Part shown: in pieces, positions 1 through 64,000 of the stretch | Position numbering within the stretch: position 1 is the first letter of the stretch | Layout: each line of letters begins with the position of its first letter | Assembly (NCBI RefSeq): GCF_004355185.1 | Contig: NZ_CP037922.1 | Coordinates: forward strand, 2,046,001-2,110,000 | DNA: 64,000 nt | Reading direction: 5' to 3' | Source: Hymenobacter radiodurans | GTDB taxonomy: Bacteria; Bacteroidota; Bacteroidia; Cytophagales; Hymenobacteraceae | The notes under the pieces: model-generated | Seen by the model: only the letters and a program-made list of their open reading frames with translations | Database searches by the model: none | What the model was told of the DNA's origin: nothing | Program-made: the position numbers and the translations under genes

Positions 1-1338
1 GCCGGTGCGGGGATGGCTGCTGCCCAGGGTCACGTCGATGGCCGTACGCTGGAGAATGGCGCGGGCATCGGCCAGCGTGAGCGAGCTATTGGCCTGCTTC
101 ATTAGCGCACAGATGCCTGCCAGCTGTGGGGCAGCGGCCGAAGTGCCACTAAAAGCGGCCCAACCATCGTAGGATAACGTCTGGTCCCTGGCGGGATGGA
201 CGCCGCCCGCGCCGCCCGTGTCAATCTGATTCCTGGGCTCTACCGGCAGCATGATGTACGCGCCATGGGGTTGCATGCCCACCAAGCCGGACACATCCGG
301 CACGGTGCGACCTGGAAAAACCAAGCTGGCAAATCCGCTGGCGTAGTCACTGGCTCTAAGCGAGCCGTCTGGCTGTAAGAAAACGCCCCCCGCGGCAATC
401 ACGTCGGGATGCTGGCCAGGAAAACCAAAGTGACCGTTCCCGCCCGAGCAGACGACGATGATTCCCCGCCGCACCGCGTCGGCAACTGCGGCAGCCAAAA
501 CGTTGTCGTCGGAGCGGAGCGGACCAGTTTGGACGTCTGACCCCCAACTGCAGGAAATGATGTGCGGATTCAGGGCGACGGCGGCCTGGAAGGCACCGGC
601 CGAATCCACAAAACTCATCTTGACCATGGTAAAAGCCACGTCCGGGGCGACAGCCAACAGGTTGGCTGACTCGCCCGTGCCGTGGCCATTTTCGTCGTGC
701 TCGGGGGCGGCTGCGCCCGGCCCGAGCACCACGGGGTTGATCCGGTAGCCCCGGGCAACGAAGTAGGGGTGCTGGTACCAACCCGAATCGACCATTACCG
801 CATGGATGCCCTGGCCCGTAAATCCGGCGCGGTGGGCGCGGTCGGCATTGAGCCCGAGCGATACGTCGCCCGGAATCCGTAGGTGCCAGTAGCCTACTGG
901 CGGCGCAAATTTGTTGGCGAAGTAGTAAACCGGCCGGTTCAGTGATACCCCTTCGAGCACGTCCGCGAAAGGACTGCCGCCAGGGTCGATCAGGCCGGGC
1001 ACATCCGTGCTAGGCGAGTCGAACATCTCCGCCGTGGTCTCCTTGCCTTCTTCCTTCACGACGGGCTCCTCGCGGCGCGTAATCTTGGTTTTGAAGGCTG
1101 TTTCGTATACCTCAACGGGCGCCGCAATAGCGATAGTGGTAGGGCTGACTTGTAGCACGTTGAACCCACTGGCCTGTAGCTGCTGCACGGCCTGAGCCGT
1201 CAGCTCTTTCTCGGATCGAAAGGCCTGCACGGTCTGGGGCCGAATCTCGTTCGGGTGCGCGCTGAATAACGATTTACCACCAATGGAATGCACGGAAGCA
1301 TGGGCAAACAAAACTTTGCTTTTCGTTACTTTAGCCAT
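1..1338 (-). CDS. Subtilisin-like serine protease (S8), 3' end beyond window
   Basis: The frame is open from ATG at 1338 to base 1 (446 codons) and the gene is cut by the window edge. All three S8 catalytic signatures are seen: Asp in VMVDSG, His in GHGTGES, and Ser in SGTSAAAPQ (Ser codon 139-141). An oxyanion-region stretch CSGGNGHFGFPG is also present. The first ~110 residues form a propeptide-like region (TAQAVQQLQASGFNVLQVS) resembling the free-standing propeptide encoded just upstream. No clear signal peptide is seen (MAKVTKSKVLFAHASV). It starts 12 bases after the propeptide gene, so the two are probably cotranscribed. Its position after the eCIS genes suggests it is a cargo, a processing enzyme or an unrelated neighbour; the sequence cannot decide which. 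Confidence 0.88.
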   Translation of the reverse strand, partial: MAKVTKSKVLFAHASVHSIGGKSLFSAHPNEIRPQTVQAFRSEKELTAQAVQQLQASGFNVLQVSPTTIAIAAPVEVYETAFKTKITRREEPVVKEEGKETTAEMFDSPSTDVPGLIDPGGSPFADVLEGVSLNRPVYYFANKFAPPVGYWHLRIPGDVSLGLNADRAHRAGFTGQGIHAVMVDSGWYQHPYFVARGYRINPVVLGPGAAAPEHDENGHGTGESANLLAVAPDVAFTMVKMSFVDSAGAFQAAVALNPHIISCSWGSDVQTGPLRSDDNVLAAAVADAVRRGIIVVCSGGNGHFGFPGQHPDVIAAGGVFLQPDGSLRASDYASGFASLVFPGRTVPDVSGLVGMQPHGAYIMLPVEPRNQIDTGGAGGVHPARDQTLSYDGWAAFSGTSAAAPQLAGICALMKQANSSLTLADARAILQRTAIDVTLGSSHPRTG

Positions 1339-1350
1339 GATGCTAACCGC

Positions 1351-1710
1351 TTAGTTAAAGTACTGGCGTGGTTCGGCAAATACGATTGTCTGCACGCAGG
1401 ATGGTGCCGTGGCCGGGAGATGGGCTGGGTGGTCGGGGCGGTAATACGTTTGACCACCCTGCTCATAAGCGCTCAGGTGGACGCCAAAAACGGATTCAAA
1501 TTGTTGTTTTGAACCAGATATGGAGAGCGAAATACCAGCCTGTTCAACGCGAAAGCCCGCTTTTTTCAAAAAGTCTACGGCCTGCTCTGTCGCGGCCTTG
1601 CTAGGGCGTACCTCGTCTACTTGCGCGCTGGTGGCCGTCGTGCTGGCTGCCGATTGACCTGACGTGGCTTGTAGCACTACCTGAGCATATACCCGTTCCG
1701 TTGATTCCAT
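1351..1710 (-). CDS. Free-standing protease propeptide-like protein (119 aa)
   Basis: This short protein has the look of a subtilase/kumamolisin activation domain without a protease: KAATEQAVDFLKKAGFRVEQ, then SISGSKQQFESVFGVHL, then a tail with YYRPDHPAHLPA. This alternation of a helix and a strand ending in 'FESVFG' is typical of pro-kumamolisin propeptides. The N-terminus (MESTERVYAQVVLQ) has no signal peptide. The gene ends 12 bases before the S8 protease, whose own N-terminal region resembles it. It may act in trans as an inhibitor or folding chaperone of that protease. The domain assignment rests on visual similarity only; the linkage is direct. Confidence 0.7.
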   Translation of the reverse strand: MESTERVYAQVVLQATSGQSAASTTATSAQVDEVRPSKAATEQAVDFLKKAGFRVEQAGISLSISGSKQQFESVFGVHLSAYEQGGQTYYRPDHPAHLPATAPSCVQTIVFAEPRQYFN

Positions 1711-2254
1711 AGCTGGCGTTCGCTAGCGGCCTGGTGCAATGATTCTATAAATTCATGTAATTGGCTTGCAATGGTTTGATCATCAAGCGGCTGTTGTGTT
1801 TTGTAGGGTAGTAGCTTACATAACTAAACTCCGCAGGCGTCGCCTTGGGGTTATGGTTTGGCTATTTACCCCCCAGAAACAACCACTGCATCACGCCCGG
1901 GTGCAGCAGCAGAATGGAGCCTATTTCCTTTCGGAATTTGCCCCCGGTAGGCTTCTAAGCTACGGCAGGAGTGGCGGCGTTGCATCAGTGCCAACACTGA
2001 AATCACTGAAATTGTGGGGCTGCAAAGGTGGCAGCCCTTGCTCGGAGCCAGATCTGGTAGATCCAGTATCGTACGCTCAGCCCCTGGGTTTGCTTATGCT
2101 GCAACGTAGTCGGCGGGTTCACCTAGTGAGGCGTGAAGGTCCTAGCAGGTCCGACTTTCCCATCACGTAGGGAATGCCAGTTCGTGGCGCTGCCGGGAAC
2201 GCGGCACTCGGCGGGCTTAGCTTCCAATCAAAGGGTAGTCGATGCATCCAGAAC
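1711..2254. other. 544-base gap between the eCIS ATPase and the protease pair
   Basis: No credible gene is seen; open frames on either strand give low-complexity shadow peptides. The gap holds one copy of the T-rich/six-C motif (about 1866-1876) and, at 1983-2002, a 20-base sequence nearly identical to one upstream of the first eCIS gene. The gap suggests that the protease pair has its own promoter, but I could not identify one. Confidence 0.6.
1983..2002. promoter_or_regulatory. Palindromic site CAGTGCCAACACTG, copy downstream of eCIS
   Basis: CATCAGTGCCAACACTGAAA contains the near-palindrome CAGTG-CCAA-CACTG (1986-1999). The same 20-mer with one change (A to G) lies at 28565-28584, in the same orientation, upstream of the first eCIS gene. 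A shared regulator-binding site for the eCIS operon and the protease pair is the simplest reading, but no binding protein is known. Confidence 0.35.
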
Positions 2255-3430
2255 CTATACTACTTTTCCTTCTTTGGCATACTCCCGCAGAATCCCCTTC
2301 TCTAAGTGCTGGAGCGTGAGAAGATTGCTTTTATCCGCTAGGGCCTCAATCGCGCAGTAGTGGGCTACGTTCAAAATACCGGCACCCGTGAGTTCGTAGC
2401 GCGCTGCCACCTGCAGCCAGTTAATATCATCGGCTATCTGAAGCTGGGGCGGGAAGGTGCTGCGCCAAATGCGGTGTCTTTCCTCAACGCGGGGCATTGG
2501 GAAGTGAATAATCGTCTGGAACCGGCGCACAAACGCGTCGTCGATGTTGCCGCGTTGGTTCGTAGCCAATATGATGAGGCCATTGTAGCTCTCAATGCGT
2601 TGCAGCAAGTAGGCCACTTCCTGGTTGGCGTACTTATCATGGGCATCCCGAATGTCGGTTCGCTTGCCGAAGAGGGCATCCGCCTCGTCGAAGAACAAGA
2701 TCCAATCCTTGTTTTCAGCCTTAGCAAAAAGGGTGGCCAGATTCTTCTCCGTCTCGCCGATATACTTGGATACCACACGGGACAAGTCAATGCGGAAAAC
2801 GTCTTTATTGGTGCTTTTCCCCAGCAGGCTGGCAGTTAACGTTTTGCCGGTGCCGGGTGGGCCGTAGAAAAGCGCGCGAAAGCCGGGCTTGATTTTTTTG
2901 CGCATGCCCCACTTATGCAGGAGCGTTTCGCTGTGCGTAATCCAGTGCCGAATTTCCTGAATCTGCTGCAGCGTGTTTGGGTGGAGCACTAGGTCATCCC
3001 ACTCCATTTCCGTACGAATGTGCTCGGCCGGAAATTCCATACTAAACCGGGGCGGGCTGACGGTGCCCGTTATGAGCAACTCCATAACTTCCGAATCTGG
3101 GATAAGGCGGCCACTCAGGTGCGGTTCGCCCGGCTTCGGATCTTCCAAGGCAATGATGTGTTCTCGGGCAAAGAAATGCTTTGGGTTAAATAAGTCGTAC
3201 AGCGCCAGGCGCTTTTCTAGGTCGTTGCCGGCCAGAATATACAGCGCCGTTTCGCCCGTTGGTAGCAGGCCGCGGTGGTTGGCGCCCCTTACGCCCCCAA
3301 ACTCCGGCAACTCTCCACCATCTGGCAGGCAGTCACGGATTAGTGCATCGAAAAAACCCGGCTGTAAATGCGGGGCCAGCGCTATCATTAAATAGAGCAG
3401 TTCGACTTCGCTAAGCTGGGTCTGGGCCAC
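2255..3430 (-). CDS. eCIS AAA+ ATPase (Afp15-like)
   Basis: This 391-residue AAA+ protein of the type found in nearly all eCIS loci is thought to act in assembly or cargo handling in the producer cytoplasm. Visible motifs are Walker A GPPGTGKT (about 190-197), Walker B ILFFDEAD (244-251), the sensor-1 region ILATNQRGNIDDA, and an arginine-finger candidate RR at 302-303. The N-terminal 150 residues form a non-conserved helical domain. The start is GTG at 3430, which overlaps the TAG stop of the small ORF upstream by one base (TAGTG), indicating translational coupling. It is the last core gene of the cluster. Confidence 0.95.
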   Translation of the reverse strand: MAQTQLSEVELLYLMIALAPHLQPGFFDALIRDCLPDGGELPEFGGVRGANHRGLLPTGETALYILAGNDLEKRLALYDLFNPKHFFAREHIIALEDPKPGEPHLSGRLIPDSEVMELLITGTVSPPRFSMEFPAEHIRTEMEWDDLVLHPNTLQQIQEIRHWITHSETLLHKWGMRKKIKPGFRALFYGPPGTGKTLTASLLGKSTNKDVFRIDLSRVVSKYIGETEKNLATLFAKAENKDWILFFDEADALFGKRTDIRDAHDKYANQEVAYLLQRIESYNGLIILATNQRGNIDDAFVRRFQTIIHFPMPRVEERHRIWRSTFPPQLQIADDINWLQVAARYELTGAGILNVAHYCAIEALADKSNLLTLQHLEKGILREYAKEGKVV

Positions 3431-3573
3431 TAGGGAGGTAAAAACCGTGGCTTCGTTGGCATCGAACGAGGGTCTGGTGGGGGCTTGGTAGGCGGCTCAC
3501 TCGGTACTAAGGTCAGGCGCCAGACGGTATACGCCCGCAAATACTCCAGGGCCAAGGTGAGGTTGTTCATCAT
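3430..3573 (-). CDS. Small ORF (47 aa) coupled to the eCIS ATPase
   Basis: The ORF runs from ATG at 3573 to a TAG that shares a base with the ATPase GTG start. It begins 18 bases after the stop of the DUF4157 gene, so it fits the operon without a gap. The product begins MMNNLTLALEYLRAYTVWRL, with the look of a short helix, and ends in a proline-rich tail (PPTKPPPDPR). No family is recognised. It could encode a small chaperone-like peptide or simply serve as a leader that couples translation of the ATPase. ATG at 3570 is an equally good start. Confidence 0.5.
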   Translation of the reverse strand: MMNNLTLALEYLRAYTVWRLTLVPSEPPTKPPPDPRSMPTKPRFLPP

Positions 3574-3591
3574 ACCGCCGCATCGATTAAT

Positions 3592-6500
3592 CTACTCGCC
3601 GGGGCCTCTGAAATCAGGCCCCACCTGGTTGGTATACCTTGTGTCCCGGCTGCCTAGGCTTAGGTTAGCCTTCAGAGACATGAGCTTAAACGTAGTCAAA
3701 TTTCGGTTCCAGTTTTCGCGTGCCGCCTGAGCAAGGTTGTTTCCCGGGGTGTTGCCTTTACCGCCAAAGCTCCAGTGTTCCGCAATGGCCGGGTCATGGT
3801 CGGGGGAGGCGTGCGCTACCGGAATAACCGCCTCGCCGTGTAGCGTCTGAGTGTAGCCGTGACTGGCTTCCAGCGCCGCCGAAGCCTGGCTCAAGAATTT
3901 GTCCTTACTGCCCGGAACCAGCCGGGCGGGCAGCAAACGAGCTTTGATGCCCGCCCGGCTGGCGGCGGTATCCGTGTAAAGCGTCTCCCGGATGTACTCC
4001 CGATGATGAAATTGAGGCAGCAACACGAAGTTGACGCCACTCCCCACCAGGGTAACTAAGTTGGATGAGTGCCGGAAATTATGACGCCGCCAGCTGGTGC
4101 CTTCACCGGCGTAAGAATGCGTGTTGGAGCCGCCATTCAGGGTGGTAGTGGAGAAGGAAAGGGTAGTGACCCCAGCTTCTTTACTTCTTTTTAGAACACT
4201 TCCCGAGCTGCTAACGCGTTCAAAGCCTTTGGCCTGCAAATTCTCAATCCAGCTGCCGGGAGCCACTAGCAATGGCGCCGCTACCGGAGCCGCGCCTGGC
4301 GTGGCGGGGGCATCGGCTGGTTCTTTTTCGGATGGCTTGCTTCCTCTCGGGTTCAACTGCCCCACCACAAACCAGCGGCCGCCTCTGGCTTCCACGTCCA
4401 GGGATTGAAACTGATACCGAAGTCGAATAGCCGTCAACAGGGGCCGAATGACCGCCGCCCCAATCCGGCGACCCGATATGGCGTTCACGACGGCCACCGC
4501 CGCGCTCAGGCCGGCTTCCAGGCGCTGCGCCGGGTCCTTTGGCACCCCAGCCCCGACTACTGCTTTGCCCGCTTTTTGCAGCAGTTTGACCGCCGGCTGC
4601 AGCACCTTATCCACGACAAAGCCCAGGGCCCGATCAACGGGCGTTTTCAGCTGCCGGATAATGGTGCGCACTTTGTCGGCTAAGTTGCCCAGCCCCAGTA
4701 GCTTGGCGAGAAAGTCAATGCCGGCCACGATGGCGTTTTTTAACCCAAAAATCACCTTCGCGGCAATGCCGCCGATGTTGCCCCGCACCGCCATCTCCAC
4801 CCCGTCCAGAAACGCATTGACCAAAGCCACAATGCGCTCGATGTTGTCCATCAGAAAGGTGATGCCAGCATAAATGGCCTGCGCGGCTTTAATAAATGCC
4901 CCCGCCGGGTTGAAGAGCGTGACGATATAGGCCAGTACCTTTTTGATCGTCTCGTACAGTACCTTTTTCTTGATTTTCTCGAAGATCTCATCCACGGTAT
5001 TGGCCAGCACTTCTTTGATATGCACCCAGAGTGCCCCGATGTCGGTGCGGGCCAGCTGGATCAGCTTGTTTACTTCCTGGGCGCCCTCCACCCCTTTTTC
5101 GATGGCGGCAAACACGGGGTCGCCGAGACGTTTGCGGGCAATTTCGCGGAAGTTGTCGTACGTCAGCCCGATGACTTGCAGGGCTAAGCTAAACAGGCCG
5201 GCCGTATCTAGCTTGGGGGCAATTTGATGCCCGCCCCGCCAACTTTGCCCCCCAGCCAGGCAAAGAAGCCCTCCACTAGAAACGTATCGATGTTCTCGAC
5301 GAACGTGGCAAACCCTTGCTTGATACCCGCCGCCAGATTTTCCAGAAACCGAATAGGATGCGCGAGAATGTCGCCAATCACGTGCGCGACGCGCACCAGC
5401 ACGGTCACCAGCAATTCGCCCAACCGATAGATCGTCAGGGCGACTTCCTTAATGAATTCTGCCGCCCGCTGAATCCAGGTTTTGCGCACATCCTCGTAGA
5501 TTTTATCAAAGACTTGGCGCAGGGAGTCCACGTCTTTCTTGTAGGATTCGGCCAGGCTGCGGGCCAGCTCGGTCTGCTTTTCAGCCACGCCCGACTCCAG
5601 GTTGGCGAACTGCACGCGGTAGGTTTCCATGGCGTCGCCTACCAGCGTTTGCTGCTTGGTGCTCAGGCCATTATAAAAGGTGTCGGCTTTCGCTTTCCCC
5701 CGCTGAATAGCGTCCACCGCCTTATTCAGATCGTCGGCAACGCGCTGGGCAATGGCCCCAATCGTGAGGTCCATGGCATCAATAAACTTTCGCTTCTCGG
5801 CCTCAAATACCTTCTCAATAGCCTCGGTATCCTCGCCGAAGAAAAAGGCCTTTACGCCCCAGCCATGAATGGCATCCAGCTGCTTTTCCACCCGCTTCTC
5901 GAAGGCATCTTTGGCATCTCTGGAGTCCTTTTCAAACGTGTCCTCCACGTACTTGCCCAGGGCGGTAAAGATGTCTTCAACTTCTTTTTTGGTGCCGTTA
6001 TAAATCGTTTCCAGCTCGCCTTTAATGCGCTTTTGCTCGTCTTTATCCGCTTTGTCGTGCGCACTTTGCTTGGTGAATACCGTTTTGAATCCTTGACTAC
6101 GCAAGGCGTGCATCATGCTGAAATCGGCCTTGGCTTCTTTGTGGGCCTGCTGCTGAGCGCCGCCGATTACCTGTTGCTCCTCGGCCCGATATGTTTGGGG
6201 AGCCGCCGCTGCCTGGGCCTGCGCGCCTTTTTTGGTGGCGAGGGCCTGCTGAAACTTGGGCTCATTGGAAGCGGCAAACTGCTCTTCGGTGTTGTGGTTT
6301 TTGGCCATCAACGCATCCAGCGACTGGCTGTCCTGCTCCAGCGAGATTTCGGCGTCCGTTCGGGGCTTGGGCGCGGCCGCGGCCGGGTCGATGAGTGGGG
6401 GCTTGGCGCCGGCTTTTTCTTCCACCAAGGGTGTGGGCTGGTGGGTTGGCAGCTGGCTGTCGGGCGGCGCGGGCTTGTGCGTTTCGGCGGTGATGGGCGC

Positions 6501-7580
6501 TGCGACGTTTTTGTTTTCCTCCTTAACCTGTTTCTGAACGTTGTTTTTGATGCCCTCCAGCGGCTTCTCCTGCTTGAACCGCTGCGCGTCGCTCTTGCTG
6601 TGGGGTAGCTTCTTTTCCAGCTCGTTGAGCTGGGCCTGCAATACCTTTTTGAACTGCGCGGCCGTAAATTTTTTGGTGGCGTCCTTGTTCGTAGCGGCCG
6701 TTTGGTTGATGACTTCCAGGTGTTTTTTGCGGTCGTTGTAGGCTTTCTGCTCCGCCACCGGAAGGTGCGCCGACGCGGCCACCGCCGTGTTTTTTACTTC
6801 GGGTGACTTATGCCCTTGCTGAGCCTTTTTTACGTGCTGGGTTTGGGTAATTACTTTCCCAAATTCCGGGTCCTCCTGCGGCGTTTTGGGCGCCGTTTGA
6901 GTTGGTGTTTGCGCCTCTTGGGCGTCTTCAGTTTCGGGGCCTTGCTGCGGAGTTGTTTCGGGACCAGCGGTGCCTGAAATCTGAGGTTTACCCTCGCTAG
7001 TTTTGCCCCCCAGCGCTGGCGTTTCAGTAGTAGCCGGATGGGGTTGGGCAGGTGAATGAGCAGCGGGTTCGGTGGGCGTAACCAGGGGCGTTGGAGCGGG
7101 TTGCTCCCTGGGGTTTACCCTGACCGCGCCCTCCTGCCAGGCGTGGTAAAGCCCTTGGGCCAGCAGGCTTTTCCCGGGCGCCGCAGCCGGTTGAAATTCA
7201 CCCTGGCCCAGGAATAGGTGCTCCTGAAAAACCACCGCCTGCGCCTGCAGCTGCTGCGTAAGCTCCGTAGCCTGCTTATCCTGGTGCAAACGAATGGAGC
7301 TGAAATCGGCCGACAGGTGTCGCTCCGCCGCCCGCCGAAAGGCCTCGGGTAGGGGTGCTCCGCTCCCCGGGAGCGGCGCCGTACTTGCTCGCCCCTGCAC
7401 TACTAGATCGGGCCGATCAGCGGCCGGGCGCAGTACTTTATGCGCAGGATGGGTGTGGGTGGCGGGCTTGGCGGGTCGGAAAAAATCGCTCCGACCGGCT
7501 TGCGCAAAGAACGGCTGAGCCGTCTGCGTGGCCGCCAACGGGGGAGTGACATGGACCGACTTTGCTGCCTTAATTTTCAT
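3592..7580 (-). CDS. DUF4157 eCIS-associated large protein (frame break near 5215-5219)
   Basis: Read as one protein of about 1329 residues, it has an N-terminal DUF4157 domain (about 77-150), a long Lys/Gln/Glu/Pro-rich linker, coiled-coil segments, and a C-terminal amphipathic region (FNPAGAFIKAAQAIYAG, then LLGLGNLADKVRTIIRQ) that regularly accompanies DUF4157 in eCIS loci. DUF4157 usually ends in an HExxH-like motif; here it reads LLAQGLYHAWQE, so the first His and the Glu are lost and metalloprotease activity is unlikely. The frame breaks at a run of five G on the + strand (5215-5219). One more base joins GIKLPP to KLDTAGLFSLALQVIGLT, the usual continuation. DUF4157 proteins are cargo candidates or loading factors of these particles. 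Confidence 0.85.
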
Positions 7581-7652
7581 TCCGATTTCGGGCTTGGCTA
7601 AACAACTTTACTTTGAAAAGCAGCGTGGGTTTATTGCTTCAGTATGAACTGT

Positions 7653-8791
7653 TTAAATCCACTCAACCCAGAGCAAGCCGGGCATCCACGGTAGTCGAAA
7701 GACGCCCATATTCCAGGGCAGCGATTCGAGCAAAATATCGGGGCCTCGCTGCTCCACCTGCAGCAGCCACTCATGGGGGGGCGACGGGAAAGCTTGCCGG
7801 GCCGCTGCAGGAAAGTAGCGCGCAATCCAGCAGGGGAGGTGTGCTTCAGGGCTTGCCAATGCTGCACCACGGCTTCCAGCAGGGCCATACTTTCGGCTTG
7901 CTCCGTTTCGCTCAGTTCCACCGCCCCACCAAGCGGCGTTTCGAGCGCCATGCCGCAGAGAATTTTCGGTAGTCCCAGCTCATATTCGGGCGCTGTCACG
8001 GCGCCTGTAGCCAGATAATGCAGCAAAGCCAGCGCCCGCGCTGGCTGCACCAACAGCTCATTCTCCACCACGCCCAGCTGCTCGAAAAATTGTGGGAGAA
8101 AAGGGTGCAGCAACACCAGCCCAGCATCGTCCACGTAGATGGCCTCGGCCGCCGGTTCAGGTTGGTCGGGCCGCGTAGACGCAGTGCTTAAAGGCTCTGC
8201 CGAATCAGCCTGATGATTCGGCTCGTCGAGCGGGCCTATTCGCTCCTGTAGCAGATGCTGAAAACTTGGCGAGAACTGCTCGCTGAAGCGCTGCTGGGCG
8301 TGTTTCGTTGTTAGCCGCCGCTCAACTTCTGCTTTATACTCGGCCGGTACTTCGTTTGAGAGCAAGAGTTGCTCCACCGCTTGTTCCAGCGTTTCCCCCG
8401 GGGACAGCCGAAAATACCAGGGCAGCTGACCAGTCTCTAGAAAGTGTAAAAAAGCCCCCCAGGTAGCCTGGGCCGGAGTTTTTAGCTGGGCTTCCGCATT
8501 TCCGGCGGTAGCGGCCGTGGCGGCTTTTTCCCGGAGTGCCGTTTCCAGCGCCTGCTCTAGCGCCTCCGGCAAAGCGTGCTCGAGCCGTTGCAGGTCCAGC
8601 GCGCCCAGCTGCAGGTCCAGGTGCTCCAGGTAAAGGTGGGCCTGGGCGGGCGCGCACCGCTCCAAGGTGCGCTCCAGCACGGCCGGCAGCCAGTGCTGGC
8701 AGAGCTCGGCAAGCTGCCGCTGCACGGCCAGCCCTTCCGACTCTGTGCCGTTCATTTCAACGTGCACGTATTGCTGCTGAATGAGGTGCAT
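7653..8791 (-). CDS. CIS tape-measure-family protein (frame break at 7775-7781)
   Basis: With one base added this is a 379-residue protein of the contractile-injection-system tape-measure family. Signatures are LERTLERCAPAQAHLYLEHL near the N-terminus, GLVLLHPFLPQFFEQLG in the middle, LVQPARALALLHYLATG, and the typical end HEWLLQVEQRGPDILLESLP followed by PWMPGLLWVEW. The C-terminal part lies in another frame; the switch is at a run of seven G (+ strand 7775-7781), where eight would restore the reading. It starts 2 bases after the preceding stop. The family name implies a role in tube-length control. It is short for a classical tape measure, so the role is taken from family membership. Confidence 0.85.
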
Positions 8792-8793
8792 CG

Positions 8794-11700
8794 CTACGGT
8801 ATAGGCTGTTCAACTTGCCCAACGCAGCCCTTGTCCGTGATGGCCGTGAGCCGCACCGCGCCGCCGGGTTTTTGGAGCTGCGCTTCCACTTTCTGGCCCT
8901 GATAAAAAGGCTCCGTGGGCTGGGCGATAGAGGCATCCCAGATCCAAGCTGTAATCGACTCCTGGGGATATTTTCGACCTTGCCCGTGAACACAAACCCG
9001 TTGTTGTTGGCTTGCCGGTCGATGCTGATAGCGGGCTTTGGATTCGGGCCTTCGCAGAGCTTTTGATACTCGCTGCCGGTGCATTGATTGCGCTCTTGAT
9101 TATCGAAAGCCGGCACTCGGGTTTCTTGGTTGTTTAGCCTGCGGTTAAGCAGAATGGCCCCGTTGAAGGGCGCGCCCGTGGCGTCGGGCTCGTTGGTGTA
9201 GCGCATCAGCAGACTAAAGGTGGGCGTGGGCTTGGCGACGGAAAAGGGCAGCTCCAGGCTAAACCGCTCACACAAAAAGTGCTCGATCCAAAGAATGCCG
9301 AACGGGTCAGTGGCGGCGGGCTCGTAGCTCAGCACCAAGCGGTTGGCCCCAGCTCGGCTCCGAATTCAGCTGTCAGCGCTTGCTGTATACGCTCATTCAG
9401 CTTCTTAATAGCCCCGCCAATGGCGTTGCGGAAGTTGCCGTTGAGCTGACCATTGGGGATCTGAACCAAGGTGGCGGCTCCTTCCAGCGCGAAGTCCTTG
9501 TCGTTGAAGCGAAACTTCACTTCGCCATCCTGCCGGTACGCCTCGTAGGGCGCGCCCTCCACCGGCGGCTGCAGCCACAACCGATAAGCACCCCGCCGCG
9601 ACTGCCCGTCGCAGGGCAACTCGCAGGGTTGCTCGCAGCTGTGCTTGACCTCCACGGAAGCCGTGCATCCCTGCTGGTCTTCCACCTCAATGACGGCGGA
9701 AGTGCCACTCGCAATAGGCTCCGTGACAAGGCTATCACCCGTGACGGGCGCCCCCTTAAACAGGTAAGGCGGGGTGCCGCCCGTAATGCGAATAAAGGAG
9801 CGGTAAGCAGCCGAGCCCTCGCAGGTAAAGTCGGTTTCTTGGAGCAGCAGTTGGGGGGCAATTTCTACGCGCTGCGCTTCCGTAGTCGTGCCGGCCGCGT
9901 CCCGCAGCACTAAGCGGTGCGCCCCGACCGGCAGCGTAACGGGCCCATGGAGGGGCGCAAACTCGCCATCGTTTACTTGAACTTGGTAGGGCGCGGTGCC
10001 GCCGGTGGGGGTTATTTCTACGGCTGCGCCGTTATTGGCTGTCGTGCAGCCAAGCTGGGTGGTGAAGGCGAGCGGCTGACGGCAGGAGTGCTGCACGCGC
10101 TGGGTGGCGGTGCAGTGGCGGCTGTCGGTAATGATAATCTCCGTTTCCGTGTCGCCGGGCAACGCGTCGCTGAGGTAGGCGGTGCTATCCACCGTGCCCC
10201 GATTGGCCGAGAAAGGCGGGGTACCACCGCTGACCTGCATGCCAACCACGTATTCGTTGTTGTCGCCAACGCAGTCGAAAACAGGCTCCAGCAGGCGCAG
10301 TTGGGGGGCAATTACAACCGGCTGCGGCGCCGATTCCACCGCTTCCGCATCGCGTAGGGTAAGCGTGTGCGAGCCGGCACTCACCAGTATGGCTCCGCTG
10401 AGCGGCCGATACTCCTGGGTGTCCAGCTTGAGGCTGTAGGGCGGCAGGCCACCCTCGGGCGTCACTTGCACCTCAGCCTCGTTATTGGGATTGGTGCAAC
10501 CGACTTGAATGGTAAACGTGGGCGGCGCTTTGGGCAGCACAAACTGCACCGGCGCGCAATCGGAGCAGCAGAGGTAAGGCAGGAAAAAGTCGGCGATAAC
10601 CGTCCCGTCCGCCAATTCATTAACGGCCGCCGCAATCACTTTCTCGGCTTCATTCTGGGGCGCGGGTGGGGCTACGGCGCTCAGGTTGGGCGCCATGCCG
10701 GTGAGCGTGCCAAGGATAAAGCGCACGTCCTCATCCACTACCAGCTCCTTATTAGCGCTGATGCGCCCCAGAGCTTCCGATACCGCCTGCGAGTTGAGGC
10801 GGCCCGCCTCCGCAAGACTGGTAACGGCCCTCGTAAAAGCCGTGGCCGGCAGGTTGGTCAGATCAAACCGCCGCAGCCCCAGGCCGGGCCGCCGCTGGTC
10901 CGGGTCATCATGGTACACCACGATAAACGTACCGCCCAGCGGCACCCCGGCCTTGTGCTGAATACCGGGGTGTTGCCGCAAAAAGTAACTGAGAAACTGC
11001 TTTTGCTTCAGTTCAGTCAGGCGCCGTTGGTATTCAGTCAGCAAGGCGCGAAAAGCCTCCAGACGGCAGTTGTAGAGGATATCTTCCAGGCGGTCGTCGA
11101 GCTCTTCCCACCGCAGGAGGGCCGCGTTGCCCTCCAGGTTGGCCGTCGTCTCTTCGCGCTCCCGCTCGATGGCTTCCGTAACGCTGGCCAAGTCTTGGTG
11201 TCGTTTTTCTAAGCGCGCAAAATCCAGCTGCCGCAGGTCGGGAGTGAGTTGCTCGTATAACTTGGTGATGTAGACCAGCAGGTAGAAAATAATGGCGTTG
11301 GACTGCCCGACATTCTGGGTGTTTAAAAAGTTGATAATCACGCTGGGGTCCAGCTCCGGCAGGGCGCCCGCGGGCAGATTGCTGTACCAGTCCTCGAAAA
11401 ACCGCCCCAGGGTTTGGGGCTGCACCAGAAAATCGGGCGCGCACTGCGCCAGCAAGGGCAGCTTGGGCTTGGCGGGCGCCGTTACTTTGGTGCGACGCTC
11501 AAAAGGCAGGTCATAGAAGTACTGCGTTTGCTTGCAGAGGAAGCACGTCAGCTCCGCTCTCAGCGTGTCGTAAAGTGTATCGAGGTCCTGGAACCGGCAG
11601 TCGGCGTCGCTCAGGTCCACGGGCATGGTGGCATCGAACGCGCCCGTGCGCAGGGCAATGATGTCGATGGGCAGGCGGTGGCGGGTTTTCAGCCCCAGCA

Positions 11701-13182
11701 GGGTCGTCAGCACCGACTGATAGTTCTTGCCCAAGTGCCCCTCGACGCGCAGGAAATTGTGCGGTTCCAGATCGTAGCGCAGAGGTTGTAACACAAACGT
11801 TGGGGGCGCGGGCGCGTACTCGTCGGCACGGTAGCTCAGGTTTTGGTTGGCCCGGCCGCGCCGAGTTTTTTGGGGACTCCATACCTGGTAGAGGGGCGGC
11901 GTGCCGGTTTGCTGGTAGTAATAGGGTATGGCCTTGTCGGAAATTGGCCCCGACCCCAACTGACTGGGCGTCAGGCGAATGTGCCCATCCACGCGGGAGC
12001 TAGTTGCCGCCTTGGGCAGGGGCGGATTGGTAGTGAACTGGGCCACCATTTCCACCAGGCGCTGAAATAGCCCGCTCACTTCCGTGCTCTGCTGCTCGCA
12101 GCCGCTGAGGGCCGCTGAAGACAAAAAAGATTGGCGGTACAAGGCCGCATTCGGCACCGAGGCTGGCTGCACAGCGCCCAGCATCAGGTGGCGCGGAAAC
12201 AGCTCCGACGGCGGGCAGCAGGCGCAGAGCAGCTCAGCGCCCTTCCAGCGGAACTCCTCGTAGGCCGCCAGCAAGTCGTCAAAAAAATCGTAGTAATACG
12301 GCAGGAAACGCACCTGGCTGGTCGTGGCCTGGGCCGTGTCCAGAAAGCCGAATGCCGCGCCGAAACCAGCAAACGGATTAGTCGCATACTTATCCTCGAC
12401 TAGAGGCCGAAACGCGGTGTACGCCGCCGTGAGGGCCGCGCCCAGGGTTTGCGCCAGCTTCTCGCGCCGGAACACGTCAAAAAAGCCCCCAATACCTGCT
12501 GGGACGTGACCGGGCCCGTGTTGGGGACGTCGTAGCGAGGCAGGCGCAGGTCGGGCAGGGCGAGGCGGGCTTGCAGAACGCTGTGCACGTCGGTGGGGGT
12601 GAGGCCCGCACCGAGCTTATTGGCCGCCGCAACGATGTTGGTCAGGTCCGCTACCCGAATCAGCAAGCGCCGCACTGTGGCTTTTACCTCGGCGCCCCGG
12701 TCGTCGCAGTTATTGGGGCTGCAGTTGCGCAGCCCTTCTTTCTTGAGCTCCAGAAACAGTAATACGGCTTTGTCGGCCAGAAAATCGGCGGGCGTGCCCA
12801 GCACCGTAGTGTTGGGCTCACCGGCCGGAAACAGCTCCCACAGCGGGTATTGCGCCTTGGAAGCCGGATCAATAAAGGGGCGATATTCCAGCTCCTTGGG
12901 TAGGGTATACTCCGCGCGGTACGCCACCAGGTGTACTTCGTCGGGCTCCACCATCAGGTAGCCTTCCGAAGTAATGCCGCAGCCTTTGGTAAGGTGAATA
13001 ACGGCCGCACCCGCCGTCGACGTGAGTTGAATTTCCAGCCCGCAGACGATGCCAATACCAATGAGGTTGGCGCGCGTCAGCCGCTCCTGCTCGTCCAAAT
13101 AGGTAAAGACCTGATTTAGATGCGCATTGGTGAGCACCTGATTGGCCTCGAAGACCGGGTAAGTTGCTTGTGTCGGTCGCAT
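8794..13182 (-). CDS. Large eCIS structural protein with SprB-like repeat modules (three frame breaks)
   Basis: Joined, it is about 1463 residues. The N-terminus (VFEANQVLTNAHLNQVFTYL) is, from memory, of a type common in Bacteroidota eCIS loci. Residues about 885-1185 hold alternating Ig-like modules with GGLPPY, GGTPPF, GGTAPY and GGTPPY and paired cysteines, as in SprB adhesin repeats. The end (PFYQGQKVEAQLQ, then AITDKGCVGQVEQPIP) looks like a small beta domain. One base is missing at each of 12486-12490, 9347-9350 and 8964-8967; three added bases give a multiple of three. It lies between the baseplate and the tape-measure gene, where tail-fibre or baseplate-cage genes sit. The role in surface binding is inferred; no chaperone-like tail-fibre assembly gene is seen. 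Confidence 0.7.
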
Positions 13183-13350
13183 GGCGAAGGGCGGTTGTTA
13201 ACCATTTAAAAGAGATTCGCTCGGGTGGTGTGCGGGGCGCTGGGGGCATTTTTAGGTTCTGTTGTGGCCCCGAGGGAGGGTTAGATAATTGGAATTCGGG
13301 CCGACGAGTAGGAATATTATCTGCTGGGGCGTCGGCCTGCAGGGCTGGCA

Positions 13351-16300
13351 CTACGGGGAGTTGCCGAGGGCGGTGCTGCCCAGCCGCACCGGGTTTTGGT
13401 CGCTGCCGTCGTCGCAGTCGTGGAGGGTGGCGCTGGGGTAGGTGTTGCGTAGCTGGCTGAGCAGGTTTACCACCACCCGCAGGCGATACGACACTTCCCG
13501 GTACGCCGTATAGCGCTCCTGCAGCAGCGCTTCGAGCGCGGCCGCCGTGTCGCTGGCCGCCTGGAAGGTGAAGTCGGGGCAGAGCGTTACCGGTTCGGGA
13601 GTGAATGCGGAGAAGTCGCTGAAAGCCCGGCCCGCCGCTACGTTGGCTTCCATCCAATCCGAAAAAGCCCCCCGTACTGCGCTACGATGGTGGCGGCACA
13701 AGCGCACAGCGCCGCCGCGGGCGAGCCCGCCGACGTGGGATAGGAGGCTACTCCCGCCCGCAAGATGGCTTCTGCGCGCTCCTGGAGGCGTTCCTCCGTC
13801 CAGTCGAAAGCCGCATTCGCCGTCAGCCACGCGCACCAGGCGTCCTCAAACCGCTCGAACTGCCAACCGGTGAGTGCGGTTTGAGCAAAATAGCCCCCCA
13901 GAACCGCCTGAACTTCATCCCACAGAGCATCCGTCAAAATGGTCGTGCAAGCAAAATCCGATGGCGAAAGAGTGGCCGAAAATTCAGCCTTCAATTGGGC
14001 CGCCAGCGCATCACGCTGCCAGTAGGTCAGGGTTTTGTCGGCGTACCAGCGCCGGAATACGGCGCTGAACGCTGCATACAGCCTAAGCGCGCAAGCGCAG
14101 GCCTCCGCCTCCGACGGCCGGGTGCCCTCTGCGGTCAAGCCTTTACTAGTGAATACGTTGGCTAGCTCCATGACTACCGCGTCGCACGGGTCTTCTAGAA
14201 ATCCATCGTTGCCGACCCAGCAGGTTTTTTCCAGCAGATGAGCGGGCGTTTCCTGCTGAATGGTGCGGTTGGCAAACCCCCGCAGCTCCAGATTGGTACT
14301 GAAGGGAGCGGTCCAGCCCGGCAGCACCAAGGTAAGCCGAAAGGAGTAGGGGTCTTCCTCGCCGCAGGTAGTGCAGGCACCGTCGGAGCAGGCTGGGTAG
14401 AGCGCATCGCCGGGAAACTTGGGCCGCAGCAGCAAGTGCTCCACCACCATAGCCCGCGCGTGGCTGCTCCATGTCAGCAATTCTTCCCGCAGCGCCTCGG
14501 CTGCCGCTTTGGTTGGTAACAAGTGAGGATGCTGCCCCAGCGGATTGCCGCTTTTATCCTGCAGCGTAAGCCGAAACTGCTCGGTTTCAGGAACTATGGC
14601 ATAGGCAGTGGGCTGAATCATCTGCTTCAGGATCTCCCGAAAGGCCTCCTGGGTCGCGGCTTCTTCACTGGGGCCGCTATGGTTAATTGTGCCGGCCAGC
14701 CACCGCTTGTTATGCTGGTCTTGCAGCTGAAAATCAGTGAGCGTAAACGACCCCGGCGCGGTCCCCGTCAGCGTGCCCGAAAACGCAAGATCGGGGTAAC
14801 CTAAAAGCAGGTGGATGCGGCGCTTGAGGCCCGCAATGTTAGCTGGGGCGCAGGGCGCTTGCTTATAGGAAAATGCTTTGCCCCGATCGTGGCTGATGAG
14901 CGGGTAGGCTTTCAGGAACGCGAGTTTATCGTCTATCAGGCGCGCCTGGCCTACTTCCTGGCCTTGCAGGCTGGTGAGCAGGAGGGTGTACTCGCGGAAT
15001 TGCTCGCCGAACCGCGCCAGCAGATGATCCAGGAAGCGGTTGCGGCGGGCCAGAAACTCCGCCCGCGTTTCCGTCATATCTTCCAGCGCCGCCTGATCGA
15101 GCCCGTCAACGAGCTCGGAGTAGCCCGCCAGCACCGAATCGGTGAACTGGCGCACAAAGTAGGTGCGCTGCACGGCGGGGTTCAGCGAAAACAAGTCGGC
15201 CGTGTGTGCCACTTGGGCGAGCGAATTGCTGAGCAGCTGCTCAAACACGAGCAGGTAGGCTTTCAGCTGTTTGGCCTGCGCCCGCCGCGGCGGCCCTACG
15301 TGGGAGGGCAGGCCAGCGGGGCCAATGCCATACGTCAGCGGAAAGCTGTGCTGAATGGGAAAGTAGTCCTCGGGTGGCGGAAGGTGCCCGCCGGCACCGG
15401 CAGATCCTGGGGGCATTTTTGAGCTTGGGCCGGTCGGCTTCCCCGCCCAGCTGGGTCAGGGTATCACGGGCCTCATTCAGGCGCGGCAGAAAGGGCAGCC
15501 CATTTTTGTAAAACAGAAACCGCGACAAGCTAAAATACAGCCGGGGCTGGTGCAGCGGGCTCACGTACAGCAGCCACGAAGCACTAATTTTCGTGGGGTC
15601 AAACACCGGCTGGCCATTCACCCAGGTCGGATCGGCGGCGCCTTTTACCGGGTTGCCTTCCGCGTCATACTTGGTGAGCAATAGGTTGTTCACGGCCCGC
15701 ACGCCCTCAATATCCATCAGCAGGTTAATAATGTCTGAGGTGCGCAGCACGGACTTCAGCTGGGCTTTTTCCAAGTCCTCGGCCTTGATGAAGCCATTAT
15801 CCAAAGCCGGGCCGTTGAAAATATCTTCCACCGGAATGCCTTCCTCCAGCAGTTCCGGCAGCCGGTAGAACGGCACCGGCGGATTGAAATACCGCGTAAT
15901 GGCAAACCAGATCTGGGCCTGCACCCGCTCGATGTCGGCGTCGGGGGCTACTTCCACGTCGGCGCACACGGCCACATCTTCTATCTCCACGCCCTGCACG
16001 CGACAGTAGTCCTCGTCTAGGTTGCGGTGGGCGTGGAGCACGGCCTTAGCCGCGCTGACCGCCTGCGCTACTTTCAGCAACTTGTGGCGGTAGCGCTGCA
16101 CAACTCCCGTCGCCTTTTTGTCGGTCAGCAGTGCCGCTACATCACTGACTGCGGTTTGGTTTTTGGCGGTGGTATCCCCAAAAAAGCGTAGCGCCGCATT
16201 CTCAATCCTGATTTTCTCGCCGCCGGGTTGCAGCTCCAGCTCCCAGCTAGCGTAGAACACGTTGCGCCAATGCGTGCGCAACTCCGCATCAGTCAGGGGC

Positions 16301-17058
16301 GTATTGTCGGTTTTAGTACGGTTGAACTTGGTTAACGTGAGGTGGAAGGAAGCGCCATTCTGCTCGGAAAACGCGTCGTGGCTGGCTAGAAAGAGCTCCC
16401 ATGCATCCCGTTTTTCCAGCTTCCACTGGGGAAAGCGCACTTCCACCGTCATGGGGTGGCGCTGGCCCTCGGCATCAAATACGGCGTAGGTGAGGTCGAT
16501 TTTGCGATCATTCAAATCACCTAATTCTGGGTCCGCTTCCAGCTCCAGCAGCACCTCGTACAACCCACGCACCGCCACGGTTTGGGGGGTAAGCCGCTGG
16601 TTGCGGGGCTTGTGAAAACTGAGTTGCAGCTTGTCGTCTTCGCACCACGCGTAGTAGGGCACGTCGCAGGCGCATTCTTTACACACGAGCCAAGCATTGC
16701 GTACCGGCTCCAGATCAATGAGCAGGCGGCGGAAATCGGCGGGGGTGCAGGGGTTGATGGTCAGGATTTCGCGGGCCGTGAAGAAGGCCTGATCCGGGAA
16801 CGGCTGCGTCGGATCCGGGGAGGGCGTGGCGGGGGCCAGCAGATCCTTGATGTCCCAGCCCAGGCGATACGCCAGGTCGGTGATAGCGTAGCAGAGAGCC
16901 TCAAGGATGGTGATGCCCGGGTCGTGCACGTTGTAGTCCGTCCATTGGCGGCTGCCCATCTGCTCAATAAAGCCAATTCCTTCCCGGCGGAGGCGGAAAA
17001 AGTCCTCAGCGGGTTTCAGCACGGGGTGCTGCGGGATGGACGTGGGCTTTAAGCTCAT
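13351..17058 (-). CDS. Baseplate wedge protein, Afp12-like (three frame breaks)
   Basis: About 1236 residues after adding three bases. The N-terminus contains EQMGSRQWTDYNVHDPGITI and ALCYAITDLAYRLG, a hallmark of the second large baseplate protein of these systems. The middle has QAKQLKAYLLVFEQLLSNSL and the C-terminal part MVVEHLLLRPKFPGD with a Cys-rich patch (CSDGACTTCGEEDPYSFRL) that may bind metal. The start ATG at 17058 overlaps the preceding gene's stop (ATGA). Breaks lie at 15409-15413 (G5), about 15372-15374 and 13668-13673 (C6). The placement of the middle one is less certain, because the surrounding 38 bases make sense only with both nearby changes. With its neighbour it should build the baseplate ring that triggers sheath contraction. 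Confidence 0.82.
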
Positions 17059-20000
17059 GCTGGGCAAGGGCAATTTTCGCGGGGGGCATTTTCCGCCACG
17101 GGGTCAATGATCTGGATCAGATGCTGGGCCGCGGGCACCGAAACGAGGATGGAAACCGCTGTAGAACCTTCCACTTCCGGCTGGTCGGCGGTACCCGTCA
17201 CACTATGGAAAAGCTGAAAATCGGTCACGTAGTCCACGTAAGGCTGCTCTTCCACGAAGTTGAGCAGCACGGATTTGTAGATTTTGCCGCCAAAAGAAAT
17301 ACTGCTCTCCCTACCCGGAAAGGCCCACGGCGACAAGAAGCGGGTAATGGATTCCTGGAGCTGCTTGACGTAAAAAGCCTCATCATAGCCCTCGTACAGG
17401 CGCACCTTCAAGCTGACGGACACTTCCTCAAACAGCGGATTGCGGACGTGCAGCTGAACAAAACAGGACACGCGCTGGCGCAGGAAGTCCGCAATTTCCT
17501 CTAGCACGCCCAGGCTGGTGTAGGGCCGCAGCGGGTCGCGCAGGTTCTGCCGCTGCAGGTCGGGAATGGTCACCACCGTCACGTGGCCGGGGGCCAGCTC
17601 ACGGTAAATGCCCGTTCCGCTGTCATTGGGCTCATAGTGCAAATGGTTAATACACTTAACCTTAAAAATGCGCGGGAAAGCCTCCAGCACCAGGTGCTCA
17701 TAATCCCAAAGCGTCAACGCGCGGTCTTTGTGGCGCAGGCGCTCACTGACGCGGGTGTAGAATGCGTCGGGAGCTTCCTGCCCGCGGCCCCCGAACGTGG
17801 CGAAGGGCTGCGTAAGGGTCTTAATGGCAGCAACGGGCTGGTTGAGCTTGGTGATGGTGCCCGCCGGCAGCACCTGCGCCAGCAAAGCGGGGTCGTTGGC
17901 CCGGTCGGTGAAGGTGGCGCGCACGGCCTGCGCGGCCACCCGGATCAGCCGGCACGTGGCCTCGCTCTTGCTGGCCACGGCAGCCCGAATCCAGTGCGCG
18001 CCCGCGGGCAGCAAGGTGTTGGTGGCCGTCGCCTCCCGGGGCAGGGCAAACGTGATGATGCCGGAGTTGAGCAGCTCCCCGGTTTGATCCTCCACGTCAT
18101 TTGGGGCAAACTCAATCCACTCATTCTGGCGCAGATAGCTCCAGTGAATATGCGGATCAGGCTTTTGGGTGAGCGGAGCCGCCGTGCCATCCGCTACCTG
18201 AAACAACAGCGCTACCTGCTGCGGGGGCTGCAATCCGCTAAGGCCGAGGTAAAATTCGGCCTCACTTTCCTGCTTGGCGTTGTCGCGCTGGAAGTCGAAC
18301 TGGGGCAGCAGATACACGGGCTTGGCGGGCTGGAGCAGCGGGTGCTGTTCGGCCTGCCCAAACGGGCCCACGTGATAGAAGTGCGCCTGGCGTTGGGCCA
18401 GCGCGGCTTTATCGGCCGCCGAGTGTAGCGCGATGGTTTGCGCGGCTTCATAGTTTAGCGCCAGCGCGCTCATCGAGGGGCCCACGGGTGGACTGCCTGG
18501 GTCGCCGGCGTCAGCTTCTTTGCGCAGGTATTTGATCAGGTCGGTTTGGTACTGGGTTTGGCCAAACTCAGCGCTCAGCTTAAGGCGGGCGAAGCCGTGG
18601 CGGGCGGCCGTATTATAAAACTCCTCGTCCGCCATATCCGGAGCGTCTACCACGGAGGCGTTCAGCTGTTGCGCGAAGGGAAAGGAGGTCGCGGTTACCG
18701 GCACGGCCGCGCTGCCCGAGGCTTGCCACTGGCCGGCCTGCAGAAAGTCGATCGTCACGGTGGGGGCGGCGCTGCCATACGCGTCGGGCGGCGTCAGCCA
18801 CGCGGCCTCTACGGTGGCCGCCGTTAGCGTTTTTTGAAAGGCCTCTTTCGAGCCGATAACCAGCGCGTTGCCCGCGACGGGGGCGGGGCCGAAAGGCTGA
18901 AAGGGCTTGGACGTATCCACCGGCCCGAAGTCGTTGGAAACGGCCAGCGTTTTAAGCCCAGTGACTTTCACCTTAAGGGCGACACTCTGCACGACGGTGT
19001 CCTGCAACAAAGGGTAGAGGTACTGCTCCGACTCCTGCTGCCGCAGCTTAAGCAGCAACAGGGGGAGCGGCGTGGCGAAGGTGTAGCCGTGCACTGCGCT
19101 AGAATAAGCCGTTACGGCCGGGTCGGCGCCAGTCAGCTCCACGACTAGTCGCAGCACGCCCGACTCACTGGTAAATTTGGTGGCCGTTTTCTCCAACCAG
19201 CCCTTCTCGGTGGTAAGCAAACACTTAACCTGGCTGGCCAAATCCGCGTAGCTGCCGGTCACCGTGAAATCGACGGTAATCGTGCGCGTGCCCTCGGCCA
19301 GCCACAGATAATGCGAAGCAAGTGCAAAACCTATTTCCGCCGCGGGCATGGGTATGTGCACCAGCTTGCCATCTACGTACTGCTTGTGGTAAAATGGGTG
19401 CCACGACGCGTCCGGGGACGTTAAGGCAGCCCCCAAACCGTCGTCGGAATTAGCCACCGGCGCGGCGTACACTCGCCCTGTTTGCTTGGCCGCATTGGCA
19501 GCGGTTCCCACGGCTTCCGCGCCGTGGCGGTAGACGGTTTTTAGCGCCGTTACGGCGGCTTGGTTAGCTACAAAGTCACGGTCATTGGCAAAGAAAACCT
19601 CTTTGCCTTGGCTGTCTTTGCCGGCTTTGAATAATTCGCCCCCCAGCAGTAAGTGGGACTCCACATTCTTGGCCAGCTCCAGCAAAACATGCGCGTGGGC
19701 GGGCTTGGGGGCTTTTCTCGCAGCCGCAGAATATCGCGGTAGTAAAAGTCGAGGTGGCGCTGGGGTAGCGTGTTGGCCTCGTGACGGGCGTATTCGCGCA
19801 GGCGCAAAAACGCGAGAAAGAGAGTGTAGTGCGGCGCGTGATCATCCCAGTCGGTGAACGTGCGCTCCAGCGCCAGTTTCGCCTCGGCTACTACGCGGGC
19901 ATACACTTTCAGGAACTGTTCAAAAACGGTGGTAAACAGCGCATGCGTGACCAGGTGATTGACCTGGGTGAAGACGCCGCCACCGCTGCCGTAGCCCGTA

Positions 20001-20674
20001 GCATCAGCCGCAATTCCCGCCTCGTACGTGGCCCAATCGGGCGCGCCGTTGGGTATCCACTGCGTGGTCAGCCCCGCGGAAACAACCGAGGTGAAGGTGC
20101 TCATGGGGCTGCCCAACATGTTGATCGGCGGCGTGGGCACGGTATCCGTCAGTACTCCGAGCGAGATGCCCGCTTTATGGTAGGCAATCAGGCGCCCGAA
20201 GCCAGGGGCCAGCTGGGCTGAAATAAGGTTTTGCAGCACGCTTTTCAGCCCTATTTCGGGCGGGAGCGTGGCCGCCATCATGTCCAGCTGCCGGGCCAGC
20301 GTGGCCGCGCTGCTGAACAGAAACCCTAGGTGGTTTTTCAAGCCCGGCTCATCAGCCTGGTTATCCAGCGTATTCAGAAATGTAAAGAAGGCGCTGACCT
20401 GAGCTTTGTACTGCTCCACGTCCTGCACCGCTGCCGTGGCCAGCTGCAAGGATACATCCTGGGCAAAGAACTGCTGCCAATTCCCGGCGGCTACATTCTT
20501 CTCATTGTAGTACTTCAGATAGCGGGCGTAGGCCTGGGCGAATACCATGCTGTGCGCGGGCGTGCGCTCGTCTACCGGGGCTGAGGCGGGCGCCAGGGCG
20601 CTGCTCGCGCGCTGCGCCTGACTCGTGCCCTCGCGGCTAAGTTTGAGCGGGTCCGTGTTCTGCGTGCAGGCCAT
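17055..20674 (-). CDS. Baseplate J-like protein, Afp11-like (frame break at 19707-19711)
   Basis: Joined, about 1206 residues. The N-terminal third is helical (AYARYLKYYNEKNVAAGNWQ); the C-terminal half carries the baseplate-J core (RLRHKDRALTLWDYEHLVLE, FPRIFKVKCINH, then SVSLKVRLYEGYDEAFYVKQ and SPWAFPGRESSISFGG). The frame breaks at five G on the + strand (19707-19711). A sixth joins LRLREKPP to KPAHAHVLLELAKNV. It starts 15 bases after the gp25 stop and ends in a 4-base ATGA overlap with the next baseplate gene. It is a structural wedge protein of the baseplate in the assembled particle. Confidence 0.9.
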
Positions 20675-20689
20675 GTCCGTAGCGGGTCG

Positions 20690-21129
20690 TTAGCGTTCGG
20701 GCAGTTGGTTGAGGCTGGTAGTCAGGTTGATATCGGTGCCTTCTTTTTTGTAGAAGGGAAAGACGAAGTTGAAGCGTGAGTTGGTGGTGCGCACCCGGTA
20801 GATGACCTCGATGAGCACCACGCCTTCCAACTCGCGGCTGCTGTCTAGGCGCACTTCTTCCAACTTAATGCGGGGCTCGTAGTACAGGATGACCGATTCT
20901 ATTTTGTCGGCCAGCAGGGTTTTGGTGGTCGTATCGAGGCTTTCAAAAACCAGCTCCTCCAGGTTGCAGCCAAACTCCGGCAACATCACCCGCTCCCCCA
21001 GCGTGGTCGATAGCAAAATCTCTAAGCTGGAAGCAATATCAGCCTCTTGTTCCAGCATTTTTACCCCCCGCTCCTGGGGAGTGAAGGTGGGGGGAATGAC
21101 CAGCCGCGACCAAGGAAAACGAGATTCAT
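20690..21129 (-). CDS. gp25-like baseplate protein, Afp9-like (frame break at 21089-21094)
   Basis: A 146-residue GPW/gp25 family protein: a lysozyme-like fold that joins baseplate and sheath. The family's usual opening FLGRGWSFPP is encoded from ATG at 21129. The rest, including EQEADIASSLEILLSTTLGE and RVMLPEFGCNLEELVFE, lies one frame away. The switch is at six G on the + strand (21089-21094), where seven restore SFPPTFTPQERGVKM. Without the added base the only start is a TTG giving an atypical N-terminus, so the break is well supported. It sits between the PAAR and baseplate-J genes, the normal order. Confidence 0.9.
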
Positions 21130-21194
21130 GGCAAGAGTTATTTTGCTGGATGAGCTGCTTCAACTGCGAATACTGCTTTTCAGAAGCGACTTAT

Positions 21195-21463
21195 TCAGCC
21201 ACCAATGAGCACCGTGGGCATGCCCGGCCCGATGATGGCCCCGCCCGACGCGGTTACGTCGCCGAAACGGGCCGCGGGCCGCCCCCCGATCAGCACCGTG
21301 AGCGAGCCTTTCACGATGGCATCGGCCCCGCACGTGTCGCCCAGGCGAGCCGCGGGCAGCCCCCGATCAGCACCGTGGCCGCCCCCGGCGGTAGGATAGG
21401 GGTAGGTGCCCCACTGGTCGCGGGGCTGGTAATCAAATCAGAAACGCGGGCCGCAGGAAGCAT
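21195..21463 (-). CDS. PAAR-domain spike tip protein (frame break at 21360-21364)
   Basis: After one added base this is an 89-residue PAAR protein, the cone that sharpens the spike. It begins MLPAARVSDLITSPA and has three copies of TVLIGG, two followed by PAAR-F/L-GD, which is the repeating PAAR motif. The break is at five C on the + strand (21360-21364). The second repeat copy has six C at the equivalent place (about 21284-21289), which is internal evidence that one base is missing. The gene lies between the VgrG-like spike and gp25. The first His/Cys ligands of the fold are not obvious, except DTCGAD. Confidence 0.87.
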
Positions 21464-21507
21464 TTTTTTAGATGATTGTGTGTAGCATGGGTTTGCGGGT
21501 GTGGTCT

Positions 21508-23304
21508 TCAGTTGATGCGGACCAAGCCGCCCTGAACGGTGGTGGTGGCACTGCCTTTCACGGCGGTGCTGGCCGAGGAAAGCTCAGCACTGCTGGTGCC
21601 CTGGGCCGTGAAAGCCGCCTGGGCCTTGAAGTTCAGATTCAGCCCTTCGGCTTTAAGGTCTTTGCTGGCTTTCAGGATGATATCCTTGCTGCTTTCGATA
21701 GTGATGCCGGCCTCGTTGAGGATGAGTTTATTGCCGTTCTGGTCTTTGATTTCTATCGTTTTGTCGGCTTCCGAAAGCCTAATGCTATTGCCGCCGGGCG
21801 TGGCGAACACCAGCTCTTTTTTTTCGTCATCAAAGGTCATTTTTAGCTTTGCCCGCGACACGTATCCCTTTTCATGGTTTGGGTCGGCGGGCGGAACCGG
21901 GGCCGGTTTACTGCTGCTGTGGCACATGCCCAGCACCACGGGGTAGCGGGGGTCGTCGTGCAGAAATCCCACGATGACCTCATCCCCGATTTCGGGGCGG
22001 AAATAGGTGCCGCGCTGCGGGCCCGCGTCCAGGGTGGCAATGCGGGCCCACGTGCCTTCCTGCTGCTCACTGATCAGCGGCAGCCGCACCTTGATGCGGT
22101 CTTCGCCGTCGGGGTCGCCTTCCAGCCGGGTCACTACGCCCGTATGCAGGCCACTGACGGCCGGCAGCAAGCCCGCGGCCGGCAAGGGGCGCAGGTTGTA
22201 GGTATCGGCAAAGGGCTCCGGACTAAGGCCAAACTGCACGTCGGTTTGCCAATTGCCCCGGGCCACCTGGTGCCGCACGCCCACCACGAGCATCTTGCCC
22301 TGCAGGCGCTCGCCGATGCCTTGTACGTCGATGAGCTTGCCTGGCACCACACCCGCAAAGCCCTGAAACTGGGCCCGGCCCCGTACTTTGCTCAGGCGTG
22401 CGCGCTGCAAACTGCCATCGGCCCAGGCCTTGAGCTCGGGCGGGGAGAGTTTGCCCCCGTGCCGTAGCACATGCGCCGAGCCCCCCATGACTTTGGACAG
22501 CACATCGGGCGAGAGGTTGCCGTTGTTGGTGGTTGCCGGCTCCGTAGCATCCTCCTGGGCTACTTTCTGTTCGCTCGCGTTCCAACTGGTGGCCTTGATG
22601 CCGGGGCTCTGCAAACGGGCGTCCATCTCGGCATCAAGCTCCAGAATGGTAGAGCCAAACGTGGCTGTCACGGCGGGTTCCTGCTTAAGGTTGGGTTTAG
22701 CAATTCGGATTTTGCCGTTCTCCACCATCACCAGTAGCCCATTCGCCTCGGCCCGGCACAGCACGAAGTCCCAGTCGGTGGCCTCGTACTGCACTACTTC
22801 CCGCAAGGTGGGCTGCGTGGCTTCGATGTCCCGACCGAGTTGGTAGCGGCCGATGATTTCGTCCAGAATGTCGCTGTCCTTTTGGTCGGCGTAGTAGTGG
22901 CTTTTCAACCCGCTGGTCATTTTTACGGCCTCATCGCGGCATTCCACAATCAGGAAGCTGCCGCTCCGGCGAATCTTGACGCTATGCTTGATCACGATGC
23001 CCGTAAACACGGAGGCCTCCTGCGAGCGGTAGCCCAGCTTGATTTCTATCTTTTTGCCCGGAATGAAATAGTTGGTGTTGCCCACCGCAAACGTGCCGCG
23101 CGACGCCTCACCGTCCTGGATATGCAGGGTGGCGGACGGTATCCGGTTTACTTCCCGCATCACCGCAATCGACTGCACGTGAATAGTACCAGGAATCTCG
23201 GTGCCTTCCACCAGAATGGTAGCCGTGCAGACATCGGGCGTGGCGGGCGTAGGAATAGTGGCGGTACTGGGGGGCATTTTGTTAGCAGTAGAGGATAAAA
23301 TCAC
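21508..23304 (-). CDS. VgrG-like spike protein, Afp8-like
   Basis: An intact protein of about 598 residues that forms the trimeric spike under the tube. The first part is the phage late-control-D-like region (IKLGYRSQEASVFTGIVIKH and YQLGRDIEATQPTLREVVQY, then DWDFVLCRAEANGLL). An OB-fold segment follows (RIKVRLPLISEQQEGTWARI and RGTYFRPEIGDEVIVGFLHD), then a beta-helical tail rich in 'I.I.....I.L' repeats (KTIEIKDQNGNKLILNEAGI). Start is GTG at 23304; ATG at 23277 (MPPSTATIP) is an equally likely start. It has no C-terminal effector extension. Confidence 0.93.
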   Translation of the reverse strand: MILSSTANKMPPSTATIPTPATPDVCTATILVEGTEIPGTIHVQSIAVMREVNRIPSATLHIQDGEASRGTFAVGNTNYFIPGKKIEIKLGYRSQEASVFTGIVIKHSVKIRRSGSFLIVECRDEAVKMTSGLKSHYYADQKDSDILDEIIGRYQLGRDIEATQPTLREVVQYEATDWDFVLCRAEANGLLVMVENGKIRIAKPNLKQEPAVTATFGSTILELDAEMDARLQSPGIKATSWNASEQKVAQEDATEPATTNNGNLSPDVLSKVMGGSAHVLRHGGKLSPPELKAWADGSLQRARLSKVRGRAQFQGFAGVVPGKLIDVQGIGERLQGKMLVVGVRHQVARGNWQTDVQFGLSPEPFADTYNLRPLPAAGLLPAVSGLHTGVVTRLEGDPDGEDRIKVRLPLISEQQEGTWARIATLDAGPQRGTYFRPEIGDEVIVGFLHDDPRYPVVLGMCHSSSKPAPVPPADPNHEKGYVSRAKLKMTFDDEKKELVFATPGGNSIRLSEADKTIEIKDQNGNKLILNEAGITIESSKDIILKASKDLKAEGLNLNFKAQAAFTAQGTSSAELSSASTAVKGSATTTVQGGLVRIN

Positions 23305-23332
23305 CCATTATCTTATGCGAAAGGCCCTTTGC

Positions 23333-24052
23333 TCAGACGGGGGCCGCCGTTTTATCGAGGGGAGGAAATATCAGGGACTGGCCCGGCTCCAGATGCCGGA
23401 AGTTGCTGAGGCCGTTGGCCGCGGCCACGTGCAGATAGTAGCGGGCGTCGCCGTAGATGCGGTAGCAGAGCAGGGGTAGCGTATCGCCCCCTTTCACCTG
23501 CTGCACGTGGGTCAGGTCCGGGGATTTCTTGTCCTCTTTGGCCGCCCGAATCTGTTCCTCGATGCTGCTTTTAAACTTCACGCGGGCCACCGCCCGAATG
23601 GGGCTGCCATCCGGATTAAACAGCTTATAGGTGACGCTCAGCTCGGTTACGCGGCCCTTAAAAATGGAATGGCGGCCCCACACCAGCTTGAAGTGCCGCG
23701 GCTCGTGGGCGTCGCCTTTGTACTCAATCAGTACTTGCTTGAGCCGCTTTAAATCATCGGCGATATCGGCGCGGGGCTTGCCGTCGATGATGCCGGTGTT
23801 GTCGAACAGAAACTCAAAAGTGATTTCCTCCGGCTCGGTGTACTCGTACTTCAGTTGCTTGCCACTGGTGCCCTGGCCCTGGTCAAACTCCGAGAACTTG
23901 AGCTTGTAGTCCAGCGTGTAGCTTTCCGGGTTGATGAGGGCCTCGAAGTACGCGTCGTTGCCGATGGCCTCCCTAATGCCACCTCGCTCTGCTTCCTTCG
24001 AGTCTTTAAAGCCCAGAATGAGCAGCTTTTCCAGTTTGCCGCCGGTTGCCAT
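23333..24052 (-). CDS. LysM tube-baseplate adaptor, Afp7-like (CIS tube protein)
   Basis: About 239 residues from ATG at 24052. The N-terminal region LLILGFKDSKE and ALINPESYTLDYKLKFSEFD, then EPEEITFEFLFDNTGII, match the CIS tube/gp53-like family. The C-terminus carries a LysM-like module (VQQVKGGDTLPLLCYRIYGD then HLEPGQSLIFPPL), which in T4-like systems contacts spike and baseplate. Its ATG overlaps the TAA of the DUF5908 gene (TAATGG), so the two are coupled. An in-frame upstream start would add an unlikely basic leader overlapping DUF5908. Confidence 0.92.
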   Translation of the reverse strand: MATGGKLEKLLILGFKDSKEAERGGIREAIGNDAYFEALINPESYTLDYKLKFSEFDQGQGTSGKQLKYEYTEPEEITFEFLFDNTGIIDGKPRADIADDLKRLKQVLIEYKGDAHEPRHFKLVWGRHSIFKGRVTELSVTYKLFNPDGSPIRAVARVKFKSSIEEQIRAAKEDKKSPDLTHVQQVKGGDTLPLLCYRIYGDARYYLHVAAANGLSNFRHLEPGQSLIFPPLDKTAAPV

Positions 24053-24240
24053 TAGCGTTCTTTTTTCTCTTGCAGAATTTGCAATACCTGTTCCACGCAC
24101 TCCGCCACCATGGCTTGCTTCTCGGCCTCCGTGCTGCCGTTGCGCGCGGGCACCAGCCCCGGCAGCGGCGCCGCGTGGTGGCCGTTTTCCGCTGTGTTCA
24201 CCGTGAAGCGAATGTGCAGTTCCTTGATTTCAATCGGCAT
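24052..24240 (-). CDS. DUF5908 small eCIS protein
   Basis: About 62 residues from ATG at 24240: MPIEIKELHIRFTVN, the family's standard opening, then a Gly/Pro-rich stretch and a C-terminal helix (EAEKQAMVAECVEQVLQILQ). DUF5908 genes are regular small members of Bacteroidota eCIS and T6SS-iv-like operons; their role is not known to me. It overlaps the adaptor gene downstream. A start 15 bases earlier is possible, but the conserved opening favours 24240. Confidence 0.88.
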   Translation of the reverse strand: MPIEIKELHIRFTVNTAENGHHAAPLPGLVPARNGSTEAEKQAMVAECVEQVLQILQEKKER

Positions 24241-24288
24241 GGAAAGGAGGGACAAGTGGTACGGTAACGAAAGAGCCGGACTTCTTCG

Positions 24289-24726
24289 TTACCGTACCGT
24301 GAAGTAGCGGTACATGAGTTCGAGCGTTTCGACCACAATGGCATTGTCCGTGGAATTCAGGTCGGATATCTGCCATTTCTTCGGAATAGCCTGGGCGATA
24401 ATCCAGGCGCGCAGGGGCTCACTTTTTTCATTCAGGAGAATGATGTTCAAGTCCGTAGGTTGAAAGTCACGGTCCCGGAAGGCAGCCAGGCACCACCGGA
24501 TGACGTCCGAGTCGGTGAGCATGCCCCGCTTAAGCATTAGCTCAGCGTATTTAGTGCGCACCGGCAGCTTGTGGGTAAAGCGGTTTTCGCCGCCTTCGCG
24601 AAACTCCTCCATCTCGTACTCCACTGCCAGCCCCGACACCGACTGAAAGCCCGTGTCGTGCTTGTTCTTGCTGATGCCGAATTCTACGCGGTAGTAGAAT
24701 CCCCAGGGCGGATAATAGCCGGCCAC
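24289..24726 (-). CDS. Inner tube protein 2 (gp19-like)
   Basis: This 145-residue phage tail tube protein begins YYPPWGFYYRVEFGISKNKH and continues DTGFQSVSGLAVEYEMEEF, the usual gp19 N-terminal hairpin with 'F..VSGL'. It ends VETLELMYRYFTV, as family members do ('E.LEL.Y..F'). The start codon is GTG at 24726. It lies 12 bases after the first tube gene. In eCIS the second tube paralogue usually forms the tube layer nearest the baseplate. Confidence 0.92.
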   Translation of the reverse strand: MAGYYPPWGFYYRVEFGISKNKHDTGFQSVSGLAVEYEMEEFREGGENRFTHKLPVRTKYAELMLKRGMLTDSDVIRWCLAAFRDRDFQPTDLNIILLNEKSEPLRAWIIAQAIPKKWQISDLNSTDNAIVVETLELMYRYFTVR

Positions 24727-24738
24727 GGTTGCGGAGCG

Positions 24739-25176
24739 TTAGATGTTCATCAGCTTCAGGCCTTCGTGCGCGATTTCGATACTTTCCACGGCCACTTCGT
24801 TGGCATCCGATTTCAGGTCGGGGGCCGTGACTTTCACCGGAAAGCAGCGCGTGGCCGACCAAGCCGCCACGGGTTCGTGCTTCTCATTAAGCAGGCGAAT
24901 GACCACGTCGCGGCGCCCGCCTACGCGCTCGTTGGTGATGTCATTCAGCCATTGATTGAAGTCGAAGTCGCCCTCAAACTTGCCGCGCTTCATGGTCACG
25001 TTCTCGTTCTTGCCCAGGCCCGGCATTTTGAGGGTGGTGAAATCCCGGCTGTCGCTGTGCCGGTACTCAATTACCTGCACCTGCATGGAGAGGCCGGTAA
25101 CTTCGGTGAAGCTCATCTTAGCGCCTCCCCAGTCCACCTGAAAGTGAAATCGGGGCAATGGATATTCTTGTGCCAT
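24739..25176 (-). CDS. Inner tube protein 1 (gp19-like, major tube)
   Basis: This 145-residue gp19-family protein (MAQEYPLPRFHFQVDWGG, FTEVTGLSMQVQVIEYRHSD, then TLKMPGLGKNENVTMKRGKF and ESIEIAHEGLKLMN) forms stacked hexamer rings inside the sheath. It is the closer match of the two to the typical major tube subunit and lies directly after the sheath gene, as expected. Confidence 0.94.
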   Translation of the reverse strand: MAQEYPLPRFHFQVDWGGAKMSFTEVTGLSMQVQVIEYRHSDSRDFTTLKMPGLGKNENVTMKRGKFEGDFDFNQWLNDITNERVGGRRDVVIRLLNEKHEPVAAWSATRCFPVKVTAPDLKSDANEVAVESIEIAHEGLKLMNI

Positions 25177-25234
25177 AGGGCTTTGCGAAAAAAAAGTGAA
25201 GAAGCCGGAAAAGCTTCGGACCTACAGGTTCAGA

Positions 25235-26667
25235 TCAGGACTCGGCTAACTTGTGCGAGAACTTGAGGATGATGAACTCGGCGGGGCGCACTACCGCCAT
25301 GCCCACTTCGACGTTCAGGCGACCTTCCAGAATGTCCAGGGCGGTCATAGTTTTGCCCAGGCCCACGGCCACGTAAAACGCGTGTTCGGGCTTGATGCCT
25401 TGCAGGGCGCCCTGCCGCCAGAGCGTGGTCAGGAAGTTTTCAATCATGGCCTGCACCCGCACCCAGGTATTGGCGTCGTTGGGCTCGAAGACGAACGATT
25501 CGATGGCTTTCTTGACCGATTCTTCCACGAAAATGAAAAAGCGCCGCACGTTCACGTAGCGCCACTCGTTGTCGTTGCCCGCCAGGGTGCGGGCGCCCCA
25601 TACCAGCGTGCCTTTGCCGGTAAAAGCGCGAATGGCGTTCACGGATTTGCCCCCCGCCACATCCACGTTCATCTGGTCCTGCTCGAGGGTTGAAAACTGG
25701 ATGGATGGCTGAATCACGGCGCTCACGCTCAGGTTGGCCGGCGCCTTCCACACGCCCCGGCTGGTATCGACGGCGGCGTAAATGCCCGCCACGGCCGCGC
25801 TGGGGGGCATTTTGCAGATCATGTCGCGGATAGCCGCTTTGGCCAGTTCATACAGGCGGTTGCTGCCAACCTTCAACGTGTCGAGCTTGGCCGTAGTCGC
25901 GGCGCCCCCGTTGATGCTGTGGTCCACGTCGATCTTGGTCTCGTCAATGGCCAAATCGAGGACCGTATCCAGGTTGGGACCGTAGGCCGCCCCGTATTTC
26001 AGGTTCTTGGTGCCAATGCCTTTGTTGCGAAAGTTGCCAACGGCAGCCAGCAGATCAGCCGTTGGGTCCGACAGCGATTCGCTGTCGCCGTGCACATCCA
26101 TAATCACGAAGCGGTCCTTCAACAATTCGCACTGCGCCAGGGCGTCGTCCAGCAATGTTTTGAAATCATCAATGCTCAGCTGTTGGGCCTCTGGAATGAC
26201 GATTAGAGTAGGCTCGTCTACATTCACTAAAGTTTTCAGTCCATCGTGTAAATCTTTGAGCACCAAAGCCCCCCCAACGCTTTATAAGTACCCGCCGAAA
26301 CGATGTAGCAGGGGCCGCCGCCGTTGGCAAAAAACAGCTGCATCGCATAGTACAGGATGTGCTTGGAGCGGTCCGCTTCCGCAACTTTCCCCACCGCTTT
26401 TATCTCCTGGGTTTGGCTGTCGACCTGCGTTTCCGCCACCGCTACCTTAATCTTTTCCTCGGGCTGCGGTCCGCCAAAATACTTCTCGTAGCCTACCATG
26501 GAGGTTATGCGCACCGGTTTTCGGACCAGGTCGTCGGCCACCAGATCCTCCGCCTTTTGGGTGTAGCCGATGAAGGCGGGAATAGCGGTTTCGACGGGGG
26601 CAATGGAGGGCGGGAACTTGGGAATCTCTTCTATGTAAACTCCCGGCGTTTTGTAGAGGGCTGGCAT
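25235..26667 (-). CDS. Contractile sheath protein (frame break at 26269-26275)
   Basis: About 477 residues once one base is added. The N-terminus MPALYKTPGVYIEEIPKFPP and FIGYTQKAED is the classic sheath opening. The C-terminal part has VNVRRFFIFVEESVKKAIES, FVFEPNDANTWVRVQ and FLTTLWRQGALQG, the conserved sheath end that forms the interlocking mesh. The frame breaks at seven C on the + strand (26269-26275); eight join AGTYKALGG to ALVLKDLHDGLKTL. Only one sheath gene is present, whereas Afp has three. If the break were real, no functional sheath could be made. Confidence 0.93.
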
Positions 26668-26703
26668 GGCATAAAGCTGAGTAAGGTTTTGTACGACAAT
26701 TGC

Positions 26704-27717
26704 TTATTCAAATATCTCCGAGACGAGACCCGTGATTCGGCCGGGTACGGCGCTATCGAAGGAGGCCTTGCTGAGACCGGTCAGGGGCTTGCGCTTGGTG
26801 CCCGCGTTGCCGCGCAGCGTGAGTGGCAACGCCGCGGGCTCGGCCGAGACCGGGGCGCCGCTGTGCTTGTTGAAGTATTGCCGGAAAGTGGCGCGGTTGC
26901 GAAAGCGCACCTCAAACACCGGATACGCCGCTTTAGCCAGGCCCCCGCTGGTGCAGCTATACTCGGCATTGCCCGGCCGGATAGCCGTTATTTGCACCAC
27001 GGCAAATACGTCGTCGGGGATGCCTTCCGTTAGCTGGATGCCGCGGGTAGGCAACCCCGTCAGGCCCGGCGGGGGCACAATAGCCGGTACATCGCCCTGG
27101 TGCAGGTATACCGGCCTATCGGTAGCCTGGGCGCTGATCTGCTGGGTGGCCGCGCCGGGCTGATCACTGGTGAGCTGCTCCAGCGCCGCTCCCGACAGGA
27201 TGAGCGATTCTACCCGGTCGGTAGGCGTGAGGGCGGGTATTTCCTGGGAGAGAAACAGGGCTCGGCTGGCCCCAGCACCGCGGGCTACGCCGGTCAGGTT
27301 CGAGAAAACGGGTACGTTCTCCTTGTAGCGAAGCACACGCTTCGATGGCTCATCGTAGAAATCATAAATCTTGCGGGCGGGCAGCGTCAGGGCCGTGTAG
27401 TCGAAAAACTGGCTACTGTGGACCCGAACGGTAAACTCCAGCACGGCATCGTCGGGAATGACGGCACCTTTTTTTGTGGCCACAATGCCCCCCAGCGCCG
27501 TGCTTTTAAACACGCCGCCCAATCCTTGCAAGGCCTTAGCGGTGGCGGGTGTCGGCGCAAAGGAAAGAAAGGAGCGCACATCGTACGTGAGTAGGCGCTG
27601 GAGCCGCTCGGCTTCCGGCAACGCATCAAACACGGTCTGGCCTTCATCCAGCCAGTAGTGGTGGAGTAGTCGGACCTCAAAAAGGCGCTGGTAGCCACTG
27701 ACGATGCGCTCCGCCAT
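26704..27717 (-). CDS. Unknown eCIS protein between cap and sheath genes (337 aa)
   Basis: This intact protein has no domain I can name. It begins with ERIVSGYQRLFEVRLLHHYW, followed by TYDVRSFLSFAPTPATAKAL. The middle is beta-rich (VLEFTVRVHSSQFFDYTAL), and ARKIYDFYDEPSKRVLRYKE follows. It starts one base after the DUF4255 stop and sits directly before the sheath gene, so it is surely part of the operon. Position suggests a particle-end component, possibly a cap adaptor linking tube, sheath and cap as described for AlgoCIS. This is inference from gene order, not from sequence similarity. Confidence 0.75.
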   Translation of the reverse strand: MAERIVSGYQRLFEVRLLHHYWLDEGQTVFDALPEAERLQRLLTYDVRSFLSFAPTPATAKALQGLGGVFKSTALGGIVATKKGAVIPDDAVLEFTVRVHSSQFFDYTALTLPARKIYDFYDEPSKRVLRYKENVPVFSNLTGVARGAGASRALFLSQEIPALTPTDRVESLILSGAALEQLTSDQPGAATQQISAQATDRPVYLHQGDVPAIVPPPGLTGLPTRGIQLTEGIPDDVFAVVQITAIRPGNAEYSCTSGGLAKAAYPVFEVRFRNRATFRQYFNKHSGAPVSAEPAALPLTLRGNAGTKRKPLTGLSKASFDSAVPGRITGLVSEIFE

Positions 27718-27718
27718 G

Positions 27719-28351
27719 TTATTGTCCGGTTGGCTGGTGATGGTAAAAGTCGGTGGCGATGTCCGTGATCAGGCCGCTTTCGGTGTGCGCCGCCTTGAAC
27801 TTCAGATCGAGCATGCGCAGGCGGTACAGCACAAACGGGTATTGCTTGCCGCCCAGCGTGCCCCAGAGGTGGTTTACCTCCTCCAGGGAAGGCGAGTATA
27901 AGTCGAAAATCAGCTTGAAGCGTTCGAGCTGATCCAAGGCATTGGTAGGTGCATTCTGGCTGATCGATTCGGGCGCCACGCTTTCCGGCGTAAACACGTT
28001 CTGGGCCTGAAAAAACCGGATGCCCCGCGAGAGAATCAGCAAGGCATTGATGTAGTCGCTGTGCGTGGCCGCGACCAGAATTTGGAAGTTTAAAAAAACG
28101 GGTGGGTTCTCGTACGTGGCCGTGAGCTTGACATCGTTGCGCACGTAATGGGGGAGGTTTTTCAGCGTGGTTTCCTCCGTAATATTGACTACGGAAAGTA
28201 TCAGCCGGTCGCGCGGCACGCCCCCGTTTTGTCCCCCCAAGCCTTCCGCCAGATTACCCAGTTTCGCTTCATTGGGAGGCGTGACCAGGCCATAAGCCGC
28301 CAAGTGCTTGTTTAGCTCATTGACCACGATGGAGAGTGCATGCGAGATCAT
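27719..28351 (-). CDS. DUF4255 cap / tail terminator protein (Afp16/Pvc16-like)
   Basis: This 210-residue DUF4255 protein is the hexameric cap that ends tube and sheath. It opens MISHALSIVVNELNKHLAAY, followed by RLILSVVNITEETTLKNLPH and NPPVFLNFQILVAATHSDYI, then ALLILSRGIRFFQAQNVFTP, and it ends with YPFVLYRLRMLDLKF; all are typical of the family. It is the first gene of the cluster, with about 870 bases of non-coding DNA upstream that should contain the operon promoter. Confidence 0.93.
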   Translation of the reverse strand: MISHALSIVVNELNKHLAAYGLVTPPNEAKLGNLAEGLGGQNGGVPRDRLILSVVNITEETTLKNLPHYVRNDVKLTATYENPPVFLNFQILVAATHSDYINALLILSRGIRFFQAQNVFTPESVAPESISQNAPTNALDQLERFKLIFDLYSPSLEEVNHLWGTLGGKQYPFVLYRLRMLDLKFKAAHTESGLITDIATDFYHHQPTGQ

Positions 28352-28564
28352 TCTTTTGGGTCAATAAATACTCGCTCTAGGAAGCAGAGAGAGGATCCGA
28401 ATGCGAGGCGTCCGGCCCCTGTCGGCGCGCCGGGTGCCTGATATGGGCGCTAGCTACCCTGACGAGCGGCAGCCGCGTGGTTGCTCGCGCCCAATAGCCG
28501 ATGGGTAGGGAAGACCTTCGCCCAGCTAGTAGTGGTTCAAGCTAAGCTCGGAACGTAGGGTTTA

Positions 28565-28584
28565 CATCAGTGCCAGCACTGAAA
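28565..28584. promoter_or_regulatory. Palindromic site CAGTGCCAGCACTG, copy upstream of eCIS
   Basis: CATCAGTGCCAGCACTGAAA, about 215 bases upstream of the first eCIS start codon, has the near-palindrome CAGTG-CCAG-CACTG at 28568-28581. It differs by one base from 1983-2002 at the other end of the cluster. It is a candidate operator for a dimeric regulator; the assignment rests only on the repetition and symmetry. Confidence 0.35.
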
Positions 28585-28657
28585 CTGGCGCGGCTGGGTG
28601 CAATGACCTGGTAATGTGATCCGCGACTGGGTATTTCTCAGCTCCCTTCATGGTATT

Positions 28658-28699
28658 CACAACAAGCTCCTCAAAACAGCAATTCTGCGGCTTGTTGTG
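28658..28699. repeat. Inverted repeat CACAACAAGC / GCTTGTTGTG upstream of eCIS
   Basis: Two perfect 10-base arms (28658-28667 and 28690-28699) are separated by 22 bases. A further CAACAAGC lies at about 28721-28728. It could be an RNA hairpin in the 5' leader of the operon or an operator. Confidence 0.4.
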
Positions 28700-29122
28700 G
28701 TCGGCTTTGTTTGAACAATTTCAACAAGCCCTATAGGTCAGTTTATTGGTCCTATCGTTTTACGCAAGGGGGCTATCGGTACGGACATCCGTACTGGAGA
28801 ACCACCTTGTCTCTTCGAACTAGCTAGCCCCAACCATACTACAGCTCTAGTTCGGTCGACCTGGTAAATGGCAGCGCGGCAGCGAAGAGAATTCTGAGCA
28901 GGAGCTTTTGCATCGGTGAAGGGAGGGAACTAGGCAGTGGGGGATAGGCAAGTAGCCGTATTTGACTGGCCCCATATCTGTCCTATTTATAAGAAAAGGG
29001 TCTTTTTAGCCTTTACAAAACATGCGAAACTGTCCGGGCATGAACCGCTTTTTTGTTTGGGTGCTAAACGGTAGCCGGGCCAATAATTATTGGCCTCCTG
29101 AAGGTCGTTCGGGTTGCTTATT

Positions 29123-29164
29123 CAGAAGGGCCCTCGGAAAACGACGTTTCCGAGGGCCCTTCTG
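29123..29164 (-). terminator. Strong hairpin after the metalloprotease gene
   Basis: A perfect 18-base stem (29123-29140 with 29147-29164; CAGAAGGGCCCTCGGAAA) closes a 6-base loop. It lies 55 bases beyond the stop of the minus-strand metalloprotease. There is no long T run after it on either strand, so termination is likely but not textbook. It also separates that gene from the eCIS operon. Confidence 0.6.
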
Positions 29165-29218
29165 GGAGATATAACTAAGTCAGATGACTCTGGAATCAGC
29201 GCGCGAGTCGACTGTCTG

Positions 29219-31732
29219 CTAATCCACAAACCCCATAGTCGGCATGCCGATGGGAGCCCCGGGGGGCATTTCTGCTGCCGGTGGGGGAATGAACGTCTTC
29301 GGATCGGCGCGGAACTGCTCGATTTGCGACAAGCCAAATAGGAGGTTGGCTTGTTGCGGCCCTTTGCCCCGCTTCACTTCCTTACGCATCCACTGCTGTA
29401 AGTCGTCTACGGCCAGCAGGGCCTGACCGCGTACACTGGCGGCGGCTCTGGTGTCGGCCGCGAGCTGCAACAGGTACTTCAAAGTAAGATTGTTGACCAC
29501 CGTTTGGAGCGCGCCCGCGTAGCCGGTTTCGGGCTTGGCGCGCCAAGTACGCGCCAGCAACTTCTCTACCATCGGCATAAACCCGGGCTGCTTACTGTCG
29601 CGGGCCTGATATTCAATGAGGCGTGCGGCGCGTTGCGGGTTTAGCAGGGAGGCAATAGTGGGGCCGGCAGCCGCTTCGGCCGTGGCCAGCGGATCGAAGG
29701 TGGGGCCGGTGTAGCCGGCAAAGGTTTCGAGCGTCTTGGGATAGCCTGACGGCCGGGGCGGAATCTTGGCAATAAGCGCCTCGGGCAGCTGCAGCGCGGC
29801 CGGCGTAACGGTCGTGAGCAACGCCTCAAACGCTTGCCACTGCACCGCTGGTTCTACCATCTGGGTAGGGGCCTGCCCGTCGTTTTTTACGGCATGAGTG
29901 AAAAATTGCCCTCCAAGCGATTTGGCTACAGCTTCTACTTGGTAGCGGTGGAGCAGGTACATGGGCACCAGCACTTCTTCCAACGTGGCCATGGGTGCCT
30001 CGGAGCGGATGGCTTTTTCGGAAAAGTTGTCGAGCACTTGTCGGCGCACCTGCATCAGGGTGGCTAGCTGGGCAATGGGGTCGGTGCCGTCTTCCCACTG
30101 ATTGGAGGCCGGGTGCGCGTAGCCGCCGATATCGGGGATAAAGCGGTGGCCCTGCTGCAGGGTTTCCTGCATAATGCGCTCCAGCGCCTGGTTTTCGTCG
30201 GTGCCCTTGGGGAAGTCGGCGTAGCCCCACGTGATAGCGCGCTTGTCCCAGCTGCCGATGCCGACTGCGTAGGCCTGCGACAAATCGAGGCTGCCGTCGG
30301 GCTGCAGACTAAAGCGCGGAAACGGATAATCCATCACCGAAGAGCGGTCTTTGGTACTGGCCGTGAAGTTGTGGTGCAGCCCCAGCGTGTGACCGATTTC
30401 GTGGGCCGAAAGCTGGCGAATACGAGCTAGCGCCATCTGCTCCATTTTGTCCGATACGGGCTTGCCGTCTTCGTAGGGCTGCAAGAGGCCTTCGGCAATA
30501 AGATAATCCTGGCGGTGGCGGTCGGCGCCCAGCGACACGATGCCTTTGATGATTTCGCCCGTGCGCGGGTCGACGTAGTTGGCCCCGTAGGAGTAGGCCC
30601 GCGGCACGCCCGACCGGTTAATCCAGTTAACCATGTTGTAGCGAATGTCCATGGGGTCGGCGCCTACGGGCAGCTCCTTGATTTGGAAGGCATCCTTATA
30701 GCCCGCCGCCTCAAAGGCCTGATTCCACCAAGCCCCGCCTTCTAGCAGCGCTTTTTTGATGGCCGCCGGCGCACCCCGATCGACGTAATACACAATGGGC
30801 TTTATGGCTTCGCTCACCGCCGCAGCGGGCTCTTTCTTTTCCAGGCGGTGGCGCACGATAAAGCGCTGCGCCAGCGGTTGGCTCATGGGGGCGGCAAAGT
30901 CCAGGTAGCTGAAGTCCTGAAAGCCGGAGCGGGGGTCGAACTTGCGGGGGCGGAATCCCTTTTCGGGGAGCTCAATAAAAGCCTGGTGCATCTGCACCGT
31001 CACGGCGTTCGGGTCGGGGGCCAGCGAGTAGTCGGCCCCCCGGCCGGGCGTGCTCGTAAACGTAATCATGGCCTCAAACTCCGTGTTCTTGGGGAAGTTG
31101 CGGGTGTTTTCCAGGTACACCGCCGAGCGCGACTCATCGACTTTGTAGCTAATGGGTTGTCCGGTACCGGGGCCGCCCATTAAGCTAGCGCCGGGTCCTT
31201 GGTACCCGCGACTGCCCAAGCCCTCGGCAATTTTTTGGCTGTCGCGCACCAGAAAAGGAGTGAGGTCGATCAGCACTTTTGAGCCTTCCGTGGCCACGGG
31301 TGCAAACCCCCAGATGACCGATTTGGCAAAGGCATTGTCCACGGCCCGCTGCTCGTCGGCGTTGTCGGTTACGGCCCGGTAGTCGTAGTTGGGCTCGATG
31401 AGCAGCACTTTGCCCCCCACGCGGATAAACTTGGCAATGGCCGAGTTGCTCTGGCCCCGCTCGATTCCTTTGCCCACGCTGCTGGCCAGGGAGCCGAAAT
31501 ACAAAAATTCCTGGTCGAAGCGCGTCACTTCCAGGAATATTTTACCCGTTTTCTGGTCGTAATAGAAAGGGAAATAACCGTCGAATTTCTGCATCCCCTT
31601 AATCTGCGCGGCTAGCGAGCCGGCTGGCTTGGCGGTGGCTGGAGCGCCTTGTTGGGCAAGGGCTGCTGGCCCCTGGAGAGTCAGCAGGCCGATGATTAGG
31701 AGTTCAACAGAATTGCGTGTAATATGCTTCAT
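29219..31732 (-). CDS. Secreted zinc metalloprotease (DUF5117/DUF4953 type)
   Basis: About 837 residues from ATG at 31732, starting with a signal peptide (MKHITRNSVELLIIGLLTLQ ending near ALAQQ). The zinc site HEIGHTLGLHHNF is the extended metzincin-type motif (HExxHxxGxxH). Upstream of it are DQEFLYFGSLASSVGKGIER and WNQAFEAAGYKDAFQIKELP; downstream is SSVMDYPFPRFSL, containing a Met-turn-like SVMDYP. This architecture is typical of large exported proteases of Bacteroidota. It is a single gene with a hairpin terminator after it. No sorting domain is visible at the C-terminus (PPGAPIGMPTMGFVD). Confidence 0.88.
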   Translation of the reverse strand: MKHITRNSVELLIIGLLTLQGPAALAQQGAPATAKPAGSLAAQIKGMQKFDGYFPFYYDQKTGKIFLEVTRFDQEFLYFGSLASSVGKGIERGQSNSAIAKFIRVGGKVLLIEPNYDYRAVTDNADEQRAVDNAFAKSVIWGFAPVATEGSKVLIDLTPFLVRDSQKIAEGLGSRGYQGPGASLMGGPGTGQPISYKVDESRSAVYLENTRNFPKNTEFEAMITFTSTPGRGADYSLAPDPNAVTVQMHQAFIELPEKGFRPRKFDPRSGFQDFSYLDFAAPMSQPLAQRFIVRHRLEKKEPAAAVSEAIKPIVYYVDRGAPAAIKKALLEGGAWWNQAFEAAGYKDAFQIKELPVGADPMDIRYNMVNWINRSGVPRAYSYGANYVDPRTGEIIKGIVSLGADRHRQDYLIAEGLLQPYEDGKPVSDKMEQMALARIRQLSAHEIGHTLGLHHNFTASTKDRSSVMDYPFPRFSLQPDGSLDLSQAYAVGIGSWDKRAITWGYADFPKGTDENQALERIMQETLQQGHRFIPDIGGYAHPASNQWEDGTDPIAQLATLMQVRRQVLDNFSEKAIRSEAPMATLEEVLVPMYLLHRYQVEAVAKSLGGQFFTHAVKNDGQAPTQMVEPAVQWQAFEALLTTVTPAALQLPEALIAKIPPRPSGYPKTLETFAGYTGPTFDPLATAEAAAGPTIASLLNPQRAARLIEYQARDSKQPGFMPMVEKLLARTWRAKPETGYAGALQTVVNNLTLKYLLQLAADTRAAASVRGQALLAVDDLQQWMRKEVKRGKGPQQANLLFGLSQIEQFRADPKTFIPPPAAEMPPGAPIGMPTMGFVD

Positions 31733-31959
31733 GCAGGAAAGGAATAGGGGCGCGAGGTAAGGCAAGTAAGGTTACAATAATTTGGGTAAGGAAGCCAGTA
31801 TTCACATCTGCGACTTACTGCGACTAAATTTGCCCCCCAGCTCCATTTGCTTCCGCACAAATGCGCGGCCGGAACCATCGCCTCTTTTCATATCATTGCT
31901 TTCGGTCCTGACGCCCGCATACCAGCCATCTTTACTGACATTACTGAACCTGACTGCGA

Positions 31960-32649
31960 ATGAGGCATACGGAGCAACATCGAACCCATCGTATTGGGTG
32001 GCTGCGGGCTGCCGTGCTGGGGGCCAACGATGGAATTATTTCTACGGCTAGTCTGGTGGTGGGCGTCGCGGCGGCGCATGCTTCGCGAGAGAGCGTGCTG
32101 GTGGCCGGCGTAGCCGGATTGGTCGCCGGGGCCATGTCGATGGCTACGGGCGAGTACGTATCCGTTAGCTCTCAGTCTGATACCGAACGGGCTGATCTGG
32201 CCCGTGAGCAGGCCGAGTTGCGCGACTCGCCGGACGCCGAACATGCCGAGTTGGCTGCCATTTACGTGGAGCGCGGCTTGGAGCCTGCCCTGGCCGACGA
32301 AGTAGCCCGGCAACTCACGGTCCACGACGCCTTGGGCGCTCATGCCCGCGACGAGTTGGGTATTTCCGAAATGGTGTCGGCCAATCCGGTGCAGGCCGCG
32401 CTGGCCTCGGCGGCTACCTTTACCGTGGGCGCGGCCCTGCCGCTGCTCGTTATTCTGGTGTCACCCCAGCGCCTGCTGGTCTGGAGCGTGTCGCTCACGT
32501 CCCTGCTGTTTCTGGCAGCGCTGGGCGGGTTGGCGGCCTACGTGGGCGGTTCTGGCGTGTGGAAGGCGGCTGGTCGGGTCAGCTTCTGGGGCGTGCTGGC
32601 CATGGCCCTGACCGCGGCCGTCGGGGCGTTTTTCAATGTTTCTCCCTGA
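31960..32649 (+). CDS. VIT1/CCC1-family transporter
   Basis: A 229-residue membrane protein of the VIT family (Fe2+/Mn2+ transporters). The first helix contains GANDGIISTASLVVGVAAA, the family signature, followed by AGAMSMATGEYVSVSSQSDT. A charged segment with many Glu (REQAELRDSPDAEHAELAAI) is the metal-binding domain between helices 2 and 3. Three more hydrophobic helices follow. ATG at 31960 gives the usual short N-terminus (MRHTEQHRTHRIGWLRAAV). It is transcribed away from the metalloprotease. Confidence 0.9.
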   Translation: MRHTEQHRTHRIGWLRAAVLGANDGIISTASLVVGVAAAHASRESVLVAGVAGLVAGAMSMATGEYVSVSSQSDTERADLAREQAELRDSPDAEHAELAAIYVERGLEPALADEVARQLTVHDALGAHARDELGISEMVSANPVQAALASAATFTVGAALPLLVILVSPQRLLVWSVSLTSLLFLAALGGLAAYVGGSGVWKAAGRVSFWGVLAMALTAAVGAFFNVSP

Positions 32650-32696
32650 CCCACCTTGCGGCTCATAGTCTTCGCTCATCTTTAGCTACTCTTCCT

Positions 32697-33167
32697 ATGA
32701 ACGGTGCTCATCTTCACCTGCTGCTGAACCACCTGCCTATTCTGGGGAGCCTTTTTGGTCTCGTGCTGCTGCTCGTGGCGCTGGTGCGCCGCCAGCCCTT
32801 ATTGGTGCGCGCCGGCCTGATCACGCTGCTCGTGGCGGCGGCGTTGGCTATTCCGGCTAATCTGACCGGGGAGGAGGCCGAGGAAGTCGTCGAGCACTAC
32901 CCCGGCGTCACGCACGCCCTGATTCACGCCCACGAGGAAGCGGCCGAGCTAGCTATGTGGGCGTTGGAGTTTACTGGTGCCCTGGCATTGGCCAGCCTTC
33001 TGCTGCTGACCCGTAACCATGCCCGTGCGGCCCTGTTTACCCGCCTGACCTTAGCTGGTGCCTTTATCAGCTTTGGGATGATGGCCCGCGCCGGTAACCT
33101 CGGCGGCCAGATTATGCACCCCGAAACCCGCGGCGACACTGTGTCAGCGCCCTTAGGAAGCCGCTGA
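32697..33167 (+). CDS. Four-helix membrane protein (DUF2231-like)
   Basis: About 156 residues from ATG at 32697. MNGAHLHLLLNHLPILGSLF resembles the opening of DUF2231-type membrane proteins. Four hydrophobic stretches are seen (about 10-28, 35-52, 87-105 and 115-130), with His residues in the first and middle loops that could bind haem or metal. A run EEAEEVVEHYPGVTHALIHA follows helix 2. It lies 47 bases after the transporter gene and is probably cotranscribed. The function is unknown. Confidence 0.75.
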   Translation: MNGAHLHLLLNHLPILGSLFGLVLLLVALVRRQPLLVRAGLITLLVAAALAIPANLTGEEAEEVVEHYPGVTHALIHAHEEAAELAMWALEFTGALALASLLLLTRNHARAALFTRLTLAGAFISFGMMARAGNLGGQIMHPETRGDTVSAPLGSR

Positions 33168-33589
33168 TCCTGTCTACTCGTAACGTGCGCTAAGCACCCT
33201 AGTGAGTACCAAAGGGAGAAGAGCCAATGAGGGCTCGGCCGCCGCGCGGGCCAGTAATCCGGCCGCTTTTGCCAACACTTACGCTAGAGAGTCTGCACCA
33301 ACGGCCTGCCTGGGCTACTATCCGTCCGGGCGGATCTAGGCGCGGCGCGTTCGCACCCTCATGCGCTGTATTGGTTATGATAAGATAAGGTTGGGTTTGG
33401 GATAGGCCCTTACAGTGGATTATTGCTCATCAGAAGAGTACAGGAGAGTCAACAGGTCAGATTACTGCTCCTTGTACTACCGAACACTGGCTTTTGTCGG
33501 CAGGCTCTCTTTAGCGAGCTGGCACGCCTAAGCTCCGGTGTTTGGAGGAGGTGCCTTGCCAACCCCGTTGCTTTATTCCCTGAACCTGC
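33168..33589. other. 420-base intergenic region before the pectinase gene
   Basis: No gene is seen. The second half (33360-33430) is AT-richer and may hold the promoter of the GH28 gene, but no clean -7/-33 pair is visible. Confidence 0.5.
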
Positions 33590-35125
33590 ATGCTACGCTA
33601 CGCCTTATTGCTCTTAGTTTTTCTGCATGGAATAAAGGCAGGAGCAGCACCTCTGGGGGGCAATTTTAACATCCGCGACTACGGCGCCAAGGGCGACAGC
33701 GCCACTCTCGATACCGACGCCATCAACCGCACCATTGCCGCGGCCGCTAAGGCAGGTGGGGGTACGGTGTACTTTCCGGCCGGCACCTACCGCAGCTTTT
33801 CCATCCGGCTGCAAAGCCGCATTTCGCTCTACCTAGACCAAGGCGCGACGCTGCTGGCGGCCACGCCGGTGGGCGATGTCGGCTACGACGCCCCGGAGCC
33901 GGGTGCGGACAACAGCTTACAGGATTTCGGGCACAGCCACTGGCACAACAGCCTGATCTGGGGCGAGAACCTGACCGACGTTTCCATTCTCGGACCCGGC
34001 ACTATTTACGGCCACGGCCTGACGCGGGAAGGCCCGCACCGCGCCCCGGTGGGCAACAAAGCCATTGCCCTCAAGCTCTGCCGCAATGTGATGCTCAAGG
34101 ACTTTACTGTGCTCTTTGGGGGGCATTTTGCCCTGCTGGCCACGGGCGTCGACAACCTCACCATCGATAATCTGAAGATTGACACCAACCGCGACGCGCT
34201 GGATATTGACGCCTGCCGCAACGTGCGCATCTCCAACTGCACCATCAACTCACCCTGGGACGATGCCATTTGCCTGAAAAGCTCATTTGCCCTGGGCTAC
34301 GCCCGCGCTACGGAGAATGTCACAATTACCAATTGCCAAGTCAGTGGCTACGACCGAGGCACGTTGCTAAATGGTACATATCAGCGCAAGGAAGCTCACT
34401 TGGTGCCCGATAAGGAAGGGCCCACTGGCCGCATCAAGTTCGGCACCGAGTCGAACGGTGGCTTTAAGAATATCGCCATCACCAACTGCGTGTTTGAGTA
34501 CTGCCGGGGCCTGGCCCTGGAAACCGTGGACGGCGGCTTGCTGGAGGACGTGACCATCAGCAACATCACCATGCGCGACATCATCAACGCGCCCATTTTT
34601 CTGCGTCTGGGCGGGCGGCTGCGAGCCCCGGCGGGCACGGAAGTAGGCAAGCTGCGCCGCATCAATATCAGCAACGTGAACGTGTATAATGCCGATTCGC
34701 GCTTCGGCTCGCTTATCAGCGGCTTGCCCGGTCACGCCATCGAGGATGTGCGCCTGAGCAACATCAGCATCTGGTATAAGCCGCTGGAAGCGGCCGATGC
34801 CAGCGCTATTCAGCTAGTCGTGCCCGAGCACGAGAAGGACTACCCGGAGCCGCAAAAGTTCGGCATACTGCCCGCCTACGGCTTTTTCATCCGGCACGTG
34901 AAGAATATTGAGCTGCACAACGTGAGCCTCACCTTCCTAGGCGCCGAAACGCGGTCCGCCCTGCAGCTCATCGACGTGCAGGGGGTCACACTACAGCATC
35001 TGACCGCGAAAAAGCCCCCCACGGCCCCGCTGATGCACCTCCAGGACGTCAGCGACCTCATGGTGCGCGACAGTGAGGGGCTGAAAAACCAGACGCTGCG
35101 CCAAGTAAAATCTAAGGCTTTGTAA
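33590..35125 (+). CDS. GH28 polygalacturonase-like enzyme
   Basis: A 511-residue secreted beta-helix enzyme. The signal peptide (MLRYALLLLVFLHGIKAGAA) is followed by the GH28 opening FNIRDYGAKGDSATLDTDAI and GGTVYFPAGTY. Catalytic-type Asp residues are seen in NRDALDID (about 200-207) and SPWDDAICLKS (about 221-231), and the substrate-binding RIKFGTESNGG at about 281-291. The usual GHG between these is not evident, which occurs in some subfamilies. Substrate is probably homogalacturonan or rhamnogalacturonan oligomers. The next gene, 21 bases downstream, is a pectin oligomer lyase, which supports the role. Confidence 0.9.
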   Translation: MLRYALLLLVFLHGIKAGAAPLGGNFNIRDYGAKGDSATLDTDAINRTIAAAAKAGGGTVYFPAGTYRSFSIRLQSRISLYLDQGATLLAATPVGDVGYDAPEPGADNSLQDFGHSHWHNSLIWGENLTDVSILGPGTIYGHGLTREGPHRAPVGNKAIALKLCRNVMLKDFTVLFGGHFALLATGVDNLTIDNLKIDTNRDALDIDACRNVRISNCTINSPWDDAICLKSSFALGYARATENVTITNCQVSGYDRGTLLNGTYQRKEAHLVPDKEGPTGRIKFGTESNGGFKNIAITNCVFEYCRGLALETVDGGLLEDVTISNITMRDIINAPIFLRLGGRLRAPAGTEVGKLRRINISNVNVYNADSRFGSLISGLPGHAIEDVRLSNISIWYKPLEAADASAIQLVVPEHEKDYPEPQKFGILPAYGFFIRHVKNIELHNVSLTFLGAETRSALQLIDVQGVTLQHLTAKKPPTAPLMHLQDVSDLMVRDSEGLKNQTLRQVKSKAL

Positions 35126-35146
35126 CCTGCCATTTGCCCCCCAGCT

Positions 35147-36532
35147 ATGAAAACCTATGTTAGCCTCGCCTTACTGAGTGCCGCCGTTTTCTTCTCGGAC
35201 GCTGCCCAAGCCCAGATTGGCCGGCGCTTTCCCTCGGAGCGAAAAGTGGTGAAAGACCCGGTCACGGGCACTATGCTCACCTTCCTGACCAGCACCCCGG
35301 CCGGCGACTCCAAGATTTACCCCACTCACAACCAATGGACTTCAGATGGGCAATGGCTGATTTTCCGCTCGGGTAGGGTAGAAGGGGAAGCCATGGCGGT
35401 GAACGAACAGACCGGCGACATGGTGCAAGTCACGGAGGGCGGCTATACGGGCATGCTCAACGTGGCCCGCAACACCATGAAGCTCTACTTTATGCGTCGC
35501 CCGCCCAGCAAGTCGGCTCCCGCCAAGGAGGCTGCAGCGGGCCCGACCGCGCCCGCCTCCCTGCAAATTGTGGAGGTAGACCTGGCCAAGCTCTTTGCCG
35601 ATAGCCAGGCCGGCAAAGTGAAGTCGGCCAAAACCTACCAGCGGGTGTGCGGTACCACGCCGGCCGCCATTCAGGCCGGTGGCGACATGGCCCTCGACGG
35701 CGACGAGGCCTGGGCCTACTTTCGTGTGGGTAAGGAAGAAGCCGCCCGGCATTTGGCCCCCGAAACGAAGCTGGAGCCCAACTTTGGCCCCCGCAACATG
35801 GGCGCCGGCCCCTCGGGCATTGCCGGCATGAATATCAAAACCGGCGCCATCAAGCACGTGGTGTCGGTGCCGTTCCAGATTGGGCATATACAGACTAATC
35901 CGTGGGTGCCGGGCGAGCTGGTTTTCTGCTGGGAAACCGGCGGCAAGTCGCCCCAGCGCACCTGGACGGTGCTCGCCGACGGCACCGGGCTGCGGCCCCT
36001 GTACCCGGAGGCGGAATACGAATGGGTGACGCACGAGGCCATCATCTCCAAAGATGAAACGGCCATGGCCATTATGGGCCACCGCAAAATACCAGCCGCT
36101 GCCACGGAAGCCGCCGTGGGCACGCCCGTGAGCGGGGCCAATCCCGGTCAGGAAGCCGCCTGGGGTCCGTCGGGCACCCGCGAAAAACCCACGGGCCTGG
36201 CCATCGTCAACTTTCGCACCCGCGAGGTGATGATTGCTGGTCAAACGCCCAGCGGCAGCGGCCTTTGGCACGTGAGCGGCTCCCCCGACGGCCGCTGGGC
36301 CGTGGGCGACGACTTCGCCCGCAACGTTTACCTCATCGACCGCCACACCCGCGAAATGCTGCTGCTCTCCGCCGGCCACAAGCAAACCGCCGCCGACCAC
36401 CCGCACCCCACCATGAGCCCCGACGGCACCAAAATCGAGATTCAATCAGCCATGCTTTCGGATGACAACCGCAGCATGAATATCTGCATCATCCCCGTAC
36501 CAGTGGAATGGCTAAAGCGGCAGTATAAATAA
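35147..36532 (+). CDS. Oligogalacturonate lyase (PL22)
   Basis: A 461-residue protein with a signal peptide (MKTYVSLALLSAAVFFSDAA) and the PL22 seven-blade propeller: FPSERKVVKDPVTGTMLTFL, then YPTHNQWTSDGQWLIFRS, GHIQTNPWVPGELVFCWETG and EYEWVTHEAIISKDE. The His in YPTHNQW, GHIQTNP and WVTHE fit metal/catalytic positions of the family. PL22 enzymes cleave unsaturated digalacturonate to monomers, the last lyase step of pectin breakdown. The start is 3 bases after a T/six-C motif (35133-35144). An insertion of Ala/Pro-rich residues (about 120-140) is unusual. Confidence 0.9.
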   Translation: MKTYVSLALLSAAVFFSDAAQAQIGRRFPSERKVVKDPVTGTMLTFLTSTPAGDSKIYPTHNQWTSDGQWLIFRSGRVEGEAMAVNEQTGDMVQVTEGGYTGMLNVARNTMKLYFMRRPPSKSAPAKEAAAGPTAPASLQIVEVDLAKLFADSQAGKVKSAKTYQRVCGTTPAAIQAGGDMALDGDEAWAYFRVGKEEAARHLAPETKLEPNFGPRNMGAGPSGIAGMNIKTGAIKHVVSVPFQIGHIQTNPWVPGELVFCWETGGKSPQRTWTVLADGTGLRPLYPEAEYEWVTHEAIISKDETAMAIMGHRKIPAAATEAAVGTPVSGANPGQEAAWGPSGTREKPTGLAIVNFRTREVMIAGQTPSGSGLWHVSGSPDGRWAVGDDFARNVYLIDRHTREMLLLSAGHKQTAADHPHPTMSPDGTKIEIQSAMLSDDNRSMNICIIPVPVEWLKRQYK

Positions 36533-36646
36533 CGCTGGGGGGCTTTTTTGCTTGCACATTACCTTATGAACACGTCTGTCATGCAGAGCCTTCCGTGCAT
36601 CCAGCGGCGACGAAGCATCTCGCGTGCTGACGTTGCCAAAGTAACT

Positions 36647-36738
36647 GTCATGCTGAGCTTGTCAAAGCATCTCTACTGGTTACTAATCAACGGTCTTGCA
36701 ACGAAGCGGCAGAGATGCTTCGACAAGCTCAGCATGAC
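36647..36738. repeat. Dispersed palindromic hairpin element, copy A
   Basis: Arms GTCATGCTGAGCTTGTC+AAGCATCTCT (36647-36674) and their reverse complement (36711-36738) match at 27 of 28 bases. The loop is 36 bases. A second copy with the same arms lies at 61064-61146. Just upstream (36586-36635) are fragments (TGTCATGCAGAGC and CGAAGCATCTCGCGTG) of what looks like a related element. The end of this copy supplies the ATG of the next gene. These are REP-like elements with no coding content. Confidence 0.85.
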
Positions 36739-37816
36739 GTTCTGGTACTACAAGCCCTACCTTCTGCTGCTCCTGTGCGGACTCAGCACTAGCGTTTTCG
36801 CCCAGGAAGACCGCGGCTACAACGTCTATCAGTTTCCGGCTAACATGATTCCTCGCATTGATGGCAAGACCGACGACTGGGACAGCTTCCCCAGCGAGTA
36901 TATCGTGGGCACCGACCAACTGTGGGACGACTCCAAGCGCTACCCAAAACCTGACGCTACCAACCTCGACGTGAGGGTGCGCGTGGCCTGGGTAAAGGGC
37001 CTCAACCGACTCTATTTCTTGTACGAAGCCTACGATGACTACTGGGATTTCACCCAGGCCGGTCTGCACAACGACACGTTTGAAATCATAGTCGATGGCG
37101 ACTTATCGGGCGGGCCGCTCATTGCCGAACAGCACCCCAATCAGGATTTGCCGCTGATGGAGCGCTACTTCGCCTTCCACGGCGTACACGCCCAGAACTA
37201 CCACATTTTCACGCCCGCCGTGGGCAAAGATTGGGCGCTGGCCTGGGGCAGCCAGCCCTGGATTAAAGAGCTACCCTACGCCAACATCGCCTACTCCTAC
37301 GATTTCAAGCCCGGCCAACCCGGCAAGTTGGTTGCCGAGTTCTGGATTTCGCCCTTCGATTACGCCGGGGCCGAAGGCCCCGCGCGGGCCGTCGAGTCGG
37401 TGCTGACCGATAACAAGAAAATCGGTCTCACCTGGGCTGTGATTGACTACGACGATGTAAACGACGAGCGCAAAAAAGGCTTCTGGAACCTGTCGAAGAA
37501 TCACAAAATGTACGGCAACTCCAGTTTGGGGACCATTTTTACCCTTCTGCCCCTGGCCGAGAAGTATCAGCCGAAGCTAGCGGCGCAGTGGTCATTTAGC
37601 GTAACCGATGCGGCCCGACGGCAGGTAACCTTTACAGACGAGAGCCGCGGCAGCATCAAGCGCTGGCACTGGGATTTTGGCGACGGCACCACGTCCAAGG
37701 AGCAAAGCCCGGTTCACCGCTACAAGGAAGCCGGCAAGTACATCGTCGTGCTGAACGTGGAAGGACTGGATGGTAAATCCCGCATGGCGAAAGTGTGGGA
37801 CGTAGCGGTGAAGTAG
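36734..37816 (+). CDS. Secreted PKD-domain protein of the pectin group
   Basis: About 360 residues from ATG at 36734, chosen because it directly precedes a signal peptide (MTFWYYKPYLLLLLCGLSTS, cleavage after VFAQ). Translation upstream would run through the hairpin repeat. The body has a carbohydrate-binding, DOMON-like look (RIDGKTDDWDSFPSEYIVG, DNTFEI-like HNDTFEIIVDGDLSGGPLI). The end is a clear PKD domain (WHWDFGDGTTSKEQSPVHRY then AGKYIVVLNVEG). It follows PL22 on the same strand and probably binds polysaccharide. No catalytic motif is evident. Confidence 0.82.
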   Translation: MTFWYYKPYLLLLLCGLSTSVFAQEDRGYNVYQFPANMIPRIDGKTDDWDSFPSEYIVGTDQLWDDSKRYPKPDATNLDVRVRVAWVKGLNRLYFLYEAYDDYWDFTQAGLHNDTFEIIVDGDLSGGPLIAEQHPNQDLPLMERYFAFHGVHAQNYHIFTPAVGKDWALAWGSQPWIKELPYANIAYSYDFKPGQPGKLVAEFWISPFDYAGAEGPARAVESVLTDNKKIGLTWAVIDYDDVNDERKKGFWNLSKNHKMYGNSSLGTIFTLLPLAEKYQPKLAAQWSFSVTDAARRQVTFTDESRGSIKRWHWDFGDGTTSKEQSPVHRYKEAGKYIVVLNVEGLDGKSRMAKVWDVAVK

Positions 37817-37830
37817 AAGGCTTTGCTACA

Positions 37831-38151
37831 TCATCGGTTTAACATCGCCCGATATGTTTCCACAAATTCTTTCGCTTCTCTCAGCGTCTCTGGATATTGA
37901 ACGTAGTTTCCATGTTTGGTAGTTTTCCAAGTAGGAAAGCACCCTGGATTGAGATGTTCGTATCTAAAACCGTGGTCAACGAGGTACTTCGCTGTTGCCC
38001 ACTTTTCAGTATCCTGTTTTTTAGGTGGGCGAAAGCGGTGCGATAGGATTACTACTGCTTCTCCACATTCTGGGCAATGTGTTGGACCTTTTGCGGAATA
38101 TGGCACATTGAACGCCTTGCGACAACTAAAGCATACGTGTTTCGCACCCAT
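37831..38151 (-). CDS. Small zinc-ribbon protein
   Basis: A 106-residue protein with two CxxC pairs, CFSCRKAF and CPECGE, 22 residues apart, forming a zinc ribbon. The C-terminus is helical (LREAKEFVETYRAML). No other domain is recognised. The base composition is lower in GC than its neighbours. It is divergent from the next gene with 36 bases between start codons, and both sit inside the pectin group, suggesting insertion. Confidence 0.7.
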   Translation of the reverse strand: MGAKHVCFSCRKAFNVPYSAKGPTHCPECGEAVVILSHRFRPPKKQDTEKWATAKYLVDHGFRYEHLNPGCFPTWKTTKHGNYVQYPETLREAKEFVETYRAMLNR

Positions 38152-38187
38152 AAACGAAGCTACAAGAAACCTTCGCTATTTACACCC

Positions 38188-38595
38188 ATGCTTTCGCCTT
38201 ATTCTGCCCAAAGTCTGAAGCCCTTGTTCGAAATACTTCCAGACTTGCGGCCATTTGTAACTGAGCAAACAGATTGGTTTGAAATAAAGATGGTTTCGCC
38301 CTCTGGGTGGGACTTTTGGGTGTCATCAGCGGGGAATGAAATCACCGTTGGCTTTGCCGAATATCACACCCATTTCGGATGGCACGAAGGCGACCCCACA
38401 GACGATGGCACTGATGCAGCCGAATTTATTCGTTCCCTTCGCACCGGACATTTGGTGCTAGCAGTTTGGTATCGGGGAGAAGAATACGCGGGCTCTCGGC
38501 CAGTTGAATCCCTTCAAGAGGCTCAACCGAAAACATGGTGCCAGCGCTGGTGGAGGCGAAAACAGCGCCTTCAAATCAAGGGGTGGATTGAATAA
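38188..38595 (+). CDS. Hypothetical protein (135 aa)
   Basis: From ATG at 38188 the product is MLSPYSAQSLKPLFEILPDL, then WFEIKMVSPSGWDFWVSSAG and ITVGFAEYHTHFGWHEGD, ending in a Trp/Arg-rich tail (TWCQRWWRRKQRLQIKG). It looks like a compact soluble protein. Sequences of this sort resemble the SUKH-like immunity-protein class, but the match is too weak to name. It pairs divergently with the zinc-ribbon gene and has lower GC than the surrounding pectin genes. Confidence 0.65.
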   Translation: MLSPYSAQSLKPLFEILPDLRPFVTEQTDWFEIKMVSPSGWDFWVSSAGNEITVGFAEYHTHFGWHEGDPTDDGTDAAEFIRSLRTGHLVLAVWYRGEEYAGSRPVESLQEAQPKTWCQRWWRRKQRLQIKGWIE

Positions 38596-38617
38596 ACGCC
38601 AATAAATTCCTTCCCAT

Positions 38618-40002
38618 CTACTTCAACGTCTGCACCGAGCTGTCGTTGATGCCGTACGGGTGCTGCTTGAGTAGCTGAATAGTTTCGGCACCGGCCAGCA
38701 GCACCGGGCCGTAGCCGTGGGCCGCGTACAAATTCACGGGACGGTAGTAGTAGAATGCCGGATCGAAGCCCATGCCGGTGCCGACGCAGGTGCCTTCCAC
38801 CTGACCTTGGGCATTTACTTTAGTACTGACCGCGTTCCAGGCCAGCAGGGCCATGGGACCGTAGGCTTTGGCATCGAGCCAGCCCTGGTTGATGGCGTGG
38901 GCAATGGCATAGGCGTAGATGGCGGTGGCCGAGGTTTCGAGGTAGGAGTCGGGGCGGTCGAGGAGCTGATGCCAGAAGCCGCTGCCGGCCTGCTGGGCGG
39001 CGAGGCCGCGGGCGTGGGCGCGCAGCAGCTCCAGCACGGCCGGACGGCCGGGGTGGTCGGCGGGCAATACGTCGAGCAACTCTACTTTAGTCAGCAAAGC
39101 CCAACCGTTAGCGCGGGCCCAGTGAAATTCGGGGTGCACCGTCATCTCCTGCACCCAGCCGTGCATGTACAGGCCCTTCGACTTGTTGAACATGCGGGGG
39201 GCAAATTGGGTCACCTGCTTCACGGCTTCGTCGTAGTAGCGCCGCTCGCCGGTGAGCTTGCCCATCTGAGCCAGGGCCGGCACGCTCATGTATAAGTCGT
39301 CGAGCCACAGCGTATTCGGCTGGGGTCGATTGCGGGCCAAAGTGCCATCGGCCAATCGGAACTCCTTGGTCATGATGAAGTCCATGAAATTGTTGATCAT
39401 GGGGCGTAGGTCGGCTGAGGCGTTGGCGCGCTGGGTTTTAATCATAGCCGCACACAGCGAGCCGGCGTCGTCCAGAGCCTTGGGGTAGAGCATCGAGCGC
39501 ATGGGCGTGGCCGCCTCCGGGTTGGCTTTTTGGTAGGCGCTAAAGTAGGGTCCTAACTCGCTCAAAAACTTCAGGCGACTAACAGTGTAGGCAGCGTATT
39601 TAGGGTCGCCGGTGGTTTCGCTGGCCCGCAGCATGCCCGCGTACGTGACGCCCCACTCGTAGCTGGTGAGGCGGAAGTCGCCGGGCCGGATGATGGCGTC
39701 GGGCGAGAACTTGCGCCGGTCGGTGATGGGCGCGTTCGTCTTTTTATCGACTAGCTCGGCGGGCGTGGCGGTGTTCAAATAGTTGTACACGCGGTCCAGC
39801 ACCTGCTTTACTTCCTCGGCTTTTACTTGGCCATAGGGAATCGGATAATCCGGCTTGAGCAGGTGCAGGGGGTAGTGGTGTCGTTGGTCTTGGGCGGCGC
39901 GGTTTGCGCCACTACCAGGCTAGGGGTCACCACGATGGCCAGCAAGGGTAGCTTTTTAGCTATGGAAAGCAGGTGCATAGACAGCAGAAAAGAAGATGAC
40001 AT
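38618..40002 (-). CDS. GH105/GH88 unsaturated uronyl hydrolase (frame break at 39868-39872)
   Basis: About 461 residues once one base is added. The signal peptide (MHLLSIAKKLPLLAIVVTPS, ending VVAQ) and mature body are in different frames. Six G at 39868-39872 instead of five join TTTP to LHLLKPDYPIPYGQVKAEEV. The alpha/alpha-barrel body includes WGVTYAGMLRASETTGDPKY, WLDDLYMSVPALAQMGKLTG, YMHGWVQEMTVHPEFHWARA and FWHQLLDRPDSYLETSATAI, all family hallmarks with the catalytic Asp candidate in LDDLYM. These enzymes remove the unsaturated sugar made by pectin lyases, completing the pathway of the GH28 and PL22 genes. ATG at 39978 is the alternative start. Confidence 0.88.
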
Positions 40003-40311
40003 AGTCACACGATTGAGGCACTGTTAGGCAACTTCTTGCCAGCTCAAATCGCTTCGCGGTATACCTGGATATAGCAGATAATACGCTGTTTTGAAGTAGC
40101 AGAAAGAAGCAACTACTGCAGGATAGACAAGAAATTCCGGCCAACATACCTGCACCGTACTGTCGATACATATTGCAGCTATCCAGCGAGCATATAGTAA
40201 GTGTGCTTTAGAAAAAGTAGAGGTAAAAAAGGCCTCCTTATATTGAGACACAATCTTTAAGTAGACCTACTATTCCACCCTTTCAAGCTTCCCGCCAGCT
40301 ATATCACTCCC
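40003..40311. other. AT-rich intergenic region between GH105 and GAF genes
   Basis: A divergent intergenic region of about 300 bases with lower GC than its surroundings; it probably holds both promoters. No gene or repeat is seen. Confidence 0.5.
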
Positions 40312-40842
40312 ATGACTATGCTTCCCCTGAATGAACTAGCGGTGGTGCTAGCTGCCAAGAATCCACCGGCTGAGCGTCTGCAGCGTGCTCTCGATCTAAT
40401 AGGCCCGTACCTGGGCGTAGACCGCTGCTTTCTGTATGTGCGCGACCCTGTGCAGGGACGAGGCCGTATTGCGTTTGTCTGGCGCAAGAGCACAACTGTG
40501 CCCGATCCGCGCCACGACTGGCAAGACGACACGGGCGACTTGCCCCAAGAAGATCCGCTGTTTCGGGCGGCGCTGGCAACCCAGCCGTCGGTATATGTCG
40601 AGGACGTAACACAGGCAGGCCCGGAGGTACTCAACCAGGATTTTGAGCGGCGCACCTTCGGCCACCGGGCCCTGGTGCACGCGCATATCACGGCGGCGGG
40701 CCAGCTGTGGGGCATTCTACAACCCTGCGTATTTGACGCCCCGCGACCCTGGACGCCGGCTGATCGGGAATATATTGAAGGCGTCATTCCCCTGATTCTG
40801 CCTAGCATTCAGGCATATATGCATACGCTGGGAAAGGTGTAG
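40312..40842 (+). CDS. GAF-domain protein
   Basis: A 176-residue protein that is a single GAF domain: RALDLIGPYLGVDRCFLYVR, then GRIAFVWRKSTTVPDP, FERRTFGHRALVHAHI and GQLWGILQPCVF. There is no attached kinase, cyclase or DNA-binding domain, so it would need a partner. The ligand cannot be told from the sequence. The gene stands alone between divergent and convergent neighbours. Confidence 0.8.
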   Translation: MTMLPLNELAVVLAAKNPPAERLQRALDLIGPYLGVDRCFLYVRDPVQGRGRIAFVWRKSTTVPDPRHDWQDDTGDLPQEDPLFRAALATQPSVYVEDVTQAGPEVLNQDFERRTFGHRALVHAHITAAGQLWGILQPCVFDAPRPWTPADREYIEGVIPLILPSIQAYMHTLGKV

Positions 40843-40849
40843 TAATAAT

Positions 40850-43486
40850 TTAGGTACGTGGTTGTAAGAGTTTCGCGATGAGACCCGTCCAGCCGGTTTG
40901 GTGGCTGGCGCCTAAGCCCTGGCCGGTGTCGCCGTGGAAGTACTCATGGAAGAGCAGGTAGTCGCGGAAGTGTGGGTCCTGCTGCAGGTGGGCATTCGAG
41001 CCCAGGGCGGGACGAATGCCCGCTTCGTTGCGCAAAAAGAGCTGGGTAAGTCGTGCACTCAGCGCATCGGCAATCTGGAGTAGCGTACAATACTTGCCCG
41101 ACCCAGTGGGATATTCTACCTGAAAATCGTCGCCGTAATAGTGGTGGAAACGTTGCAACGACTCGATGATCAAGAAGTTGGTCGGCATCCAAATTGGCCC
41201 CCGCCAGTTGGAGTTGCCCCCGTACATATCCGTAGTCGACTCGCCCGCTTCATAGCGTACGGTCAGGTCCTGACCGGCGCAGTGAAACTGATAGGGATGA
41301 TCCAGATGGTAGCGCGACAGCGAGCGAATGCCGTAGTCTGACAGAAACTCCGCCTCATCCAGGGCCCGAGCCAGCAGGCGCTTCATGCGGTGGCCGCGCA
41401 GCAGGGAAAGCAAGTGCGTGGCCTGTTGCCCCGGCTCCTGCCAGCGCGAGACCAGACTGGCCAATTGAGGACGGTTTTCTAAGAACCAGCGGAGCCGGGC
41501 CCCAAACTGGGGTACGGATTGCAGCAGCTCGTCGTCGAGCACTTCTACCGCAAACAAAGGAATCAGGCCGACCAGGGAGCGGGTTTTTAGCAGCTGCAGG
41601 CCATTGCCAGGGGTGTGAAGGGCATCGTAGTAAAACTCGTCCTCATCGTCCCAGAGGTCCTGGTGGGCCTGGTCCATGTTGGTCATAGCCCCGGCGATGT
41701 AAAGGAAGTGCTCGAAAAACTTGCTGGCCAGATCCTGGTAAATTGGGTTGGTGCGGGCTAGCTCCAAGGCCATGCGCATCATGTTCAGGGCGTACATGGC
41801 CATCCAGCTGGTAGCATCGGCCTGCTCGAGGCTGCTGCCCGCCGCCAGCGGAGCCGAGCGGTCGAACAAGCCGATGTTATCCAGCCCCAAAAAGCCCCCC
41901 TCAAAGATGTTGCGCCCGCTCCGGTCCTTGCGGTTTACCCACCAGGTAAAGTTGAGCAGCAGGCGGTGAAACACCGTAGCTAAAAAATCGGTGTCGCCGG
42001 GGCCGCCGCTGTGCTTCTGACACATCTTGTACACGCGCCAGGTGGCCCAGGCGTGCACGGGTGGGTTTACGTCGCTCAAGTTCCACTCGTAGGCCGGCAG
42101 CTGGCCATTGGGGTGCATGTACCAGTCTTGGCAAAGCAAGCGCAGCTGATGCTTGGCAAACTCGGGGTCCAGCTGGGCCAGGGGCAGGCAGTGAAAAGCG
42201 AGGTCCCAGGCCGCGTACCACGGGTACTCCCACTTGTCGGGCATCGAGATGATGTCGGCATTGTTGAGGTGCAGCCAGCCCGCGTTGCGGCCGTGTTGGC
42301 GCTGAGCTGGAGGGGGCGGGGTGGCCGGGTCGCCGGAAAGCCACTGCGGCACGTCGTAGTAGTAGAACTGCTTGCTCCAGAGCATCCCGGCAAAAGCTTG
42401 CCGCTGCACCCGGCGGGCGTCGGCATTCGATAGCGCGGCCTGCACGGCGGCGTAGTACTGGTCGGCCTCCTGGTGTCGCTGCTTCAGGAGCTGCTCGAAG
42501 TCGGCGAACGGGTGCGTTTGACCAGCGGGGCCCAACCGTACGCGCACCGACTTTGAGGCGCCGGCCGGAATGGATAGCGGGTAGTCGGCTGCTGCTTTGG
42601 TACCTGTCTGGGCTGGGTTAATTGTGGCCGCTCCGTGTACCAGGTAATCGTTAATACCATCCTTAAAATAGGCTGTTGGCGCGGTGGGGGGCGTTTTGTA
42701 TAAGCGCTGGGTGTTCGTTTCGTTGTCGCAGAACAGCAGCGTCGGGTCCTGGTCGCAGTACAGGCACAGCTCGCCCAGCTTTTGGTGATGCACCGCAATG
42801 GCGCTACCCGCCGGGTCGGCAGCTAGCTGGGGGCGGTAGTCATCGAGGCCCCAGGCCCAGGTATTCCGAAACCAAAGCTGCGGCAGCACATGCACGGTTG
42901 CCGCCACCGGACCCCGGTTGTGCACTGTTATCTGAAGCAGAATGTCGTCGGGGGCCGCCTTGGCGTACTCAATAGATACGTCGAAGTAACGATTATCGTG
43001 AAAGGCACCTGTGTCGAAGAGCTCAAACTCGGGCTGTTGGCGACCCCGGCGGGCGTTTTCCTGCACCAGCCACTCGTAGGGAAACGCGTGCTGCGGATAC
43101 TTGTACAACTGGTGCATGTAAGCGTGCGTGGGCACGTTGTCGAGGTAATAATACACCTCCTTCACGTCCTCGCCGTGGTTGCCCTCAGGCCCGCTTAGCC
43201 CAAACAGGCGCTCTTTCAGGATGGGGTCGTGCCCATTCCAGAGGCCCACCGAGAGGCAGAGCAGCTGCTGGTCATCGGAAATGCCCCCCAGCCCGTCTTC
43301 GCCCCAGCGGTAGGCATAGGAGCGGGCCATATCGTGGGTGCAGTGCTGCCAGGCCTGGCCGTCGGCCGAATAATCCTCGCGCACGGTGCCCCACTGGCGC
43401 TCCGAGAGATAAGGTCCCCACCGGCGCCAGGGAGCGCGAGGCGCCTGGGCCGCCGCCAATCGTTCGTGTTCGGCCGTCATGCTCAT
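40850..43486 (-). CDS. MGH1-like / GH63-type glycoside hydrolase
   Basis: About 878 residues, cytosolic (no signal peptide) when started at ATG 43486 (MSMTAEHERL). The ORF is open further upstream, but that stretch is unlike protein. The N-terminal half is a beta-sandwich (LLCLSVGLWNGHDPILKERL, PTHAYMHQLYKYPQHAFPYE); the C-terminal half is an alpha/alpha barrel with YYYDVPQWLSGDP, KWEYPWYAAWDLAFHCLPLA, EWNLSDVNPPVHAWATW and GNSNWRGPIWMPTNFLI. The Asp/Glu in AAWDLAFH and EWNLSDVNP are catalytic candidates of clan GH-G/GH63 enzymes. Substrate is unclear, possibly glucosylglycerate or alpha-glucosides. Confidence 0.82.
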   Translation of the reverse strand: MSMTAEHERLAAAQAPRAPWRRWGPYLSERQWGTVREDYSADGQAWQHCTHDMARSYAYRWGEDGLGGISDDQQLLCLSVGLWNGHDPILKERLFGLSGPEGNHGEDVKEVYYYLDNVPTHAYMHQLYKYPQHAFPYEWLVQENARRGRQQPEFELFDTGAFHDNRYFDVSIEYAKAAPDDILLQITVHNRGPVAATVHVLPQLWFRNTWAWGLDDYRPQLAADPAGSAIAVHHQKLGELCLYCDQDPTLLFCDNETNTQRLYKTPPTAPTAYFKDGINDYLVHGAATINPAQTGTKAAADYPLSIPAGASKSVRVRLGPAGQTHPFADFEQLLKQRHQEADQYYAAVQAALSNADARRVQRQAFAGMLWSKQFYYYDVPQWLSGDPATPPPPAQRQHGRNAGWLHLNNADIISMPDKWEYPWYAAWDLAFHCLPLAQLDPEFAKHQLRLLCQDWYMHPNGQLPAYEWNLSDVNPPVHAWATWRVYKMCQKHSGGPGDTDFLATVFHRLLLNFTWWVNRKDRSGRNIFEGGFLGLDNIGLFDRSAPLAAGSSLEQADATSWMAMYALNMMRMALELARTNPIYQDLASKFFEHFLYIAGAMTNMDQAHQDLWDDEDEFYYDALHTPGNGLQLLKTRSLVGLIPLFAVEVLDDELLQSVPQFGARLRWFLENRPQLASLVSRWQEPGQQATHLLSLLRGHRMKRLLARALDEAEFLSDYGIRSLSRYHLDHPYQFHCAGQDLTVRYEAGESTTDMYGGNSNWRGPIWMPTNFLIIESLQRFHHYYGDDFQVEYPTGSGKYCTLLQIADALSARLTQLFLRNEAGIRPALGSNAHLQQDPHFRDYLLFHEYFHGDTGQGLGASHQTGWTGLIAKLLQPRT

Positions 43487-43747
43487 GCTAATAAAGGAAG
43501 CGTGCAGAAGGAAAGGGAAAACGGGCCGGATGGGCACTCCGGGCTGGGGTGAATGTAGGGAAAAGGCCGTATTTCCGCGCCAGCTATTGGGCAACTCCTG
43601 ACTTTCGGACTGAGCGCACTCCTGTTTAGCAGCATCTTTAGTGGGCCGCGCTTGGGGGATGGGTCATGCAGGATTGTACTGCTGATTTGCCTTATTTTTC
43701 GTATTTTAAGCTGATTTTAATTTCCTCGGTTTCTCAATCCCTGTCTC

Positions 43748-44422
43748 ATGAATCTACTTTCAGGAATTCACCATAAAGTCAAGCTGGCGTTTCTGTTTTT
43801 GGGTATCGTGCTGACTATGCTGGGCAGTAGCTTATGGGAAACCCGCCAGCTGCACGACATGAACACGGCTGTTGCCTCGCTCTACCAAGACCGGCTCCAG
43901 CCCACCGCGGGTCTTTTTGCCCTCAACGACCATATGTACGCCAAGCGGCAACTGCTGGAAAGCTATCTGGCCGCGCCGACCCAGACACATTTCCACAATA
44001 CCCAGGTTCAGCTAGTAGCCCAAAACAAGGCCATAGATTCCCTGCTCAAGAGCTATCAGGCTACATATATGGTGGCCGAGGAAAACAAAGTGTTCCAGTC
44101 GGTTATGGCCCACCTCACTCGCTATAACTACCTGGAAGCGGAACTGCTGTACGTTGGCGCGCCGACTTCCGGCGCGTCTGCCCAGGAGCTTGCTCGGCAG
44201 TTTGACCGCATTCATGCGGATGTGAGCCGCCTCACCCAGATTCAACTCCAAGTGGGCCAGCAACTTTCGCGCGGCTCGGAGGTGGCCGATGGACACGCTA
44301 CGCTGCTGAGCCAAGTGAAAATAGCCCTGCTGGTGGTTCTGACCGTGGCCATTCTGCAAGCGTTAGTGGTGGATAAACACCCCCTGCTACCCAAAAACCT
44401 GAAAAACTTCCGTCTTAACTAA
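43748..44422 (+). CDS. Four-helix-bundle sensor protein without output domain
   Basis: 224 residues with two membrane helices (about 13-28 and 194-211) bracketing a periplasmic helical bundle (ASLYQDRLQPTAGLFALNDH, MYAKRQLLESYLAA). This is the 4HB_MCP sensor layout of chemoreceptors and histidine kinases, but the protein ends 13 residues after the second helix with no HAMP, kinase or MCP domain. It lies 32 bases from the convergent phoU stop. It may be a modulator of a separate signalling protein. Confidence 0.72.
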   Translation: MNLLSGIHHKVKLAFLFLGIVLTMLGSSLWETRQLHDMNTAVASLYQDRLQPTAGLFALNDHMYAKRQLLESYLAAPTQTHFHNTQVQLVAQNKAIDSLLKSYQATYMVAEENKVFQSVMAHLTRYNYLEAELLYVGAPTSGASAQELARQFDRIHADVSRLTQIQLQVGQQLSRGSEVADGHATLLSQVKIALLVVLTVAILQALVVDKHPLLPKNLKNFRLN

Positions 44423-44454
44423 GGCCGCTCGCGCTTTGGATGGGCGCCGAACAG

Positions 44455-45141
44455 CTACTGGCCCCGGTGCTTGCCCGACTGGTGGCGCAACACCTGCGCT
44501 TCCAAGTAGAAGATGATTTCCTCCGCAATGTTCTTGGCCTCATCGCCAATGCGGTCGAGCTTACGCACGAGCAGCAGGATCTGCAGAGCCTGCTGCACCT
44601 GCCCCGGATGATCCTGAATATAGGTCGCCAGGGCAGCGTGCGCCTGTACATTGTTGTCAGCCAAAGCTTTTACCTCCCTGAACATGCGCCGGGCCAGCTG
44701 GCTGTCTTCGTGCTCAAAAGCCCCCTGCACCATTTCCAGCAGCATGGTAGCCTCCCGGCACATCTCATCAAGGCGGCTGATGGCCAGCAAATGAGGATCA
44801 AATTTTTCCTCGCCCTTCAGCACAAAGCGCCGGACAAACTGGGCCATGGCTTTGGCCGCATCGCCCACGCGCTCCAGACTGGTATTAATTTTCAGCACGG
44901 CCAGCACAAACCGCAGATCAATGGCGACCGGCGTGTGCAGGGCGATGATGCTTTCGCAGTGCCGCTCAATTTTCAACTCCCGGGTATTGATGCGCTTTTC
45001 CTGCCGCGATACCTCTTTCACCAGCGCCGGATCAGGCGCGTGCAAGGCCCGCTGACTGCGCTGAAGCTGCGCGAGCACCATGCCCCACATAGCATGTACC
45101 TCTTGTTTAAGTTGCTGAATTTCAAGTGCTAAGTGAGCCAT
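44455..45141 (-). CDS. phoU: Phosphate signalling protein PhoU
   Basis: A 228-residue PhoU: two three-helix repeats with KRINTRELKIERHCESIIAL and PVAIDLRFVLAVLKINTSLE, then RVGDAAKAMAQFVRR and, in the second repeat, KLDRIGDEAKNIAEEIIFYL. The E/D-rich E(R)xGDxxxN-like motifs are the metal-binding clusters that let PhoU shut down the Pst transporter and the PhoR kinase. It is the last gene of the pst operon, 57 bases after pstB. Confidence 0.93.
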   Translation of the reverse strand: MAHLALEIQQLKQEVHAMWGMVLAQLQRSQRALHAPDPALVKEVSRQEKRINTRELKIERHCESIIALHTPVAIDLRFVLAVLKINTSLERVGDAAKAMAQFVRRFVLKGEEKFDPHLLAISRLDEMCREATMLLEMVQGAFEHEDSQLARRMFREVKALADNNVQAHAALATYIQDHPGQVQQALQILLLVRKLDRIGDEAKNIAEEIIFYLEAQVLRHQSGKHRGQ

Positions 45142-45198
45142 TTCGGTAGTAATTGATGGAAGCCCTGCTGACTACGGCGGCTGGCGCCAACAATGAAA

Positions 45199-45950
45199 TC
45201 AGCCGAAGCGGCCGGTGATGTAGTTCTGCGTCTGCTCGTGGCGGGGCTGAGTGAAGAGCCGGCTCGTATCATCGTACTCCACCAGGTGGCCATAGTTGAA
45301 GAAGGCCGTTTTATCGCTCACGCGGCCAGCCTGCTGCATGTTGTGGGTCACGATAAGAATGGTGTACTGCTGCTTCAGGGCATAAATCAGCTCCTCGATT
45401 TTGGCCGTGGAAATCGGGTCCAGGGCCGAGGCCGGCTCGTCCATGAGTAGAATATGGGGCTCGACGGCCAGTACGCGCGCAATACACAGGCGCTGCTGCT
45501 GCCCTCCCGACAAAGCCAGCGCCGACTTGCGCAGATCGTTTTTCACTTCATCCCAGAGCGCGGCCTGACGCAGCGATTTTTCGACCACCTCATCGAGCAC
45601 GGCTTTGCTGCGGACGCCCTGCAGCACCAGCCCATACGTGACGTTGTCGTAGATGCTTTTCGGGAACGGATTCGGACGCTGAAACACCATGCCCACGCGC
45701 TTGCGCAGCTCCTCTACGGCTTGCTGGGGGCATATATATCCTGGCCCTGAATCAGAATGCTCCCTTCGTGGCGAAAGTCGCTGATAAAGTCGTTCATGCG
45801 GTTAAACAGCCGCAGAAACGTGGATTTGCCGCAGCCCGAAGGACCAATCAAGGCCGTCACCGTATGGGCTGCGATGGTCATGGAGATATCCTGCAGCACG
45901 TGGTTCGTGCCGTAGTACACATTCACGTGCTCAACTTCCAGTTCGGGCAT
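45199..45950 (-). CDS. pstB: Phosphate ABC transporter ATPase PstB (frame break at 45726-45730)
   Basis: About 250 residues after one added base. Walker [10 protein letters not shown] and [18 protein letters not shown] are in the first frame; [20 protein letters not shown], the ABC signature LSGGQQQR, Walker [14 protein letters not shown] and the H-loop IVTHNMQQA are in the second. The switch lies at five G (+ strand 45726-45730) in the recurrent motif; six give GQDIYAP joined to [11 protein letters not shown]. PstB powers phosphate import with PstC and PstA. An essential transporter subunit broken exactly at a homopolymer argues for a consensus error. Confidence 0.93.
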
Positions 45951-45973
45951 CGGGCAAGGCAGATTAGGGGAAG

Positions 45974-46828
45974 TTAGGGCAAATGCCGCCGCCAGCGGTT
46001 ACGCAGAAATATAGCCAGGCCATTCAGCCCGAACGTAATGAGCAGCAGCACAATAATAGCGGCGGCGGCGTTGAGACCGAAGGCCTGCTGTGGGCGCGAA
46101 ATCCAGTTGAATATTTGGACGGGCAGCGCCGAAAACTCGTCCAGGGGGCTTTTTGGGGCAAACGGCACGTAGGCCAGCACTCCTAACACGAGCAGCGGGG
46201 CCGTTTCGCCTACGGCCCGCGACAAGGCCAGGATAATACCCGTCAGAATGCCGCCCATGGAGGCGGGCAGGACTTGATACCAGATGGTTTGCCAGCGCGT
46301 GGCGCCCAACGCATACGAGGCTTCGCGCAAGGTTTTGGGCACGGCCCGAATGGCCTCGCGGGTGGCCACAATGAGAATGGGCAGGATGAGCAGCGCCAGC
46401 GTGCAGCTGGCGGCCAGCACGCTGCTGCCCATGCGCAGCAGACGGACAAAAATATGGAGCCCTAGCAGGCCATAAATCACCGACGGAACCCCGGCCAGGT
46501 TGGTAATATTAATTTCGAGCAGGGCCGACCAGCGGCTTTTGCGGCCGTATTCCTCCAGGTAGACGCCCGCCGCCAAGCCCACCGGCACAGCAATAAAAGC
46601 AGTCAGTACCATAATCCAGACGGTGCCTAGCAGGGCCGTGTAAATGCCGGCCCGGGCGGGAAAACGTGAAGGAAGCGCACTCAAAAACTGCCAGTTCAGG
46701 CGGCCTAGGCCCGTGCGCAGAATATCGAGCAGAAACAGGGCCAGCAGCAGCAGACCGAGTAGCGTAGCCACCAGGCCCACCAGGCGGAAGGCGCGGTCGA
46801 GCAGGCGGTTTCGGGTCATGTTACTCAT
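45974..46828 (-). CDS. pstA: Phosphate ABC transporter permease PstA
   Basis: An intact 284-residue permease with six predicted membrane helices. The family features are [35 protein letters not shown], the EAA-like loop [40 protein letters not shown] and [14 protein letters not shown]. The ATG lies 8 bases inside the pstC stop, so translation is coupled. It forms the inner-membrane channel with PstC. Confidence 0.94.
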
Positions 46829-47695
46829 ACTGCTCCCGAAATTTCTGGCGGAACCAATACCCCAAGTTGTTTAACACCAGGGTCAGGACGAAAAGGGTGA
46901 TGCCGGCGGCAAAGATGGTATCGTACTCCAAGGTGCCGTAGGCTACGTCGCCGGAGCTGACCTGCACGATATAGGTGGTGATGGTTTCGACCGGCACCAG
47001 CGGATTGGCCGTCAGGCGGGGCTCCTGCCCGGCGGCAATGGCTACAATCATGGTTTCGCCTACGGCCCGCGAAATGGCCAGGATGACCGATACGGTGATG
47101 CCCGACGAAGCGGCCGGAACCACCACCCGCAGGGCGGTTTGCAGACGCGTAGCGCCCAGCGCGTAGGAGGCTTCGCGCAAGGAGCGGGGCACGGCCGTCA
47201 GCGCGTCTTCGCTCAGCGACGAAACCAGGGGCAAGATCATGATGCCCATTACGCTCCCGGCCGACAAAGCATTAAACCCCGCCATGCCGGGTAGCAGTCG
47301 TTGCAAAAATGGTGTGACTACGGTTAAAGCAAAAAAGCCATAAACCACGGTGGGCACCGCCGCCAGAATTTCGAGCAGGGGCTTCAGGGCGTTGCGAAAG
47401 CCCACCGTTGCGTACTCATTGAGGTAGATGGCAATGATGAGGCCTAGCGGAAGAGCCACGGCGATGGCCACGCCCGTGGTAAGAAAAGTGCCCGCCACCA
47501 AGGGCAGAATACCGAAATGCTTGTCAGCAAAAAGCGGCGTCCACTGCGTATCGGTCAAAAACGCGCCCAGCGGCACCTCCCGAAAAAAATGAGCGGCCTC
47601 CACGGCGAGCATCACAATAATGCCCCCGTGGTGAGTACGCTAATGCCCGCGCTCAGTGCCAGCAGGGCTTCAATGAGGCGTTCGGGTTGTTTCAT
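46821..47695 (-). CDS. pstC: Phosphate ABC transporter permease PstC (frame break at 47623-47627)
   Basis: About 291 residues once joined. The first helix is encoded from ATG at 47695 ([24 protein letters not shown]). Five C at 47623-47627 break the frame; six give [20 protein letters not shown], the usual opening of PstC. The body has [45 protein letters not shown] and the EAA loop [20 protein letters not shown]. It precedes pstA with an 8-base overlap and follows pstS by 33 bases. Confidence 0.93.
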
Positions 47696-47728
47696 GGCCA
47701 GGCAGCAGAAGCTAATGGGGTGATACGG

Positions 47729-48697
47729 TTACCGGAGTTGGGCTACAAACTCGTCGAAGCGGGTCTGCTGGCGGTGGTATTCGGTGGCGGGCAGCGGAAT
47801 GTAGCCCACCTCCCGCGCTAAGTGCGGGGCCTGGGCCAGGTAAAAGCGAATGAAGGCCTGCACCTCGGGGCGGCGCGCGGCCACGCTGCTCACGTACAGC
47901 AGCAAGGGGCGAGAAAGGGGCGCATACGTATTATTTTTAACGGTTTCGACGGTGGGCGTTACCGGCCCGGCTCCGTTACTGGGCTGCTCGTCGTCGATGG
48001 GCACGAGCCGCAGAGCAGCTCGGTTGGCCTCATAATAGGCGAAGCCAAAAAAGCCCAGGGCCAGCGGGTCGGTGGAAACGCCCTGTACCAGCACGTTGTC
48101 GTCTTCGCTGGCCGTATAATCGCCCCGACTGGCGTGGCGCCGCCCCACAATGGCCTGAGTGAAATAGTCGTAGGTGCCGGAGGCGGTGCCAGCTCCAAAC
48201 AGATGAATTTCGGCCGCTGGCCAGTCGGGCCGAATCTGGTTCCAGCGCAGGATGCGGTGCTGGGCCGCCGGCTCCCATAATTTCTTCAGCTCACTTACTT
48301 TCAGGTTGTTGACCCACGTGTTGCTGGGGTGCACCACCACGACCAGTCCATCGAAGGCCACCGTCAGGGGCAAATAAGCAATGTGCTGCGTTTCGCAATC
48401 CTGGCCTTCGCGGTCGGTGATGGGCCGCGAGGCGTTGGTCAGGTCAATCTCCCGTCGGCAGAACTTCTGAAAGCCGCCCCCAGTGCCCGATATGCCCACG
48501 GTAATTCGCGCCGCGGGCTGTTGCCGTGCGTATTCCTCCACTACCGCCTCCGTAATCGGAAATACGGTGCTGGAGCCGTCAATGCTGATTTTTTGGTTGG
48601 TCGCTACCTCGCCGCACGCTCCAGCCAGCAGTGCAAGCAGGAGGGATGCTCCCCGAAGGAAACCAGACCTGAGCAAATGGGTTGCAGCGGATCCCAT
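47729..48697 (-). CDS. pstS: Phosphate-binding lipoprotein PstS
   Basis: About 322 residues from ATG at 48697. The lipoprotein signal ends [10 protein letters not shown], with Cys as the acylated residue. The mature part has [40 protein letters not shown] and [20 protein letters not shown], the phosphate-binding loops of the PstS family. A longer reading from GTG at 48814 would put 39 residues before the signal and is unlikely. It is the first gene of the operon pstS-pstC-pstA-pstB-phoU. Confidence 0.93.
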
Positions 48698-48998
48698 GGT
48701 CAACGAAGCAGCGGTTACCAGATTTGCCCCCAAGCCGCTTCGCCGGCCTTCCCAGGGGTAACGTGGAGAAAGCGAATCAAATACAGCGGCTGTAACTCGC
48801 GCTCTTTTAACCAAATGCGTAAGAGATAGAGAAGGCAGAAAGGATACCAGCGCTGAAAGCTAAGCTAGTCACAAAATTAAACTAATAAAATAATAACTTG
48901 TGTTTTAAGGCTATTGGTGCTGGCTTCATCTCTTCGTTTGGTTGCTCGCCGCGACGTAATTGTGCGTCTGAGTTTGGGGGGCTTTTTTGCTACTTGCT
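48698..48998. other. Divergent promoter region of pstS and pyruvate kinase
   Basis: About 300 bases with an AT-rich centre (48860-48910). It holds a good -7 element for pstS (48872-48879) and a G6/T6 motif (48976-48988) next to the pyruvate kinase start. I did not recognise a Pho box of the E. coli type. Confidence 0.5.
48872..48879 (-). promoter_or_regulatory. Candidate Bacteroidota -7 element for pstS
   Basis: On the minus strand the sequence is TAATTTTG, a full match to TAnnTTTG, in a very AT-rich context. The matching -33 TTG is not clear. It would give a leader of about 170 bases before pstS. Confidence 0.4.
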
Positions 48999-50887
48999 AT
49001 GACCGAACAACCCGCATCTTCGCTTTTTGCCGACCGCAATGGCGCCGAAATAGCCCAGCTGCTGGCTGAGCTGACCACCTTGCGTCAGGATATGGTAAGC
49101 GGAGTCGGGCTGGCCGGGAGCAGGCTGACGCGGGTACATCCCAATTTTCTGGTTAGCGCCCACAACCTATTGCATTATCTGGCGCTGCGCCGCCCCGATT
49201 TGCGCCCCCTGCAACAGCGGCTGGCGGTGCTGGGCCTATCATCTTTAGGGCGTGCCGAGGCCCATGCTCTGGCCAGCGTAGACGCCGTACTGGCCGTATT
49301 GCACGAGCTGGCCCAACCTGGTATACCTCATCCGCCGCCACCCGGCGCTATTGCGCCCGACTTTACGAGTGGGGGGCTTTTATTGGCAGAGCACAGTGAA
49401 GCCGTACTGGGGCCAGTGCCTGCCGCCCGCGACGTGCGCATTATGGTCACCTTGCCCACCGAAGCAGCCACTGATTATCCACTCGTGCGGGATCTGTTGC
49501 GTCAGGGTATGGACTGCGCGCGCATCAACTGCGCGCACGATGATCGGACTGCATGGCAGCAAATGATTGACCACCTGCGCCAAGCGGAGCAGGAGGTGGG
49601 CAGAACCTGCAAGATTAGTATGGACTTAGGCGGCGCAAAGCTCCGCACAACCGGCTTGCCCCCGCACCGGCCGTGCTGCGGGTCAGCCCCGTGCGCGACG
49701 ATTTTGGCCGCGTGCTGGCGCCGGTCCGCCTCTGGCTTACCAGTCGGGATTTGCCGCATACGGCGCAGGCAACTGGAACGGTGCGCCTGTTCTTCCCCAG
49801 CAAGTGGCTACAGCAGTTAAGCCCCGGCGACGTCATTCGGTTTCGCGATTCTCGGGGCACCAAGCGCAAGCTGCGCGTGCGCAGCAGAAGTGCCGAAGGT
49901 TGCTGGGCGGAGTTGCGCAAAACGGCGTATCTGGTGCCCAGTACCCGCTTTCGGGGGCCGAAGGCGAAAGCTATGCTCCAGGAGATGCCCCGCTCAGAGT
50001 CTTTCTTACTGCTTCGCCCCGGCGACCAGCTGCAGCTTACCCGCCGCCCGCTGCCCACTGCCGTGACTGACGGGATGCCAGGCGCCGATTTGCCGCCGGC
50101 CGTAATTGGCTGCGCGCTTCCAGAAGTGCTCGACTATGTGAATCCGGGCGAGCGAATTTGGTTTGACGATGGCAAAATTGGGGGCGTGGTGGACCGCGTG
50201 GAGCCCGACACCGTGCACGTGCGCATCACCCAGGCCCGGGCCAAAGGCGAAAAGCTGCGCAATGATAAAGGTATCAATCTGCCCGACAGCAACTTACCTC
50301 TTCCTTCCCTAACGGCGAAAGACCTAGAAGATTTGGCTTTTGTTGCTCAGCACGCCGATATGGTCGGCCTTTCGTTTGTGAGCAAGGCCGCGGAAGTGGA
50401 GCAGCTGCAGCAGCACCTGGCCCGCCTGAGTGAGCGCACGGTCGCGATTATTCTCAAAATCGAAACCCAGCGCGGCTTCGAGCAGCTACCCGCTTTACTG
50501 CTCAGCGCCATGCAGGCGGGCAGCTGTGGCGTGATGATAGCGCGCGGCGACCTGGCCGTAGAGTGTGGTTTTGAGCGGCTGGCCGAGGTGCAGGAAGAAA
50601 TATTGTGGCTTTGCGAAGCAGCGCATGTGCCTGTTATCTGGGCGACGCAAGTGCTGGAAAGCCTAGCCAGTGGCGGACTGCCTTCGCGGGCCGAAGTGAC
50701 GGACGCTGCCATGAGCGACCGGGCTGAATGCGTAATGCTCAACAAAGGGCCCCGCGTAATGCAGGCAGTGCAAACCCTCGACAGCATTTTGCGACGCATG
50801 CAGGCGCACCAGCGTAAGAAAAGCTCCATGCTGCGCAGCCTCCACGTGGCTCATACCACCTGGCATCTGGAACCCGCTAACTCATAA
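48999..50887 (+). CDS. Pyruvate kinase, atypical long form (frame break at 49659-49663)
   Basis: About 629 residues after one added base, longer than the usual ~470. An N-terminal helical region of ~150 residues precedes the barrel. Motifs are DVRIMVTLPTEAATDYPLV and GMDCARINCAHDD (first frame), then KISMDLGGAKLRTTGLPP, and in the second frame IWFDDGKIGGVV, ADMVGLSFVSKA, ILKIETQRGFEQLP, MIARGDLAVE, WATQVLESLASGGLPSRAEV and DRAECVMLNKGP. Five C at 49659-49663 break the frame; six give GLPPAPAVLRVSP. The usual ENxEG, VMLSGE and C-terminal allosteric domain are altered or missing, so regulation, and perhaps substrate preference, may differ. ATG at 48999 follows a G6/T6 motif. Confidence 0.82.
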
Positions 50888-50984
50888 ATGGGTGAGCGGC
50901 CGCCTATCCCGATGCGTTGCGTTCAGAAGCTACATCAACCAAGAAAACCCGCAAAAAAGCCCCCTAAAGCAGCAGAGAAGCGGG

Positions 50985-51551
50985 TTACTGGTTTTCCCGA
51001 ATGCTTTTCAGCCCTTTTGTCCAGCGGGCTAATTCGCGGAGCATTGCGTCGAGTGCTTTTTCCGAAATGTCGTTCGGCAACAAATGGTCGTTCTGAATGA
51101 ATTCGGTGAAAAAGGGAATGTTTACGGCCTCCACCAGCGGCACGATACGGTAGGAGGATAGGTCATTTTTGAGCGCATTCCAAGCCCGCGTACCCGCCGA
51201 TACCCCGCCGTAGCTCACGATGCCGGCCGCCTTGTAGCCCCATTCCTTAACCAGATATTCCAGCGCATTCTGCAAGGGTGCGGGGTAACTGAAGTTGTAT
51301 TCGGCTGTCACGAAGATAAAGGCATCGGCGGCCGCAATCTGGGCGCTCCACTGCTTCGTGTGCTCGTGCTCATACTTCAGCTGGGCCGGGTGGTGGGGCT
51401 CGTTCATCAGGGGCAGGTTAATGGCTTGCAGATCCAAGACCTCCACATTGAACTCACCATGCTGCCGCGCCTTCTGCGCAACCCATTCGGTAACGATAGG
51501 CCCTTTGCGGCTTGGGCGGACGGTGGCGGTAATGATTTTCAGGTTGTACAT
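50985..51551 (-). CDS. NAD(P)H-dependent FMN reductase
   Basis: A 188-residue flavodoxin-fold protein: IITATVRPSRKGPIVTEWVA binds the FMN phosphate, VTAEYNFSYPAPLQNALEYL is the conserved flavin loop, and GIVSYGGVSAGTRAWNALKN follows, as in the NADPH-dependent FMN reductase family (ArsH/YieF-like). It is convergent with pyruvate kinase. The physiological acceptor (quinone, chromate or azo compounds) cannot be deduced. Confidence 0.88.
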   Translation of the reverse strand: MYNLKIITATVRPSRKGPIVTEWVAQKARQHGEFNVEVLDLQAINLPLMNEPHHPAQLKYEHEHTKQWSAQIAAADAFIFVTAEYNFSYPAPLQNALEYLVKEWGYKAAGIVSYGGVSAGTRAWNALKNDLSSYRIVPLVEAVNIPFFTEFIQNDHLLPNDISEKALDAMLRELARWTKGLKSIRENQ

Positions 51552-51681
51552 AATGGGGTGTTTGGTTGGTAACGCCCGTGAGAATAGAAATTATTTGTCT
51601 AAGCACAAGCGTGGGGGCAAATTTGCCCAATAAGCTGCAGGCTGCCGAGGCTGGAAGTACTGCATCAGCAAAATGTGTAGG

Positions 51682-52599
51682 CTACGCTCTGTCCAGCACG
51701 GCGCGGTCCCAATGGGCGAGGGTTGCGGCCGCTTCGTAGGTGCTTTGTAAAAAGCTGAGCACCGCTTGCTGCGGATCGGGAGCCGTGCGCGCGACTTCGT
51801 AAAGCAGCAAAAACTCTCCCATCTCTCGACTAAAAAAGCCCCCCGCAGGCTGTATCGTCGCGTTGGCCAGTTCTGGCAGGCTAGGATAGGCATAGCTATA
51901 AAATGCCGCTTCCTGCCCATTGCCACCGGGCCACCAACCGGCGGCAATCTGCTCCTGCGAATATGACTCGCGGGTCACCCAGTCGGCTAGGTTGGGGATG
52001 CCGCCCGGATGAGGAGGCGCGGGCCGGCCCGAAAAGCGCGTGACGGCCAAATCGAAGCTTCCCCAGAAGAAGTGCACCGGGCTGCATTTGCCCTGGAAGC
52101 GGCCGCGAAACTCCTGCAATACCTGATCGGTGCGCAGTAGGATATCCCAGAATGTTTCCACGGCAGGGGCGTCGTAGGCGCGATGGGCCTGATCTTGGGT
52201 AAATGGAGTAGTATCTTCTATCTCCACGGGCACCGGCCACATCTTCACTCCAATGCCAGCTTCGCGCAGCAGGCTGCGATAGGCTTGGTAGAAATCGGCA
52301 ACAGATTGGGGCTCCAGCGCCAGTTCACGGGTACGGCCATCAGAAGTATGGATTCGCAGCTGATGCACCCGAAAATCGAACACGACCTCACAGCTGCCTG
52401 CCGGGTAAGGCATGGGTCCGGTCGAGAGGCCCCGAGGCGTGACGTAGAGCGGCACCTGCCACCAATGATTGAGCATCGGACTTAGCGCTAGGCGGGTTTT
52501 GCCCACAATTTGCGTCCACCGATGCAGCGTTGCGCGCGTGTCAGTCCAGCTGTCGGCCGGCAAGGCGGGCCAGGGCGCGGCTAAGGTGTTGTCTGTCAT
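51682..52599 (-). CDS. DUF5996 family protein
   Basis: An intact 305-residue protein: WPALPADSWTDTRATLHRWT, LSPMLNHWWQVPLYVTPRGL, EVVFDFRVHQLRIHTSDGRT, and later FRGRFQGKCSPVHFFWGSFD followed by RFSGRPAPPHPGG. These are the conserved blocks of DUF5996, a family without known function whose members are common in soil and Bacteroidota genomes. Conserved His, Trp and Cys residues suggest an enzyme. It stands alone with its own upstream space. Confidence 0.85.
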   Translation of the reverse strand: MTDNTLAAPWPALPADSWTDTRATLHRWTQIVGKTRLALSPMLNHWWQVPLYVTPRGLSTGPMPYPAGSCEVVFDFRVHQLRIHTSDGRTRELALEPQSVADFYQAYRSLLREAGIGVKMWPVPVEIEDTTPFTQDQAHRAYDAPAVETFWDILLRTDQVLQEFRGRFQGKCSPVHFFWGSFDLAVTRFSGRPAPPHPGGIPNLADWVTRESYSQEQIAAGWWPGGNGQEAAFYSYAYPSLPELANATIQPAGGFFSREMGEFLLLYEVARTAPDPQQAVLSFLQSTYEAAATLAHWDRAVLDRA

Positions 52600-52764
52600 G
52601 AAGAAAAGATAAGCGGAACCAACAACAAATCCTCCTAGCCTCGGCGCGGTAGCCTAGCCAGGGAGCACGGATGTCGTCGGAAATTCAATAAGCGCAAACT
52701 ACTTCTTTCTACGGGCCCTGTTGGTGGTTTCATACCCTAGGTCATCTTTCCCGTACGTACCCTT

Positions 52765-53832
52765 ATGACTAAAATCGCCTTAATTGTTGGTGCCAGCGGC
52801 ATTATCGGCAGCAATCTGGCCCGGGAGCTGCTCGCGCAGGGCTGGACTACCTATGGCCTGGCTCGTACTCCCAAAGATGATGTGACCGGGCTGCGGCCCG
52901 TAGCCGCCGACTTGCTGCGGCCCGAAAGCCTAGATACGGCCCTGGCCGACATAGCCCCTACGCACGTTTTTCTTACCAGCTGGATGCGTCAGGACACCGA
53001 AGCCGAAAACATTCGTGTGAACGGAGCCATGGTGCGCAATCTGCTGAATGCCCTCAGCCCGAAGCACTCAGTGCAGCATGTAGCGCTGGTCACTGGTCTC
53101 AAGCATTACCTCGGCCCCTTCGATTCCTACGCCCGGGCTGGTTCGCTGCCACCTACTCCCTTGCGGGAAGAGCAGCCCCGGCTGCCCATCGAGAATTTCT
53201 ATTACGCTCAGGAAGATGAGGTGTACGCTGCCGCCGCGCGCGACGGCTTTAGCTGGAGCATTCACCGCCCGCACACCATCATTGGTCAGGCCGTGGGCAA
53301 CCTGATGAACATGGGTACCACGCTGGCCGTGTACGCCAGTATTTGCAAGGAAACGGGGCGGCTATTCCGCTGGCCCGGCTCTGAAGCCCAATGGAACGGC
53401 CTCTCCGACGTAACCGATGCGCGCGTAATTGCGAAACAGCTGGCGTGGGCTGCCACGACGGAGGCCGCAAAGAATCAGGCTTTTAACATTACCAACGGCG
53501 ACTACTTTCGCTGGAGCTGGCTCTGGCCTCGGCTGGCTGCCTGGTTTGGCGTTGAAGCGGCTGGCTTTGACGGCACGGTGCACCCTTTGGAAGCGGAAAT
53601 GGCCGATGATGCGTCGCTGTGGCGCGATATGGCGGCCCGACACCAGCTCAAAGTGTCTGAACTCAGCCAATTGGCTTCTCCCTGGCACACCGACCTGGAC
53701 CTTGGCCGGCCGATTGAAGTAATGACCGATATGTCGAAAAGTCGGCAGTTGGGCTTCACGGTGTATCAGCGCTCCGACGAATCGTTCTTTGACCTGTTTG
53801 CGCAGCTCCGCACCGACCGACTCATTCCGTAG
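52765..53832 (+). CDS. SDR-family oxidoreductase (PRISE-like)
   Basis: A 355-residue NAD(P)-binding protein. The Rossmann motif is LIVGASGIIGSNLARELLAQ, variant of GxxGxxG. ALVTGLKHYLGPFDSYARAG, then NFYYAQEDEVYAAAARDGFS with the Tyr replacing the classical YxxxK, is characteristic of progesterone-5-beta-reductase/iridoid synthase-like SDRs. SIHRPHTIIGQAVGNLMNMG follows. These enzymes reduce enones, but the bacterial substrate is unknown. It is followed by a strong terminator. Confidence 0.87.
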   Translation: MTKIALIVGASGIIGSNLARELLAQGWTTYGLARTPKDDVTGLRPVAADLLRPESLDTALADIAPTHVFLTSWMRQDTEAENIRVNGAMVRNLLNALSPKHSVQHVALVTGLKHYLGPFDSYARAGSLPPTPLREEQPRLPIENFYYAQEDEVYAAAARDGFSWSIHRPHTIIGQAVGNLMNMGTTLAVYASICKETGRLFRWPGSEAQWNGLSDVTDARVIAKQLAWAATTEAAKNQAFNITNGDYFRWSWLWPRLAAWFGVEAAGFDGTVHPLEAEMADDASLWRDMAARHQLKVSELSQLASPWHTDLDLGRPIEVMTDMSKSRQLGFTVYQRSDESFFDLFAQLRTDRLIP

Positions 53833-53920
53833 GTGGGCTTTTGGATGACAAACACAGGTGGGGGCAGCCTGTGGCCATTGTTACCAAAGCTACATGGGTA
53901 GCTGGAGAAAGTAAGTATTA

Positions 53921-53958
53921 CTAAAAAAGCCGTTTTCTTATGAGAACGGCTTTTTTAG
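53921..53958. terminator. Bidirectional intrinsic terminator
   Basis: A 17-base stem with one G-T pair (53921-53937 with 53942-53958), loop TTAT. It has A6 on the left and T6 on the right, so it works for the oxidoreductase gene on + and the STAS-like gene on -. Confidence 0.9.
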
Positions 53959-54025
53959 TGGTATTCGCTGGCTTACAGCTGGGTACCAAGGCTTTCTCTC
54001 CGCACTGAAAACGGAACCTAGCTGG

Positions 54026-54460
54026 CTACGCTTGCTTCATTCTGGCCTCCTGCCCTTGCACTTGCCTTAGCCAGGCTCGTGCTTCCTGAATATCACCGAA
54101 CATGCGCATTTGCAGACGTTCACCAATGCCGATGTGCATCGCCTCCGCCGAAAGGGCAGCCATCGACTCGGGGCTCACAACTTGGGCGAAATGGGTGAGG
54201 CCTTGCGCAATGGCACGAGGTGCCCAATTAGTGACAATCCACTCCACGGCGTGGTCCCAGGGGCCAATTACCTGCCGGTTGTCATTGAGCAAATAAGCAC
54301 AGGCGTGGGCCAGAAGAGGGTGCAGGCAGGCATCGGCACCAGCCATTACGTCGATGTACGTCTGGTAGCCGATCCAGTTATTGTAGACCCAGCGGTTGAC
54401 GGCATCGTACTCAATGGTGAGATAAACTTTACCGAATCCGTTAACTATTTCTGTGGGCAT
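54026..54460 (-). CDS. STAS/SpoIIAA-like protein
   Basis: A 144-residue protein: VYLTIEYDAVNRWVYNNWIG, LLNDNRQVIGPWDHAVEWIV, HFAQVVSPESMAALSAEAMH and a C-terminal RMFGDIQEARAWLRQVQ. The strand-helix pattern and the ending 'F.d...A..WL' are typical of the SpoIIAA-like/STAS group common in Hymenobacter. It may be a stress-signalling adaptor. There is no Ser-phosphorylation motif that I can point to. Confidence 0.7.
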   Translation of the reverse strand: MPTEIVNGFGKVYLTIEYDAVNRWVYNNWIGYQTYIDVMAGADACLHPLLAHACAYLLNDNRQVIGPWDHAVEWIVTNWAPRAIAQGLTHFAQVVSPESMAALSAEAMHIGIGERLQMRMFGDIQEARAWLRQVQGQEARMKQA

Positions 54461-54648
54461 GGGACGATACGTAAAAGGCCAGTCTTGGAAGAAAGGCTAA
54501 GTAGTCAGTAAAAGCCCAGCTATCGGCAAGCTGATTGGAATAACGCGATTTAAAGAGTGCCAAAACTCTCGGCCCGGCAAGGCAGACAAATTTGCCCCCC
54601 ACGAGGGAAGTGGAAGTGTTACAGCAAGTACACTAAAGTGAAACTAAC

Positions 54649-55191
54649 TTAAACGGCTGGCGAAGCGACAGCTTTGCGCTGAGCCAGGCGCTGACCTGCG
54701 AGTTGGTTGCTGCCTAACACGATGGTTGCGTAGCCCACGGGGGCTTCGGTGTAGCGCAGTGTTACCTGTTGGCCGAGCCACCAAGAGGTTTGTGCCTGGC
54801 CAGGACTATTAGAAGGGCCGTATTGCGAGCTGAGTAGCTCCCGAATGCCACGGCAGTTGGCTTCACCCATCATACGCAGCTCGATATAATAGAGCTTGTC
54901 TTTGTAAAAGCCGTAAGTGATGCCGGTGAGGCGGTGAGGACCAACTTTGAGATTGTCGGTGAGGTAGTTATAAAACTGCGTCTGGGTAGCGGGGTCGGTC
55001 CTGACCAGCTCCAGGTCGCGAAACTTGCTGATATCGTCTCCGAAAGTGGCTTTGCCGAACCCATTCTGACTATCGAGGGCGCGCAACGAAGGTGAGGCAA
55101 CGCGCGTCGCTTTCTTGGCTCTAACGCTTTGAGCTTGGCTACTTTGTCCAGACCAAGCTAGTAATCCCAGGAAAATAACCAGCTTTTTCAT
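54649..55191 (-). CDS. Exported hypothetical protein (180 aa)
   Basis: A signal peptide (MKKLVIFLGLLAWSGQSSQA) precedes a compact mature part with GFGKATFGDDISKFRDLELV, FYNYLTDNLKVGPHRLTGIT, YGFYKDKLYYIELRMMG and a single Cys pair region. The 'FG.....f.dlel' and 'gIty.F..dkLy.i.' blocks resemble small periplasmic proteins of unknown function in Cytophagales. The next 290 bases upstream are AT-rich and hold its promoter. Confidence 0.7.
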   Translation of the reverse strand: MKKLVIFLGLLAWSGQSSQAQSVRAKKATRVASPSLRALDSQNGFGKATFGDDISKFRDLELVRTDPATQTQFYNYLTDNLKVGPHRLTGITYGFYKDKLYYIELRMMGEANCRGIRELLSSQYGPSNSPGQAQTSWWLGQQVTLRYTEAPVGYATIVLGSNQLAGQRLAQRKAVASPAV

Positions 55192-55480
55192 AGACAGCCC
55201 AGTGTGCGAAATGGCAGAAGATCCACGGAGCGGTAAATCTACTATATTCTAGCAGTAGATATATGTTTTGGGGGGCTTTTTTCAAGCCTAATTTTGCTTT
55301 TTTAACAGGCTTTCGGGTGTTGGTTTGGGTTTTTACCGGAGGATATAAATTCCCTTAAACGCTATCTTGTGTTTTTATAAATAACTGATATATAAACCTA
55401 TAAGAATATATTTTAGCGTGTTTCCGATACAAACCGTTGTTAAAGCAGTGAAGCATTGCGCTTCTCAGCTGTCACGCTTG
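55192..55480. other. AT-rich intergenic region
   Basis: About 290 bases rich in A and T with a G6/T6 motif at 55270-55282. There is no gene. It probably holds the promoter of the minus-strand gene at 54649-55191. Confidence 0.5.
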
Positions 55481-55986
55481 CTATGGCTTGGGTGTCGGCA
55501 AAGCAGGAGGCATAGGGGCATCGTCGGGGAGAAGCTCGGCGCTGCTGCCAGCATCGGGCGCAATAATTTTCCAGACGGCACGCTTGAGCTCGTCTAGGCG
55601 ATGCAGAGCATCCGTAACGGTATCGTGGTTTTTTACTTTCTCAAAAAGCCGGTTTTGACGCCTACTTGAATCATTTTTTCCAGCACAAACGGCAGAATCC
55701 AGCCTACGACGCTGCTGGCCAGGGCGCCGCGCAAGCCAATGCGCATGAGCAAACGAGTTGTCATGCGCTTGAGCAGGAGAGCTTTGGCGGCAGGCAGGGC
55801 TTTATCGGCCAGAAAGTCGGCGACCAGCTGCGCGTTTCCTTTTTTTATTTCTGCTCGCAGTACATCCTGAATGGTATCGAGGGCTGTGCGAGCTACTTTT
55901 TGGAAGAGCAAACCAGTTTGCCAGGCGCGAAGACCGGTGGCGCGGGCGGCGCTGAAGATGGTCGGAAACAGGTTTATTTTTTTCAT
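55481..55986 (-). CDS. Hypothetical protein with possible frame break at 55642-55646
   Basis: The first part, 117 residues (MKKINLFPTIFSAARATGLR, FQKVARTALDTIQDVLRAEI, then LLMRIGLRGALASSVVGWIL PFVLE), contains one hydrophobic helix and amphipathic helices. As sequenced it stops at 55633. One extra base in the five-A run on + (55642-55646) would continue it as TGFFEKVKNHDTVTDALHRL and a Pro-rich tail ending at 55481, 168 residues. The tail is highly charged and protein-like, so a break is plausible but not proven. If real, the gene ends at 55633. The function is unknown. Confidence 0.6.
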
Positions 55987-56171
55987 AACAAAGCAAAAAA
56001 AGCCCCCCAGATGAGGCGTAGGCGCAAGGCAGCCAAAAGATACGGTGGTTTTGGGTCGGGCAGGAAAAGTTTGAGCAGCGTTTGGTAATTAAAGTGCGTT
56101 TATGTGGTAGAAACGCGACCTGACGTCTTTATAACGCACTTACTGAGTCTTGACGAACACCGAAAACGCAC

Positions 56172-57179
56172 ATGGAATCAGAACACATGAAAGCCATCAT
56201 CGTCGCGCAGGCGGGTGGGCCGGAAGTATTGCATAGTGGGCAGCGGCTGCGGCCTCAGCCTGCCGACCACGAGGTGCTGGTGCGCGTGCACGCGGCGGGC
56301 GTGAATCGGCCGGATGTGTTGCTGCGACAAGGCAAATACGCGGGTAGCGGCAGTGTGGAAGGCCTGATTCCGGGGTTGGAAGTGGCCGGCACGGTGGCAG
56401 CCTGCGGCACGGCCGTAACGCGCTGGCACGAAGGCGACGCGGTGTGTGCGTTGGTGGCGGTGGGTGGCTATGCCGAGTATGTAGCAGTAGATGCCCGCCA
56501 CTGCCTGCCCGTACCGGCGGGTTGGAGCTTTGTGGAGGCAGCGTCATTGCCCGAAACCGTATTTACCGTGTGGCACAACGTATTTCAGCGTGGTCAGCTG
56601 CAGCCTGGCGAAACCCTGCTGGTGCACGGCGGCAGTAGTGGCATCGGCATCACGGCCATTCAACTGGCGCACGCGCTGGGCTCCCGCGTAGTTGCGACGG
56701 CCGGCTCCGATGAAAAGTGCGAGGCTTGCCACGCTCTGGGCGCCGAGCGCTGCATTAACTACAAAACCGCCGATTTTGAAGCCGATTTACAAGCCGAAGG
56801 CGGCGTTGATGTGATTCTGGATATGGTGGGCGGCGACTATATTCCCAAAAACCTGCGCCTGCTCCGCGACGATGGCCGCCTTGTATTCATCAACGCTATG
56901 CAGGGCGCTAAAGCCGAGTTCAACGCTCTGGAAATCATGCGTCGCCGCCTCACTATTACTGGCAGCACCCTGCGGCCCCGCAGCGCCGATTTCAAGGCTG
57001 CGCTGGCGGCTGCGGTGGAAGAAAATGTGTGGCCACTACTCGCTGGGGGGCTTTTTAAGCCAGTTATCTACAAAGTGTTTGAGCTTGAGGAAGCCGCGGC
57101 CGCGCACCAGCTCATGGAAAGCAGCGCGCATATCGGCAAGATTATGCTGCGGGTACGCGAAACCTATAAGCAAGCCTAG
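56172..57179 (+). CDS. Zinc-free quinone oxidoreductase (MDR family)
   Basis: A 335-residue enzyme: HEVLVRVHAAGVNRPDVLLR (family opening), GLIPGLEVAGTVAACGTAV, then the NADPH-binding GETLLVHGGSSGIGITAIQL and GADVILDMVGG-like GGVDVILDMVGGDYIPKNLR. No zinc ligands are visible. It belongs to the QOR/PIG3 branch, which reduces quinones with NADPH. ATG at 56187 is an alternative start that gives the more usual MKAIIVAQAGGPEVL. Convergent with the lactonase-like gene with an 8-base gap. Confidence 0.9.
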   Translation: MESEHMKAIIVAQAGGPEVLHSGQRLRPQPADHEVLVRVHAAGVNRPDVLLRQGKYAGSGSVEGLIPGLEVAGTVAACGTAVTRWHEGDAVCALVAVGGYAEYVAVDARHCLPVPAGWSFVEAASLPETVFTVWHNVFQRGQLQPGETLLVHGGSSGIGITAIQLAHALGSRVVATAGSDEKCEACHALGAERCINYKTADFEADLQAEGGVDVILDMVGGDYIPKNLRLLRDDGRLVFINAMQGAKAEFNALEIMRRRLTITGSTLRPRSADFKAALAAAVEENVWPLLAGGLFKPVIYKVFELEEAAAAHQLMESSAHIGKIMLRVRETYKQA

Positions 57180-57187
57180 ATGCTGCC

Positions 57188-58401
57188 TTACGCGTTGCCG
57201 CGGGTAAAATCTTCTACCACTTGCAGGCATACAGGCGCTGGCACCTGCACCGACTTGCCAGTGGGCGTAAGCTTACCAGTCTCTCTATCAACGCGAAAAG
57301 TAACAATGTTGTTAGTAGCCTGATTAGCCACCAACACAAGCTGGCCCGTCGGATCGATGGTGAAGTTGCGCGGCTTCTGACCGAGTGTGGGCACGTGCTG
57401 CACCAGCGTGAGGCGTCCGCTCGGAATGTCAATGGCGTACACAACTAGGCTGTCGTGGCCACGGTTGGAGCCGTACAAAAACTCGCCGTTGGGCGATACG
57501 TGAATGTCGGCGCAGGAATTTTCGCCTTTAAAGTCGGCAGGGAGCGTGGTGAGCGTCTGAATTTCCTGGAAGGTGCCGGCGCCTTCATCGTAGCGCAGGG
57601 CCGCGATGGTCGAGTTTAGCTCGTTGATGAGGTACGCCAACTGGCCGCCGGGATGAAATGTGAGGTGACGCGGGCCCGCGCCTGGCGCGGCCGTAAAGGC
57701 CGGCGTTGCGCTCGGTTCCAGAGCGTCTTCTTTCGCATCGAGCCGGTAGCCGTACACTTTATCGGTGCCTAAGTCTACCGCAAAAACGAAGCGGTTGGCC
57801 GGGTCGGGCAGAATGCAGTGGGCGTGGGGGCTTTTTGGTTTTTGTGAACGCTGGAACCCGTGTGCTGCCTCGTGTCGGCGATTGGGGCCAGCTCGCCGTT
57901 GGGCTCGATAGGCAGCATGCCCACATTGCCCCCCAGGTAGCTGGCCACCAAGGCGTAGCGGTTCATTTTATCCAGGCTGATGTAACACGGTGCCGACCCC
58001 AGCGCCGACTGCTGATTCAGAAAAGCGAGTCGCCCACTTTTTTGATCAATTGCAAAGGCACTAACGGCCCCGCTGGCTTTGCCCTGAAAATCAGTGGTTT
58101 CGTTGACGGCATACAGATGCTCATGCCGCGAATCAAGAGCCAGATAGGAGGGATTGGCACCGCCTTTAGTAGCGCCCAAACGGGTGAGGGCGCCCGTGCT
58201 CACGTTGAGCTTATACAGAAAAATGCTGTCTTCCTCCGGCTTGGCATACGTCCCGACGTACACTAAGTACTCCTCTTGGCTCTGGGGGCCTTTTTCGGCC
58301 GTTATAACCGACGCACAGCTGGACAGCGCTAAGGGTAATCCTGCCAGTCCTAAACCAGCAACTTGTAGAAAATGACGGCGGGAGTAAGGGGTGAAGGCCA
58401 T
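57188..58401 (-). CDS. Lactonase-family beta-propeller, Tat-exported (frame break at 57826-57830)
   Basis: About 404 residues after one added base. It has a Tat-type signal (SRRHFLQVAGLGLAGLPLAL followed by SSCAS, a possible lipobox). Repeats typical of 6-phosphogluconolactonase (YbhE-like) proteins are seen: YLVYVGTYAKPEEDSIFLYK, NPSYLALDSRHEHLYAVNET, GSAPCYISLDKMNRYALVAS, AGPRHLTFHPGGQLAYLINE and PRNFTIDPTGQLVLVANQAT. The frame breaks at five G (57826-57830); six give QKAPHAHCILPDPANRFVFA. Because it is exported it is unlikely to act in the pentose phosphate pathway; an extracytoplasmic lactone substrate is more likely. Confidence 0.87.
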
Positions 58402-58644
58402 AGGAGCAGTAGGTGGGAGTAAGGAAAAGCAAGGTAAGCGGTAGCTAACGATAGCCTATAAGTTGAAGCACACTATTTTGCATCACTGCAGTTGCGCGAA
58501 GTTCTACAGAAGGATAGCGCAATAATTGCTTGCTGCTTCTTTCAGACTTCAACCCTTCCCGGAAGCCGCCCATAGCTTGTACCTTTGCGGCGCCGCAACT
58601 TTCCCTTCGCCCTGCTGGTTTTCTACCCAGAAAATTGCCCCCCG

Positions 58645-60633
58645 ATGATGAATAAAACCTATTGCCCCAGCCTCACCGAGTACCAACGCCGCCTTTCGCG
58701 GGAAGTCAAGATTGGCGATGTGCCGCTGGGGGGCAAAAACCCGATCCGCGTGCAGAGCATGACCACCGTGGACACTATGGACACGCTCGGCTCGGTGGAG
58801 CAAACCTTGCGCATGGTAGAGGCGGGTTGCGAGTATGTGCGCATCACGGCGCCCAGCATGAAGGAGGCCCAGAACTTGCTGGAAATCAAGAAGGAGCTGC
58901 GCAAGCGCGGCTGCACCGTTCCGCTTATAGCAGACATCCACTTCACGCCCAACGCCGCCGAGCTGGCCGCCCGCATCGTGGAGAAAGTGCGCGTAAACCC
59001 CGGCAACTACGCCGACAAGAAGAAATTCGACTTCATTGAGTACACCGACGCTACCTACCAGGACGAGGTAAACCGCATCCGGGAGCGGTTCCGCCCACTG
59101 GTCCAGATTTGCAAGCAGTACGGCACGGCTATGCGCATCGGGACTAACCACGGCTCTTTGTCCGACCGTATTTTGTCGCGCTACGGCGATACGCCGCTGG
59201 GGATGGTGGAGTCGGCGCTGGAGTTTCTGCGGCTGTGCGAGGAGGAGAACTATTACGATGTGGTGCTCAGCATGAAGGCCTCCAACACCCAGGTGATGGT
59301 GCAAGCCTACCGCTTGCTGGTGCAAAAGTTGGACGAGGAAGGACTGCAACCGTACCCGCTGCACCTAGGCGTAACCGAAGCCGGCGAAGCCGAAGACGGA
59401 CGCATCAAGTCAGCCGTGGGTATCGGGACGTTGCTGGAAGACGGCATTGGCGACACCGTGCGCGTGTCGCTCACCGAAGCGCCCGAAGCCGAAGCGCCGG
59501 TTGCCAAAGCCCTGATTGACCGCTACACCACCCGCGCCGCCGACGCCAAGCCCATTGCGCCCGTGACGGAAGTACCCATCGACCCGTTCCAGTACCACCG
59601 CCGCACCACGCGCGAAGTGCTGAACGTTGGGGGGCAAAATGTGCCGCGGGTCATGGCCGATATCTCGCGGCTGTCGTCGGTGGAGTATGCCGATTTGCGC
59701 GCCGTGGGGCAGATGTATTCCGTGTTTCTGGACAAGTTTCAAATGAATGACTTGGGCGCCGACTACATCTACAGCGGCCAGCGCCCGGTGCCGTTCATGC
59801 TGCCCAATGGCCTGAAGGAAGTAGTTGACTATCAAGCCTGGCTCGACGCTGGCCGCCGCACCGACCATTTCCCGGTGCTCACCCAAGCTGAATATGCCAC
59901 CGCTGGCCCGGCTCACCCGGAGCTGAATTTCGTGTTCCAGAACCTGGAGTCGCTCACGCCGCCAACGCTTGATCAGCTCCGCGCCGACGCCACAGCTGTC
60001 ATCATCCTCTACACCGATAACGCCCATGCTATGCCGGAGCTGCGGCGGGCGTTTTTCCGGCTGATCAATCAGGGCGTGACCAACCCGGTGATTATCAATC
60101 GCCAGTATCCGGTGCTCACGCCCGAGCAAACCCAACTCTACGCCGCCACCGACGTTGGCGGCTTGCTCTTGGACGGCCTTGGCGACGGCGTGGTGCTCAG
60201 CACCGAATTACTGCCTGAGCGCGCCAAAGAGAAGTGGCTGCCCACCATCGACCAGCTCAACCAGCTTTCCTTCGGCATCCTGCAAGCGGCACGGACCCGC
60301 ATGTCCAAGACGGAGTACATCAGCTGCCCCAGCTGCGGCCGCACCCTGTTCGACCTCCAGGAAACCACCGCCATGATCCGCAAGCGCACCGACCACCTCA
60401 AGGGCGTCAAAATCGGCATCATGGGCTGCATCGTGAACGGCCCCGGCGAAATGGCCGACGCCGACTATGGCTACGTGGGCGTAGGTAAAGGCAAAATTGC
60501 CCTCTACCGCGGCCAGGATGTCATTAAGAAAGCCGTGCCCGAAGAGCTAGCCGTGGATGAGCTAATTGAGCTCATGCGCGAAGACGGCCGCTGGATTGAG
60601 CCCGTGCGGTTGGAAGCGCCGGTAGGGGTGTAA
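58645..60633 (+). CDS. ispG: 4-hydroxy-3-methylbut-2-enyl diphosphate synthase, long form
   Basis: About 662 residues. IspG reduces MEcPP in the non-mevalonate isoprenoid pathway with a [4Fe-4S] cluster. The first TIM barrel has GGKNPIRVQSMTTVDTMDTL and EAGCEYVRITAPSMKEAQNL. The cluster-binding end has SCPSCGRTLFDLQET and GIMGCIVNGPGEMADADYGY (three Cys and a Glu). An insert of ~270 residues between the two is the large type found in Bacteroidota, Chlamydiae and plants. ATG at 58645 follows a T/six-C motif by one base. Longer reading from 58585 lacks similarity to IspG. Confidence 0.95.
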   Translation: MMNKTYCPSLTEYQRRLSREVKIGDVPLGGKNPIRVQSMTTVDTMDTLGSVEQTLRMVEAGCEYVRITAPSMKEAQNLLEIKKELRKRGCTVPLIADIHFTPNAAELAARIVEKVRVNPGNYADKKKFDFIEYTDATYQDEVNRIRERFRPLVQICKQYGTAMRIGTNHGSLSDRILSRYGDTPLGMVESALEFLRLCEEENYYDVVLSMKASNTQVMVQAYRLLVQKLDEEGLQPYPLHLGVTEAGEAEDGRIKSAVGIGTLLEDGIGDTVRVSLTEAPEAEAPVAKALIDRYTTRAADAKPIAPVTEVPIDPFQYHRRTTREVLNVGGQNVPRVMADISRLSSVEYADLRAVGQMYSVFLDKFQMNDLGADYIYSGQRPVPFMLPNGLKEVVDYQAWLDAGRRTDHFPVLTQAEYATAGPAHPELNFVFQNLESLTPPTLDQLRADATAVIILYTDNAHAMPELRRAFFRLINQGVTNPVIINRQYPVLTPEQTQLYAATDVGGLLLDGLGDGVVLSTELLPERAKEKWLPTIDQLNQLSFGILQAARTRMSKTEYISCPSCGRTLFDLQETTAMIRKRTDHLKGVKIGIMGCIVNGPGEMADADYGYVGVGKGKIALYRGQDVIKKAVPEELAVDELIELMREDGRWIEPVRLEAPVGV

Positions 60634-60656
60634 GTATTTTAAAATAATAAGAGCAT

Positions 60657-61031
60657 ATGCTTAAAGATTTAATTAAGATTTATAAGTACGTTGATAGATT
60701 AACGCTCCGAATAATGATAGTAGGTATTATTATTTTACTCACTGTTGTTTCGATAATTTTACTCAAAGCTTATTCTGAAATTCCCGATTTTATGTTCGCT
60801 ATTAAAAATGAGATGATTGAAAACAAATCATTTATAGATAGTATAGGAGTTAATAATGGGTACGCGATTTGGTTTGATAAAGACAAATTAGAAAGAAAAG
60901 ATACAATTCCTTTTTCAGTTTCTATAATAAATAATGATAGTGTGTACGTTAAAGTAATTGGTCAATATTACTGGCAGAATGGTGGGAATATAATTTATAT
61001 TAAACAAGATACATTATATAAGTCGATTTAA
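60657..61031 (+). CDS. AT-rich orphan, single-pass membrane protein
   Basis: 124 residues with one helix (LRIMIVGIIILLTVVSIILL) and an external part with WFDKDKLERKDTIPFSVSII, YVKVIGQYYWQNGGNIIYIK. No family is recognised. The base composition is strikingly rich in A/T (many Ile, Asn, Lys), unlike every neighbour, and the gene is followed 33 bases later by a dispersed hairpin repeat. It is probably a recent arrival. It starts 23 bases after ispG. Confidence 0.7.
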   Translation: MLKDLIKIYKYVDRLTLRIMIVGIIILLTVVSIILLKAYSEIPDFMFAIKNEMIENKSFIDSIGVNNGYAIWFDKDKLERKDTIPFSVSIINNDSVYVKVIGQYYWQNGGNIIYIKQDTLYKSI

Positions 61032-61063
61032 TTGGGAGTAACCAAAAGTTGGAGCGGAATATT

Positions 61064-61146
61064 GTCATGCTGAGCTTGTCGAAGCATCTCTACCGCTTCG
61101 TTGAGAATACTAACCGGTAGAGATGCTTCGACAAGCTCAGCATGAC
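61064..61146. repeat. Dispersed palindromic hairpin element, copy B
   Basis: Arms of at least 31 bases are perfect (61064-61094 with 61116-61146), beginning GTCATGCTGAGCTTGTCGAA. The loop is about 20 bases. The same arms occur at 36647-36738. It lies between the AT-rich orphan and the small exported protein. Confidence 0.9.
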
Positions 61147-61235
61147 AGTTTTATTGACTCAAATGGATGCTGAGAGAATCAACGCTTTTACAAAAGGTCC
61201 GTTATTTGCTTTCTGGTTCGGCTCGACTAGAAACC

Positions 61236-61661
61236 ATGAAGAACCTATTTGCATTGATCCTGGTGTGCCTCATGTGCGCTACCGCTGCGCAGGCCCAGGA
61301 TATTCAGTCCATCGGCAAGGATAGAAAGGCCATCAAGAAGGACGTGCGCAAGCGCGACAGGAAATACAAAAAGCTGCGCGTGGACATGGCCGCCGATGGC
61401 AGTGACATAGAATGGTATCAGGCCGGCGATAAGAACCCGGAGAATGCCACGATTGGCTTTGGGTATCGCAATGATGTTTGTGTGACTACGCTGACGGCCT
61501 TGGCAGACTCGGTTAGCCTCTTGAAAATGCAAACCAAACTGAATGCCCGCAACGAGCAAACCGATGAAGCCGTCTGGGATTCAAAAGATGGGAAGTACCG
61601 CACAAACATCACCACGAGCCCCGGTCAGTACTACGTGATTACACGGCGGCGTAAAGAGTAA
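61236..61661 (+). CDS. Small exported hypothetical protein (141 aa)
   Basis: ATG at 61236 starts a clear signal peptide (MKNLFALILVCLMCATAAQA, cleaved after AQA). The mature part is charged (KDRKAIKKDVRKRDRKYKKL), then VDMAADGSDIEWYQAGD and TKLNARNEQTDEAVWDSKDG. No family is recognised. A hairpin terminator lies 55 bases after the stop. The longer frame from 61167 overlaps the hairpin region and lacks the signal at its start. Confidence 0.7.
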   Translation: MKNLFALILVCLMCATAAQAQDIQSIGKDRKAIKKDVRKRDRKYKKLRVDMAADGSDIEWYQAGDKNPENATIGFGYRNDVCVTTLTALADSVSLLKMQTKLNARNEQTDEAVWDSKDGKYRTNITTSPGQYYVITRRRKE

Positions 61662-61715
61662 CAATGCTGGTCTTCTGAGCAGAACAGACGACCTACTCTA
61701 CGTACAAGTTAGAAG

Positions 61716-61754
61716 AAGGACCCGGAAGGCAGTAGTTGTCATTCGGGTCCTTTT
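61716..61754 (+). terminator. Intrinsic terminator
   Basis: Stem AAGGACCCG (61716-61724) with CGGGTCCTT (61744-61752), 19-base loop, then a T run to 61754. It ends transcription of the small exported protein gene. Confidence 0.65.
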
Positions 61755-61830
61755 GGTTTCGGTGGGGGGCATTTTTAGTTAACCGCCTTGTTGCTTAAAA
61801 CATCTTGCGTGGCTGAACGTCTACCGCTGC

Positions 61831-62505
61831 ATGAAGATCAGAGCAATACTAACTGGGGCGACGGGCATGGTGGGGGAAGGTGTGTTACACGAGTGCCTCA
61901 ACGACCCCGACGTGGAGCAGGTGCTGTCCATCAGCCGCAAGCCCTACGGCCTAAACCACCCTAAGCTGCGCGAAATCTTGCACCGCGACTTCCACGACTT
62001 ATCGGCCATACAAGACCAGCTGACGGGCTACAATGCTTGCTTTTTCTGTTTGGGCGTGTCGTCGGTGGGCATGAAGGAACCGGAGTATCGTCGCATCACC
62101 TTCGATTTGACCATGCACTTCGCGCAAACGGTGTTGCAGCGCAATCCGGACCTCACGTTCTGCTTTGTGTCGGGCACGGGGACGGATGGCACCGGCAAAG
62201 GAAAGCTGATGTGGGCGCGGGTAAAAGGCCAGACCGAAAACGCCCTGTTGCAGTTGCCTTTCAAGCAAGCGTACATGTTTCGCCCCGGCTTTATGCAGCC
62301 TACGAAAGGTCTGAAAAACACACTCTCTGCTTACGCTTACTTATCCTGGCTGTATCCGGTGTTTCGGCCTTTGTTCCCCAAGTACGTTTCCACCTTGCAG
62401 GAAATGGGCCAGGCAATGATCAATGCCGTGCGCCACGGATATCCCAAACGCGTGCTGGAAGTGCTGGATATTGTGGCGCTGGCGAAGGCCAATGGTTCGG
62501 CGTAG
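61831..62505 (+). CDS. NAD-dependent epimerase/dehydratase-like protein
   Basis: A 224-residue short Rossmann protein: ILTGATGMVGEGVLHECLND is the dinucleotide motif, and VLSISRKPYGLNHPKLREIL, FFCLGVSSVGMKEPEYRRIT and AYMFRPGFMQPTKGLKNTLS follow. Members of this group lack the classical YxxxK; here FVSGTGTDGTGKGKLMWARV takes its place. The substrate is unknown. A G6 motif precedes the start by about 60 bases. Confidence 0.82.
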   Translation: MKIRAILTGATGMVGEGVLHECLNDPDVEQVLSISRKPYGLNHPKLREILHRDFHDLSAIQDQLTGYNACFFCLGVSSVGMKEPEYRRITFDLTMHFAQTVLQRNPDLTFCFVSGTGTDGTGKGKLMWARVKGQTENALLQLPFKQAYMFRPGFMQPTKGLKNTLSAYAYLSWLYPVFRPLFPKYVSTLQEMGQAMINAVRHGYPKRVLEVLDIVALAKANGSA

Positions 62506-62569
62506 GCTGGCTGTGGGGGGCAAATTCTCGTAGAAGGCGTACTACATCTGTCCGATAATTACCTTCTAC

Positions 62570-63252
62570 ATGATTCAAACCGTCATTTTCGACATGGACG
62601 GCGTGCTGGTTGACACCGAGCCGCTGCACCGCGATGCCTTTTTTCAGCACTTCGCCGAGCTGGGCGTAACGCTAACGGACGAGAAATACGCCACCTTTCT
62701 GGGCTCCTCTACCCGCAATATGTACCAGCAGTTCAAGCAGGAATTTGGGCTGAGGCAGGATGTAGAAACGCTCATGAGCCGCAAGCGCGAGTTCTTCGGC
62801 AAGGCCTTTGACGAGTCGACCGACTTGGAATTGCTGCCCGGCGCCCGCGAACTAGTGGAGGATTTGCACCACGCGGGCGTCCCGCTACAGCTGGCCTCGT
62901 CGGCTTCCAAAGAGACGATTCATCGGGTATTTGAGCGCTTTGGGCTGTATCCATACTTCGATAACATAGTCAGCGGGGAAGATTTCCCCCAGTCGAAGCC
63001 CAACCCGGCGCTTTTCCTGCACGCCGCCAAACTGTCCGGTAAGCCCCGCAGGAGTGTCTGGTAATTGAGGATTCGGCCAACGGCGTGACGGCGGCCAAAG
63101 CCGCCGGTATGTACTGTATCGGCTACAGCAGCCCACATTCGGGCGGACAGGACTTAAGCCACGCCGACCAAGTTGTGTCGGATTTGCGACAACTTAATGC
63201 GGAGATGATTCTGCGCCTTTCAACGCCCATAAGTTCGCCCGCAACCACATAA
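62570..63252 (+). CDS. HAD-superfamily phosphatase, beta-phosphoglucomutase-like (frame break near 63043-63047)
   Basis: About 227 residues after one added base. Motif I is IFDMDGVLVDTEPLHRDAFF, motif II LASSASKETIHRVFERFGLY, and motif III SKPNPALFLHAAKLSG are in the first frame. The last motif, PQECLVIEDSANGVTAAKAA, is in the second. The break lies at AAGCCCC (63041-63047). Without it the protein would lack the acidic motif needed for Mg2+ binding. The family includes sugar-phosphate mutases and 2-deoxyglucose-6-phosphate phosphatases; the substrate is not predictable. Confidence 0.87.
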
Positions 63253-63284
63253 GCCTCTGCTAACCTTCGTAGTAGCTCGAAGAA

Positions 63285-63605
63285 ATGGAGAAGCGTCTGT
63301 TAACTCTGCCCGAACTAGGCTTGCTGATCTATATGCTGCGCGGCAAAGCGCAGGTGGAGCGGATTCTGGCTCTGTTGCCTACCGCCGAAGTAGAAGAGCT
63401 AAACGATGGCGGCATGGGTAGTTTGCGTTTCGTCAGCAATAAGCAGAACCGACGTTTGGGGAAAGTACTAGCCGAGCTTTGGTATAAAGATGTGGATGAG
63501 GTGCCCGTACTGGCCTCACTTTATCTGGACACCGAAGGCGACTTGTATGAGCTGGACAGTTGGAAAGCCGATTCTACACCATTGAAGCGCATTCCCGCTT
63601 TCTAA
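63285..63605 (+). CDS. Hypothetical protein, DUF6984-like
   Basis: 106 residues: LLTLPELGLLIYMLRGKAQ, then VEELNDGGMGSLRFVSN and LDTEGDLYELDSWKADSTPL. The 'DGGMGS' and 'GDL.ELD.WK.D..PL' blocks match what I recall of the DUF6984 family, of unknown function. It is a short soluble protein. Confidence 0.65.
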   Translation: MEKRLLTLPELGLLIYMLRGKAQVERILALLPTAEVEELNDGGMGSLRFVSNKQNRRLGKVLAELWYKDVDEVPVLASLYLDTEGDLYELDSWKADSTPLKRIPAF

Positions 63606-63612
63606 CATCAGC

Positions 63613-64000
63613 CTATTTGCACTTCTCCTTGCGGCGCGTATCGATGATATGCACGATTTTCCAGCCCTCAGCCAGCTTCACTAGCTGAAACGAATTGTAG
63701 CCGCAGTGGCTGAAAGTGGTGCCCACATAAAACTGATACGGCGTCCAGACGCTGGCCAGGTTGGCGTCGATGAGCACTTGCTCAAAGGTGATGCGCTCAT
63801 CGTACACTTCCTTGTGCGGCGTGCCCACGCTTTTCAGAAAACCCGCTACTTTCTCCACCTGCACCTGGGTTTTGCCCTCGCGGTTGGCAATGACCTGAAA
63901 CACGGCGCCCGGCGCCAACGTGCTTCGCACCATCGTGCTGTCGCCGCGCCGCATGCCGTCGAAGAACGTGTTAATGGTTTGCTTGACGGCGGCGGTTTCG
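63613..64000 (-). CDS. NTF2-like/lumazine-binding-like protein, 5' end beyond window
   Basis: The frame is open through 64000 (TAAVKQTINTFFDGMRRGDS), so the gene starts outside the window; an internal Met at 63954 is not the start. The C-terminal part reads VIANREGKTQVQVEKVAGFL, QFYVGTTFSHCGYNSFQLVK and GWKIVHIIDTRRKEKCK, the cone-shaped SnoaL/DUF4440-type fold. The ending 'W.I.hi..t' is typical. Role unknown. Confidence 0.75.
   Translation of the reverse strand, partial: ETAAVKQTINTFFDGMRRGDSTMVRSTLAPGAVFQVIANREGKTQVQVEKVAGFLKSVGTPHKEVYDERITFEQVLIDANLASVWTPYQFYVGTTFSHCGYNSFQLVKLAEGWKIVHIIDTRRKEKCK

Follow-up and report, generated by a model that had tools for sequence, protein, structure and literature searches.

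A contractile injection system of AlgoCIS type in Hymenobacter radiodurans, probably intact despite frame changes in the genome assembly

The genome of Hymenobacter radiodurans contains a gene cluster that is, by its sequence relationships, a contractile injection system of the AlgoCIS/tCIS type. This type is already known and the member described here is new. In the living lineage the AlgoCIS-type system probably remains intact, its broken look being confined to the assembly.

Composition of the gene cluster

The window, i.e. the whole stretch of 64,000 nucleotides that was analysed, has the cluster on its minus strand, where it begins at 28351 and ends at 2255. Pfam profile matches far beyond chance, together with comparisons to related proteins, recovered all of the parts named in a first-pass annotation, and in the same order; that annotation had placed the core parts of an extracellular contractile injection system (eCIS) on one strand and in the expected order from cap to ATPase. 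The core set, comprising sheath, tube, spike, PAAR, gp25, J wedge, Pvc16 cap, tape measure and ATPase, was matched within one cluster. There are 16 genes, including a cap adaptor and a tail fibre which had been overlooked.

The cap protein of Alg16A type (27719..28351; Pvc16_N PF14065, 1e-32) is encoded by one open frame and shows 97% identity to its counterpart in Hymenobacter sp. BT188 (BT188 below). The cap adaptor of Alg16B type (26704..27717), also one open frame, has 76% identity to H. jejuensis; its match to 7adz_1A, ‘cap adaptor protein (Algo2)’, at 6e-6 is weak and partial, covering only residues 5-117 of 337. The single sheath (25235..26667; PF17482/PF04984, sheath C-terminal domain 1e-14) is split by one frame change into open reading frames at 26236-26667 and 25235-26266 and is whole in H. 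jejuensis and BT188. Two inner tube proteins matching gp19 (PF06841) lie at 24739..25176 (6e-43) and 24289..24726 (4e-41). The DUF5908 protein (24052..24255; PF19265, 4e-21) we take to be the plug, of Alg6/Afp6 type, and the tube/LysM adaptor at 23333..24100 (CIS_tube PF19266, 8e-49; Phage_tail_X at 0.004, under its cut-off) is presumably of Pvc7/Alg7 type.

The spike is a gp27/gp5 protein of Alg8 type (21508..23304; base_V/GPD, PF04717 3e-22 and PF05954 3e-11). The PAAR tip (21195..21463) is cut by one frame change into two pieces with 81-85% identity to the whole H. jejuensis gene, which itself matches PF05488 at 4e-23. The gp25 wedge of Alg9 type (20690..21163; PF04965, 5e-26) has a frame change close to the gene start, so that the frame has no match to the opening 9 residues of its H. 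jejuensis counterpart. Next is a wedge of Alg11 type with a spike-cage region (17055..20674; Baseplate_J PF04865, 1e-10), which has one frame change, is whole in the relatives and aligns with 7aeb_G at 2e-127 over chain residues 164-998. The wedge of Alg12 type (13351..17073; 5e-56 to 7aeb_A, Algo12) has three frame changes, two of them 36 bases apart. Three frame changes are also found in the tail fibre (8797..13182; SprB repeat PF13573, 4e-10), of Alg19 or crown Cis19 type, which matches 9wt0_a, a chain of an AlgoCIS entry, at 3e-45 and the Anabaena crown protein All3314 at 1e-31. That 9wt0_a is Alg19 we infer on two grounds: its entry also holds Alg12, and All3314 is Cis19.

The tape measure (7656..8791; CIS_TMP PF19268, 1e-91) changes frame close to the gene end, so that profile positions 425-463 are present only in another frame. 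The gene for a DUF4157 (eCIS_core) cargo protein (3592..7580) is linked to the cluster (PF13699, 3e-17) and has one frame change between pieces at 5208-7580 and 3592-5115. The AAA+ ATPase at 2255..3573 (PF00004, 5e-29), presumably of Pvc15 type, has a frame change close to its start.

Relationship to known injection systems

The best solved relatives of the sheath were All3325 of the Anabaena tCIS (6e-113) and the AlgoCIS sheath (4e-107). In a sheath tree made from 55 of the best 80 of 102 loci, with the window sheath entered as its C-terminal piece only, it grouped with BT188 at 100/100 and then with H. jejuensis, these being nested in a clade of 23 rows that spans several phyla; the 25 loci left out were mostly longer or cut-off genes with a best match of at most 350 residues. 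That the cluster might instead be a T6SS or an R-type tailocin, which the general homology of contractile tails alone would allow, has next to no chance of being correct. The pyocin sheath matched at only 4e-6, and DUF5908, DUF4157, CIS_TMP and the ATPase are eCIS marks. Two T6SS profiles were run, VipB (PF05943) and TssD (PF17642): the VipB sheath gave 0 matches in the whole genome where its E. coli control was positive, and the TssD control was silent. The assignment to eCIS made in the first-pass annotation was therefore supported.

The likeness to AlgoCIS of Algoriphagus machipongonensis (PMC8894135, PMC13314943) extends to the two-part cap with adaptor, a related sheath, a plug of DUF5908 type, Alg11 with its cage region, Alg12, an Alg19-type fibre and a DUF4157 cargo. 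Marks of the AlgoCIS type matched by sequence were the Alg16B cap adaptor (weakly), the Alg11 cage region and the Alg19 fibre. The spike cage of AlgoCIS Alg11 is given as residues 278-643 in PMC8894135, and the alignment of the Alg11-type wedge covers this region. The two systems differ in the sheath, 692 aa in AlgoCIS versus 478 aa in H. jejuensis, and in the cargo, for which PMC8894135 describes two DUF4157 genes versus one in this cluster, the one here being without HExxH.

The Anabaena thylakoid CIS (All3313-All3327; PMC8894136) has the closest solved sheath, of 484 aa, and relatives of two further proteins in Cis19 and Cis12. It differs in the Cis12 extension described there, residues 610-1100, which was unmatched here, and in Cis13, for which no similar gene was recognised. 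AFP and PVC are alike in their core parts, and their sheath proteins Afp2-4 and Pvc2-4 match the sheath at 1e-57 to 2e-33, but they have several sheaths each versus the single one here, and PMC8894135 gives them no Alg19 homologue. Closest of all are the clusters of BT188, with 91.5% DNA identity over 33 kb and all 16 genes whole in single frames, and of H. jejuensis, with main pieces of 56-90% protein identity (DUF5908 62%), whole frames, a different cargo C-terminus and no HopA1 gene.

Frame changes in the assembly

The set of genes called complete in the first-pass annotation is all there, but ‘complete’ is not literally true of the assembly because 9 of the 16 genes (sheath, PAAR, gp25, both wedges, fibre, tape measure, DUF4157 protein and ATPase) are split by changes of frame. 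The breaks are one-base changes. In 24.1 kb of the eCIS, 9 frame changes were counted (6 of 13 rows). The same method gave 12 in 90.0 kb of other samples of the genome, where 11 of 79 genes were affected, and turning the test round on H. jejuensis gave 1 in 76.9 kb (80 genes). The density is therefore 37.3 per 100 kb in the eCIS versus 13.3 in the other sampled genes, about 2.8-fold (p = 0.02). With BT188 as the reference the comparison stood at 11 frame changes in 31.8 kb versus 5 in 43.5 kb; when the test was turned round on BT188, it counted 6 in 74.1 kb, three of which were out-of-frame tails or shadows of broken genes of the present genome. The 79-gene sampling supersedes an earlier and thin homology control, in which 12 genes over 13.7 kb showed 0 frame changes. 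A frame-HMM control was consistent, but at the quoted setting its strict count for the eCIS was no more than 5 events.

The frame changes are most likely assembly miscounts of G or C runs. The second contig of the genome, C1, shares 99.7% identity over its first 100 kb with a plasmid from Hymenobacter sp. HDW8, which supports the placement in the genus Hymenobacter. All 40 indels between the two were one base long, 37 of them in G/C runs of 4-8. These indels go in both directions (26 versus 14) and avoid A/T runs, which is not what simple under-calling predicts.

The excess in the eCIS means that some of the breaks may be real, and together with the two-way differences from HDW8, which real instability of the runs would also give, it leaves a small chance that the cluster is truly decaying, its frame changes being true mutations and the system dead. 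Decay was rejected as the main reading given the absence of nonsense substitutions (0 in 9,856 codons of 16 genes of the block shared with BT188), a dN/dS of 0.13 versus BT188 over the same block genes (11 of them eCIS) and like breaks in ordinary genes elsewhere, examples being the split genes for a pyruvate kinase, a DEAD helicase and a SusD protein. Furthermore, relative to BT188 the shared block has 20 one-base deletions in this genome and 3 one-base insertions, and as the insertions all fall outside genes, the one-base changes within genes are deletions only, which also speaks against decay. It is very improbable that the G/C runs are contingency tracts switching eCIS genes on and off. 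Length change does concentrate in G/C runs and G6 runs abound in the lineage, but the same change is seen in ordinary genes over the sampled genome, the frames of BT188, whose contig names are in the style of a short-read assembler, are open, and for phase variation a run of 5-6 would be short. Miscounted runs in an otherwise intact cluster remain the preferred reading.

The DUF4157 cargo protein

The first-pass annotation regarded the cargo as unknown; it can now be narrowed to the DUF4157 protein and its exchangeable C-terminus. This protein is 70% identical to its H. jejuensis counterpart up to residue 1012 and unrelated beyond, and seems, on this comparison, to consist of a conserved loading part of ~1,012 residues and an exchangeable C-terminal effector part. 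The HExxH zinc motif, noted for the canonical DUF4157 domain in PMC8213781, is not a defining eCIS mark; it was absent from the BT188 DUF4157 protein and from the N-terminal piece in the window, and the H. cavernae DUF4157 protein has HELTH at 220. The C-terminal piece gave no Pfam match up to E = 5 other than DUF2573 at 0.22 and no match in a search of the Protein Data Bank, and its predicted fold had a mean pLDDT of 50.6. A search specific to the C-terminus found 5 proteins at E <= 0.001 among 7,805 candidates: H. cavernae (the query itself), Larkinella punicea, H. terricola, Hymenobacter GOD-10R and one JGI record.

The shared block and its second module

The cluster does occupy the span given in the first-pass annotation, but the block common with BT188 is larger, running from 28619 leftward through the window start (1..28619) to an end 4,708 bases outside it, 33.3 kb in all. 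One end lies ~270 bases before the cap gene and the other ~30 bases after a LanC gene, so that the block holds two modules and little else. Its neighbours differ between this genome and BT188. Neither BT188 nor genome G010 showed a clean insertion with an empty site over 40 kb surrounding the matching site, and no tRNA was found in the window or in seven other stretches scanned. The contig bearing the block in BT188 might be a plasmid: the next neighbours of the block match the plasmid-like contig C1 of the present genome, but another 10 kb of the contig matches the chromosome of this genome at 87%. As a separate observation, an iterated G6 motif is spread across the genome; strand polarity of this motif was ruled out, as every one of 19 chromosome stretches carries it on both strands.

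The second module has six genes, for a pro-domain, a protease, a Cys/Thr-repeat protein, a kinase, a HopA1-type lyase and LanC. On the minus strand of the window are the pro-kumamolisin activation domain (1351..1710; PF09286, 3e-11) and the subtilase (1..1338), which continues 215 bases beyond it. Further left, to 4,680 bases from the window start, come a Cys/Thr-rich protein of 292 aa, an LxmK-like kinase (APH-like, PF01636, 2e-8), a HopA1-family protein (lyase, PF17914, 6e-37; both above cut-offs) and LanC (PF05147, 3e-58); the 292-aa, kinase and LanC genes are also frame-changed in this genome. NF038156 matched at 3e-17, far under its 315-bit cut-off. The pairing of an APH-like kinase with a HopA1-family lyase fits a class V lanthipeptide set. 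A second APH-like protein (LanX, for cyclisation) was not found in the module and, because LanC stands in its place, the module was not classed as a class V lanthipeptide set. It is quite improbable that the block is a joint system in which a lanthionine-forming module makes a product that the particle carries or has mounted on it; a literature search on injection systems with lanthipeptides gave, by title, no paper on such a pairing.

Free or anchored particles

Free particles had been preferred to an anchored machine in the first-pass annotation, and the sequence data favour this view while falling short of proof. It would be unlikely, though a real minority chance, that the machine is anchored or cytoplasmic, similar to tCIS, T6SSiv or the Streptomyces system, and acts on its own cell or by contact. 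The best solved relative of the sheath does come from the thylakoid-anchored Anabaena system, whose Cis19 is related to the tail fibre, and no lysis gene was noticed in passing. However, the intact orthologue in H. jejuensis, which matches Algo12 at 2e-101, gave no match to the membrane extension of Cis12, and going by the assignments of the genes none appears to be spare for a membrane fibre similar to Cis13. No part that would anchor the machine was recognised, and 10 of the 11 eCIS proteins scored (of 16) had no 19-residue window with a mean hydropathy of at least 1.6, the exception being the DUF4157 cargo. The cap adaptor and the fibre are AlgoCIS-like.

For free particles, the AlgoCIS papers suggest by analogy that assembly would take place in the cytoplasm without anchoring and that cell lysis would free the particles. 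The Alg19-type fibre would then bind a target cell, the spike cage would open, the sheath would contract and the DUF4157 protein would leave the tube. AlgoCIS binds a co-isolated bacterium, and other bacteria would by analogy be the most likely target here.

Significance

A literature search, limited to the main articles of the collection used, found no contractile injection system or eCIS reported for Hymenobacter. The cluster also carries a warning, namely that a domain search can show such a system as complete even when the assembly breaks the frames of most of the large genes. The present work adds an AlgoCIS-type system to the genus, and it is of practical value that BT188 and H. jejuensis both hold the cluster with whole frames. 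Given these relatives, the sharp border of the cargo C-terminus and the differing neighbours of the block, the loading part, the effector part and the transfer of the system can be studied separately.

Gene content and affinities of the injection system

A contractile injection system of 16 genes was found by profile searches and structure-chain matches on the minus strand, running from 28351 down to 2255 of the window, which occupies 2,046,001–2,110,000 of contig C2 (4.73 Mb) in the two-contig, 4.92 Mb genome of H. radiodurans. The genes run in the order cap, cap adaptor, sheath, two tubes, DUF5908, CIS_tube/LysM adaptor, spike, PAAR, gp25, two wedges, fibre, tape measure, DUF4157 protein and ATPase. 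The first-pass annotation had this order right and the parts that it named are present, although it left the cap adaptor and the fibre unnamed. Where a part lacked a structure match, its equation with an Alg, Pvc or Afp number is our assumption.

The sheath is nearest to those of the thylakoid system of Anabaena (tCIS) and of AlgoCIS from Algoriphagus machipongonensis. One wedge aligns to the J protein of AlgoCIS, taken as Alg11, over chain residues 164–998, an alignment that contains the cage region, placed at residues 278–643 in AlgoCIS (PMC8894135). The other wedge matches Alg12/Cis12, but the extension of Cis12 in tCIS, residues 610–1100 (PMC8894136), was without a match. A 1,462-residue protein of H. 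jejuensis matches All3314, which is Cis19 (PMC8894136), and chain 9wt0_a, which we equate with Alg19 since Alg12 is part of the same entry; Alg19 has been shown to mediate the binding of AlgoCIS to a bacterium (PMC13314943, section 8). No VipB sheath was found in a search of the H. radiodurans genome. When 11 eCIS proteins of Hymenobacter sp. BT188 were scored, 10 were without a 19-residue stretch of mean hydropathy of at least 1.6, the DUF4157 cargo being the one with such a stretch. Any account of release, target and toxicity for the H. radiodurans system would rest on its likeness to AlgoCIS.

Frame changes in the cluster

The cluster of H. jejuensis is orthologous and many window genes match its genes in at least two frames. 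Compared with BT188, where all 16 eCIS genes are whole, nine of the 16 contain a frame change: those for the sheath, PAAR, gp25, both wedges, the fibre, the tape measure, the DUF4157 protein and the ATPase. The remaining seven, for the cap, its adaptor, both tubes, DUF5908, the LysM adaptor and the spike, are open. Outside the window a DEAD helicase gene and a SusD gene are likewise split. A pyruvate kinase gene at 48987–50887 of the window is also divided between two frames by a break of the same kind.

Such breaks could reflect assembly error or decay; throughout the comparisons the reference genomes were few and several are draft. A homology test gave 9 frame changes in 24.1 kb of eCIS (6 of 13 rows; PAAR fell below the length limit and one row is an antisense frame across the tubes), 1 in 2.5 kb of the remaining window (2 genes) and 12 in 90.0 kb of other sampled parts of the genome (11 of 79 genes), while the reverse test on H. 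jejuensis gave 1 in 76.9 kb (80 genes). A homology-free frame model agreed with this test. Per 100 kb it gave 18.9 strict events for the eCIS, 8.5 for the remaining window, 5.8 for 400 kb of the genome and 0.3 for 320 kb of H. jejuensis. Over 16 genes of the 33-kb block shared with BT188 (11 eCIS and 5 second-module genes, the tubes, DUF5908, PAAR and gp25 not being counted), dN/dS was 0.13 and none of the 9,856 codons had a nonsense substitution. Of the 33 indels in the block, 20 are one-base deletions in H. radiodurans and 3 are insertions of one base, none of them within a gene; a further 6 have triplet length and the last 4 are longer and non-triplet. The first 100 kb of the other contig, C1, aligned at 99.74% identity to a plasmid from Hymenobacter sp. 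HDW8 (NZ_CP049908.1), with 218 substitutions and 40 indels, every one of a single base and 37 of them in G/C runs of 4–8. Given the frame-change tests, dN/dS, nonsense count and indels, it was concluded that most breaks are probably length errors in G/C runs. Length errors do not, however, account for the excess of frame changes in the eCIS (p = 0.02) or for the sparing of A/T runs.

The DUF4157 protein

The DUF4157 proteins of BT188 and H. jejuensis are 70% identical over residues 1–1012, past which no alignment above chance was obtained between them; the C-terminal piece of the window protein is 92% identical to BT188. This conserved N-terminal part with a differing C-terminus is the pattern expected from Geller et al., who describe DUF4157 joined via long linkers to variable C-terminal toxins (PMC8213781). 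No HExxH motif occurs in the protein of BT188 or of the window. A by-eye comparison of the DUF4157 domain, at about 7125–7367, placed QGLYH where H. cavernae has HELTH, and the zinc motif is therefore missing from this branch. The absence of HExxH makes a protease role for the domain unlikely in BT188 and the window.

The shared block and its second module

The block extends in one piece, at 91.5% identity, from 28619 of the window to 4,708 bases left of its start, corresponding to 29155–62512 of BT188 contig C18. From 29175 rightwards the window matches instead BT188 contig C11 and contig C1 of a second relative, G010, at 80–89%; G010 gave no CIS_TMP match. Near both block ends, C18 23179–28882 and 65703–67370 match H. 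radiodurans C1 at 83–86%. Since the flank matches go to other contigs, the neighbours of the block differ between the two genomes. The HDW8 plasmid DNA aligned to C1 has annotated replication, ParA and tra genes. C18 154923–164926 matches a chromosomal sample of H. radiodurans at 87%, which speaks against a simple plasmid reading. C1 is itself a plasmid-like contig of 190 kb, and the plasmid of HDW8 (Siniperca scherzeri, South Korea) is annotated, over the matching stretch, with metal-resistance as well as tra genes. Right of the block, window 33590–43594 holds carbohydrate-degradation genes (GH28/pectate-lyase-like, GH88 and GH63-like).

Beside the eCIS the block carries a lanthionine-synthetase-like module, at 1–1710 of the window and leftwards to −4,680 (about 15317–20000 of the adjoining stretch), with a pro-domain, a subtilase, a 292-residue Cys/Thr-rich protein, an LxmK-like kinase, a HopA1-family protein and LanC. 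The 292-residue repeat protein has 12 Cys, and the plasmid collection held nothing that matched it. Joint dehydration of a peptide by a kinase and a HopA1-like lyase has been shown (PMC9486802). HopA1 occurs in 3 of 97 relatives, H. radiodurans included; the other two carriers, G024 and G047, have kinase, HopA1 and LanC grouped together. G024 is without a CIS_TMP match and the G047 trio lies 296 kb from its eCIS. The trio can therefore do without an eCIS, and on the present block it may be hitch-hiking.

An iterated G6 motif

A highly iterated motif, consensus about CT-GGGGGG-C and then an A/T-rich tract, was observed throughout the genome, with 28 copies of TGGGGGGC[AT][AT] in the 64 kb window. 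It is found on both strands, and most G6 runs (281 of 360) lie in ORFs. Counts of TGGGGGGCAA were 554+585 in H. radiodurans, 482+487 in G010 and 617+555 in BT188; the remaining 95 of the 97 relatives had 0–28 each, and H. negativus 6+5. We take this density to recall DNA uptake sequences; a literature search found no paper on the motif.

Distribution and sheath phylogeny

Among 61 genomes of the genus, that of H. radiodurans included, 11 have CIS_TMP; overall it is present in 19 of 99. A sheath tree was built with 60 rows, 25 of 80 loci (the best 80 of 102) being left out, and in it the window piece is joined first by BT188 and next by H. jejuensis, with 100/100 in each case. This group is nested in a 23-row clade (100/100) with Pseudomonadota, Bacteroidota, Actinomycetota, Nitrospirota and others. 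Outside the clade are H. cavernae and H. terricola; H. negativus is inside it but apart. Although paralogues and binning errors can give the same picture, the pattern would fit repeated transfer, as has been reported for eCIS in general (PMC8213781).
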